Both the position numbers and the translations under genes were made by a program. From NCBI GenBank assembly GCA_946699065.1, contig CAMPDV010000145.1, positions 62,001 through 126,000 on the forward strand: 64,000 nt of DNA, written 5' to 3'. Source of the stretch: Loxodes magnus. Taxonomy: Eukaryota > Ciliophora > Karyorelictea > Loxodida > Loxodidae. Under the pieces are notes generated by a model. That model made no database searches. It worked only from the letters and a program-made list of their open reading frames with translations, and was not told where the DNA came from. Position 1 is the first letter of the stretch. Every line of letters starts with the position of its first letter. Positions 1 to 64,000 of this stretch are shown in pieces.

Positions 1-2060
1 TTATGTAAGTAAAGCATTAAGACAATCATTTCACATATAACCTAACTTATTACAAATTTAGACTTATAAATATAGTTATTTGATATATTAGAATTAGCTT
101 TACTTGCTAGTGTATTTATAAGAGAACAGAAGAGATTAAGAAATATATTATGCTTTTATTAGGAAAATTTTACAAAAGATTGCTTAATATCTAACAAACA
201 GTTCGTTTTTAGTTAGTAATAATAATAGTTAAAAAAGATAAATTCGCAAGTCCATTACAGAAACAAGCAATGAAAGAATATAGTCATTAAAAAAAATTTA
301 GTAAATCCCAAATGAATAAGAATGATTAAAAATATTAGACATTAGTTATTAATATTCTACTTGTTTTCTATAGTTATTTTTAATTTTAATATTTTCTTAA
401 ACTAGGTTTATAGGGATTAAAAGGATAATGTTATCCTAGTAAACAAGAGGTTAAAATATAATTGAAATGATAGATATAATAAAAAATTGAAGTAACAAGT
501 AAACCATGTATATCTAATATCTAAAGTATGTTTCTTAGTTTTTAATATAAAACATATCTTTTTATTATTGTATAACTAATTATAAAATATTAAATAGAAC
601 ATTATGATAATTACTAATAATTAAATCATTAGACATTTTCTATTTTTTATTTCATATTATTTAACCGAATCTTACTCATTTAGACTTATATATTCATTCT
701 TATTAAATTTATATATTTTATTATATTCAAAAAGTATTAGTCATATAAAACTTCTCATTAACTGTTAATATTTTCAAACGAATATTAATTTTTATCTATT
801 AGATTAGCACAATCAAATATTTAAATTTATTCCTCTCCTGTGAATATACTACAGATAATAGATATGCGACTTTAGGCAATATAATTGGTTAAAATTATAA
901 TAATTTATTTGTAGTTGTATAATAACAACATATATTTATTACCTTCACTTTAATATCTATCAAATGAAATACCTCATCACCTTAAGTCATATTAACACTT
1001 ACTTGTGCATGAGGAGTTCCTGTTTTTTTTCAGGCTTCTCTTTTTGTTATAGGTGCTTATAGAATCTATTTTCTAATCCCTGGTTATTTTTATCTCCTCA
1101 GCAAATACAAGAAAGTTAGACAAATATCCAATCTTCTGCTCCTCCATCTTTTAAAATACTAAATACGCATTTATTTATCAACTAAAGCAGAGAAAATTGA
1201 TAAAAATAAAATAAAAATGTTAACTATGTGAAATTCTTAATATCTGTTCATATGAAATAACCAATGAACATAACCAATTATATTTATTTTTATTCTTTAA
1301 TGCTAAATTTATATAAAATATAAATATAAAAAGAGAATCACTCAGAATGATTAGAGACTTCATTATCTTCTCTTTTCATTAAGATATATCCTTTATATAT
1401 TTAAAATAACTTTTGTCTCTTATATATCCTTAATTCAGTATTTTTTTTAATTTTTTGAAATAAACAACTATTCTTGTGGAGCTTCAATATGATAATACAA
1501 GATATTATGCTGGATTTATAGAAGATTAAGATAAGTTTATGTTTCTTGATTCCTGACACTATAGTTAATTGTCAGATTCCTTTATTTATTGAATTGCATC
1601 GACATTTTTTTTGAGATTCAACATATTTTTAATTTCTTTTTACTTTTAAGAGTTTCAACTTTAGACAAAAGATCCATAATTTTCTATAATCATGTTAGGT
1701 TTTAAATTTGAAGTAAATAAGAAGACGAAGAAATTTAGCTTTTAATTGACTTTATATGATTATAAACAAAAAATAAAATTTTCCATTATTTCAAATTTTA
1801 GAAACTGCTAACTTCAGACATATCTTATTTTTAAAAGTTTAGTTTAAGTTAATTTTGATTTTTTTTTCTATTTAAGAATAAATTTTAATAAGGTAATTTA
1901 TACTTTTATTCGTTTTAAGTTTATTTAAACATTAGCTATTTACATTAGTGAGGGAATTTATTACAATATAATTAAGACTTTAGTTCATCTAGCATTTGCT
2001 CCATATTTATTTAATTGTTAAAAGGACAAGAAAATAAAATTTATATTCAAAGGAAATAAT
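1..2060. other. AT-rich intergenic DNA
   Basis: I see no gene that I can support here. The stretch is very AT-rich and TAA, TAG and TGA occur in all frames without any conserved motif. A slightly GC-richer patch near 990-1160 has no recognisable protein or RNA signature. Confidence 0.5.
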
Positions 2061-4235
2061 ATGTAGTCATTAATAAACTTCCTTGATGTTTATCCAACGC
2101 TAATTTACTTATCATACAAAGGATCAAAAGGATTCCATACAATATTAGGATATATTTTATCTGCCTGCACATATATACTTATTATTCTTGCTTTTATAAG
2201 TATGGGATCAGATATTATTTATAAGACTAATCCTATTATAATTGGCTAAACGATAAAGACGCAAACTCGTCCTTGATAATATTTTGGAATGAACAATTAC
2301 ACATTTGCCTTAGGATTTGCAAATTTTTCTAATGGTCTTTGATATTCTCCTTCTTATTTCACTTTAGAAGTTGGATATACAATAACAGATGCTTAGAGTG
2401 TCAGGATAGAGCAGATTCCCTTAACACCATGCAATGTGAGTTTCTATAAAGGCTTCGAAGATGCTTTCAATAGACCTTATCCTGAATTATATACGACTCT
2501 ATGCTTTGACGCAAATGAATTAGTAATAGGAGGATATTGAGGCGAAGATCTAATGAGAAGCATTTATATAACAATAAAAAGATGCGAAAATTCTTCAATA
2601 TCAGATATAAAATGCGCTCCACTAGAAGAAATTGAAGACTTGGTTTCTAGGTAGATTTTTTTTAACATATGATTCTCTGATTAAAGCATAGATATTTAAA
2701 ACTACAATAGTCCAAGTAAAGGTTTGCTTAACAATTATTATTGATAGTTTGATTTATATTAGCAAAAGCAAACTAATATTTATTTCAAGCCTATAGAAAT
2801 AGTCACTGATGATGGCTTCTTAATGGAAAATATATAAACACAAAGATATATTACACTTGACAAAGATTAAATAGAAACCATTTCAAACCAAAATTTGCAG
2901 AGTCCTTATGTTTTTACGCTTAATATTTGATCTTCCGATAACATTCTCCAGTACAAGAGAAAATATAAGAAAATCTAAGATGTAGCTTCTTAAATAGGAG
3001 GAGTTATTAATATCATAATAATAACATGTCGCATAATCGTTTCAATATACTCAAAGTATGCTTTTACTTATAATTTCTCATAGGTTATTTTTAATGTTGA
3101 AGATTTATAAGAAGACTACAGTTAGCTTATTAAATCTAAAACCCTTTTTGTCTAAAACAATAAAAATTATCCAAGTGAAACCATTGAAAAAAATATCAAA
3201 TCGCAATCATTTTTAAAGAAAGGTTGAAAAGACAAAATAAAAAAGCGAAAAAAAATGAAATCTTCTGTATTTCCTCAATAGCAAGAGCAACAAAGTATAC
3301 CTTTTAAAGAGAATGAAAATAAAATAGAAGATTTAGAAATTGAAACTAGTTAACTTATAAATAATCAAAATTAAATAAGTGCTTTCTAAATAAAGAATAC
3401 TTTAGTTGATAATAAAACAACAACTGAAATTTAAGAAAATGCATTTGATAAAACTGCTAAAAGTGAAGACATTTCCAAGGAAATAAAACAATTAAACAAA
3501 ATAGATAATCCTGTATTTTAAAGTTCAAATGAAATTTGTTAAGATATAATTGAAAAATAAAATATTTAAGTCGTTGAGCAAGAAAGCAGTAACGAGTATT
3601 AAGAATAAAAAAATAAAAAATCTTACTTATAAATCCTTAATGATAATTCTCAAAGTTTTGATATCGAATAAAAATCCAAAAGCATAATAAGTATTCATAT
3701 GTCAAGTGAATAAAAGCACTAATATTTGAAAACCAAAATAAAAGCTGAAGATTATTTGAAAATTAATTTTTTTCAATATTATTTTTACAAATTTTTGAAT
3801 TTCTTCAAAAGCAAAAATAGCAAGTCTTTGTTTAATGGAAAAGTTTAGAAGAAATATCAAACTTTATAAAAAGCAGATGAAATAGTACAAGATTATTTGC
3901 AAGCTGATTTTCTAGTTAAAAAATTAGTAGAACTTGAAAAATTGAAAACAATAATTTTCAGTGAAGAATAGTTAACTATTTTCAACTATATTTCCAAACC
4001 AAAAATTAAGAATAATGAAGAAGATTTATAAAATGATTAAGAATTTTATTTATCCCCTACTTTAAAATTTAAGAAAGATACTGTATTTTAAAATGCTGCT
4101 GTTTACAAAGAACTAGACAAGGTGGTTTTATTTTGCAATTAAATTCTGAAAAAAGATCAAAATGATCCAATAGATTTAAAATTATTCAATTTGATAGACA
4201 AAAAAATTCTAAAATGTGCAGAAATTTAGCAATGA
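2061..4235 (+). CDS. ciliate-type membrane protein, two TM segments
   Basis: A single uninterrupted frame of 724 codons when TAA/TAG are read as Gln and internal TGA as Trp. The product starts MQSLINFLDVYPTLIYLSYK, a typical opening of a large ciliate membrane-protein family found in Tetrahymena, Paramecium and Stylonychia. TM1 lies at about residues 27-47 (TILGYILSACTYILIILAFI). A long, probably extracellular or lumenal domain with several Cys and aromatic residues follows. TM2 lies at about 310-332 (QIGGVINIIIITCRIIVSIY), and then a long polar cytoplasmic tail rich in Lys, Glu and Gln. Internal TGA codons fall at Trp-like positions (GLWYSP, GGYWGED, LNIWSSD). The tail has no TGA from about 3227 to the stop at 4233, as expected when TGA is also the stop. 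Function of the family is unknown. The ATG is the only good one upstream of TM1. Isolated gene. Confidence 0.82.
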
Positions 4236-6266
4236 GAAAGCAAACTAAGTTTTTATTAACAAAAATCAATTTAAAAATATATTATGATCAAATAATAATA
4301 TCTTTTGTATGTTTCAATTAAATTTAAAGTGAGTTAATAAAAAAATCAAATGGGAATATTAAGATTTATACATTTTATTTTTTCCCATATACATATTTTT
4401 TATTATTTCTTTTTAATTCATTTAAATTATCGTATTTTTTCCTAGTTTTATATCGAATTTTAGGTAAAATAAAAAAATTTTAAATTCATCCTTATATTTC
4501 CTTTTTAAGTCTACATTTACTTAATTTAATAAATATTAGAGTTAGATTATTTCCCAAACTTTAACTCTCCCTTACTTTATTTAGTGATAATTACTTCAAT
4601 AAGCTTTTAATGTTAGTTTTTTATTTTCTTCTAATTTAAGAGTATATATATTCATTATTTATAATATTTAACCTTATATTAACATTTAATAAATAGCTTC
4701 TGCTTCTATATCAGTCTTTCTTCTATAGTTGTTCAATTTGTCTGTATTTCATAACGTTTTTTGAGCTTCAAATTTCATTTTATTTAGTCAAACCAAAAAA
4801 TGTTCTTCTCTTAAGCTAAATTATTTTTAAATTTTTTCTATTCTAATTCTAGAATTAGTTTAGAAGTTGATTTATCAATAAAGATTTAAATGTAATAATC
4901 TATTAAATAGCAGAATAAGCTTAGTAAGTTAGCATGCTATAAGCATAAAGTTAGAAGAAATAAACAAAGAAATGGATTTAAACGTTTTACTCCTTTATAG
5001 ATTTTTTCTATGATTTAAGTAAGTTACTAGTATTAAAATCTCATTTAATAAACTCATTTTTCTCATAATAAAAGAGCATGATAAAGGAAATAAAGGTAAT
5101 ATTAAGAAATGCTTGACTGATAAAAACGCATTTAAAAAGTGAAGTAGCAACTATAGAAAGAATTATATTTAGTTTCCTGTTTTTAATTATTTTTATACTT
5201 CAGATTATGTTAAGATGCTATTCTAAGAAAAAAAGATTAATGGAGCCTATCTTATTAACTGTTTATAATTTACAAGTGTGAGTTTTAGGCTATAAGAAGT
5301 AAATAGAAGATATAAAGAATTTTCCATAAAAAAACGATAATGACATAATAAAACAATGTAAATTAATTTCTTTTTTTAACAGAATGTCAAGCAAGAAGTG
5401 TTTGCATTAAAAAGAAAATATCTCATATCATAACATTCAATATCTGATATATTCATTTAAAGCTTACTTTTATATATTTTAAAATAAACAATTTAAGACT
5501 TTAGATTTGAAGCTCATTTGAAAAAGACGATCCTAACTTGTAAAAGTGAACTATATTGATTTTATATAAATAATAATAATTAAGGAAATTTCAATGGTAG
5601 AACATTTTAAGTTTAGTTGGAATAGCTATAACTAAAGCTATAAATATTATAAATTAGTCTTTTATTAAAGATAATTTATAATAATAGAGTAGATATTTTA
5701 ATCATAGAATCGTTATTTAGTTTAAATAAAAGTTAAATGTATAACCAATTGAGAAATTATTGAAATTTAGCAGTTAAAATTTATATAAATTAAGAAGATA
5801 TTTATAAAGATAGAAAGTCTACTTAAGAGTCTACCAAATATAAATAGTAAATTAAGCTTTTTAAAGGAATATCTTTTAAGAATAATTTAGCTAAAAATTT
5901 TGAATTTAATAGCTTTATTAATAAATAAATAGAATATTAGCTTACAATAATAAATATAAGACGTAAGTAATCAACAAATCATAATAAAAGTAAAAATTTG
6001 CACTATTAATTATTTTATTTGAAAATCGTTCTAAATTATAAAATAACTAATAAATAAATAACAAATCTAAATTACTTATTATATCTATATAATGAGGAAT
6101 ATTAAAAGGAAAGGATAAAGAAGAATTCCAAAGGAAAATGCTTAAATTATTCTAGCATAGAGAGTTTTTAGAAAAAATAGTAAATTTTAATAGTTATAAG
6201 CAAAAAAAACTATTTAAAGATTATTTTTCTTCCTAATTAATGCACTTAATACCTTTCTTTATTTTT
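4236..6266. other. intergenic, no supported gene
   Basis: About 2 kb of AT-rich sequence with many short direct motifs such as AGCTTA. I see no conserved domain, RNA gene or long frame that I can support. Confidence 0.45.
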
Positions 6267-8790
6267 ATGATTACTAAGAAGATTTTTTATTTATTGTTTT
6301 TTGCTTCTTTGCTACCCTTAATTTATTTAAACCACAAAGACTCAAAATATTTTCTTTAAGTATTTTATATTTTTCTTTTTCTAAGGGTCACATCATCTTC
6401 CATAAACAAAGCTATTGATTCTTAGAGAACGAAAGTTGCGAAAAAGTATCAAATAATCACAAAAAAGTTGACTATAGTTATCAATTTTTGTGTTATAAGC
6501 AAGCTTATTTCCATTAATAGCATTTTGATATTAAAGCTTAAGCAAAAATTTATTTTATTCTTCCTCTATTTTTCATTACCTAACAATAAAACACTTGAAA
6601 TTTTCTGTAGTTAATCAAGCAAAGCTTTTAAACTGGAAAATATTAGTTTAGATTATAATTTATTGCAATTTGATCTCAATAACTGCAGGTGAATAAAAAT
6701 TCCTTTTTAGATGAAATTTTATGAATAGACTTTTCACTTTGTATCAAGTTATTTCAATCTAAGTAACTAATATTTTCTCAATCATTTCTTTTAGTTTTTA
6801 TTTTTCTTCTTCATTATTCCTTTTACATTTAGCTTTAAACTAAAGTATTTCATTTTATTTTGCAAATCTCTTAATTAACTTAGCATCTCTTTCTTCATTT
6901 ACAGCTCAATAAAGTAGCTATTATTTTTTTATCTTTATTCTTATTAATGCAAGAGTAACTATGCAATCTAAAATTAAACTTACTAAAGCTAAATTAGAAA
7001 AGAATAGTGTCGAAATCTCCGAATTCATCCTAGCTTTTAATAGCAATAGCAATAAAACCTAAAAGTTTGGATTAATAGGTGAGAATTTGTAAATTATATA
7101 GGAGTATTGCTTGCTTTATAGATTAATTCTAAGTTTTGCAATTTTTTCTTTTCTTATACCTCAGAATTTTATAATAATAAGGCAATAAATTAAAATAAAC
7201 AAGTGGAAACACACTAATAAAGATTGGCTAATAAAAAATAAAAAAGAAATCAATCTAAATATATATTCTTTTTTACTAAGCATTAGATTAAGCTTAAGAA
7301 TCTTTTCATTTAATACCAGATACAGATCAACATAATTTTGAATTTTTCTCTGTAAGCATTTATGTTATGAATTCTCTTGATATCCATATAAGTTTAAAAA
7401 ATCATGATAATTAGATTAACTTACCTTATGAAAATTTACATTTTTGTCTAAGAGAATAAGCTTTCATATTACCTTCTCAAATAAGGTAGCAATTTTATGA
7501 TAGGATTATCATAATTGAAATTTGGATACAGTGATTTTTTAACTGAGATTTTAATCTTCGAAGACTGCCCCGTGTAACTTATTTGTCGTTTCAATTTTTA
7601 GAGCATTTTCACTAAATCTTCATATAAGCTAAATTTTCTACATTTCTATTTTGCTTTATTCTAATTTCTCAGTATTTTGATGGATTTTATAAGCATTTAT
7701 AAAGAGCCAACCAAACAATCAAAAATGTGCAATAATTAATTAGCTAAAAAGTTTTTTATCGAGCATCATTACTATTCCCCTATAAATTAACCAATATAAT
7801 TCTATACAAATCTATCAAACAGAAATACAAGTCTCACGATTCTTTATGAAGTTATCATATCTTTACCAAATTTAATTTTGGATAAAACATTTGTAATTTT
7901 AGCATTATTTAGCACTAATTCATAAAATAAATACTTCATTGCATTTTTTATTGGTAGAATCTCTATCTTTATAACTATCATAGTTTTATCAATTAGTAAT
8001 GTAATTGAGAGCTTAGCTTTAACTAATTTTTACCTTAATTTTAATAATGTTTCGTTAATAAAATATCAACAATATTAAAAAGAATTAAAATAGGCTAACT
8101 AGAAACGAATAATTAAAGCAAAAAGTCCAAATTACAAAGAATAAATATAAGTATTCCTTCTATAATATAAGATAAATAGACTTATTAGGTATTTTTACCT
8201 TTAAGATAAATAAACTAAAATTCCTTTAAATTTTATAATTACTCTATTTAAATATTATTAAATAGTTAAATATTTTTAGTTTCAAGTTTGAAAGAAAGAT
8301 TTTATACTTCTAAAAGCAGGTTCTTCATAGTCTTAAAAAAGTGTGAAATTTCTATTAGACAAATATTAAGAGTTTAGCATAGATAGTTTTTACTTTGAAA
8401 ATATAATCAGATATTTGAAAACTAGTTTAAGGTTTCTTTCTAATCTTATTTCTTAATACATTTCCTAAATTTATTTTTTAAAGGTAATTATCGAAATGAA
8501 AATGTTTGGAAAGCATTAAAAGTAAATTTCTTGCATATATAATCAAAATCAAATGAAAAATGTGTAGTTAAATGCAAATTGATAAAGTTTAAATGATTCT
8601 AAGATTAAGTTTTCTTAAAGCTAACTCACAGTACTTTTATTTAATATTAATATTACAAAGTATTATTTAAAGTTTAAAAATCCTTATACTTCAGTGTAAC
8701 ATATAGACATTTAGATATAGCAGTATCTTTTTAATTTAATATGGAATCATAAAATCCAATAAAAGTTCGTACCAACTTGATTATAAATGA
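6267..8790 (+). pseudogene. coding-like stretch, probable decayed membrane-protein gene
   Basis: An ATG at 6267 opens MITKKIFYLLFFASLLPLIY, which resembles a signal peptide. Coding-like sequence continues with changes of frame. Between about 7560 and 8790 one frame stays open for roughly 400 codons. That stretch contains a hydrophobic segment near 7940-7990 (FIGRISIFITIIVLSISN) followed by a polar, Gln/Lys-rich tail. The order (lumenal part, TM, long tail) recalls the gene at 2061-4235, so this may be a diverged or dying paralogue. I could not place introns of the usual 17-23 nt that would join the frames near 7080, 7290 and 7490, so a pseudogene is my best reading. A real gene with unusual introns is possible. 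Confidence 0.35.
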
Positions 8791-10389
8791 ACATAATATA
8801 CTTTTAATAATTTTTAAGCAATTCTTAAGGTTGAGCAGTTTATTAAAATACTCTTACATTATATAGTCAAAAATGTCTTTGATTCTATAAATAATTTTAT
8901 TTAATTATGTAGGTTTTATAAAAGTTAATTATTCATATATGTAAATTAAGGAAATAAAAATAAGTAAATTATTTAAATAGATTGATAATTTCAGGAATAA
9001 CAAGGCATCTTATGGAAAATATATGAATCTTCAATATGCAATATAACCATTTAACTTTAATAAATACAATATATTATAAAAATATTAAGCTTATAGTCAG
9101 ATTTTTAATATATTTCAAAACCTAAAATTATTATTTATTAAGGTTAATTACTCAGTGTGCTCTTAGTAAAATGTTTTATGGTAGTTATGCTTATTTATAT
9201 AGTAAACTGCTGGGAATAAGTTAAAAATATTCAAACATTTAAAAAAAGAAAAAAAATTTGGAATCAGTTTTGTAAATTTTTTAGTTTTAAGCAAAAACTG
9301 GAAGAAAGTAAAGTTACTTAAGGTAATAAATATATAAACGGAAGAAAACTAAAAATAGATTAATAAAAAGCAATGATTCAGATTTTAAAAGCGATAAAAT
9401 GATAAATAAATTTATTTTTAAAACTGTGAAATGCCATATAAATAACGAAATGATTCAAAATAAATTGCTTGATTGAACTTAAAACGACAAACAAATACAA
9501 ACTTTAACTAATTTCTGTTTTCAGCTTTTTTAATAAAATTATTAAGAGGATAAAAACTATTAAATAAACTTTATCATATATATAAAGCCTATATATTTAA
9601 AGCTTTTAAGCAAGTATAAAATTACTAAGTAAACAAGCTGAAATATTATTATAAAATATTTTTCTATCTCTTTTAAGTATTAATTATTAGATATTATTAG
9701 ATTATTTAAATTACGAAATTTATATTCAATAGTAAAATTAACTGCAAATTATTTTAAATTCATATAAGAGAAAAATTATTTGTTTATACTTCAAATTAAC
9801 TTTATTCTTTCCTTACTTTTATTTAGTAGTAAATTTTATTGTAATTTAAAAAATTTTGTAATATGATTCATATTAAAAGAATGCTAAAATACTTAACATT
9901 TGCTTTAAAGTTCTATCATGTTTATATTTTGAAATTTTTAATTAAAATTTAATAATATTTATTATTTCTTCTGCATGATACTCCCCTGCATTTGATATCG
10001 CTTTACAATTTTTTTCTAATGTTTATCTTATTGTATTCATTATTATTTAAATAAAGATTTATTTATTCTTAATATATTTAGTTTTCTTGCAATTAAACTT
10101 TAATTTCTTTTATGTTGATGCTTTATTATTTTTTTTTGTTAAAGGTGGATAAACTTGGTAAATTTATCCTTAGCTTATCAAGATAATTTTCTTGATGTAT
10201 TTATAACAAATCTATTAGCTTTTTATTTAAATGGATAGTTTTATTTTATTTCTTAAATTATCAGAATTATTGTTTTAGATTTAATATAAATCCTTATATT
10301 CAATATTTAAAAATTTAACTTAGAAAGATTAAATTAAATCCTCTTAAATCTTAATTATCTTCAGACAATAAATTAAAAAATTAAATTTT
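8791..10389. other. intergenic, no supported gene
   Basis: Very AT-rich sequence with long A and T runs. I see no conserved motif or gene. Confidence 0.5.
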
Positions 10390-11165
10390 TTTTGGAAATG
10401 AAAATATTTCTTGTAAAGTTCTCTCTCATCTAAGTACTAGTTAGAGCTCACGTTTACCCAGTTTTGTATTAATTCATTTTTGGATTTTTGTTACCTGGTT
10501 TAATATGTTTCTTTCTTAAAAAATGTCCATTACTAGAATTGTAAAAAGATGCTAGATTTTTCAAATTATCTTTAGTATCTCTAGATTTTCCCTTAATTCC
10601 CTAAATTAATATTTGCTTATAAAAAGTAGCATTTTTTCTAATTCTTATCGGCTATAAATTTCCTTCAAATTTCATAGCATTAGTTGATGATTTATTATCT
10701 CCATTGTAAGAAAACACTAAAAAAGATTTATTTTTCTATTTTAGCTTCTTTTTCTTCCCTTTTTTCCTAATTTTATATATTCCTTTTCGTTCTGGTCATA
10801 AAATCTGCCAGAATATACTAATAATTCTCCATTTTAACCTCTTTCTTGTTTAGAATTGAAGCCATATATGTGGATATCAGTTCGAACTAGAGAATATTAA
10901 GTTGCTTTCTATAATAGGATTATCAGAAGTTATCAAAAGATTATGTAAATTCTACTTCTATTTATGTCCTTGATTATTTCTTTTTTAAGTTACGAAGTTA
11001 ATTTTTAGTTAGAAATTTATTTACGCAAATTCCTTTTAAATGTCTTTTCTGGAATTATCTAAGCTATTTCTTCTTATTGTTAAAATTAAGCCATTCCTTC
11101 TGGGGAATCTTAATAAGAAACCACCAATTTAAGTTTTATTAATTTTCTTTAGACTTTGCTTAGAC
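10390..11165 (-). other. coding-like region, unresolved
   Basis: GC content rises here and the minus strand is open under the altered code. A first part reads DSPEGMAQFQQQEEIAQIIP and onwards (about 11120-10990). Downstream, a second frame gives charged sequence (TRTKRNIQNQEKREEKEAKI, around 10780) and a third gives FSYNGDNKSSTNAMKFEGN near 10700. I could not choose between frames or find introns that connect them, and I recognise no domain. It lies just downstream, on the same strand, of the ORF1-like element at 11.8-12.7 kb, so it could be part of that element. Confidence 0.3.
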
Positions 11166-11759
11166 AGTTATCCTTTAAATATTTCCATTTTATTTATAAT
11201 TATTAAAAATACCTATCAGATATAATCATAGTAATCATTTGCTATTAATAAATTTCTTTAATTAGAATACTGAGAAAAGATTACTGATTTACAAAGATTC
11301 AAAAGATAATCAAATAAAAAACAAATAATTCATATACTTCTATTGTATACTCAACTAATCTAGTGTATTAAATAAATTTTGCTATTAAAGAGTTAAGTTA
11401 GTTCTTTAAAATTAAAAGATACAACTTTCTGTAAATAAGTTTAAAGTATATTGCTATATAGCTTTAATGGTTTAAACAAATTCTAAAAATCAATCATTTA
11501 GGATAGGCAATTTCACTTCAGTCGTAATAAAATTTAATTGTTTGATATATTATATCAGTATATTTCCATTATCTTTATTGATATATTCCTTATAAGATAA
11601 AGTAGATTATAATGCACTTTATTAGCCCTATCATTCATAAGTGAAAAGCTTTATTTCTTCTAAATAATACTCTTTCTTATTCTTTTAATTTAAGCTATTT
11701 TCTTCTTTTTGGTTACTATCCAAAAGTCTTTCAAAAAATATCTCTAGAGATTATTTCTA

Positions 11760-12730
11760 TGCTATAGTTAATAATAATAATAATAATATTAATTTTAAGT
11801 TTTCCGCTTTAGGGATTTCCCACCCAGTCATGAATACAGCAGTTCATGCTTTCTGCTGTTAAATATAAAAGTTTCGGTCGCCCAAGTTTAGCGAGATTGG
11901 GAACTCGGATTTTTTCCAGGTTTTCCCTCCTTTAATTTGCCTTAGTTCCATCTTAATCTTGTATATTGAACCATCCGGGTTGCAATACATACTTTTTATT
12001 TTTGCTTCTTCTTTTTTCTTCTTTTGTTGTTATTTTATCCAATATTTTCTTTATTTCTATTAGAATTTCTAACACTTCCGATAAAAATGTCATACACTTC
12101 CACAGCAGAAGCATTTCTTTTTTATTTTTAATTATTTTTCTTGATTTGTTTGCTCTTTCTAGGCTTCGATTTCCATCTGTATAGCTCCAGTTTCGCTTTA
12201 CTCTTTCTTAAAAGTTTACAATTTCTCTTCTACTTTTCTGAGTCTGGTATCCAGTTCAGTCTGTTTCTAAAGCTAATTTTAGGATTCCTTAATCTGACTT
12301 TTTGAGATATTCCAAAAGGCGTTAAGATCTCTTTCCTAGGACATAAGTCTTGACTCAATTCCTTCTGCTAGGTCTAACTTTGCCATCAGCATATCATTGT
12401 CCTTCTTCAATCTCTTGACCTCTTCCTGGAGGTTCAGCACCACTTTGATGAGCTACTTCATACTCATCTGGCCAGAAGGGTTGAATTCTGATAATTCCTG
12501 GTGGAGAACAGACTTCATCTGTTTCCTCGATTTCTCGCTTGAGGTTGGAGTTTCAGTGTGTACATTCTTCAAGGTTAGCTTTCGTTCGTTTTGTTAGATT
12601 CCAAGTTGTTAGTTCAGTGTTGGTTAAGGTTGTGATAGAGAAGATTGTTAAGATTATTAATACTTGGTTTCTTGCTTGCTCCCTTCCTTTTTGGCTAAGG
12701 AAGAGGTGGTATAGAAACCTGACTTGAAAC
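11760..12730 (-). mobile_element. retroelement relic with ORF1/gag-like CCHC protein
   Basis: A GC-richer island on the minus strand. Reading from about 12.5 kb downwards, the product has a coiled coil with heptad-like spacing (LQEEVKRLKKDNDMLMAKL), then a basic stretch. A zinc knuckle of the C-x2-C-x4-H-x4-C type follows near 12.1 kb (CFCCGSVWHFYRKC). The element runs on through a non-coding stretch (about 11.80-11.96 kb) and ends in a (TTA)n tract at 11.77-11.79 kb. A coiled coil plus knuckle is seen in LINE ORF1 proteins and also in Gag proteins. The simple-repeat 3' tail and absence of terminal repeats favour a non-LTR (LINE ORF1-only, HAL1-like) origin. No reverse transcriptase is recognisable next to it. 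Treated as a fossil; probably not intact. Confidence 0.6.
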
Positions 12731-13415
12731 CTTCAACTTTTTTTTTAATTATGCTTTAGTTAATTTGAAGCAATTTTATATAGTTAAATTTATCAAACAC
12801 GAAATCTTTTTATTTATTTACTAATTTTCCTATTCTGATTCGAATTTTATTGATTCTTATTTTTCTTAATTAAAATAAATTTATATATCTTTTACATTTC
12901 CATAGACTCTTATTGATTTATATATAAAAAAATATGATTTTATTGATTTTATTAGAATTTAACTGCATTTTCTTTATTTTTTGTTGAATTTATGCTATCT
13001 TTTAATCTAATTAATTTAAAATTTATGAATTTGTCTGACATTTTTGAGAAGATTAGATATTTTTATGTTTATTTATTTCCGAAAAAATTTAATTTAATTC
13101 TTAAATTCTTAGCTAAACAATCTCAATCTTGTACCTAACGAAATTTTATAAATATTTAGGCTTCTAAAAAGCTAGTGATCATCATTCCATTAATACCACT
13201 AAGTAGAGTAAGAATTTATATCTTTAAGCAATTAATTCTTTTTTTAATTTTGTTATATGGTATATAATTAAAAATAAGCTATTATAAATATTATATTTGT
13301 TTAAATAAAATAGAAGTAAATATGTCTAATTGTTAAAAATTAAGTACTTTCTACTTTTTGTTGTTTAATCTTGCTGGTGAGCTAAATCAAAAGTTACTTT
13401 ATTAAAATAAAATGC
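12731..13415. other. intergenic, no supported gene
   Basis: AT-rich spacer between the ORF1-like element and the SINE. Nothing supportable seen. Confidence 0.5.
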
Positions 13416-13850
13416 ATGTCGGCCGCATCAGATAAATTAGTAGGTAATCTAGTGCAGTGTATACTGCATTGCGAGTAATGTCGTACTAGATTCCACCACG
13501 GGGAAGGTGGATAAGCTCTGTTGAGACATACCTAACTTACCCCGAGGGTTCTCTCTAGCAGTATGAAAGTTTGACTGACGGGCCTTCTAATTACCGACTT
13601 AATAACTAATTCTTATTTAGACCTTAATCAAGAAGACTGAAACATTTGACTCAAGATTTAAGAATAAATTTTGATAAGAAGATTCCCATTTGGAGAAGCT
13701 GACATGACTCATCGAACGTCTAGAATTTTAACAAGAAACATGAGAACATTTTTCTTAACATAAATATTAATATTAATATTAATATTGAAAATGCTGCGCA
13801 CCAATGAGGGCTACGCACTCTATAATCATTTTTATTTATTTATCTATTTA
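13416..13850 (+). mobile_element. SINE, full-length copy A
   Basis: About 435 bp, clearly GC-richer than its surroundings. The head begins ATGTCGGCC and is shared with the inverted copy at 16935-17092. The body (for example TATGAAAGTTT...GACGGGCCTTCTAAT) is shared with the inverted copy at 44410-44778. The 3' end (GCGCACCAATGAGGG, then CTCTATAATCA) followed by a TTTA-type tail is shared with the LINE ending at 26630. An internal (ATT)n run lies at about 13763-13790. A short non-coding unit with several copies, a LINE-like 3' end and a simple-repeat tail is the SINE pattern. I could not define a convincing tRNA-like A/B box in the head, so the RNA ancestor is unknown. Confidence 0.72.
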
Positions 13851-14239
13851 ATGAAATTTAAAAAAATAGATATTTATATTTGGCTATTTTTAAAAAGTAA
13901 AGAATGAAATCTCTCTTCAATTTTTTTCGTGATAAATGGAATAAATTCTAATTAGTTAAGGAAAAATATTGAAAATATCTTCACATTTTAGATTCGGAGC
14001 TTATTATTAAAAAATCGATTTAAATAATTGCAGAGTAATAACAAAATAAAAATGTTTGGTAAAATTGGAAATAAAATATAAAAATAAATTTTATTTAAAA
14101 AGTCTAGAAGAAAGAAAAAAGCAAAGATAAACAAGATTTAATAATTATTTCAATATTTAGTAAAAAGAAAAGCAGATAACTATGCATAAATTACTAAATA
14201 AGAGTAGTTTAAAGCAATTAAAGACTCAAAATCAAACTT

Positions 14240-14600
14240 TGATAAACTTATCATAATTTGCAGATGCAGGGAATTTCTGGTCCAGTGAGATTGATACAGA
14301 TCAAACTCAGTCCGAATGTCCAGTTAATTCCTCAAGCAGTTTCTCGTCTGGAAATCCCAGACTTTTATTATCTTATCATAACTTGCAGATAAAAGACATT
14401 TCCTGTCTAGAGAGATTTCTACAGAGCCAATTCATTTCCCGCTTCAAGTTAAATTGCAAAAACTCCAGTCTGGAAATCAACGATTTGGTCGTTTAATCAC
14501 CACTTGCAGAAACAGCGAAATTATGGTCCATTAAGAGTGCTACAGAGAAAATATCCAGTAGAAAGTCCCAATTACACAAATCCTCTAGGGTAAATCTCTG
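14240..14600 (-). pseudogene. relic WD40 repeat array
   Basis: About three degenerate copies of the 126-bp WD40 unit that is intact at 17.2, 26.8, 33.2 and 41.9 kb. Diagnostic pieces line up with those arrays: GTCTGGAAATCCCAGA near 14.35 kb equals the IWDFQTG-coding segment at 33.67 kb, and GAATGTCCAGTTAA equals GTATGTCCAGTTAA near 33.64 kb. TTATCATAACTTGCAGA and TTTCTACAGAG correspond to the segment coding for SVAISSDQKWI. No frame is maintained, the array is much more diverged than the genic ones, and no N-terminal module is recognisable. This is a dead member of the same family. Confidence 0.7.
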
Positions 14601-16038
14601 AGTAAAAAACAACCTTCTAAAGAACTTTTTTAAGATCATTCGATTTTTTTTACAGATTCTTTAATTTAGCATTACAAAAATCTATTTCTCACTAATACGA
14701 ATTTTTATTAGTCTAAATTTTTCGTTTTTAGCTTGACTATAATTTTTTTATTTTTTATTGATTTATAGATTTGAGGTTTGAAATTTTTTTGAATTTTTAA
14801 GAAAGATTTATGTTTTTCTCAGGTTTTTTATAAATTTGTTTTTCTTAGTATAAATTTATTTCAAACTTCAATATGATTTACTATTTATTTCGAATCTTTA
14901 AAATTTTTGCTTTTTTTCGCTTTTCATTTCCTATAGTTAATATTATTAAAGTAAGCAAACAAATTTTTTGTTTGTCTAGGAATATTTTAACTTTTTTTTA
15001 CGTTTTTTATTCTGTATTTTTATATGTTTTCTAGTGGAATATTTTTATGTTTCAAATCGCGATTTTTAAATATAAATTTTTTTCTTCAGGTTATTTTTTT
15101 AAGTCGAATCTTATCATCCAAAAGTAAAAACAATTTTTTTTATTTATTATTTTTTGATTTGTAAAGGATGCAAGATTAGCAGATAGTCTACTCAAAGAAT
15201 CATCTGTGCTAAAGAAAAGTTGTTTACGATTTAATTTGTTATTTTGAGTTTTTATTTTAGAAAACTAATAAATTTCAAAAACCAAATTAGACAGTTTTTT
15301 CCTCGTCTATAAATTTTTACTTCATTTAAAAATGATTGAAACAGAGATCACTATGCAGTGTTGTACTCCTGTCCTATTTGAACTAATAGACCAAAATTTG
15401 TTACAAAAATATCGGAAATTAGATCGAGCCATTTTAATATGAAAAACGGAAAATAGCTAACAACATAAACTCAAAACTGTAACAAAATATACATTTTTTA
15501 AAACTTTTAAAGCAGTTTCTCAAAGCTTTTCCTTTTCTACTTCAAAACAGATTTTCTAACTTTTTTACTTATTTTTCTTCTTCAATTTACTTTTCTTAAT
15601 TTTCATATTTTTTTGAACTTTTTAATCTATTTAAATGCACTAAATGTCTCGGTTTGTTTGGCTTTTTAAGAATTAAATACTTGAATTTTTTATATATAGT
15701 TTTAGCTTCATATTATGATTAAAAACCCTTTTAATCTGGTGAAATAATTTCTGATTCTGCTGCTAAACAGATTTTATTTATTTTTAGTCTTAAAAAAATA
15801 AAAGGACTTAGATAAAAAGTTATTAAGATAAATTAGATGCAGAAAATAGATTTCATGTTATTTAAATTTTTTAAATGTATTTTTTTGTCTTAGTGTAGAA
15901 GTGAAAAGTTAACAAAGTTTTATCATAAAAAGATAAACCAGAGTACAGTATAAAATAGATAACTTAGACTTTAGAACTTAAGTTTTACATTGTGATTTAA
16001 ATTAAGAACCAAAAAGCAGTAAATAATTAAAGAAATTT
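14601..16038. other. intergenic, no supported gene
   Basis: T-rich and then A-rich sequence without a conserved motif. I see nothing supportable. Confidence 0.5.
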
Positions 16039-16435
16039 ATGTCCTCTAAGTCAAATTTAAAATTTAAACTACGTAAAGTGATTCAGATTACTAAAGTCAA
16101 TAAAAGATTAAAGTAAGGTTAAAAAAGAAAGAATTTCTGTTGCAATGCCAGCTGAGTTCTAACTAACAAAGTCTATAAGAGTTTTAATCCATAATTCACA
16201 GATCGGTAAAAGCAAAACACCAAAAATATTAGATGAACGATATTAGAAGAATCCCTGCTTAAAAATGTTGAAAGAAAGCAGAAATAGAAAAAATAAATAT
16301 TAGATGAGCTTTTCTTCATTTGACCAACAAGGACAGGATAAATACACTGAAAAAATCCTATAAATCAAAAATCAACGAATGGAATAACAATTAAAAAGAA
16401 ATCAGAAGGACAAATGGATTTTTGGAGCATAATGA
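16039..16435 (+). CDS. small hypothetical basic protein, one intron
   Basis: Predicted 125-residue protein from exons 16039-16112 and 16132-16435. The 19-nt GT...AG intron (16113-16131) restores one continuous frame, and the stop is TGA at 16433. The product is basic and hydrophilic, beginning MSSKSNLKFKLRKVIQITKV and ending KDKWIFGAQ, with no membrane segment and no domain I recognise. Support is the low-probability agreement of an ATG, a correctly sized intron and a TGA end in a slightly GC-richer patch. It could instead be a remnant of a retroelement ORF, since SINE and LINE pieces lie on both sides. Confidence 0.42.
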
Positions 16436-16934
16436 TGGTGAAATAATGAAGTTCTACAACATCTTTAAGTATAGGAGATAGTGAAGCAAATAGAATTTAA
16501 CTAACTCTTCTCTAGACTATAAACTTAATTTTATCATTTTTATGTTTCCTTTAGAAAACTGGCAAATAAGATATATTTTTAAAAATAATTAAGTCTTTAT
16601 TTATCTAAGTTTTTAAATTTTTCTCAGTATAGGAATATATTAATATCAAAGTATTAAAAATTCTAGCTCTGAAAATAAAAAATTTTGAAAATTATATAGA
16701 TTATAGATAAATAATAAAGAATAAAGAATAAACATTTATATTCTTTATATATAGTGAGAATAAAGAAAAGCTAATTTAAATCTACAATAGAATTAGTTAT
16801 TCCCACATCTCAAAACCTGCATTTATTTAATTCGAAGTGATGATAGATATGGATTCCTTTACTAACACATTTAGGGATAATAATCCAATAGAACTCATTC
16901 AAAAGTTTTTTTATTTTTGATTTTAACTAAATTT
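16436..16934. other. intergenic, no supported gene
   Basis: AT-rich spacer between the small gene and the SINE head. Nothing supportable seen. Confidence 0.5.
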
Positions 16935-17092
16935 GCGAAACTCTAGATTACATTATCTAGCAAACCTCGGGCAAGTTAGGCTTGTCTTCTGAGCTTATCC
17001 ACCCTTCCCCGTAATGAGATAAATGCGAGATATTCGCAATGCAGTATATATTGGACTAGATTATCGATTAGTTTTCCCGAACTGGCCGACAT
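16935..17092 (-). mobile_element. SINE copy C, head only (3'-truncated)
   Basis: Inverted relative to copy A. Reading the minus strand it starts ATGTCGGCC, then shares TATACTGCATTGCGA, GGGGAAGG(G)TGGATAAGCTC and CTAACTTNCCCGAGG with copy A. Similarity is lost after about 160 bp, so the body and 3' tail are missing. It lies 130 bp beyond the end of the WD40 gene that starts at 18283. Confidence 0.7.
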
Positions 17093-17221
17093 CCATCTTT
17101 TAAAATTTAATATATTCTGAAACCTTTATACGTAAGATAAATACTTAGTATTTTTATCTAATTTTAATAATTGATTTCTTAAAAATAAAATTTAAAGTCT
17201 TAAATGTAATTGACTTCTCTT

Positions 17222-18283
17222 TCACTCTGCTATCTTCCACTTTCTCAAAGTATTGTCCTATGCTCCTGATACTATCCATTTATTATCCTTACTTAATGCT
17301 ATAGATCTTATACCTTCTTCATGACCTTAAAGAGTCTAGATACATACACTTGTTTTAAAGTTCCATATTTTTATAGTTTAGTCATAAGAGCTAGTAATAA
17401 TAATGCTTGAATCATTACTTATCTATGCATTTGATACGCCATCTGAATGACCATAGATAGTTCGAATACATTATCCGGTTTTAAAGTCCCATATCTTTAC
17501 CTTATAATCTCGACTTCCAGATATGATTCATTTCTGGTCATTTGATATCGCAACCCAGAATACATAATTTGCATGTTCTTACAAAGTATTCTTTAACTAA
17601 CCATTTGTAAAGTCCCATATCTTTATAGTCTTATCATAACTTCCAGATACGATTCAGTTCTGGTCACTGGATATTGCTACAGAGGATATATATTTTGTAT
17701 GTCCCTTCAAAGTACTCTTTAAATAACCTGCTGTAAAATCCCATATCTTTATAGTCTCATCATCACTCCCGGATACGATTCATTTCTAGTCACTTGATAT
17801 CACTACAGAGTTTACAGAATTCGTATGTCCCTTCAAAGTATTCTTTAACTAACCAGTTATAAAGTCTCATATCTTTATCATATTATCTCTACTTCCCGAT
17901 ATGATGAATTTCTGGTTACTTGATATCACTACAGAGAATACCCAACTCGTATGTCCCTATAGAGTACTCTTTAACTAGCCAGTTGTCGAATCCCATATCT
18001 TTATCGTACTATCCATACTTCCTGATACAATTCATTTCTGGTCACTTGATATAGCTACAGAAGTGACTTGGGAAGTATGGCCAGATAAAATTTTATCTAA
18101 ATATAAAGAATTACTCTAACTATGATCATAATTGATTTTTTTTACAAGTTTTAAATAACACAAGTTGGGTAGGACTTCATATTTAAAAATAAGAAGCGGA
18201 ATTCTACCTAAGGAGTCATTTCTTTATCTTAAAATAGTTCGTAAAAAGACACTCTTAATAAACTGTATTTCTTTACTCTTCAT
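17222..18283 (-). CDS. WD40 protein, single seven-bladed propeller
   Basis: Predicted 347 residues: exon 1 is 18283-18115, exon 2 is 18096-17222, and the 18-nt intron is 18097-18114. The intron is divisible by three and open, so it could be read through. I call it spliced because its position and phase match introns in the two sister genes, giving INYDHSQ then DKILSGH. A short basic leader (MKSKEIQFIKSVFLRTILRQ) precedes seven WD40 repeats of 42 residues with near-consensus motifs (VAISSDQKWIVSGS, TIKIWDF). The Trp of DQKW is TGA in the early repeats and TGG in the last ([16 protein letters not shown]), just before the TGA stop at 17224-17222. Likely a scaffold or recognition domain; partner unknown. 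Belongs to the minus-strand WD40 family of this window. Confidence 0.85.
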
Positions 18284-18944
18284 TTCTATTTTTAAAATTA
18301 TTTTAACAATTGCTTAGTTATAGCAATTCTTCTTAGAAATTAAAATTAATTCTCTGATTTAATTCAATACAATAGAGTATTTATAAATATGCATATAAAT
18401 ACATTATCATTATATCTTAATTTTAAATCTTAAATCCTTCTAATTAATTTGAACATAATAAAAATATTCTAGCTTTCTTTATATTTTTCTTAACATTTTT
18501 ATATTAATTAAATTAAGTATAATGCATTATTCATTATATTTTCAATTTTTGCTAGAAACCAAACTGTTTTGAAATTTAGTTTAAGAGCTTTAAGGCTAAT
18601 GCTAAACTTATTTTTACGCCTTAATTACCTGTTGTTTAATATTTACTATATATAAGTTTTAAGTTCTAATCTTTTACTTAATTGTTAAATTTGCTTCGAT
18701 CTTTAAATAAAATTTATCTTTCAATTTTTAACTATTTTTTTTATTTCTATTTGTAAAGGTTTTTAGTTTATTATATAGTGCTGCTAACTTTAATTAGAGA
18801 TATATCAATTTAATAAGTTTACTATAATAGATGTAAAGTATAAAACTCTAATTAAAGAAAAGTTTAATTGATTGTAAGTAAGATAAATTTCTCTATTGAG
18901 AAAATAAGTATAAAATCTTTTATCTTTGCTCTTTACTAATAAAA
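18284..18944. other. intergenic, no supported gene
   Basis: AT-rich upstream region of the WD40 gene. I see no recognisable promoter element. Confidence 0.45.
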
Positions 18945-19245
18945 AATATGTAATAAATAAATGATATTATAGAGTGTATAACATCTCAATGGTGCACAGC
19001 TCTTTAATAAAGAGTTTTTAAGTTAAAAAACCTTACTGAAGTCTTTCACATTGCTAGCGTTCCCTTGTGAGTTTTGTCTTCTATAGGGCTGCGATCGGAA
19101 TGTTACCTTAAGAGACCTTAGTATTTGGTATCTTTTATCATTAATACTACTTTATGCCTCTTCAATCTTGTCTTCTCTTCTCTTGGCTGGTTCTTCACCT
19201 ATGGGTACTTCCTGGTACTAGAGTTTAAGTCAGTTTCAGTTAAAG
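18945..19245 (-). mobile_element. LINE 3' end, 5'-truncated copy
   Basis: On the minus strand this runs from GAGTTTAAG-type sequence near 19230 (complement of TACTTCCTGGTACT...GAG) to the tail at 18945-19000, where GTGCACCATTGAGATG precedes CTATAAT and an ATTTATT-like tract. The same order is seen in the plus-strand LINE at 26310-26630, with TACCAGGAAGTACC at one end and GCGCACCATCGAGAG plus CTCTATAATCA at the other. Only the last 300 bp of the LINE are present, the usual 5' truncation of LINE copies. Divergence between the two copies is high, so this is an old insertion. Confidence 0.65.
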
Positions 19246-20329
19246 GATTGCTCCTCCCTATTTATTATATTTATAATACGAATTTCTTATTCATTTGTTT
19301 TTGCTTCTTTTTAAAAAGCTACGTACTAGCATATTAAATTATCGTTATTAATATCAAATAAACTTTTCTTGTTCACTTTACAGTAATAAAAAGAAAAATT
19401 ATCTTCATAAGAAACCTATTTAGGCTAATCTCTCATTAGTTTAAATACTCATACCTTTGTTTAGTACATATTATTAAAAAACTATCCCAAATAATAAAGA
19501 CAAAACTAATTGCATTATCCTAAATTATTTTAAATATACAACTTGACTACATAATAGATTAGTAATTATAGTTTTTGCTTTAAATTTCTTACTTCAAATT
19601 TAAAATTTTTTAATTCTAATTAGTTGATAAATTTTGCTTAAAAAATTTTATATTTTTGCATTTTCTTTTTAATGAATTTTCATATCTTTTATTATAATTT
19701 CGCTTTTAGCTTAATTTTTCCAAAACCATATTTATAAATAATTTATTTGTTACGTTTCTTTTTTCCATTTCATAATTTTTTTGGAATTATAAGTGTCCTT
19801 AAATCAAATTGGTAATATCAATTTTTATATAACTTTTTTATTCTAGGTTATTAAACGTTTAACGCTTCTATATATTAAAGATTAGATGTCTTTTTGTATT
19901 AAATTTATTATTTTGGAGTTATATTTTTTCTATAATTTCAATCTATTTTTCTGGTTTTATTAATAAATACATTATATAATTATTAATATTATGCTTTATT
20001 TTAATGCTTTTATTTATTTTTTAAATATCCACTAAATTTATAAAATCCTTTTTTCTTCGTTTTTTCGTTTTTATATAGAAATGTTCTTTTTAAAAATTAA
20101 AGCTAATTCAAATAATTAATTCCAATCTCTAATTAATTAAGCATTTAGCCATATTTTTATAATAAATGGAACTAAAACATTTTTTTAAAGTCTAAATTTA
20201 GTTAAATGCTTATGCAATAATGCTAATATTTATAGAAAGCTTCAATTATTTAAAATTTATAAAATTTTTCTTTTAAACATTTCTCAAAAAAAGGTCTTAT
20301 TAACTTAACACAAATATAAGCTTGATTAT
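19246..20329. other. intergenic, no supported gene
   Basis: AT-rich spacer. Nothing supportable seen. Confidence 0.5.
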
Positions 20330-21160
20330 TTTTATAATAATAATAATAATAATATACTTAAAGTTATTAAGGTTTTGCATTTCCTGGAATTTCGACCAGT
20401 TCCTGCGGACATTTTTTTAAACGTGGGTGTGTTCCACGACCTTTTTTGAAAGTGGGAGGTTACCACTATAGACTTCCAAGTGGTCTTGCGAAGAGTTTTT
20501 ATTTATAAATCCCAGTTTGCGTTATCCATAGTTTGTTAAATTGTCTTCATGTTCTTTTCTGCTCTTATTCGTTTATTCTCTTTCATTATCAGCAGTTTCT
20601 TAATAAATGATTAATTGATTTGCAATATCAGCACAGTTTATTTTCTCGTTTTTTTTCGTTCTTTTTATCTAAAGTTTATTTTCTATTTTTTCTAATCTTT
20701 AAATGAAGTTCATATCGATCATTTCTTTTCCTGGATATTATTCTACTTTTGAGTATATTGGTGTTTTTTCTATTTCCATTTTCGTGTCATATTTAAAGTT
20801 TTATTGTGACTAAGTTCAGAGTTGTTCTTCCGTTATCAAATTGCTTTGAAAGAGCTATCTTCTGAGTATTAATAATTCATTGTTTTAATCCTCTATGTTA
20901 TTCATTAATTCCCTTATTTTTCTCCTTAGTTATAACCTGTTTCTTCATACTTTGAAATTAATTTTTACATTTGATCTAATTAAATTTAAAGTTTTTGATC
21001 AACTTCGTTTTTAGGTTATCTTATCTCTATCTCTATAGGTCCTACCATCACTTTACCTTCTGATGACGAACTTGACTACTCTCGTTGCTATTTTTTTTCT
21101 AAATTTCTTTTGCCGCTTTTCTCTTTAGGTTTTTAAGTTAATTCTTTGAGAGTCGAAGAG
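20330..21160 (-). mobile_element. second retroelement relic with ORF1/gag-like CCHC protein
   Basis: Same layout and strand as the element at 11.8-12.7 kb. The minus strand encodes charged, partly coiled-coil-like sequence. Near 20.62 kb there is a zinc knuckle (CWYCKSINHLLRNC, C-x2-C-x4-H-x4-C). A GC-richer, apparently non-coding 3' part (20.37-20.50 kb) follows, and the element ends in a (TTA)n tract at 20.33-20.36 kb. No reverse transcriptase is recognisable. As with the first copy, a LINE-type ORF1-only element is favoured by the simple-repeat 3' end, but a Gag origin cannot be excluded. Fossil; not intact as far as I can see. Confidence 0.55.
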
Positions 21161-21539
21161 ATTAATCCATTTTTTCCTTAATAATTCAATTATTAATTGA
21201 TTATTTTTAAATTTTCTCAATTTTAATGGAATTATTTAATCATTCTTAGATTAAAATTGAGTCTAATAATTACTAAATTTACTAAATTAACTAATTTTTT
21301 GATTTAAAGGCGTTTTAATCATTGTTTGAATCTCATAAAACTTAGTAATTTTTTCTATTATTTTTCGCTAAATATTCCTAATTAATTAATTATTAAAATC
21401 TTTTAAGTATCGCTAGTTTAAAAGATTATATTAATTTCACTAATAAATGAGATATAATTTTATTATACTATTATTAATTAAAATTATTAAGTAGATATAA
21501 AATTAATTACTTCTTTTATAATACTAAAAGTTTCATTTT

Positions 21540-21900
21540 TAGATTTTAATTTAACTAAAAGAGTATTGTAATGTCTTTTCATTGTTGCAATTACTTCCTT
21601 CAATTAAAGATGTTCTAGTGTTTATTTAAAGTTTTCCAATTCAAATAGTTTCTACTCTATCCTCTTCTTCTGCTAAATCATCTTCATCTTCAGTTTATTA
21701 CTTCAAATCTTCCACTTTCTCATGTTTTCTTCTTGCTTTTCTTTTCCTTCCTCATTTTCATCATTCTCTTCACCCTTTTCTTGCTCTTTCGCTTCTTTTC
21801 CCTAAGTCTCAGAACTTTATTATTATAAGTTTTTTTCTAATCCAAATATCTCTAATCTCCTTTTAAGCTATATCATATGGAAAATTTAAATGTGCAGATC
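21540..21900 (-). other. coding-like acidic/basic low-complexity region
   Basis: The minus strand gives Glu/Lys-rich sequence in two alternative frames (EKGEENDENEEGKEKQEE in one, QQTEDEDDLAEEEDRVE in another). Base composition suggests coding DNA. I could not settle the frame, start or end, and such repetitive GAA/AAG DNA can look coding by chance. No domain recognised. The stretch from here to 22700 shows nothing else. Confidence 0.25.
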
Positions 21901-22699
21901 AATGAATTCTATTTGTTTTTTGGAAATTAATTGATATAATTTTGGTAATATATTATTAATTTTCTAATTGCATTTTCCAATCTTACTATTAACCATTCTC
22001 GCATATCTGAATAGCATTCGCTTTCCATAATATGTTCATATTAATCAAATATTCCACAAATATAATGGGAATCTCAATTAAATAATGACCTTCTTAAATG
22101 TCCTTGCGAAAGTTGTAACTTAAGATTCTGAGTTTATATACTAATTATTTATATTGGATATTATTTAATTTTGGATAGGTAATTTACTGTAGCTATTATT
22201 ATTTTTCTAATTATTCTATAGTTAACTATTCAGTTAGCATCCTTTTTAGTCTTTAAATAGTTACTTCAAAAGTTAACGTTAAATCTTGCTTTTAGCTTAT
22301 ATTGTAAAAGTATTAAAGCTACTATTATATTTCCTAACATTCAGCTAGTCATGTTACTTAATTCTATATTAATATCCTTCTTATCAATTTTTCTTAAAGC
22401 AAGAGATAGTTTTATCTAATTAGACAATTTAAATAAAAAATAAAGATTTCTTTATGTCAGAAGTTTCTCAACTAAATATAGTAAATTAAGATAAGCTAAT
22501 TTAAATATAGCTTAATTAATATGAATTATCAACTAACTATTTTAATATAATAGTACATAGTTATTAATCATGTCAGATAGAATTACATGATAAGATTCCG
22601 TTAAACTACAGCATTAATATCATTAACTGAACTAAATCTCGTTTAAGGTATCTAAAATATGTATATACAATTGATAAAATGCGAGAGTTTTAAAGCTTA

Positions 22700-25600
22700 A
22701 TTCAAATATTAAAAAAGATATATTAATTTTTCTAATGAAAGTTGGTAAAAGGACTAATAAACTAAACAGATCTAATTGATGCTATTTAACAGAATTAAAC
22801 TTAAACTTTCAATAGTAAACTTAATATTCTTAAATGAAACATGAAGAGAAAGGTAAAAAGTTATACCAGCAAAACGTATGAGTACATAATAATAAAAAAG
22901 GAATGTGATTAAATAATATGCTACTTCAATCTAACTGGTTTATAACTTTAAAAATTTATTAAATAAGAAACTTGAAGAAATCCATAGTATGAAATGTGCA
23001 ATATATGGTAAATATACGTCAATCAATTAAGAATTAGAATAGGGTACTGTAGATTGTGTAAAAAGTTAATTTAATATAGATAAAAAATTACTTAAAAATA
23101 TAAGATTTAAGTAATATATATTTTGAGCAATATTTTCATTAGCATCCTAAACATGGAAAAAGATTAGTACACATTTAAATTAACTAATAAGGATAGAAGA
23201 GTATCTGTATTTACGAAAGTGAATTATGATTGGAAAAAATTAGAAAAGACTAATGAACTAAAAAATTAAAGATGAGAAATATTAATTGATTATCTAGTAA
23301 GTATTTGAGTATTGAAGAATTTATCAAAGATTTCACCTTTTTTTAGTTAGTCACATATTAGTTTATAAAATGAGTTAATTCTCAATAATCATCTTCTTCT
23401 TCAAATTGAACTTATATTATGTCTTGCCTTGCTTTTTCCTTCTTTTCACTGAGATTTGCTTGTATAAGCTTTCCTTTGCATTTCCTAGCTCTTTTAAGAA
23501 TGTATTCTTTTAATCTTTATTTATTCTGATGAATTATGATTTCATCAAATTGTTAAATTAGAACACATACTTTTTTTGAAAGCTCTTAGACTGCTAGAGT
23601 TGAAGATATTTATCATTTAGTAGATGCTAAAGATTTATTTTGTTTCTTATTATATTTTATTGATTGGAGATTGCTATCTTTAAGGTACCATTTTATATAT
23701 AATATTTTACTCACGTCTTGTTACATATCTGACAGCGGAAAAAGTTAGTATGTTAAAGGTTAAGCCTATGAACATATAAATACTGATGAACTAATAGCAA
23801 TAATCCACATATATTGATAAGAGAATTAAACACTCTTTTGTAAGATTTAGAGACAATCTTGAAAATACTTAAGATAATATCTAGTAATTATAAGCATTTT
23901 TATTATAAAGGGATCTTGATATAGTGAATGATAGTAGCATTAGGACATATATATATACAAAGGAACAGGAAAAATGTATTGTAATGATTATATCATAAAA
24001 CCCTTATTAGTTTGCAAATTTATCTGCTAATAATAATAATTCATTTTCTGATAATATTCCAAATACTGTTTACTTTATCCATAATTCTATAGTCTATTGG
24101 GAAAAGATAACTGTAATAAAATATAAATTTAGTAGGTTATAAAATGCAATAGATAGACAAAAATATTAAGAGGCTTTCCTGTAAACTCATATAGAATTCT
24201 TTAAGATAGATTAAGATATACTTAAATTATTAATATGAATGCATTTAAACAAATATTCAGGATTAAACAGATTAAACATTAGAATCATTTATTTCAAATT
24301 ATAACAATCTTCTTCGTAAAATAAACTAAGAAATATAAAGAAATCAAAAGGGTTAATGTATAAAGAATCTCACATTAAATTGGAAGAATAAACTAATAAG
24401 TAACTAATCTTCATGAAACAGCGGAACAGTTTTGAAAAGGAAGTTAAGTATAATATATGGGAATTTAAAAATAAAACAAAGTTTCTAGTTCTAAATAGAG
24501 ATGCTTAGAGAAGCTTTTTTCTCAAGATAAGAAAACTCTAAATTCTAATAATAGAAACAATATGAACTTCAATTAAGAAATCTAAAATAAATTAATTGAT
24601 TCATGGGAGAATCGGGTGTTTAATAAGCATTCTAATATAACTCTATAATAGATAAATCTTAGTAAATAAAAAATAGATAAAATTAGTATTTAAGAAATTA
24701 AAGATTATTCACTCTCATATTAATAAGAATTTAATCTATTACCATACAAAAAATATAAGAAATTATAAAAGATATTCCAAATTAAAAAGCAGCTAGTCCA
24801 GATGGAATAAAAGGTAAACTTATAAAATAACGTGGGTAATATCTGATAATAATTCTTCACTCTTTTCTGAATAATATGTTAAGGCTCAGAAGAATTCCTT
24901 AAGAATTAAATAATTCAGTGATAATTACAATATTTAAAAAAGGAAATTAAAATGATTGGAAAAACTGACTACCTATTTCTCTTATTGATACTATTCTAAA
25001 ATATATGACTAAGCTTTAACAAAAAACTTTACATTTTTTATTTATTAGAGAAATTTGGTTTACTCTTCTAAAATGGAATCTATTAAAAAAATACTTAATA
25101 GATTAGGGTAACAGATATTTGATAAAAAATCGGAAATGCGCAAAGGGAAGACTAAATAGATCGTAACATTATGTTTAAAAAATGTTTGACTTAATAGAAA
25201 GAAGGCTTTCATTTAAATAACTTAAGAGAGTCAAACTACCATTTGGACTAATAAAAGCCTTAGAATAATTTTATTAAAACCTAAATTATTCATTTATGAT
25301 GTTGGTAGAAATACTAGAACACTAGCACATTATAATACAACAATGAAGTTATGTAAGAAGTTCATATGGATCAGTTTTACAATTAATTATTAGAAAATTA
25401 AGCTTTTGTTTAAAAAGAGAGAGTTACTTTTTAAGGAGTTAATCTAAACAGAGAAGAATTCCCATTGCAAAAAATCATATTTAATCATATAACTGCAATG
25501 AAGAAAGTTGTTTTTTAATTGGTGAGATATAAGAATAAACTTATTTGAAGGTTTAAACTTTATGCCAACTTTTCATATTGCCTAGAGCAGAATATGGAAG

Positions 25601-26630
25601 AGAACTAGTACCATGGTGTATTCAGAAGAGAGTAACTGGAGTTTTGAGTAAAATTTAATTAAGTATGAAAATGATTTTAAGAAAAGCTTTTTAAGTAGCA
25701 ACTTCAACATTTAATGAGTGATGCAATATACCTGAATTGATTATTTTTTAGGCAAATTATGGTAATAAAGATCATTAAATTCTACTACAAAATGAAATAA
25801 GAAAGTATTGATTTCCAAGATCGACAAAAGGCTCTCTTTAGTCCTTTCAGCAATTTTCTTTTACTATCATTCCTTTAGAAAAAGCAAATGTTTAATTTTT
25901 TCAAAAAACTTAATTTAAAAAAAATTTATGCTTACCTTTTAAAAATTGTCTAGCTTTTAAATGTAAATAATATAGAAATATTTTTAAATTTGTTATGATA
26001 ATACTGATAAAAATCTTCTAATTAAATTTTCTAAAACTTCAAATTAAAAAAAATTTAAAATTAAAAGCTAATAAAAATGTTTTAAGCATAAGTTTCAATA
26101 AGAAATGTTGGATACGAAAAAATTACTTTTGCATTTAAATTAAAAACTATCAAAATTGCTATTTTTATTTCTAAATTAAAAAAAATGATTTCAAACAGAA
26201 ATAAAAAGACCATCCTCAAAATCTCTTATAGTATAAGCACTGAGTAAAAAGACTAATAAATGTTTTTTTATTTATTATTTATTATATTTTAAATAGAGAG
26301 AAGAAATCCTCCAATTGAGATTAACTTAACTCAAGTACCAGGAAGTACCTCTGGAGCGACAAATTGAGCAAGAATTTTGGCAGGAATCAAGCAGAAAAGA
26401 ACTGGAGGTATTGAGTAACGGTTGATGAAGGTTTCCAGACGACTAAGTCTCTTTTTGGCATCCCTCCGACCATGCCCTATTATAAGACAGAATTTCCAAA
26501 GGATTGAAGCACTGGAGGAAACTTCCAAGAGAAATTTATTGGCTTTAAATAAAATTAATTTAAAGAGCTGCGCACCATCGAGAGTGTTACGAGCTCTATA
26601 ATCAAATTTATTTATTTATTTGCTAAAAAT
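22700..26630 (+). mobile_element. LINE (non-LTR retrotransposon) with EN and RT parts
   Basis: An APE-type endonuclease fragment is visible near 22.75-22.9 kb (LSIVNLIFLNETWRERQK; the LNETW block is typical of LINE endonucleases). A reverse transcriptase in one continuous frame covers about 24.7-26.1 kb: IQEIIKDIPNQKAASPDGIK, then ITIFKKGNQNDW and LPISLIDTILKYMTKL, and further on LIKALEQFYQNL and GSVLQL. The C-terminal region of LINE ORF2 follows (RAEYGRELVPW, KRVTGVLSKIQLSMKMILRK). The YADD active-site block is not recognisable and the frame between EN and RT is not continuous, so the element is dead. The 3' part (26310-26630) ends in GCGCACCATCGAGAG, GAGCTCTATAATCA and an (ATTT)n tail shared with the SINEs. 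About 3.9 kb; the 5' limit is uncertain. Confidence 0.75.
26565..26630 (+). repeat. shared LINE/SINE 3' tail signature
   Basis: The sequence GAGCTGCGCACCATCGAG, then GTTACGAGCTCTATAATCA and a run of ATTT units. Related tails occur at about 13785-13850 (+), 18945-19010 (-), 44030-44090 (-) and 44410-44480 (-). Conservation of only the last 60 bp between otherwise unrelated elements suggests the recognition site used by one reverse transcriptase. Confidence 0.65.
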
Positions 26631-26825
26631 ACCTAAATTTTTTAATTATAATAAGTAATTATAAGATACTAAAAAAATAATTTCTTTACATGAAATGTAT
26701 TTACCTTTAAAACTTAAAAAAAGTATCTTTATAAAATCTTTCTAATAAAGATATTTAATTGCTTTTAAATCAATTTTTATATAACTTCTTAAAGTAAAAA
26801 AAGTCTTATAAGTTCTTACCTCCTC

Positions 26826-28300
26826 TCAATTCATAATCTTCCATTTTCTCACAGTATTGTCCTCAGAACCTGATACGATCCATTTATTGTCCTTACTCAA
26901 AGCTATTTATTTTATTTATTTTTGATGAACTTAAAGTGTCTATATACATTCACCTGTATTAAAGTTCCATATCTTGATTGATTTGTCCCATGAGCCAGAA
27001 AATATAAACCTTGAATCATTACTAAGTTGAATACTAGATACTGTTTATGAATGACCTTTGAGAGTTCGAATACATTATTTCGTTTAGAAGTCCCATATTT
27101 TAATTGTACAATCATCTGAGCCTGATATTATATACTTATTATCCAGTGACAAAATTGCAGATGTAACCTTGCCTTCGTGTCCAGTTAAATTTTTAAATAA
27201 ATTGCCAGTTGTAAAATCCCAGATATTTATTTTCTTATCATTAGATGTTGATATGATTCACTTCTGGTCATTTGATATCGCTACAGAGTTTACAGAGTCC
27301 GTATGTTTGCTCAAAGTTTTATTTAACTAACCAGTTAGAAAGTTCCAAATCTTTATCGTCTTGTCCTAACTTCCTGATATGATTCATTTCTGGTCACTTG
27401 TTATTGCTACAGAGTTTATGGCTTTTTAATGATTATCCTAAGTTTTTTTATAGCTTTCATTCTGCAAATTCCAGATCTTTATCGTGTTATCATAATTTCC
27501 TGATACGATTCATTTCTGGTCACTTGCTATTGCAACTGAGTAAACTGAATAATCATTTCCTTTCAAAGTTTTCCGACTTCCAGTCTAGAAATCCCAGATT
27601 TTTATCGTTGTATCTCCACTTCCCGATACAATTCATTTCTGGTCACTTGATATCGCTACAGAGTATACAATATTTGTATGATCTTTCAATTACTAGTCTA
27701 AATTAAATAAAAATAATTACCTTTAGTATCGTCATAATTGATTTATAAATTTGCTAAAAAATAAGTTTCATTCATTAACTTATCTTATTTCACTATAGCA
27801 TTCTTACTTGTTTCATTTATTAACTGTTTTACTTCGAAAGCTTAATCATTAATAGTTTTTATAATACTTGCCTAATCACTCTCACTTTTATCTTTGGCTA
27901 CATTTATCAGTTATGATAAATTCTTATATGTACTGTCTAACCTATTAGATATGTATTACTTTTACTATTAGCTTGTAATATTTGTTATATACTCTAACTT
28001 CATTTATATCTCTTAAATTATCTGTCCTTTAAAACTTATTAAACTACTTTCATTTTCTTGAGTCAAGTTCATTACCTATTAGTTCTCTTACTATGCCTCA
28101 CCCATTTTATCTTTCAAAAAATGATAAATATCATTTAATGTATTCTATATCCCTTATACTTGATTATTTTTTTCAATTATTTTATTATTAATCATCTCTC
28201 AATTTTCTTTTGAAACTATATTAATCCATAGAATGATTAATGCTTAAAAAAGGATAGATATTATAACTAAAACTGTTATAGCAATTATCCATTTTTTCAT
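26826..28300 (-). CDS. membrane-anchored coiled-coil WD40 protein
   Basis: Predicted 483 residues: exon 1 is 28300-27721, exon 2 is 27697-26826, with a 23-nt phase-1 intron at 27698-27720. The product begins with a basic start and one hydrophobic segment (KKWIIAITVLVIISILFQAL, residues 2-30), so it is probably an uncleaved signal anchor. About 150 residues of Gln/Asn/Lys-rich, heptad-like sequence follow, likely a coiled-coil stalk. INYDDTK then leads across the intron into seven WD40 repeats ending RKWKIMN. Trp is TGA in repeats 1-4 and TGG in repeats 6-7; the stop is TGA. No catalytic domain is present. The architecture suggests a membrane-tethered binding protein with the propeller on a stalk; ligand unknown. 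Same family and strand as its WD40 neighbours. Confidence 0.85.
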
Positions 28301-30839
28301 TTACTATTCTCTTTAATCTTGGTTTTACTAGTTAATTTTTTATATATCATCTGGTCTATACATAGCCTAATAATTACTTGTCATTTTTTATTATTTAGCA
28401 CATTTACGCTTTATTAATACAAATGCGTTAAGAAAACGGATAGTTCTTTAAAATTATGACATCGTTTTTTACAGTTATTTCTAAACTTAATTAGCCATTT
28501 ATTCTCAAAAATTAAGTAAATAAAACATTTGGATGCTAATTATTTGTTAAAAGATATGACTGGTATATCCTGTGAATCTCTACAAGCAGGTAACTTAATT
28601 AAGAAAATCAAAATTCAAAGAAAAGCTAAACAAAGAAATGAAATTTTGAAATAAGCTTAGTAGAATTATGATTGACTGGGTGAAAGATGATTTTTAGATT
28701 AGATTGATGTCAAAATTTCATTGATTTGCAATTAAGATCCCAGTTCTGTGAAGGTAGTTTTTAAATCTTTTAAGATTTAATATCTAACTGCTAATCTTAT
28801 TGATAATGTAATATAGTCATTAATTTAATTAAAAGCTATTGTATGCAAATTTTGATTTAAATCAGATACTTCATTTATTTAAGTTTATGATTTCATTCCT
28901 CTTTCTCACCTTACATCTTTCTTTCTTTCTTTTACTTTTCACCTTCGTTTCTTAATTTTTTTTGCTCTTTCTATGTCTCTCATTTCCTTTATGTAGTTTT
29001 TAAAATAGCAATTATCTTTTACTTCATAAGTTCCTGCGAACATTATGATTTATAGGACTGTTTCAGATTATTTTTTATAAGTAAATTGCTAGATCAAATA
29101 TAATTTATCTTAAGCTATTAATCTTTCCAATTTTTTTCCAGAAAAGCTTTCTGAAAGATTTCTAGCTATGTCCTTATATAGATGCATTTGAAGATATGTC
29201 TAAATTTGTTTTTTCTTCCTCAAATACAAAGTTAACTTTTTAGAGAATAATGAAGGAAATTAAGTCATATTGAAAACTATAAGAATGAGTTCACAACTTG
29301 AGGATTAAGATGATTTCTTGTCAGCATTCCTTTTAAGTTTAGTATAATTTATTTCTTGAAATTTTTAAATCCTTCAAGCTACTTTCTGAATATCTGTGCA
29401 GTGTGCCTGTCTCAATAGCATAAAGTTGCTTCATAATAAAATTTGTATTTTATTATATCTTCGTTAAATTTCTAATTAGAAAGTTAGTTAGAAATCATTA
29501 TCTGATCATCAGTATTTCTTCCACTATAATTCAAGGCCTCCATTATTGTAATGTAGTATATGAGTCATCTATCCATAATGAGAAAAAAAATTTCATATTT
29601 TGGAAGAATGACTCAAGTGCTAGAATCAATTCCACCTTAAATTTTGATCTGCGAAATGTTGAAAACGTTTTATTTTCCCAATACTATCAAACATCTACTC
29701 TACATTAATAAGAGTGGCGAATATCTTTGCTTAGTCTTTACCATCAGTTTAACATTTATCAATCATTTACTGCATTACTCATATTTAATATTCTGCTTAC
29801 CTTTTTTTGAGAAATCCCATTTTGGCTGAATGGTTGAGGTTATTTTATTGAACATTTCGAAAGTATTCTAAGTTAAAGCTTTTTCATAGATTTTTAGTAA
29901 TAGTAATAATGAGTGAAAATTTTTCTTTATACTATCTATTCGCTTTTACTACCTTTCTCGAATTTAGGGACATTGATAGAAATATTTAGTTCTTGCTGAA
30001 TTTTTAAAATTTAGCATATTATTGATAAAACAGAAAATAACTTAAATTATCTCTACTCCAACATACTTAATTGCTCTTCTTTTATTCTGTTTGAACTTAC
30101 TTCCTTACCATTTGTAATAAGATGCATAAAATTTTAAAAATTTTGTAACAAGCTAAATAATGATGCTGCATTTTCAAATCAGAAATTGCAAAAGCATTAA
30201 GGATTTAAAAGAAGTGTAACACGACTTAAGTTTAAAATGATATTAAAATGAATTTTATATTTGACAAATAATTTAGTTATTTAAAGAATAGAAATAAAAT
30301 TAGAATACTTTTCCAACAAAAATATGAAAAAGAGAAATATTCTACAATCAACTCACTGTAATATGAATTAAAATTCCACTAACTAATATAGTATTTAACT
30401 ACTTATCTTTAACATAAAATTGATATTTTTTCTTTTAATGAAACATGACAATTCTAAAGCTTTATTCCATTATAAATTCGTGGAATTGCACTTTTCACCT
30501 TGCAGATATTAAAATGAAATAAGATAATTTCCTATTTATATGAAATAATAATAATAAATAAACTATAAGAGTTTCAATATTTGAAACATTGAGACATAAT
30601 TGCATATTTATTGGTTAATAATTTATCTTATAAAATTAGTCAGGAAATGCAAGCCATATTTGGAAAACATAGCAGTCGTTTTCGAAATTACTCTCCTGTA
30701 TAAAGAAACCTTTTATTCACAATGTTTTATATAATTTTAATTTTTACCCAATTAGATACAATAATTTATAGAAAATTGAGAGAATAAAGTTTGAAATAAA
30801 TATTTAAACTTAAGTTAAAAAAGAAATTGATATTTAAAA
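28301..30839. other. no supported gene; some GC-richer patches
   Basis: A 2.5-kb stretch upstream of the membrane-anchored WD40 gene. Patches near 28.9-29.0 and 29.4-29.8 kb are somewhat GC-richer and could be old retroelement pieces, but I find no motif that would support a call. Confidence 0.4.
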
Positions 30840-32190
30840 TAGAAAAATTGATGAAATGTATTTAAATAAGCCTTTTATAGTAAATATCATTGCTGATTTC
30901 AAAAAGGCCTATTTCTACAGATTTAGAAATTAAAAAATAAAATAGCAAGCAATAAAGCCTCATGAATGGTAGTAACAAAGCTGAATTTATCAAATATGCG
31001 GGCTATGATTTGCATTAAATGATTACAAGTTTTATTAAATAAAATGTTAAGAACTTTTACTATACCAAATAAAATGAAGGAAGTAAATTCATTTACTATT
31101 TTCAAATAGAGAAGTAAAAGTGTTTGGTGTAACTAACGCCCTATTACTTTACTAAATTTTTTATTAAAAATATATGAAAAAGCAATAATCTAAAGATTAT
31201 ATAAATACATTTGGGATCGAAATATTTTGCATCCAGCTTATTTGGATTTATTCATAAACACTCTACAACCTAACAAATTTAAAGTATTTAATAGATTATT
31301 GATCTGCATCGTAGATGGCCACATAAAAAAATTAATTGCCACTCTAATTGATGCTGAAAAAATGTGAGATACTATATAAAGGAAATTGCTTTTTAATAAT
31401 TTGAGAAGATTGAGATTGGCCTTAAATTTAATTCTTGCTTTAGAATAATTTTATGACATCATTGATGCTAATTTTATTATAGATAGTGCTATAGAATGGA
31501 GTTTAATATCGGATAAGCATCTTAACAAGGCCGAAATTAAGAAGGTTAGAAGAAAAGCCAATCTCATTTAAAAGTAAAAAAATAGACCTTATAATAATCA
31601 AGCTCTGCATCTCCTTCCTAGGCAAAACACATAATTGACCAAGAAAATTCTTGAATGGAAAAGAAATAAATTGAGAAACTAAATAAAGTTATAATCAAGC
31701 AAGAAGAAGCTATCTATAAAATCTGATAAATTGAATTTGAGAAATTCTTACTAATTACGAACAACTCAACCTTGAAATAGATTAACTCAAGACAATATTA
31801 GTAAATAATAAATAAATCACAAGATAATAAATTTGGTGTCTAATCATAACTGCCTCCATCATCAGTTGTATCAATGTAGATTGAAAATTTTTTTAATTAA
31901 TTTATAATCTCTCAATCCGAAGAAAAAAACAGACGAAGAAAATAGAAAAGAAACTACTTAAACGAACACAAGAATTAAAAACACTGAAAAACTTTTTAAT
32001 ATAGGAACTCGAAATAAAATAGAAAGAAAAAATGCTGATACTGTAGATCATAATGATATATTCCTAAAAGATGTAAAAGATTTTAAACCAAACAAAAAAT
32101 TGAATAATAAATATTATTAAGATTTTATCAAGACTTTATGTGACAAATGAAGGAATTTATAAAAGAAAAATATTTTAGAATTATAGCACA
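30840..32190 (+). mobile_element. reverse-transcriptase remnant, non-LTR type
   Basis: One plus-strand frame stays open for about 450 codons under the altered code. It holds LINE-type RT blocks in order: FTIPNKMKEVNSFTIFK, then NQRPITLLNFLLKIYEKAI and the motif-A region LIDAEKMWDTIQRKLLFNNL with its Asp. ALEQFYDIIDANFIIDSAIE follows. The ALEQFY block is also present in the LINE at 25.2 kb, so the two are related. No YADD block is recognisable, and the downstream 550 bp are Lys/Asn-rich with no domain. No tail like that of the 26.6-kb LINE is seen. Most likely an old LINE fragment that has kept an open frame partly by chance, since only TGA can end a frame in this code. Confidence 0.6.
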
Positions 32191-33180
32191 TAACCAGTTC
32201 ATGAGAGTTATCTTCTCAACAAAAAAGACCGTGAAGCCCAACCATGCAAAAAAATAGTGGTAGCTGCGACCAGGTTTCAAATCTTGTGATTGACAAAACA
32301 ATTTTATTAACGTATAAGCATATTATTATACAATTTTTTAATATTTTTATCTTTAGTAGAAAAAAAAATTAAAAGAAAATAAAATATTAGAAAATAATAA
32401 TACGATTTGTAATTATTAAAGTTTTACATCAGAAAAGAAACTTTATAACAGAAACTTTCATTCATAAAAATATAAAAGATTAAATAATTATAACTTGTAC
32501 ACTTAAAAAAGTATTAAACTCTTCTAAAGTTTTAAATCTTAATTTTTCACTTAAATATCTAATAATTTTTCCTTTATTTTTAATTATTCTTATTTATAAA
32601 CTTAAACACTATTTTCAATCCTCAAAATTTATCTATAATCTTAACTTATCAAATAAAATATTATAATAATAATATTCAAATTAAATTATCATATAAGAAT
32701 TCCTAAATATCCATTACATGCTTAGAAAATGATTAAATCTTCTAAAGTCTAAAAAGTTACTAAACATATACACTAATATATTTGTTAATATATAAATATT
32801 CTATTGTATAAATAGTTTATTATATAAGCATATTAATATATAAATATGCTAATATTAAAGATCAAAAACATATAAGTATATTGGTGTATAAGTATATCAA
32901 TTTATAAATTATTAAATATAATAGCATATTAGTATAGTCATATATGAGTATTTTAGTATATTAGTATATTAGTAAAGTAGTATTTTGATTATTTAAGAGT
33001 TTTAGTACTTAATTAATTAAATATAAGCATATAAGAATTAAAAAATTTAAGTATCAGATTATTCAAGTATATTACTCTCTCAACTCATACTTCTATTCAA
33101 GTCCTCCTCATTCATCTAAATGTTATCAGTTGAACAGATTCTCAATTTCAAACCATAATTAGCATACATAGTATTTCAAT
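32191..33180. repeat. AT-rich spacer with degenerate TATTAGTA-type repeats
   Basis: The part from about 32760 to 33080 is built from short, degenerate units such as TATATAAGTATAT and TAGTATATTAGTATATTAG. It is low-complexity DNA with no gene. The rest of the stretch is ordinary AT-rich spacer. Confidence 0.55.
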
Positions 33181-35353
33181 TCACCTACTTATAATAAATT
33201 TAATGTAAATAATACTTACCTTCTATGCTTAATTAGTAGAACTTTAATCTTAACTCAACACTCTCTAAATATTCCATTTTCTAAATGTATACTCCTTATC
33301 TTCACCTTCATATCACCAGAATTCCCTTCTTGATACTAACCATCTGTCATCATTAGATATGTCCAATGTTCCCACAGTCTCAATATGCTCCAATAAAATA
33401 AGGATATATTAACCAGTTGATAATCTTCAAATTTTAATAGTCTAATCATTAGAATCAGATATTATATAGTTGCTACTCGTAGATATCTTAAGGGCTGTTA
33501 CGTGACTTGAATGACCTTCAAGAGTTCAATGTAACTGACCAGTTTGGAAATCTCAGATCTTTATCATTGTATCTGCACTTCCCTATATAATTTGTTTCTG
33601 ATCACTTGTTATTACTACCGAGAACACTCAATACGTATGTCCAGTTAAAGTTCTCGTACAACTTCCAGTCTGGAAATCCCAGATCTTGATCGTTGTATCT
33701 ACACTTCCCGATATAATTCATTTCTGGTCACTTGCTATTACTACCGAGTTAACTGAACTCGTATGCCCAGTCAAAGTTCTTAGGAGGGTAGCAGTTTCAA
33801 GATTCCAAATTTTGATTAAATTGTCTCGACTTCCTGATACAATGAAATTAGAGTTTGGGGATATAACTAAGCAAAAAATTTTGTCAGTATGACCAGAAAT
33901 AATATGGGGTTGCTCAGTGGTTAAGTTAATAAGTTTGACGTTATTCATGGTACAGTTGATGAACTTGGTGTTTCGTAAATTGCATAATTGTAAGTTTGAG
34001 TTTGTGAAGTCACAATTTTTAAATATAGTATCGGATAAATCTGCATTAGTTAGGTTAATATTACTAAAATTAATTTGATTGAAACTGTAGTTCATGCAAT
34101 TAAGTATTGTAATCGTATTGGATACTACAATTTATAGATTTATATTACTCTTCGAATACTCATATGCTTGATTCAATTTATTTTCTAAATTAAGGTCCTT
34201 AGTTTCACTTAACTTCAGTAGCAAATGAATTTAAGTACCAATATATTCATTGTTCATTAGTCCTGTATTTAATGATTCCGTGTCTAAGCTTTAATTCGTA
34301 AAAATTGATAGATATTCGTGAAATTAAACAAAATTCATCCTGCTGAAATATAATATTAGCCATTATATTTAAGGTCTTTTATTTCCAAGAAGTAAGTCTG
34401 CTTATTGAGTCTATTGCTACTTTTATTCAAACTTTAAGTTCATTGGAACTTGAAACCAATTACTTTATTATCTTTACTGAAGCTATAAATATTTTAACTA
34501 TTATTAATAAAGCTTGACTTAAGCTTATTGATCAAGTTGCTTCTATCTTTTCACACACTCACTTAAGATTTTTTTAATTTATTCTATTTCCATTCTATTG
34601 ATTGCCTCCTAAACCCAACATTCATTTATGACATGAGCATATTCCTCTGGACAATCTGTTGGTATATCTTCCCTACCTCCATTCAGTATTTAATATATAA
34701 CGACTTATTCGCTATTGTCTTTGAATGGTAATTTTTAAGTCGCTATTTTCCAAAACACAATTCCTATCCCATAAATGTCGGATTATTCACTTTATTACGG
34801 ATTCTTCTTTAGTAACTCGGGGACCATCCATCGTATTGTCCCAGCTTATGTCTAAGTATTCAAAATTTTTGACTCCGACTTTATCCTTGCCAATCCTAAA
34901 CCAGTTATTTTAGTAATGTTATTGCTATCCAACAAGATGTTTTGGCTCTTTAAGTCTCGATGTAATATTTTCTATTTGTGAATGTACTAAATACCAATAA
35001 CTATATTTAAGCTTATTTAATATTTCATCAACCATGATATTTCTTGACTACTATGCAAAAATTAGAATAAAGACTACTTCATTAATTCAACACTAAACTT
35101 AAAGGATTAGGACAGCATCTGTATAATAGCACAACATTAGGATGACGTAATTTCTTCAGAATCTATAATTCTTACTGAAATTCCTTATTGGTATTTAGCT
35201 ATTGAATTTTTAAGAGCAATTATTTTATCACAACCTCAGTTACTCCTAACCAAATTCCTTTATAACTGTTCCAAAACTACCACTATTTATTTCCTCACCT
35301 CTCTCTAAATCCTCATTTTGTATGATGAAATCTTAATCTAATTCAGATTTCAT
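33181..35353 (-). CDS. kinase-pentapeptide-WD40 fusion, probably pseudokinase
   Basis: About 724 residues if two single-base shifts are allowed. It starts MKSELDQDFIIQNEDLERGE. The kinase domain (residues 20-285) has the glycine loop GSFGTV, the VIK lysine, HRDLKSQN and IRWMVPEL. The DFG motif reads GLG (ITGLGLARI), so the metal-binding Asp is gone. A Gln-rich helical linker follows, then pentapeptide-like repeats at about 33.9-34.1 kb (NINLTNADLSDTIFKNCDF). Five WD40 repeats end in a degenerate last one. There is no intron at the kinase/WD40 border. The frame slips by minus one twice in the kinase, near 35190 (after GTVIK) and near 35030 (after PLSLV). Everything from there to the stop at 33183-33181 is one frame. 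Either a decaying gene, a pseudokinase, or two base-call deletions. Sister of the gene at 41853-43720. Confidence 0.72.
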
Positions 35354-35689
35354 TTATAAAAAAGAAAAAATTGACTATTAATTACAAAAAACTAATAGAT
35401 CCAGTATTTTTATATCAGTTTCTAGCCATAATAGATATAATTTCTTTAATAATCTAAAATGATTATCCTTTATGATTACCTTTCAAGTATAAATTGATGA
35501 TATTATTTTATAACGAAAGCTTTAAAAAATTATTAAGCATTTTATTACTATACTTACTTAACTTACTCTATTTAACGAAATTTAAATAATCAAGATAGAT
35601 AAATTCTCTCCTGAATATATAAGAATTGAATATTATAAATATTAAGATTCTAAAATAACTGAATTATTATAACCAACAAACATATCAAC

Positions 35690-38300
35690 ATGAATAGAAA
35701 TAATTACACTAGCTTACCTTTTAATTGCCTTTTTAGGTATCTAAACATAATAATAATTTAGCAAAACTTTTTATTAAAACAAATCTGATTAGTTAAAGAA
35801 TAACTATTAAAGCTCCTTTTTTCAATTTTAGACTAATATAACAACAAAATAGAAAATTAGATTTCTTTGCTTAAATCTTATTCCAAGTATTTTCTATTTC
35901 TAATTAATTTAATTCAAATTTTGTAGTTAAAGAGACATCTTGTAATAAGCTTAGACTGTTTATAAATAAAAGGTACAAAATTTACAAGCGAAAGCAAGAA
36001 TGATAATTGGATAATTTTATGAAATTGGAAGATAGCTTTAATAATATGAATTAAAGATAGATCTTTACACTATGTAAATTAATAAAGAAAAAGAGTATCA
36101 TAAGCAATTAAAGCTCTCACTTAAATAAGTTCTAAAACACAACAAAGTATTACAGTTTAATCTCTCATTTCATAAGTTAGAGGAAATGCTTCTACCAACT
36201 TGAGAAATAAAATAGGGCAAAGGTTCTAATTAGCTTTAATTATAAGTTTAAATTAAATATTTAAGAATTTGAATTTGATAGAATATAGATCTTTATTATT
36301 AATGACTGAAAATAGGAATAAGGATTCAGTCTTATCTAATATAGAACTTACGCTTAAATCTTAAAGCTTATTTTTGATTACTTCTATAATAAATGACAGA
36401 CCATTTTCTTATTCTATATGATTGGATAACAAAATTTTAAAAGTAATTTAAATATTTAAGTAATTTGTAGAAAGCAATATCTAAATAAATCAATAAGACT
36501 AATTAAACACTTAGGTTCAAATAAATAGAAAGTTAATTTCTTAAATTAAAATATATTAAAAATAAAATTTTGCCAAATTTGACTTGGAAATCCAAAATCA
36601 AATTCTTAGAATTTTATGATAGAATTTCAAAGATAATGGTATTATTTTTTGATATTCCAAGCTATGCTATGAAGCAGAAGAAAAGTCGTTAAATTTAAAT
36701 TGGTACTTACTTTTTTGAAGTCTGATTGAGTGTACAATGTGTATAAAAAGCTCTTACAATTTAATCTTCAGTACTAAAATATTCAAAACAATATTCAGAG
36801 ATTTGGAGAATATGGTATAACGTTTATGCTTATGAACAATATTGAAACAATACCGGAAGAAGAATGTGAGTAAGATCTCTATCTTTTTTCTAAAATGAAA
36901 GATTACTAGTATAATTTATATTCTATAAGAAACTCAGACTTAAACATGAAGCTTAATGAAATAACGCTGCAATCTTAAAAAATAAAATTATATTTGCAAG
37001 CATAAGAAATAAATATTATCTGATAAGTAAATTTTATTAGGGCAATTAAGAAATTATTAAACTGGAGGCATATACCTTTCATAAAACAATGCAGATTAGG
37101 GTAGTTACGACTTATGCTGCTTTGATAGAATTTAAAATTTAAATTTGATGATTTTGACTTACAATAAATCATCGAAGCAAATTTATAAGTAGAGAGTGGA
37201 AGTTATCAGCAGCATTGATGGAAGAAAGAAAAAAAAAAGCCAAAAGGAGTAGTTTTTAATACAATATAGTTGCTAACCAATTTTCTAGATTATTCTAAGC
37301 TTTACAATTATTCTGTAAGTAAAGCCTCTAGAAGATATTTGCAATCTAGCTTACCTCAAATTATATCCGAGCTGTATCAAGTCATTTAAAATAGGCTATT
37401 TTAAAGTTAAATTTAACAGAATTTTTATAGCAAACTCCAAAGCTTACTTGAAGTATTATATTAAAAGCTGATTTAATAAAACTTCTCTCTTATAAAATCA
37501 CTAAATAACCTATTAAATTTACATAGACTATATATTATAAAATTCTTCTCTGACATTTAAAAAAATAAGATCTAAGGTTACCTAATTTCAACAAATATTA
37601 AGGAAAATTTCTAAAAACTATAGAAATATAAAAGAAACAATTTAAAGCTTTAGATTTACTCATTAGTTAAATTTAAGCTTTATACTTCCTTAAAAAGTAT
37701 AAATGAATTATTATAAAGAGTAAGATTCAAATTTAATCACTTTTTTATTAAATGGAGTTTGTAAAGAAATAAAATTGCATATCTGATATAATGCTTTAAG
37801 ATACGAAAACTCATTTATATGACTAGCTTAAAATACATGGCTAAGCAATATATAGCAGATAATATTTAATTATTATTGATAAAGTTGAGTACAATTTTAA
37901 AATGATTAATAAAAGATTTATTGGCAAAGACTGTATGAAAACCTTTATTTATAATGCGAAATATGCTTTACATTATTTTTTAGAGATTAATAGGGCTTAT
38001 GTGTGCTTTTAATGAGGCTTGTCTTGAAGATTATTGTAAATCTAGCATTTGTTACAAATAAATTTATAAAGGAAATTTATTATTAAAACCTAAATTACTT
38101 AATTATATAAGAAACTAAGACGAAGAATAACAAAAATCTACTTACACTTAAAAGCATTATGATAGCAAGCTCATAGCAATTCATTAAAATAATTTTGGAT
38201 TAATTAGAGAAGCAAAAACTACAACATCATTAGAGATAAAGGATTCATATTAATGAAAGGTATTAAGCTAAACAATAGTAAAAACAAATAAAAGGGATTT
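35690..38300 (+). other. unresolved coding-like region, Gln/Lys-rich
   Basis: At least one plus-strand frame is open over most of this stretch, and short segments look strongly protein-like: QINKEKEYHKQLKLSLKQ near 36090, IEYRSLLLMTENRNKDSVL near 36290 and MNNIETIPEEECEQDLYLF near 36840. A 20-nt GT...AG intron at about 36247-36266 would join the first two smoothly. I could not settle the frame beyond 36.8 kb, nor the start or stop, and I recognise no domain. Because only TGA ends frames in this code, long open stretches also arise by chance in such AT-rich DNA. Probably a real gene of unknown function around 35.8-37.3 kb; the part beyond is doubtful. The gap between this and the kinase gene start (35353) holds nothing I recognise. 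Confidence 0.35.
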
Positions 38301-38479
38301 GTTTCTTTATTTATGTTGTTGTTAAACTATTTACTGAAAGAAGATATACCTAAAACCATAAACTCAGTTAAAAGTATAGGTTTATTTCTATACGTTATTT
38401 TCCAATCTTTTTAATTGCTTTAAATAATGAAATGTATTAATTATATTTTTAATTGTATTTCTAAAGCATACCATTTTAA

Positions 38480-39440
38480 GATTCTAAAATATAAAATCTG
38501 GCTTCAAGAAGGGATTTTGTACCACTTCCTCAGATCAGGAGAAAAAACCAGAAGCATCTTTTCTTATAACGTTTCGGCCTTAATTAGCTCATTCTTCTTA
38601 AGGCCAACAATTGAAACTTAAAAAACTAAGAAATAAAATCCTCGATAAAATAATGTAAAGTGATTTTCTTCTTTCAACTGGCAAATAAGTGCTGAAGAAA
38701 TCTTCGAACAGTAAAATTAGCACAGATTCCAACGACTTCACTAAAAAATGGAAAAAAGATCACTTAACTGAATCTCTGAAAGTATTAAATAAAGAAACAA
38801 AAAATAAAAAAATAATTAAAAAATAATTCCATTTAAACCCTGATACTTTTGATTTAGATAATATCGAAATAGGACAAGTGGACTTTTAACAGATGATACA
38901 GTTAATATATCAATTTATAAAAAAAATAAAAACATTCAAAAAAAATTAAAACTTAAAAAAGGGAAAAATATTTTTAAAAAGTCAGAACCTCGTTGAGATA
39001 CAGATATAATGAAGTCCATATGGTAGACTGAAGAGTCAAATACGGAGTCTATGATAGAATGATAGAGTTAGAGAATTATATTTAAGTAATGAGATAACAA
39101 GATAAGAAAATTAAGTTTAATTAGATTTAAAACTAAATTAATAGAAGAAGTTTGCAGAAACCTTCATAAGGAACTCCCATAGAAAATAGAAAAGACATTT
39201 CCTTAAACAAGAAAAAGATGTTACGTTTGTAATAGAACTTTACATTTGAAGTGAATAAGAATGAATATTTGGAGAAATGTAATTATTAGCAAATGAAGTG
39301 AAGAACGACGAAATTCTTTCCATCAGAAAAAGAGAAAATTTGAAAAAAACACAAATTCTTAACTTAGAACATAAAAAGAGGGAAATCAAGAAAAAATGTA
39401 ATAAAATGATAGAGCATGCAATAAAGGAGATTTCATACAT
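38480..39440 (+). mobile_element. third ORF1-like remnant with partial zinc knuckle
   Basis: A slightly GC-richer plus-strand region encoding hydrophilic sequence (for example LNPDTFDLDNIEIGQVDF near 38.85 kb). This is followed near 39.22 kb by a partial CCHC-type knuckle (RCYVCNRTLH) and a Lys/Glu-rich end (about 39.30-39.43 kb). The order resembles the two minus-strand CCHC elements at 11.8 and 20.3 kb. I see no (TTA)n tail and no reverse transcriptase. A fossil of the same general type, assigned with low confidence. Confidence 0.4.
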
Positions 39441-40845
39441 TTAATTTTCTAGTTAAAAATTGAGTAAATTAAGTTTTTTAATTAGATATATCATTTAACA
39501 ATTTTCCTCAAATAAATTTATTTTATTGATATTAAAAATAAGTAATTTTGTGAATTAATCTTTTAAATTAAAAATTTATAAACATGTTCTTTTTATTTTT
39601 AAATATGTAAAAGAATTGCTTCCATTTATATACAATAATAATAAAAAATATTAGTTTAGTTTCATCATAAAAATCATTGATAACAGAAAACGCTTAGGAA
39701 AGAAGAAAATTCTTCTTATTTGAGTAAGATTAATTTTCATATCTACAAATTAAAAACACTTAAATAGTTCATAAATTAAATTTATATTTTACCGCTATTA
39801 TCTTTTTTAAATTTTTTTATTTAAAATACAATATAAGAATTTTATGCTTTTTATATTGTTAAATTTTATAACCTATTAAATTTAAAAATTTTTATGTTTG
39901 TTTTTTACATACTAAAATAAAAAAACATCTAATATGTTTTTTTATATTTTATAATTCAGGATTTCTTTCTATTTTTCTGCTATCACAAAAATCTATAAAA
40001 TTCATTCCGTCCTCATTCTCTGGTAGTATAAAAAGTTGAGAAAATTTTTTTCATATTAAAAGCTTTTTAACTACTCCTATTTTCTTGGTTTTATCACTAT
40101 TTACTCTTATTTTTTTCTTTAAATTTTAAATTTTTTTTTTTTCTCTCTTAAAAATATTTAACTTACAATTTGATTTCTATATTGATATAAAATAATTTAC
40201 ATTTAATTTTAGTTATATTTTATACTTTTTTATATAATAGTAAAAATAAACTATTTAATCTCCTTTTTTGATTTGCTAATTTATTTTAGAAATAAAAATT
40301 TAATTATTCCATTAATTGCTTTTAATTTCCTTTTTTCCAATTTAAATTTTTTATTTCTAAAATTAAAAATATTTTGTTCCATCTTAAAAATATTATTGAT
40401 ATAAATGCAATGCAAACAACTATTTTATTTTCATAAACTTCTAAAACTTTATATTTCTCTTTCCACTTTTAAAGATTTTGAAACATTTGATAAATTTACT
40501 CAACTAAAAGACCAAATTTTTGCATCCTATTTCTTTATTAACTAAAAGTTTATTTAGAAGCGAAAAAATCTTTTTAAAAATTTTATTTACAAAATTTTTG
40601 TTCTAAAAAATTATTTTTCTATTACATAATTTTTATATATAATTAATTCCAAATCCTATTTAATTACTCTCAAATTTAAATTTTAAATCGTCCACAATTT
40701 CCTTATTCTATAAAACGCTTTTCAAAAAAGGAACAATTTCTCACGAAATATAATGCTTTTATTTCCAAGTTTCCTATAATAATTTCTATTTTACTTTTTT
40801 ATTCTTTTTTATAAAAGCTTTTAGAATAATTAAAAAATAGAATTT
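39441..40845. other. intergenic, no supported gene
   Basis: Extremely AT-rich with long T runs. Nothing supportable seen. Confidence 0.55.
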
Positions 40846-40849
40846 TTAA

Positions 40850-41145
40850 ATAATTGAAAAGATGGTGGGAGCTGAGAATGCCTTCGTGACAACACTTTCT
40901 GGTTTTATGGCTAGGAACAAGTTCCTTTCCTGTCGCTGAGAAAGTCCCTGGTCAGAGTCATTTTCTGAAGGGAACACTGTCATTGAGATTATCCGCTCTT
41001 GGTAGGGGCTTAAAGCCTGGCTGCTCATAGCGATGGAGCTCCCTAGCAGCTGTGCCTGGAGCACAACAGGATATCCCCGTTATTCCATAAAAAGAGAGCG
41101 TCGGGTCGTGCAATCGGAAAGGAGTTTCCGGTTCAAAAACTTTTT
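40850..41145 (+). ncRNA. candidate structured RNA in a GC-rich island
   Basis: About 285 bp close to 50 percent GC, standing alone in DNA of roughly 15-20 percent GC. It contains several perfect short hairpins: CGGAAA-GGAG-TTTCCG near 41115, AGGAA-CAAG-TTCCT near 40915, ACTTTCT pairing with AGAAAGT across 40898-40948, GGCT-TAA-AGCC near 41010, and GCTGCT pairing with AGCAGC across 41018-41051. The plus strand runs into CTTTTTT at about 41137, a possible RNA polymerase III stop, preceded by GGTTCAAA, which is B-box-like. In AT-rich genomes such isolated GC islands are often non-coding RNAs. A 72-codon minus-strand frame also exists, so a protein or foreign insert is an alternative. I could not match it to SRP RNA, RNase P RNA, U3 or telomerase RNA. 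Strand is a guess. Confidence 0.4.
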
Positions 41146-41852
41146 TAATTGAAATTAATTAAAAAATAGAATTTTTTTTATTTTTCATTTTATTATTAAT
41201 AAGCTCTTTTAAAATTTACAAAATTTATACTATGATGTACCAAAAAATTTGCTGATATAGAAAAATTATAATTAATAAAATTATTTAAAAACTTTTATAA
41301 AAACCAAATTTACCAAATTAATAAATATGTCATATGCTTTCAACCGAAAAAAATTTATTAAATATTTTACTGAAATATATTATTTAGTTCAAATCAAAAT
41401 TTCTATAGCTCATCGTAAAAACCTTCGAAGATAAAAAATGAGGAGCTTAAAAGCCTACAATTTTTTTGCGAGTCTTTTAGCAAATAAAATAATATTTATT
41501 TAAAAAATAAGTTTTCAAATTTTTAGCTTTTAAATAAATAAGTCTAGTAATATTTTAATTCTAAATTTAAACACTGATATTTATATATCTTTTCATATTA
41601 ATTACTTTTTTATGTTAAATGTATTATTTTATAAGGATTACTGTATTTAAATAGAAAATATTATGTTAGAAATTAAATATTTAAAGCATTAATCTATAAA
41701 CTTAAAAACTATACACTTTTTATGAAGTTAAACTTAGTTGCATATCTTTATTTAGCAACTTTACACTTTTTTAAATCAACTAAAATAGATTACTGATTTT
41801 AATTCATTTTTTAATTAGCTTCTTAAATTGTAAAATTTAAATTCTTAATAGT

Positions 41853-43720
41853 TCATGATTCTGTTTAACTTGCGATCTTCCACTTTCTTATCATTTTGTC
41901 ATCCGCACTTGATACTATCCATTTATTGTCCTTACTCAATGCCACAGAATTTAAAGCCTTATTATGACCTTAAAGAGTTTATAAACAATCACCAGTACTA
42001 AAGCTCCATATCTTAATGTAATAGTCATGCGAGCCAGAAATTATAAAACTTGAATCATTACTAAGTTGAATACTTGATATACCTAATGAATGACCATTAA
42101 TAGTTCGAATAAGTTGACCAGTTTCCATGTCCCATATCTTTATTGACTTATCTCAACTTCCCGATACAATTCATTTTTGATTAGAGGAAAAAGCTACAGA
42201 TTTTATTTGACTAGTATGCCCCTAAAAAGTACTCTTTAGCTAACCAGTTGTTAAATCCCATAGCTTTATTGTTTCATCTTTACTTCCTGATAAGATTCAT
42301 CTCTGGTCATTTGATATCGCTACAGATAATACACAATTTGTATGTCCCTTCAAAGTTTTCTTTAACTAACCATTTAGAACGTCCCATATCTTTATCTTGG
42401 TATCTCCACTTCCCGATACGATTAATTCCTGATTAGAGGAAAAAACTACAGACCATACTTACTAAGAATGTCCTAACAAAGTACTCTTTAACTCACCAGT
42501 TGTAAAGTCTCATATCTTTATCGTATGATCAGAACTTCCCGATATAATTAATTTCTGGTCATTTGATATTGCTACAGATCTTACATAATCCGTATGTCCC
42601 TACAAAGTACTCTTTAGCTCACCAGTTGTAAAGTACCAAATTTTAATTGTATTGTCTTTAGAACCAGAGATTATATATTTGTTGTCAGGAGATATAGCTA
42701 CCGAGAAGATTCAATCTGCATGCCCTTGTATGACATTATCTGAATATTAAGAATTACCTTGTCTTTAATCGTAGTTTATTTACATTTTGGCTATTACTTA
42801 TGTTTCTTATGCTTATATTTTGCTTTTCACTTCTTCCAGCCGATCTAATCTTTTTGGTTAAGATGAAAAATTTTAAAAACCTGAAGATGTTGTATCTACT
42901 TGAATTGGGGATTGCTATATCAATTTTTCTAGCATGTTTTAAACAGTTAGCAGATTAGTCCTTTCAGCTGGATCTTATTTTCAACATCCTGATATTATTT
43001 ACTGATACACTTGAGGAATTCCTCAGGCATTTCCTCTCGTTCTCCAGCTCTTATTCCCTCTCTTATAAATTAATCATCAGCCTCACAGTGAGGTATTTTT
43101 CTAGCAGCTATTTCCCAAAAAATAACGCCTAAGGCAAAAATGTCAGACTGTTTGCTATATTTTGGTTTCATATTCATTAACTCTGGAGCCATTCAACGAA
43201 TATTGCCTACCTCTTATTTTGTCGTTAATGATTTTGATTCAGTCCTTACTCGAGATAAGCCAAAATCAGTTATTTTGGCTCTCAAATCCTTGTCTAGTAA
43301 AATATTATTACTCTTGAGATCTCTATGGATAATACTTTTACTATGGATATAATCTAAACCTAAAACAATGTCCAAACTGATTTAGTAACGTAAATTCCAA
43401 CTCAATTCTTATTAATTATGTACTAATTTTCACAAATTTTAAGGTAATAATTCCATTACTAAACACAAAGGAGACTAACAATATCCGTATACATTGATTA
43501 TTCTAGGATGTCTCATTTTTTAAGTCATCTTTATTTCGTTTTCAAAATCTTGCATTCCTTACTCAGTTAAACTTTGATTATACAACTCTTTTATCGCTAT
43601 TTCAATGCTTCCTTACATTAATCCCTTGTATACTACTCCGAAACTTCCCTTAGCTATCTCTTTTAATTTTTAAATCTTAGAGCTTTAGATGACATACTCT
43701 TAATCAAGTTACGAAACCAT
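41853..43720 (-). CDS. protein kinase-WD40 fusion
   Basis: About 616 residues: exon 1 is 43720-42758, exon 2 is 42739-41853, with an 18-nt phase-1 intron at 42740-42757. It starts MVSQLDQEYVIQSSKIQKLK, matching the start of the kinase gene at 35353. The kinase (residues 20-285) looks active: GSFGVV loop, IAIKEL lysine, [24 protein letters not shown] and the subdomain XI pattern ISGCWKQDPAERTN. RWMAPEL and CW-x2-DP resemble the tyrosine-kinase-like group. A short linker ending KMQINYDQRQ crosses the intron into seven WD40 repeats; the last has KDNKWIVS and the end is KIASQTES before TGA. One minus-one shift is needed at 42960/42961, where EEMPEE meets IPQVYQQ; an A seems missing from GGAATTCC. 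It may be a base-call deletion, a recent mutation or frameshifting. Likely a signalling kinase targeted by its propeller. Confidence 0.82.
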
Positions 43721-44029
43721 TTATATTTAATTACAATATATATCAGATAAATATATAAACAAGCAAAAATAAAAAGCCTAAAATAAGTTTTAAGTAATTT
43801 AAGTCTATTTTTTACTCTTTTTCTTTTATCATATTTTAGTATATAAGAACTCATTATTAGCTCAAATATAACTCAGTATGAAAATTAAATTGTAAATTGG
43901 GTTTCCATCTAAAGCAAATAATAGTTAAGATAAAAATTAATTTATATAAATTAATTAAATTAGCGTAGATACATCTTTATTTATTTCGCCGAGGTTAATA
44001 AAAGAAACCAAATTTTATTCTTAAAATAA

Positions 44030-44110
44030 CTTTGATTATAGATCGCGTAGCACCTCAATGGTGAGCAGCTCTTTCTTAATAAAAGTTTAGTAATGTTCTA
44101 GTTTCACCTG
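44030..44110 (-). mobile_element. LINE/SINE 3' tail copy
   Basis: The minus strand reads GAGCTGCTCACCATTGAGGTG, then CTACGCGATCTATAATCAAAG, clearly the same 3' signature as at 26565-26630 and 13785-13850. An ATTT-like tract is not well preserved. The source element is not identifiable. The interval 43721-44029 contains no gene. Confidence 0.55.
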
Positions 44111-44409
44111 GTATCTTTTTTCATATTTTTTTCTTCTCTCTATTTTTTTAAAAATTGATTGCATTAATTTTCTAATTTCTTATGATTCAGTCCGAAAGCA
44201 GAAGTTAGAAGAGACTTGAGAAAAATCTATACTCGTGTCAATTGCTACAATGGAGTTAAATTTTTCTAAGTAAAAGTCATTTCTGATCTCATGTCTTTAG
44301 TTGTTTTGCAATAGCAGACCAGATTAATGACATTTAAAGGGCTTAAATTAATACAGAGGTTCCTCCGCTAAAGCAAACTGATACTTGAGAGTCTTCATGA
44401 TTATATTTT

Positions 44410-44778
44410 TTATATATAAATAATAATAAATAAATATGATTATAGAGACCATAGCATCTCGTTGGGGTGTAGTTCTTTCGATACTAATATTTAATATTAA
44501 TTTTTTTCTCATACTTCTTGCTTTCATTCTGTTCGACCTATTAGTTATATCAGCTTCTTTAAATGGGGAATCTGCTTATAAAAATTATTCTTGAGGTTTG
44601 AACCATATGCTCCGTTTTTCTTGAATAAGATCCAAATAAGAAAATTAAGTCATTAGAAGGCCCGTCAAAAAACTTTCATACTATAGCGAGAAAGTTGGAC
44701 TTGTCTCTTCCGAGTTTGTTCACCCTTCCTCGTAGTGGCGTCTACTGTGAGATTACTCTTAATGTAGTATATACTAAT
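44410..44778 (-). mobile_element. SINE copy B
   Basis: Inverted relative to copy A and aligned over almost its whole length. The minus strand shares GTATATACT near 44770, then GAGGAAGG(G)TGAACAA...CTC, TATGAAAGTTT, TTGACGGGCCTTCTAAT, CTTATTTGGATCTTA.TCAAGAA and GCAGATTCCC.ATTT...AGAAGCTGA. It ends GAGATGCTATGG, CTCTATAATCA and an ATTTATTTATT tail at 44410-44440. About the first 60 bp of the head are missing. Moderate divergence from copy A suggests an old family. Confidence 0.72.
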
Positions 44779-47700
44779 ATTTAATTAAGGCTTTTAGATT
44801 TTAATTCTATTATTAAAGATTACCTTTTATCTTTATTTATTTAGTCATCTAAAAGACGTTTTATTAAGAACATATAAAAGCTTTCTTAATAAATTTAAAA
44901 AGATTGAATCATTAGCTAAATTTGTTTATACATGTTTAACTAAAAAAATCTGCATATTAAGATATCTTAGATTATTAATCCAGTTATATATAAATCTTAA
45001 TATTTATCTTTTTTTTAATTGGTTGAAACATCTTATGATAGCCTATATTCGTTTATTCCTTACTTTAGTAATATTTATAATATATTATATTTCTCTATTT
45101 TAAATAAATTTCATAATCATTTAGTCTTTTCTCATAAATCAATTTACTTTTTAAAAAACTAACTTAATTATGTTTCAATATATTAGCCCTAGCAACTTTT
45201 CATCTATAGTACAATATTTATTCACAATGATTGCCTCTATTCTAAAACATTTATTTTACTATTTTCACTTATTTTTTTGTAAAGAAATTTTCTTTTTCTC
45301 AACAATTAAAATTATCCTAAATCTAGTATTTTTAAGAAATTTTAATTACTTCTATTTTTAATTTTGTATATCTAAATTTTAAAGCATCCTCTACTTCTTT
45401 AATAATTCTGTTCAGGAATATTAAATATCTAGCTCTTATTTTCTTTCTATATATTAATTTATATTCAATTATTATCCTGCTTTTGTCCAAGTTCTTAAAC
45501 TTTTAATTATTAAATATATTAAACCACCAATAGATAAAATTTGCTTCTTCTAATTGAGAACAAAACGAGATATCTTTAGCATTCTGAGTTAATTGCTTTT
45601 TAGATCTATCTAATAAACTCAAAAATTGATTCTAAATTTAACTGTTTTACCTTTTTTATTCCTTAAAACATACAATTATATTAAAATTTAATTTTATAGA
45701 ATCAAAGCAAAATTTATTATACAAGTGTTTAAAGAATATTTATAATAAGATAAACTTTAGTAATTTCCAGTTAATAGTCCTATTTTAATTAGGTAAACAG
45801 ATTTTATAAAATTAATAAGAAATATCCTAAGAAATTATCGAAAAGCGCATAGAAATAAAGGATAAATACAATGTAAATTGTCTAAGACAGATCTTACTCT
45901 ATATTTACATCTAACTTTATCTTCGATAGTAAGTTTTGGCTTCAATTTAAACAAAAAGCTATTTTTAAGTTATATATTGCTTTTATTCTTTTAAGCTAGA
46001 ATGCCCAATTATACCTTAAGAATATATTATTGTGATGAACCTTTTCTTTTTTTCACATTTTCTAGTCATCAATTATTTCTTTTTTGAGAATTTTTGAAAT
46101 TGCAAACATTTGAAATCCTTTTATTCAAGGACTTAATTATAATAAATATCCCTTGATTTAACTGGTATAACAATTGATCTTCTCAATAAGCATAAAACAT
46201 ATAGATATCTATTTAATCAAAATGATTCTCAAGAGTTTAAACCTTTCAACTTCCTATAAAATATTACATGTCACTCAACTATTTCCTGAGTAAATTATAA
46301 TATCTAACTGAGTTTGTATATCATAAATCTTAGAGACTCTAGTTCAAATACTGGAAAATAATATCTCCAATAATTACCTAAATTTTGTTATTAAATCTAC
46401 CCATTTAATTGCAGATGTTAAACTTTCTTTACTTAACTGCTTTAATAAGTTTTATATATAGTTCTTATAGAACTAATCTTACTTTAATCCTCTTCTTAAT
46501 TTGTTATAATCAGTGCTTTCATTTATTTGAAGATAAATAAAACCATTTATGTTTTACTTTTATATACTACAACTATATTACAGTCTGGAAGCTTTCTAAT
46601 TTGGAAAATATATCTCTTTTCTAGTCTACTAAGTCTATAGAGATTATACTATAAAGATCAGAAAAATAAAGCAATTTTAAGTATTATAAAAAGATAAAAA
46701 AGCTAACTTATAAAATACTTAAGTGCATAGAATGCTTCTTAAATATTAAATAGAGAATTTAGATAAAAGTCTAGTTATTGATAGAAAAATCGGATTTATA
46801 TAAACTGATGATACTATAAATTATAAAGTTATGCTGATTTTCTGCTAATTAAAAATCCTATGAGTATGATAAACTAAATTAGAATTAAATGAATAATAAG
46901 AAGAAAAGTCAATTTTATTTAGATGTTGATTGCTTATACCAATCAAAACTTTAAAAGAGGTCAATATATCAGAATGAATGAACACAGTAAAATCCTTCGC
47001 TAAAAATAAAATTTAAAACTAACTTAATAAATCATGCCATTAAAGGTTGCTTTTTCATATGAATAAATATCAAATATAAATCCAAAAAAATGTTATAATT
47101 AAACTTTAGTACTAAAGTGATTTAGCAAGAAAAAAGAATGAGTTAAGAGATGAAAACAAAATAATAGCTAAAATTATTTGCAGTTCTTATGGAAAATTAA
47201 TATTATTATAAGCAGAAAGCAAAATCCAACGTAATAATTGATTGGATTTTAGAATTTTCTCAAATAACTTAATCTCCATTCAAACATTACTATAGAAAAA
47301 ATATACCCAAGTTTAAGATATGATAAAGAAAATATATGGTAATAATAAGTTGGCAAACAAATTAATAAATGATATTTAAAATAATTACTAAAAAGAAATT
47401 CTTCAAGTAGGAAGAAAAGCATGTTTAAACAATTTAAATCAGAACAGCAATAAAACATAAATGTATATCTACAAAAAATGATTGAATTACTCAATTCTTA
47501 TTAATTTAATTATTATATAGCACTTTCCTTGAGATTGGAAACAAATTTTGCAGGTAATTTACCCTAGAAATTTTCTATGAAACTGTTTTCTTTATTAGAT
47601 AGCAATTTACTTGATATTATACTCTATTAATGTAAATAATATAACAATAGTTTTGATATTTGATGAAATATACAGCGGAAAGTGAATTCTGTAAATATAT

Positions 47701-48035
47701 TTATTACCATGCTTAGAACTTAAATGATAAATGATAATTGATTTTTTTAATTATTATGATACATTAAGTTATTTTTCAAAGAAGAAAAGAAAACTATAAA
47801 ATTTAATTATTCGCTTAAAGTTAAAATTTATATTTAAATGTTCTCTAAGAATCTAAAAATGATAGTACATAAAATGAGATTTATGGATAAAGCATAAGAT
47901 TCGATTATTTAAGGAACATGTAGATTTTTTAGATAAAATAAATGAAAATGCAAGCATTATTTTAAAAATTAATAGCACTGTATTGAATAGTTGACACTAA
48001 ATTAATTGTTAATAAAAAGTTTACAGAACAAATAA
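44779..48035. other. intergenic, no supported gene
   Basis: A 3.3-kb AT-rich stretch with several short chance frames, some T-rich and hydrophobic when translated. I see no conserved domain, RNA or repeat that I can support. Confidence 0.5.
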
Positions 48036-50343
48036 TCATTGTTGCAAATTAAACAGAAGAGAATCCAATTTAGCTAGTTCATCATTAGGATTTGCACTTT
48101 CTAATTGTTCCAACATTTTAAGTCTCTATTCGTTTTTATAATTTAAAGCATGTACATTTAAACTCTATCCATCAGTCATCCCTGATGTCAGTTCAGGACC
48201 TTCATCAATGCCTGGTAAATTTGGTATCAATTTTTCAAGACCGACAGCTTTGATATTTTAAGTATTTATCTTATTTTGTGCCATTTTTACGGGATCAATT
48301 TATTGTTATCCAGGTTCAAGATTTGCAAGTGGAATAAACTTACTATCCCCTTTTAAAGACTACTCAGCTCCTTGAAAATCAAGTTGTGGCTCCTTTAAAT
48401 CAGGAATTTTTCTTTTAGGAAGCTATAAAGGACCTTTTTCATAATCAGGCATTTTAGTATTATAAAAGTACTAACCTCCAGCCCCTGCAACTTAATTTTT
48501 AACTAATGCTGTATAAAGTTCATTCTGTCTTATATCTTCTTCAATCATTCTTTGTCTAAAATCTTCCTTCATTCTGTCAAGTTCCTTAACTGCTTCATAA
48601 CGCTACTCTTATGCTACTTGTGCTTCATTCTAAATCGTAAGAAATTACTTTTAACCTTATTACTTGATCCTTTAGATCATTAGACTAATGATTCATTTCA
48701 TTCCTCAATCTTCAAATTTCGTTATCCAATTAATTTTATAATTTTTTAGTAACTTCAATTGGAACTTCAGTAACAATGTGTTCGCGCTATGAAGTAAAAA
48801 CAGTAGGCGCTTCTTCCACCCTTGTTACTCTTTCAACAACTTATTTTCTTTAAACTTAATTTTCAGCTTATTATTCTATTTCTTTTTAAGGACTATAAGG
48901 TGTCCTTACTCTTTTTCCTTTTCTTTTTTATGTAGCAATAACTACATTTTCAAGATTTTCTCGTTCTAATTATTACAGTTCTTTTTTTCTCCTTTCATGT
49001 TCCGATTTAAATTCCATCTACATTTCGATTCGTTATTTTTCAAGTCTTTCTTCTTCTAGCCTTTCCTCTAAAATTATTTTCCTTTTGTCTTCTTCCTCTC
49101 TCCTTCGTCTTTCTTCCATTTATTCTAGCAAAGACCTTTAATATTCAAATTTCTTTTATGCCTCATTAAGCCTTTAAAACTCTTCCTATGGCATTCTAAC
49201 ATCTGCTGCTTTTGAATATGAAGCAGAGTTAATAGGTTAGTTTTGAGAAGGAGGAGGCTAATAAGACTGCTAGAATGTTTAAGGCTATTGAGGAATAATT
49301 TCAGGAGGATATCTTCCTTATTCTTAGTATTAGTTTGAATATCCTTAAGGTAATAATTGAGGATTTTCTGCCTGAAATTTTTCCATAGTATTGTAGTTTG
49401 GTATTTAATCGTTTGATTGCTTTAATTATTGCTAGCTTTACATACTCTAACCTTTTTCTTCGTAAAATTTCCCTGGATCTTGGAATCTTGAATCATTTCA
49501 ATCATATCTAGGAGGTCTTGTAGCTATTATTTATCCATCTTAATTTCTCATAGGAGCACCACCTCCAGGTTTCCCAAATGGAAAATATTCACTTTGTGCT
49601 TATTTTTCTTACAATTGTTTTTTCTTATCCTGTACATTTTACATTCGTTTGTAAGAATCTTATAATTAGCTTTGCGCCTATTGCTATTTAAGTAATTCTT
49701 GTCGATATTATTATTTTTTTAAGTATTCATCTTTTTGGTCTGACATTGGAATAGAACTTCTCATTTAAGGAGTATTTCCTCTCTGAGCAGGCTAATAAGC
49801 TGACTATTCCTATAAAAGTTTCCTTCTTTCTTGAGATTCTAGATATTGCCTTCTCATCTCTTCTTAATATTTTTTCTTTTATAATTCTCCTTCATTCATT
49901 TTTAAAAAGTGAGCAGATTCATTCCCAATAGGATTTTCAGGGGGGCTATATGACCTCTTAGGTGATTTTTTTCTAATAGATGAATTTTAAAGATTTGATT
50001 AGGGCTATTAAAAGTTATCTTTTCTAGAATTTCTTGCAGGAGATTAAGCAAGTCTGCCTCCATCATTTGAAGAGTAGAATTATTCAAATTACTATTAAAA
50101 TTAAGCATTTTGGTTATTCTATTAGTTAGGTTAAGGAGGTTCATAGTACTATTATTTGAAAACATTAACTAAGTTTTGCTATTATGGATTATTCTAGGGC
50201 TACATTGGAGATTCTATTCCCAGCTTTTAATTTTTTTTCTATTCTCATCTTAAATCTCTTTTAGACTTTCCACTTGAGTTTTAGATTTGCTAAGGATCTC
50301 TATCTTTAGTTAGTAACGCATTGAAATCTTATTTATTCAGCAT
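48036..50343 (-). CDS. Gln/Pro-rich coiled-coil protein, possibly cytoskeletal
   Basis: Predicted 762 residues: exon 1 is 50343-48649, exon 2 is 48629-48036, with a 19-nt intron at 48630-48648. It starts MLNKQDFNALLTKDRDPQQI and ends DELAKLDSLLFNLQQ before TGA. The N-terminal half is Gln/Pro/Ser-rich and low-complexity (YYEPPQPNQQNNQ, KKSPKRSYSPP, PEIIPQQPQTFQQSYQPP). Charged helical stretches interrupt it, and the centre is a strong charged coiled coil (LLEQMEERRRREEEDKRKI, EERLEEERLEKQRIEMQ). A second coil follows across the intron (EAQVAQEQRYEAVKELDRMK), then a Pro/Gly-containing tail. No enzyme motif or membrane segment is present. Composition and layout recall centrosomal or ciliary coiled-coil proteins such as the CSPP1/CCDC66 type, but I cannot claim orthology. 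Very high use of TAA/TAG for Gln. Confidence 0.83.
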
Positions 50344-53300
50344 TTTAATATTTTAAACTATAATAATAATAAATAAGCTACTAGGATTTAAAGAAGCACT
50401 ACTATTACCTTATTTCTATTTATAAATGGATAGTAAGGATTTCTAGGTTATTGAAAAAGGAATGCTAGCAAAGGGATAATAAAGATTAGCCACTATGATA
50501 CTCAAAATTTTTGGTTTCCTACTATAAATAAAACTTAAATAAGCTAGTTAGCAAACTCCATTTTGCTTAATTATACTTATATAAGATCTCCTTTTATATC
50601 TATTTCAGATAAACTTGCTAAAAGATAGAAAATGATGAATAATAGCTAAACTATAAAAAAGTAAAGACAGGCTTTGATATTATATTAATATCTTGGAGTG
50701 AAAATTAACTCAAACTCTTAAATAAATATAGCTGAGAATTAAGTTTTATATCAATGAAGTTTCACTTTATTTCTACAAAGGCTAAGTTAACCTTACTCTA
50801 AAAGATACTATTCTTATTACTAACAATCAAAGAAAAATATGGAGATTTATAATAGAAACTAAGCAATTAAATGTAATAATTACATTACTAAATCAAATGT
50901 TTAAGTAGCATATTTAATATGTCAGCACTAGAACTTAAACTAGTAGTGCTTTAGTTAGATATAAATAATTAATAAAATTGCATAAAATAATGGTATAGTA
51001 AAGTATTTAAATTGATTACTTATTATTTGGGTATTATAGAAGTTAAAAATAGTAACCTATGATATTCAATAAGGTATGAAACTTCTATTTTGAATCAACT
51101 AATTTATTATATATAACTATTCTTTAGTAACTCATCTATATAAATTAGACTCTATTTAAATTCTTTCTAGTTAATAAAGTGTAATCTATTAACTTTTCTA
51201 TAATTATACTATATAGTTTTATAGAGCCTAGCAAATCTAATCAAAAGAAGGAAGATATAAAGTTATAACAAGATGCTAATAAGCAAGCATCCTTTAATAA
51301 TCTATTCTAGTCTCATTTATTCTAATAGCTTTATTTTAATATCCTATCTAATTTGCTTATTTTACTATTTTGTTAAACGAGTTCTTTAATCTTTATTATT
51401 TAGAAGATTGAGCTTTTAATTAAATCAGTCAAACATTATCAGCGGTTTAAGAACTTCTGACTCAAATATAAAATTTCTAAAACATAGCAAATTATTATAA
51501 TCTCTATCTCTATATTAATGCTAAGAAGCCTACTGTAGATTAATAATATTAGACTATTATTTAAAGGCCTAGATTGATTACTAAAATACTAGCAACAATT
51601 TTAAAGATATAAGCTAGTATCTTGATAGTGCTGTAATTTTAAATATAAGCTTATAAATTATTACTGCTTTCTAAAACCTTTTATTAGTTAGTCTATTTTG
51701 ATATATTAGTAGCTTATACTATACTTGCTTGAAGGCTTTTTGACTACTTAGTTATAATTAATAGTTACTAGAACTCTTTAATTTAGCTACTTCCTTATAC
51801 TCTTTTTATAAGTATTAGACTATTTTAGATTAAGATACTAGCAAAGCTTTAGATAATGGAACTTGCTTATGATTGCTATTTATAGATGATTCTTATAAAA
51901 AGACTAAAAACTCCATTTAGTATAAACTACCAGCAACACTAAAGGCGTCTACGATTTAAACAATCATCTATAATTCTACATTCAATCAGATGAAATAAAT
52001 TACTTAATTATAGTAACAATTACTTCGCTAGAATTTAGAATAAAAGGAAATGTAGTATAAAGCTATATTAAACTAGAGATAGCATAGACTAGCTATGATA
52101 TATTAAAATAACTATTCTTATACACATTTTATATAACCACTTATAGACTAAACTTATCCTATTATGATTAATACAGGAAAAGAGTATCTGATTAAGATGA
52201 ATTATGCTGCATAAAATTAAAACAGAAAGCAGAATTAAACTCCTTTGAATTAGAGGAATACTTCCAGAAATTTGCATGACTATCTATCTACTGAGTAGAA
52301 GCTAGTTATTACTCTTATAAAACTTAGCAAATAAACCTATTACAAGATTATGCAAATAATCAAGGTTATGAAGTCTTATGCTTAATAAATATCTTATTAC
52401 TAATAAAAAAACGTTGATAAAGTTAAATTTATAAAAATAAGACTTATTAAAGAAAGTATATAGCTCTATAAAATATCTTAGTAAGCTTAATAAGCTGAAA
52501 GTTTAGACATTTGAAGAATATTGAAGTTTATAAAACTAAATCATAAGCGAATCCATAAAAACATCAAAGAAATGTTATGTTGCTTGCTAGTAGTTAAATT
52601 ATAGTAATTTAATACCAGAAGAATTAATAAAGCAATCTTCTAATTTAATGCTATTCCATGAACAAAAATATTTGTTCTCTTATTTGCAGAAACAAGCAAA
52701 AGTAGAAATAACAGTAGTCTTACAAAATTTAACGAGCTTATTGAGATAATGAACTTATAAACAAATAGGAAAACTAAAACTGGTTTAAGATGAATCTACT
52801 TTCTTTAAGTTAGTATAAGCAAATCTCTGAATATACAACAAAGTTTAATTCTTATAAAAATATCTAACTAAATTAAAAAAAATGCTATTAAAAACATAAA
52901 CATTTGAGTAAAATTATTGAATACTAGATATATTTTCTACACATCTTTAATATAAATTATTAAAGTTAAAAAGATATAAAAATGTTTTAATATTGAAACT
53001 GTCCATCTTTATGAATAAATATGCTTCACTAGTATTAGAATTTCATCAATTGTCTAATTTAAAAATTTAATGTTTAAGTAATATAGTTAAGGGGATTTAA
53101 TTACTTGATAAAGAGTATTTAGTAAAAGTAATTTTAGTTATTTGGTTTATTTAACTTAAAGCAAGCTTCTAAGTATCATATTAGTATTCTAACTTTTATT
53201 CTATTAAATATGCGTTGTAGGAGTATAATTTACTAATAAATCCCAATTAAACAATTAAATTGGAAGACTTAAACTAGGATATGCTTTAACATTGATGAAA

Positions 53301-53640
53301 TTAAAGAAATAAGATAAAAGTGAATGTAGGGATAGCTATTAATAAATCTGAAGCTAGTTAAATTAGAAAGAAAATAGTTTAAGTTACAATGATAGCTATA
53401 ACAACTAAGTTTAGTAGCTAAATATTATGCATTGCTATATTTGATAATCTCTATATACTAAATGAGTTTAGTAACTATTAATTAAGGATGTGATTTAATG
53501 TAAACTAATTTCCACTAAGATGCTTATTTGTGTATTATATGACTTTTAAAATTAGAGTATGATAGATTAAATTAAATATAGAGTCATTGAATAGATTGAT
53601 TACTGTTTGAATTTTAGGTAAAAGGAATATTAATTTAGAA
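50344..53640. other. intergenic, no supported gene
   Basis: A 3.3-kb AT-rich stretch, locally full of AGCTTA/TAAGCT-like words. No gene, RNA or mobile-element signature seen. Confidence 0.5.
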
Positions 53641-54301
<661 letters not shown>

Positions 54302-56020
54302 AAAAATTTGTAGATTTAAAAATCTTAATTCTATAAAAATTGATAATATCCTACAACAACTTTATATCAAGATTCAATTCTATCTATTTCTACTCTATCT
54401 CCATTTGTTTCTTTATCATATACAAATTTTCTAGTTTTATAATTTTATAATTTTCTCTCTCTTTTTAATTTAATTTATAGTCATATGGAGTAGTTTGGGG
54501 ATTGAAATAATAAAAATTGAAAGGAAACCTGTAGAGTATAGAGTAGATAAAAAATAAGGAATTATATAAGATATAAATAAAATATATTACAGTTGCTACT
54601 TAGTCATCTTCAGATATATCATATTTACTCTAAGTTATTTTCAAATCCTATTATCTTAATTTGTCAGATATCTAATATTTTTTATTTATTATACATAACT
54701 ATATAAACACTATAAAATGTTCTCTAAAAGCAACTAAGAAGAAACACTATTATTATCTATATCATCTTTAGTCTACTTTTATCTTGATACTTTAATAAAA
54801 TAACTAAGTTATTTTAATGATGTTTAGAAAGAATAACTAGAATAAACTATTAACTAAGTAATCAACTATAGTGAATTCTAGTTATATAATCAGATTAATA
54901 TTTCTAGCTTTACATCTTTCTAGGTAATCTTTACTAAAATAGCCTTAAAGTTATTTAAGCTTCAGGCTTTTAATGACCTATTGCATTTAAAGTAGGAATA
55001 ATTAATTAATATATTACTTAGAAAGATTAGATTAGAGATATTATAACAAATCTTAGTTAATCAGTGCTTGAATTTAGTTTTAATTTACTCTTAATAAAAC
55101 AAATATTGCTTATTTTAGATTTTTGCATAAATAAGCAATAGAAGCATTTTACTCTATATAGCTAATATTCACTATATTTTTAATATCATAGAATTTAATT
55201 CATTTCCAAAATAGCTAATTTTTTACATTTCGAGCTTAATGAATAATGATAAATTAGAAAGCAAAGAATGTGGAAAGTGACATTTTTTTTAGCGAAACTG
55301 TAAAAAGTAAAAAGAAGTTTATAATCTTAGCATATTGGCATTAATGAAAAAAAGTTAAAAACATTTTAGAATTATAAAAAAGATTGAATCAAAAGATAAT
55401 CTAAAGAGAAATCCATTTTAATGGGATTAAAAATCTGATTGATAGATAGTTTTACAACAGAAGAACTATTTTTATTTATTCTTTAGGTTGAACTATATTA
55501 ATATAACTAATAATGATTTGATATAAATGATTAAATTAAAAATGATACTTTAAACTAAAAAATGTTGCTAGTTTTTTATATAGTGGAATTGAATCGTATT
55601 CTTTATCTATCACTTTAGTTGCAAACTAACTGCAAAATATAAAAATTATTTATACTAAGTAAAATAAGATTAGCTTTAGTAAATTTTGAAAGATGAAGAT
55701 TTTAAAGGAAAAACATGAGTATAGATATAATTAGCAGCTTAAAAAAGTACCTATTAAAATGTTTAAAATATAAGTTATTAATTATTGGTTATGCTCATAA
55801 TTTGTATAAATAGCAAATATCAGATTTATTATCAATATACTTTATTTAAAGTTGCACTCACTATATCAAATACATTTATAAAATTATGGAAAAATAGACT
55901 GGAAGAGGCTAAAGTTGTACTCTATACTTAGTTTTTAAACATATCCTAATAAAATATATATTAATTTATTTGGAAAAGAGTCAAACATTTAATTCTAAAA
56001 GCTTAAATTGTTAGTTTAAA
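54302..56020. other. intergenic, no supported gene
   Basis: AT-rich spacer between convergent Rab2 and the RBR ligase gene. Nothing supportable seen. Confidence 0.5.
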
Positions 56021-57103
56021 TCAGTGCCCACATCTTTGATTCCAATCTTTTCCACATACGTAGCAAAAAGCCTTTTTTCCTTTGCATTAAGGACTGTGAC
56101 AAACCATATGATTGCATCCTGTTGTTTTTTCTACTATAAATCCACAGTGAAAGCATTTTCTCCAGGCTTGGTTTTGCATTAATTAATTGAATTTATTGTC
56201 TACTTCGTTGTTTTCAATTTTTCATTTTTCATAAGCTTCGCAAGTAAACTTTTCATGCGCTTTATCACCACATTTAGGACAAAAAGAGCCTTTACAGTGT
56301 GGACAAACAGCATTTTCAATCATTTTATCTATGAAAAGAGGCTAACCACATTTAGGATGTGGACATGGTCTAAAAATTTCATTTGGATTATTAGATTTAA
56401 TTTGATTCAAAGCAAAAGTACTAAACTTTTCTAGTATTTTCTTATCAAATCTATTGCATAAGTATTAAATTATTGGAAAGGATATTGCCGTTGGATTTTA
56501 AGCACATAATGGACATGTTATGTCACTCTCTTGTACTTTTCCTTCTTCTATTTTAGTTTTAATAAAAAATCAAATATCTTGCTCGCAAAATCGATGATTA
56601 CAATCTAAAGTAATTCCATCAGCCACATTTACAGTGTTTGTACAAATTTAGCATTGAAATTAGGGTTAAAATGGATTATTTCCAGTTTATTATTCTAGTC
56701 ATTCTAATTAAGCTTGATAAGAGATTCTATCTACTTCATTTATCCCACCAAACAAATCATATATTATTTTCACTTCTATTGATTACTAGCATTACATACA
56801 TTTAACTTGCTATAATTCAGTTAATGTATTTGAAGTAACTTTAAGAGAATAGTCCTTTAAACAATTACCGCAAATTCAGTGACCACATCCAAGAGTAATA
56901 GGCTTCTTAGAACTACACTACTAACATTCTTTAAACAGATTTATATTTTCAAGAGTTAGAAAGGTATTATTCTACTAAAGCTAGTTAAATACGTTTTAAA
57001 TAATTTATAATAGTTAATAATCTTCCTAATGTTTTCCTTCACTAATAGTATGAATAAGAACATCAACTGCCTATTGTAGCATTTGATCTTTGTTCTATTG
57101 CAT
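56021..57103 (-). CDS. RBR-type E3 ubiquitin ligase
   Basis: A single 360-residue frame without introns. An N-terminal helical part is followed by a zinc-finger region at about 60-90 (CSSKKPITLGCGHWICGNC). A RING1-like segment comes next (CQICTNTVNVADGITLDCNH...C...CPLC, about 150-205). An IBR follows (CPHPKCGQPLF, CPHCKGSFCPKCG, about 235-270). RING2 (CFHCGFIVEKTTGCNHMVC...FCYVCGKDW) closes the protein. The Cys after GCNHMV is the position that accepts ubiquitin as a thioester in RBR ligases, and it is present. The protein ends NQRCGH before TGA. Family knowledge: RBR ligases take ubiquitin from an E2 and pass it to substrates; the substrate here is unknown. The extra Cys/His cluster before RING1 is unusual and may be a second RING. 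Trp codons near the end are TGG; earlier ones include TGA. Confidence 0.92.
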
Positions 57104-59940
57104 TTTTATTATAATAATTATGCTTATTAAGTTATAAAATACCTAAATTACAGTGAAATTTACTTTTATCTTTATTTCTTAAGGAATCATATTTAAATTA
57201 TAATTGGCTTGTTATTTATATCATAATTATCTTACAATCTAAAACTAAAGTACAATAATAAAATGTTTCCTAGCTTTACTTTACAATTATAGTATCTTAT
57301 TTAACCTGTAAAAATGCTTTATTTCACTCTATTAAACTATTTGGTGTATAAATTTATTTGATGCTAACTACTTTTAAAAAGCTCCTTGCTTAGTCATTTT
57401 TTATTATGTTTAAGATAGTATAATTTATGCCTAGTTTTATCTTTAGTATACTTAGAATCTTTTATTTAAACTTAAAGGAGAAAGATATTAAAATAGCAGT
57501 TTGGATATTAAGCTATGATGCTTATAATATTATTAAAGCTAATATTATTAATAATTCTGACATAACTCATTTAAATAAGGCTTTCTTTATTTCTATACTA
57601 GCTAATTTCCATACCTCTTCTTTAAATAATCTGCTTAGTATTTAAGTTATCTTTGCTTTTATTGCTATCTTTAGTTTATAATACAAAACTATGCACTAAT
57701 TCTTAATAGTTCCTCTAATCTTTCTAAATAATGAATTATGGTAAAGGAATATCCTGAATTAGTTAATAACTTATTAAGCATCCTTTTAAATTTTTGAAGT
57801 ATATATATAGAACACGCAAAATTGGACTATTTAAAATGAGAAAGTAATAAGTAACCAGTTAATTACAACTTAATTAACAGTCCTATATAGTATTAGTTTA
57901 TATATTTCCATTTAATAGCTTTCAAAGCTTATTATTAACGCTTAATTTTATTTAATTTTCCCTTAAATTTTTATTTAAAGCTCATCATTCTATTAATCTT
58001 AGTAATAGCTTAAGTAAAGCTAACCTTGCCATGCTTACCATAGAATAAAGTAAGATAACTGCTAGCAATTTAATTATCTAAGTGTATTATTAAAGATGCT
58101 TACTAACTTGTTGGATTATCAAGAATTAAGATTTATGCTAAGTTTGATTTTATACAAAGTGCAGCTCTTTTGGTAACACTTGATTTTTAAGACTATATAA
58201 TTAATAATTAATCTGATGCCACATGTTTACAACTTATTAGTATGATTGAAAAGTTTCCCTAAAAGTGTAGCTCTAATTAATAAAATTATGTTGCTATTAT
58301 ATTTTTTACTCAATTTAAGTTGAAGAAAAATGAGAAATTTTTGGTAAAAAAGTAGAAATTTATTAGAAAATCTAAAAAGGAAAAAAATGCCTAAGAAATT
58401 TGAATAGCAAATAAAGTAATAAACTTGAAATGACTCTTAAGGAAATAAGATACTAAAATAGCATTAAAATGGTTAATAAATAATAAAGGCAAGATGAGAA
58501 AAATCTTAAGCTAGTAAACAATTCTAAAGCTATTTTTAAATACTTTCTAGAAATTATCTCCTTATTATAAAATGCTATTAATAGCGTAAATTAAAAAGCT
58601 CTAACTTTTAAAATTAGTTTCAAGCTTCTAATATATAAACTAGATACTTTTAAGAATCCTTTTTATAGTCTAATTAGAATACTTATATAATATGCATATC
58701 TATCATTTTCAACACTTTATTAATAAATAGATCTTTAAAGATAGAATGTACAATAGTCTTAGTTATTGAGTTATATTAGCTTAATAAATGAGATTATCAT
58801 AATAATTTAGGGTAATATCAATGCTTCTTTAATATCTGACTATATTAGTTTGCTTGTATCTATTTTATACAGCTAGTTGCCTATATTATTCTGCATAAGT
58901 TATCTAAGGAAAATTAACTTCAAATTTCTCATATTAGTAACTGAACTACTTGCTTTTAACACTGTCCAAATTTTCTATGGAGCTTATGAGAAATATAGTT
59001 AATCTTGAAAAGCTGAATAATAAGGAATTAATTTAAGCTAATAAGAATACTCCAAAATAGAGTTACTTTAGGACTTATCAATAAACTAATATACAAATGA
59101 TATTATTCATAGGTATAAAACTAAGCCACTAATAGGGTTATAGTTAAATTAAAGGAATAAAAAGGGTAATAAAATAAAGATTATGGAAGATTAAATGACA
59201 TGATCTGAAAAAAGGAAGAAATAAATAGAAAGGACAAGATAAATTCATTTATTAATATATGAGAACATTCAGACTGATTATTTTAGAAGAACTAAAATTT
59301 CTATGTATTATTTACTAAGTTTACCACTTACTTCCTTCTGCTATTTCAAATTCTTTAAGCCTAATTACATTCCTAAAAATTTAATAACACTGGGAACTAC
59401 TTTAGCTTGCACCCTTTATATCTTTAACTGCATATCAAGAGATATTTATGATATATGTGATACTGACACTCCTCTAGGTAATAAATTAAGAACAACATTA
59501 TAGGAAATTTCGAAAGAAGATTTCAATATTCCCTATTTTAGACACGAAACTCTTAGAGTGATACAAAAGAGAAGTAATAAAAATGAGGGACAATGAGAAT
59601 AAGAATTATTAGGAAACATTTCAACTAAACTTTTCATTCTCTATTCATAAAGAAATTATCCTGCTTCAACTATTAATATCAGACTTCTTGGTATTTTCTA
59701 TATCAAATCCCTTCTTTTATACTATCCATTCTTCTTAAAATTAAGATCCTTTCTATAAGATTAAATTTTTGTTTTTTGCATAAATGTCTATATATCATCT
59801 GATTATTTATCTGGTATAATGAAAAATTGTAAAGAGGAGATACTATAAAATGTATAAAGGAAGATTTAAATGAAAGATTGATAAGTGCGAAATTCTGAAA
59901 CGAAGAAGATGAGATAGAGGGTAGTAATTAGAATTAAAAA
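57104..59940. other. intergenic, no supported gene
   Basis: A 2.8-kb AT-rich stretch. Short frames near 57.4 and 59.3 kb have no conserved features and are probably chance. Confidence 0.45.
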
Positions 59941-62046
59941 TCATATTGTCTTATTAAATATTCTAATAAAGTAATCCCATGAAAAGGTATAACTTATTTT
60001 AATTTCACTGCTTTTGTATTAAGGCTATAAAATTTCTGGTTCTGCTTTATCATATTTTATTTAAAAATCTACTAGCTTTGTGTTTTTTACTAAATCCTAT
60101 AAATTCTAGAATTTTTAAGATCGTGAATGAACATTATCAGCGTTTATTCAGCTTACGTGCTTACCACGAGGAATTAGAGGACTTAAAAAAGTTTTGCGAA
60201 GATTGAAGTTGAAATACTCCATCATCATTACTATGAAATCACAGCCAATAAATATATTTTAGAAATCAGGTCACATATAATTAGGCATTATTCAATCCCA
60301 AAATCAAGCAATATTATTAAGCCTTAATTGATACATTTACTCCATACTACTATAATTCCTTGCAAAACTAGTTAGCTATACAAAGCCAATTCTCTTTCCA
60401 TACTTATCATTATGAAGGAACTTTTTATTTACTCACTTACTATATTAATAGAAATCAGCGGAAAGAGGAACATCTTCTTCACAGTATATCACTGATTTCG
60501 CTTTTAAATATCCTAAAGTTAAATTAAGTAAAAAAAAGGCGTTCGAAGCGCATTTAAATTCCTTAGATTTTTGCTCATGTTTGAACTCTAAAGGTATTTA
60601 AGGTTTTGGATGGAAAACGTGAATAATATTTAAAATTAATCTATCCTAGTAATACTTTATTACCTTTGTCACTTCCTAAAAATTTGAATCTTATGATATT
60701 ATTATAATTGTTTCACTTATGCCTTCTGCCAGTTCAAGTGAACGTAAGGTATCGTTCAAAAGTTCTGCTCTTTTAAAAACTGGCATTATTATAGGATAAA
60801 ATTCATTTATGTTCAGTTGCAGACGTTAAACCATCTAGAAAAACTTAATACCAATTTATTTTTAAAGTCTTGGGTTATAAGTTCCAACGGGTGCTTAATT
60901 ACATTTTCATTCTCTATAGTGTATTTTAGTATAAAAATCTAGCTTTTCAATCTGTCCAAAATGGTGCTTATTTATTTAAAAAACCTTTTAAATAAGGGAA
61001 AGCTTATTTCTCTCTGATAGCTTCGGAAAATAATTTAGGTATTCGTTTCGTATAGATAATTACTCTTGGAATGAAACGATACTATTTTTTGAAGCAATTT
61101 CCCTAGATAGAATATCTAGGTTTAAAAGAGAGTATTCTTTTTATATATAAAAATGCTTAAATTCAAAAGCATTTACATTTCCAACTGTTTCTATGTTCAT
61201 ATTTCAGTGTGACTATTTTTATATTACTTGACTTCCTATTCTAAATCGTCTTCCAGTTTGCATTAGTCGATAGTAATTTTACTCATAAATAGAAACTACC
61301 TCGTCATTAACTCTAAGCTAAGCTTTTGGCTTTTTAGCGTTTGTTTTCTTTTAGAAAAAATCAGTTCCTAAAGCTGTCAATAAAACTTAGATATTATATC
61401 AGGTTTTATCTTCTATTGCTGTTTTACTACTTAAATACTAGCAACCTTAATCTGAGCCCATTTCCAATATTACTCTTCATTTTTGTGTTGAATTTATATT
61501 TTAAATGAGATAGACAAAATAGCCTCAATAATCGTTTAGCTAATCACAACCTTCAACTTTATTTCCCATTATAGCAAATTTTTACCCCTTAAATACATGT
61601 TGTCCGTTACCTTCGCATTCTTAAGTAGTTGGCTTTTAGCTATTATTAAATTTTAGCTTATCAAAGTCAAATTTTACTCACAAAGAAATTACTAATTCTG
61701 GAAAATCAAAAGAGTTAAGAGGTCCATGAACTAAGAATTATTAACTTCCCTACAATTTTATCAAAAATCCACCTGTTGGAGGTACTCTACTATTGAATTA
61801 AACTCTTTAAACAGAATGACGCATTTCACCACATTCTTATTCAAATTTAAACTATTGTATTTATTGATTATTCTCATCTTATTGCTAAGCAGCTGCATTA
61901 TTTTTTAAGATACTTATTAAAGAAGAATTTTTCTACTGATCATCCAAAATTTTATCGTAGTTCTTCTAGTAAATATACACTACTAGCATTCATATCACAA
62001 ACAGTCCAATTATCAGATAAAAGTAGATTTTCTAAAAGTTTACCAT
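59941..62046 (-). CDS. membrane-anchored GT13 glycosyltransferase with lectin-like domain
   Basis: A single 701-residue frame without introns. Residues 5-26 form a signal anchor (IYFYLIIGLFVIWMLVVYIY), so the protein is probably type II and Golgi or ER. A Gln-rich stem follows. At about 75-260 lies a laminin-G/concanavalin-like domain (RVPPTGGFLIKLQGSQQ, SFDFPELVISLWVKFDF, TWYNIQVLLTALGTDFF). The C-terminal third is a GT13 catalytic domain like GnT-I/POMGNT1. It has IIMPVFKRAELLNDTLRSLE, TIIIISQDSN, KSKEFKCASNAFFLLN, the metal/nucleotide motif VIYCEEDVPLSADFYQY (EED, as in POMGNT1; EDD in GnT-I), then FARNYSS and an aromatic segment FWDWIMPNYMWPDF. It ends DYFIRIFNKTI before TGA. Predicted reaction: beta-1,2-GlcNAc transfer from UDP-GlcNAc; the acceptor cannot be told. 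The lectin domain may bind the glycan acceptor. Confidence 0.85.
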
Positions 62047-62639
62047 AAATCTTTATTTATAAACTATAAGTAAATACATTCATTTAATTCAATTCCCCTT
62101 ATAAGAGGATATTCTATTCCTCTATTTGTAGTTTAAGCAAAACTAACTAATTATTACTTTCCTTATCTTTATGTAAACTTGTATTCTCATTTAGTTTATT
62201 TAGATCATATGAACCTTTTTCCTAACTCCTTCATATCAAGTAAAACCAATACCTTTATCTAACTTTAATAGACTAAAAGACAAAATTAATATAGTATCTA
62301 GTGATTGAAATGAGATTAGCTAGCTTATTTGATTTTATAGTATAGAGGCTAAGAGTATTGCTACTTTAGTCACCTTTATTTTTAGCAACTTACTTAATAT
62401 TTAGCCTAAAGCTTTCCAGACTTACTTTAATAATTGATCTATAGACATTGAAAAATCTATTTAATAGTGATTAGTTGATACCATATTGATGAGAGTTATA
62501 GTTAGAAATGCTTTTGGAGGAAGCTAAAGATTTGTTAGGGCTATAGGAAGAAGTGAAATAAATAGAGAAGAGATAAAGAATTTTAATATATTGGTCTGAA
62601 AAATTTACCAGTTTTAGTTATTAAAAGTTTAGAATTCGA
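62047..62639. other. intergenic spacer
   Basis: About 590 bp between two minus-strand genes. It is AT-rich and nothing is recognisable. Confidence 0.55.
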
Positions 62640-63083
62640 TCAGAATCTGAGCTTCGTGTAAAAGAACTTGAAAGGTGTGACTCCCTATGCAGCAGACTTT
62701 TTAACAGCTGCCTAACTTCTCCACTTCTCTTAAAAGAAATTTTTAAGTTCGCTCTTTAGCTTCTTCTTATTTTCCTTATCAGCAAGTTATTCTTCACTTA
62801 CAAGGGCCTTTATATCAAGTTCACTTGCATAACGTGTAGGCATCAAGTGTTGATAATTAACATATTTTATGAACACTTGAACGGACGTTCTTTTCTCAAC
62901 TTTCTTAGGCTCCATTTTTTCGCTGACTCTCTTAGGTGATTTGGAAAGTCCTACGACAAGAGCATGAGGGAAAGGTTTTTCTTTTGTTCCTTCCTCAGAA
63001 GATTTTACAACGATAGCTTTTTTTCCTGCATATCTACCAGACAGCAAAACAACAATTTTTCCTGGTTTGATCACTCTGCCCAT
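62640..63083 (-). CDS. rpl27: 60S ribosomal protein L27 (eL27)
   Basis: A 147-residue frame that reads as a complete eL27. It opens GRVIKPGKIVVLLSGRYAGK, where the KOW motif of the family lies. The middle has RTSVQVFIKYVNYQHLMPTR, and the C-terminus is GVTPFKFFYTKLRF immediately before TGA at 62642-62640. Length is close to the usual 136-144. TAA and TAG stand for Gln at four places (for example EEQLADKE, FFQEKW, SQAAV, AAQGV), and TGA ends the protein, so this gene is the cleanest evidence for the code. The one Trp is TGG, about 24 codons before the stop. No intron is present. Structural protein of the large ribosomal subunit. Confidence 0.97.
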
Positions 63084-64000
63084 TTTTATAATTATTTTAA
63101 ACTAAAAGCTAAATACTTTAAATCCATTTCACTGCAACTCTACATACTTCAACTCCTTTTAATTCTCTCCTTTACTTAATACTCTTAGTACCAATTAAAG
63201 CCTAATAATCTTATATTATCTCTACTACTCACTTCTATTCTTGCATATTCTAGCATTTAATCAGCAAAAAAGAAAAGTAATTTTATAATTTAAAGGCATA
63301 TAGAAGCATAACAACTAGCAAGCCTTAAATAACAAGAGTAAACAAAGGCTTAATAGAAGCAAGTTTAATTATCAAGTCTCTATCTGAATACAATAATATA
63401 GATATTCTAGTGATTTAGCTAAATAGTCAACAAAGTATCTTTAAGCTTATTTTTATATATACTTACTTCATTACTTGGTAAGCTTCATTTTAATAAAGAG
63501 TTTAAATTAAATTAATTAAAACAAACTAGGTCTATTGAGAAAAATACCTTTATAAGTATAAAAAGAAATAACGATTATTATAAGTTCAAAGCTAAGCAAA
63601 AATAAATGCTATAATCTAGTAATTAAGAGATAGATATGATGGATAATTACTTAGTAGTACTATAGTAATAAAAGGCTTTTATATAAGTTAAATAGTAATA
63701 ATAAGCTAATTTATTAGATATTTTCATTTAACTATCTAGTTTTATTTATGCCAATAACCAACTTCTTTGATTTAAATAGGAATTAAGTATTTAAAGTAGT
63801 TATTTAGGATAGAATAATAATGTCTGATCCATATAGTTAAAGTAATAAGAAGATAATTAAAATAAAAGACATCATTTAGATATTTAGGTTTGCCTAGATA
63901 AGTGAATAAGCTTATATCTATTTATATACTATAAAATACCTTAGTTGATAATTGAAAGTACTTATGTTAAAAGAAGCTTCAAATGAATGCATTTAATTAA
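63084..64000. other. intergenic to window end, no supported gene
   Basis: AT-rich sequence with no supportable gene. It includes the upstream region of the L27 gene, in which I see no recognisable promoter motif. Confidence 0.5.

Follow-up and report, generated by a model that had tools for sequence, protein, structure and literature searches.

Clustered WD40 genes with different N-terminal modules in Loxodes magnus: members of a putative binding repertoire

The stretch of DNA analysed here (64,000 nucleotides, hereafter the window) comes from the MAC assembly of the ciliate Loxodes magnus (705.7 Mb, genetic code 27) and raises the question of whether a single-celled eukaryote keeps WD40 genes as a recognition repertoire. 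It is mainly in fungi and bacteria that WD40 receptors combining high internal conservation with diversified surfaces have been described. WD40 units were found on the minus strand at 17.2-18.1, 26.8-27.7, 33.4-33.9 and 41.9-42.7 kb (genes A, B, C and D, respectively), which together with a relic recovers the four genes and one relic of the initial annotation (Table 1). The 126-bp repeat unit described there was also borne out: of the 21 steps from unit to unit across the four genes, 20 measure 126 bp and one 123 bp. Genes A, B and D each hold seven in-frame blades with a common cap, and gene C holds four clear blades and a degenerate fifth (by eye). In-frame TGA has to be read as Trp in these genes; a list of open reading frames that treats TGA as a stop splits them and is of little use.

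Table 1. Coordinates of the WD40 genes and their parts in the window
Feature	Positions	Strand	Basis
Relic, two WD40 units out of frame with each other	14232..14437	-	
Gene A, seven WD40 blades up to presumed stop TGA 17222-17224	17222..18082	-	
Gene A, short leader, presumed start codon	18083..18283	-	
Gene B, seven WD40 blades up to presumed stop TGA 26826-26828	26826..27697	-	
Gene B, candidate 23-bp GT-AG intron	27698..27720	-	sequence only
Gene B, hydrophobic anchor with coil-like stretch rich in Gln/Asn	27722..28300	-	
Gene C, four WD40 blades, then degenerate fifth downstream	33403..33894	-	
Gene C, pentapeptide repeats, PF00805 1e-11	33913..34095	-	Pfam
Gene C, kinase remains, frame disrupted, GLG in place of DFG	34401..35353	-	
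Gene D, seven WD40 blades up to presumed stop TGA 41853-41855	41853..42725	-	
Gene D, candidate 20-bp GT-AG intron	42989..43008	-	sequence only
Gene D, most of TKL-like protein kinase domain, HRDLKSNN and DFG present	43009..43720	-	Pfam PF07714

The N-termini differ as initially annotated, with a kinase in gene D, kinase remains and pentapeptides in C, an anchor and coil-like stretch in B and a short leader in A. The kinase of gene D matches PF07714 at 3.3e-53 when the gene model is joined across the candidate intron. The predicted structure of the WD40 part of gene D is a seven-blade propeller of 28 strands (pLDDT 90.8), and the best PDB match to this model is the WD40 domain of PkwA, with 34% identity in the structural alignment. 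A Pfam scan of the N-terminal anchor and coil part of gene B returned no family, and this stretch has 36 matches in the genome, counting itself and C383. A kinase N-terminal to a seven-blade WD40 domain is found in gene D and in six relatives elsewhere in the genome (array-type genes), and not in A or B. In partly typed lists, 139 of the 150 caps listed have no kinase or coil among the matches listed within 2.5 kb upstream, and kinase output may therefore be atypical of the family. The 98,856 WD40 candidates of a first look at the genome are loose matches, unsuitable as a copy number. Membership of the NLR proteins was rejected, since Pfam found no NACHT domain in the window pieces scanned, kinase or pentapeptides being found instead; the genome as a whole gave 31 weak NACHT matches, counted irrespective of linkage to WD40.

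The units had been described as very similar within and between genes, and this did not hold for the window, where core-blade DNA identity is only 53-74% (0.74, 0.59, 0.53 and 0.68 in A, B, C and D) and core-blade protein identity is 0.64, 0.49, 0.47 and 0.57 in the same order. Identities and nearest neighbours were compared over the 63 units of nine seven-blade genes, three from the window (A, B and D) and six from other parts of the genome; gene C was set aside, as were two loci that are partial or duplicates. Mean DNA identity was 0.606 within genes; between genes it was 0.664 for units at the same position and 0.593 for units at different positions. On these figures and the core identities, near-homogenisation inside the window was rejected. 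Mixing of units between genes is indicated for the core blades, 22 of 45 being closest to a blade at a different position of another gene, but not for the last two (C-terminal) blades, of which 14 of 18 are nearest to the same position of another gene. Grouping by position, put forward in the initial annotation as evidence against concerted evolution, is therefore present in these two blades. The array-type relatives are homogenised, with core DNA identities of 87-94% and protein identities of 0.58-0.71 over the blades found and 0.81-0.89 on the core. In addition, exactly one 126-bp unit of gene C has been gained or lost between two haplotigs, C383 being without it, and the unit numbers of A, B and D are the same in both.

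Variability proved to be concentrated in two loops of the blade, at codons 5, 7, 23 and 25. In the core blades of the window these codons rank 2, 5, 1 and 3 of 42 in amino-acid variability (rank-sum P 1.8e-5); in six genes of the window type they rank 3, 2, 4 and 7, and in six array-type kinase genes 10, 2, 1 and 7. The pN/pS ratio at the four codons against the 37 others was 1.08 against 0.47 in the window core blades, 1.42 against 0.50 in the window-type genes and 2.90 against 0.51 in the array-type genes. The expected combination of homogenisation and excess replacement thus applies to the relatives elsewhere but not to the window, where the ratio of about 1 may also reflect relaxed constraint at these codons. 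Between two genes whose upstream DNA is 95.8% identical there are 23 N and 3 S changes in 25 hypervariable codons, against 16 N and 16 S in the remaining 185. The penultimate cap blade, which evolves by position, has the same enrichment (P 2.4e-4), and the enrichment is therefore independent of unit exchange; in the last cap blade it was not seen (P 0.09). Nor did the haplotigs show an excess of ongoing change at the variable codons: of the 19 codons that changed, 3 are at codons 4, 5, 7, 23 and 25, where about 2.3 would be expected. Template-directed hypermutation of the DGR type was rejected on inspection, as the codon sets at 7 and 23 are underivable from one template by adenine changes.

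The explanation that we favour, and consider moderately probable as a whole, is that the four genes of the window, of which one is probably broken, belong to a large family of modular putative binding proteins in Loxodes, diversified by blade turnover. Each member seen consists of an N-terminal module (kinase, kinase with pentapeptides, membrane anchor with coil, or short leader), a short linker and a seven-blade WD40 propeller, the first strand of which is supplied by the linker in gene D. The last two blades form a cap evolving by position, and the first four or five make up a core whose blades mix across genes and positions and would be gained, lost and exchanged through unequal recombination or conversion. 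Selection may preserve the scaffold and favour change at codons 5, 7, 23 and 25 (less so at codon 4), which are predicted to sit in loops of one propeller face, and each protein would thus present a different binding surface. Ligand binding might then recruit or activate the kinase, and the role of such proteins could be the recognition of non-self, food or microbes.

A somewhat unlikely alternative is that genes for WD40 scaffolds and kinases have undergone an ordinary expansion in this lineage, with clusters arising by tandem duplication. Surface loops would then vary as the region under the weakest constraint in any propeller, and there would be no recognition repertoire. The window ratio near 1, the haplotig result and the equal enrichment in a non-mixing cap blade speak for it, and the expanded young genes reported in Tetrahymena include WD40 and kinase genes. 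Against it stand the high ratio at the four codons of the array-type kinase genes, the excess of N changes between the two close genes, and the variants in long arrays of WD40 units found elsewhere in the genome, where codons 4, 5, 7, 23 and 25 carry 122 replacement variants and only 3 silent ones.

These arrays extend over tens of kb and are apparently non-genic. One frame is held throughout in 9 of the 17 slices examined, which suggested giant WD40 proteins. This was rejected as the main reading, since the other 8 slices contain frame changes, rare variants look neutral (pN/pS 0.97, against 0.34 for common ones, which are constrained) and all three array ends read, a minority of the ends, start or stop mid-unit in non-coding DNA, without kinase or cap. 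We find it unlikely that the arrays are a silent repertoire, that is, unexpressed stores from which core blades pass by conversion into the kinase-WD40 genes. The C9 gene has one unit identical in 126 of 126 bases to an array unit on its own contig; this, the two classes of variants, the tendency to replacement only and the ends without kinase or cap are in line with such stores. Passive amplification from genes into arrays would leave a very similar picture, and exchange may have run in either direction. That the family consists largely of decaying repeat DNA, its genes and arrays by-products of satellite amplification with few functional copies, is quite improbable: the array ends, neutral-looking rare variants and frame changes fit it, as do the disrupted gene C and the relic, but A, B and D keep seven in-frame blades and a shared cap, D keeps its kinase motifs, gene codons outside the five are constrained (pN/pS about 0.47-0.51) and window units match array units in at best 94 of 126 bases.

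The Loxodes WD40 unit is a clear case of repeats common to constrained genes and neutral tandem DNA. If the arrays were indeed silent stores, a single-celled eukaryote would have a supply of binding-face blades that can be renewed, comparable to silent surface-antigen cassettes. The existing L. magnus long reads and RNA data permit a direct test of such a gene-plus-reservoir recognition system in a protist.

Among known systems, PkwA of Thermomonospora curvata is described as having a kinase in front of a seven-blade WD40 domain (PMC6113231); it is bacterial, and its resemblance to gene D is one of architecture and structural match. The 90-bp-exon LRR genes of Tetrahymena are likewise reported as large, young ciliate families of repeat proteins, with unequal crossing-over proposed and recognition suggested, and WD40 and kinase are given among the expanded domains of that ciliate (PMC6564038). 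Their LRR exons are split by introns, however, whereas the 126-bp WD40 units of Loxodes lie in one exon. Highly-Repetitive WD40 proteins, defined by an internal identity of 0.7 or more at the protein level, with 0.4 for moderately repetitive ones (Hu et al. 2017, PMC5587647), are also described from protists and share high internal identity and diverse interaction hotspots. The window genes fall below 0.7, and with 0.43-0.49 across all blades would count as moderately repetitive by simple mean identity, used here in place of the WDSP procedure of that paper; only the array-type relatives reach 0.7, on core blades. The relevant passages of the paper do not mention long non-genic arrays.

A further parallel is with the NWD/HNWD receptors of Podospora anserina (HET-D, HET-E), for which diversifying selection is reported at four WD40 codons, 7, 9, 25 and 27, which correspond to 5, 7, 23 and 25 here once the offset is aligned as in this analysis. 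Both have four variable codons flanking conserved ones, differences in unit number (as in gene C), between-gene exchange and varied N-terminal modules. The Podospora proteins are described with a NACHT switch and about 11 repeats, whereas the Loxodes members seen have a kinase, coil or leader and the array-type relatives have seven blades. The window genes are also far less homogenised; units more than 80% identical within a gene, as in NWD genes, are found on the core DNA of the array-type genes and not in the window. The four surface positions at which the Loxodes family varies are thus those of Podospora, with a kinase replacing the NLR switch in some members.

A WD40 profile built from six units and run on the six frames of the window (TAA/TAG read as Q, TGA as W, cut-off E 0.05) gave 27 matches, all on the minus strand. 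These bear out the four WD40 genes and one relic of the initial annotation, and the N-termini differ as it had stated (see table). Both haplotigs have a break in the kinase frame of gene C near 35.26 kb, to which the window copy alone adds a second near 35.09 kb; this kinase has GLG in place of DFG. By eye, the linker ahead of blade 1 reads INYD...NS in genes A and D and INYD in gene B; in the homogenised kinase-WD40 genes found elsewhere (array-type genes) it reads QYDK.QGNS or similar.

WD40 features of the window and of related loci elsewhere in the Loxodes magnus assembly
Feature	Location	Strand	WD40 units	N-terminal or upstream module
Relic	14.2 kb	minus	2 (profile matches)	
Gene A	~17.2 kb	minus	7 blades	short leader
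Gene B	~26.8 kb	minus	7 blades	hydrophobic segment + coil-like stretch
Gene C	33.2-35.4 kb	minus	4 blades	kinase remains + pentapeptides
Gene D	~41.9 kb	minus	7 blades	kinase (PF07714, 3.3e-53), then propeller
L029				kinase + pentapeptides
L033, L034, L035				pentapeptides
Giant array slices L009-L024, L026, L041			tandem 126-bp units, in arrays tens of kb long	

The AlphaFold2 model of gene D (three sequences) has 28 strands, with a mean pLDDT of 90.8 and a pTM of 0.87, the first strand being linker residues 25-30. Its top PDB matches are the Thermomonospora WD40 domain (PkwA) and designed seven-blade propellers. Counted by hand in blade 1, codons 4 and 5 of the 42-codon unit lie just ahead of strand a, codon 7 at its start, and codons 23 and 25 in the b-c strand loop. 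From this topology and the Podospora work (PMC1805685), the five codons would lie on one propeller face.

That work reports variable codons 7, 9, 25 and 27, flanking the conserved 8 and 26 (PMC1805685). These four, named beforehand, correspond here to codons 5, 7, 23 and 25, the offset of 2 coming from our own alignment. In the core (first) blades of the window, codons 23, 5, 25, 7 and 4 are among the six most replacement-variable of 42, codon 42 ranking fourth. Codons 5, 7, 23 and 25 rank 2, 5, 1 and 3 in the window (rank-sum P 1.8e-5), 3, 2, 4 and 7 in six genes elsewhere that resemble those of the window (P 2.4e-4) and 10, 2, 1 and 7 in six array-type kinase genes (P 8.4e-4); unit pairs are non-independent, and the P values of this paragraph are therefore descriptive only. 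In the same three sets pN/pS is 1.08, 1.42 and 2.90 at these codons versus 0.47, 0.50 and 0.51 at the 37 others, and the array-type value becomes 3.62 when codon 4 is added and the core is delimited slightly differently. The enrichment is seen in each window gene (P 8.9e-6 for A, 0.01 for B, 0.0026 for C, 1.6e-4 for D) and, between seven genes, in the penultimate cap blade (P 2.4e-4, pN/pS 1.25); the last cap blade showed no significant enrichment between genes (P 0.09).

The WD40 cluster had been described as near-homogenised, which the identities contradict. Across nine genes with seven blades (A, B, D, L029, L031 and L033-L036; 63 units, not counting gene C, L030 and L032) DNA identity averaged 0.606 within genes (189 pairs), 0.664 for the same position in different genes (252 pairs) and 0.593 for different positions in different genes (1,512 pairs). 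For the five core blades the corresponding values were 0.697, 0.691 and 0.677, so that clustering by gene was slight, yet above 2,000 label shuffles (p 0.0005). Grouping by position across genes, which the initial annotation had set against concerted evolution, was found in the cap (last two) blades, 14 of 18 being closest to a blade that holds the same position in another gene (other gene and other position 2, same gene 2), and not in the core, where this held for 12 of 45 (22 and 11, respectively). The core is mixed between genes and positions, and the cap evolves by position.

The haplotig of the window, C383, aligns to 13,156-47,312 in three collinear blocks of 99.2, 98.3 and 98.2% identity, and its gene C is shorter by exactly 126 bp, two blades being merged into one. 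The two differ by 20 replacement and 9 silent changes (pN/pS 0.61) over 25 of the 27 WD40 matches; the two gapped ones were excluded, and one match extends five codons beyond the stop presumed for gene A. Of the 19 changed codons, 3 are codons 4, 5, 7, 23 or 25, about 2.3 being expected, so that the haplotigs give no indication that these codons are still diversifying.

The genome searched was the L. magnus assembly of 705,730,643 bases in 7,843 contigs, which fits the MAC assembly of 706 Mbp reported with code table 27, tandem repeats totalling 231 Mbp and a modal intron length of 17 bp (PMC11441545). The gene D kinase has at least 150 scored matches (4,532 at first look), gene D and C383 counted. 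A WD40 match among those listed follows within 2 kb on the same strand at no fewer than 20 of 107 kinase places checked, gene D and C383 among them, and at no fewer than 3 of 24 coil places checked (of 36 matches); these are lower bounds, as only listed matches count and the check misses gene B itself. Among the 150 cap matches listed, 139 have neither a kinase nor a coil match listed in the 2.5 kb upstream, and L031 and L036 have no domain above the curated cut-off in ~1.0 and ~1.2 kb upstream. Contig C621 carries at least 10 cap matches on one strand at ~37-125 kb, a larger cluster than that of the window. There are also 31 weak NACHT matches in the genome (best E 6.7e-7).

In the array-type genes (L025, L042-L046) a kinase lies upstream of WD40 units with a core DNA identity of 0.87-0.94 and divergent cap blades. 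Their unit kinds fill 10-kb slices of C1503, C119, C9, C6957, C1832, C620, C272 and part of C4046, and two 27-base patterns, type 1 and type 2, occur 2,009 and 1,648 times genome-wide (reversed controls 0). The 17 giant array slices counted contain 1,292 full units, with no frame change in 9 and 2 to 11 in the other 8. All three array ends seen (C9, C1503, C4046) fall inside a unit, with AT-rich DNA beyond and neither a kinase nor a cap. One slice (L011, C1503:92001-102000) has recurring blocks of ~9-11 units whose hypervariable residues follow each other in almost identical order, a sign of segmental duplication. In slices L011, L014, L018-L021 and others, Trp is encoded by TGA at the variable codons 5, 7 and 41; majority array units have TGG where Trp is conserved, at codons 17 and 30.

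On C9, ~10.7 kb separate a kinase-WD40 gene from the first array unit listed, and the distances are similar on C1503 (10.7 kb), C272 (12.6 kb) and C4046 (10.5 kb, opposite strand). Of 126 bases, units 1-4 of the C9 gene share 126 (C9), 125 (C1503), 124 (C9) and 121 (C9) with array units, and units 5 and 6 share 100 and 73. The same count is only 103-118 for the core units of L043 (C272), and is 104-125 for those of L044 (C17) and 112-120 for those of L045 (C620). Two genes, on C512 and C620, are 95.8% identical over 456 bases ahead of the propeller and 90.8% over five blades, with 23 replacement and 3 silent differences at hypervariable codons and 16 of each at the others.

Within seven frame-intact array groups, distinct units differ from the majority unit by 602 replacement and 27 silent changes at codons 4, 5, 7, 23 and 25, all 27 silent ones coming from C620 and C272, and pN/pS is 0.16-0.31 at the other 37 codons. 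Counter to this pattern, the intact C620 slice has a hypervariable pN/pS of just 0.71, owing to a single AAG/AAA difference in codon 25. In the two frameshifted groups hypervariable pN/pS is 3.89 against 0.42 elsewhere (C9), and 1.18 against 0.30 (C620). By frequency (1,243 of 1,292 units kept, replacement to silent site ratio 3.35), distinct variants at the 37 other codons number 65:20 replacement to silent when found in one unit (pN/pS 0.97), 29:10 in two to three units (0.87), 16:11 in four or more units below 5% (0.43) and 34:30 at 5% or more (0.34); the neutral look of the singletons is also what sequencing or consensus errors would give. Distinct variants at hypervariable codons number 122:3. 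The giant arrays are best interpreted as tandem DNA without coding function, whose units would have been shaped earlier by selection in genes.

The Loxodes WD40 family is real and structured, and a recognition role may reasonably be inferred for it. WD40 is not mentioned in the main text of the L. magnus genome paper (PMC11441545), and no account of such a karyorelict or ciliate family was found among the titles and abstract starts searched, subscription papers and preprints lying outside this scope. Expanded WD40 and kinase genes are reported for Tetrahymena (PMC6564038), highly repetitive WD40 proteins with diverse hotspots for prokaryotes, fungi and protists (PMC5587647), and propellers are known from published work to be amplified continuously from single blades. 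The surface logic of the Loxodes family is a known one; its host, output module and genomic setting are new.
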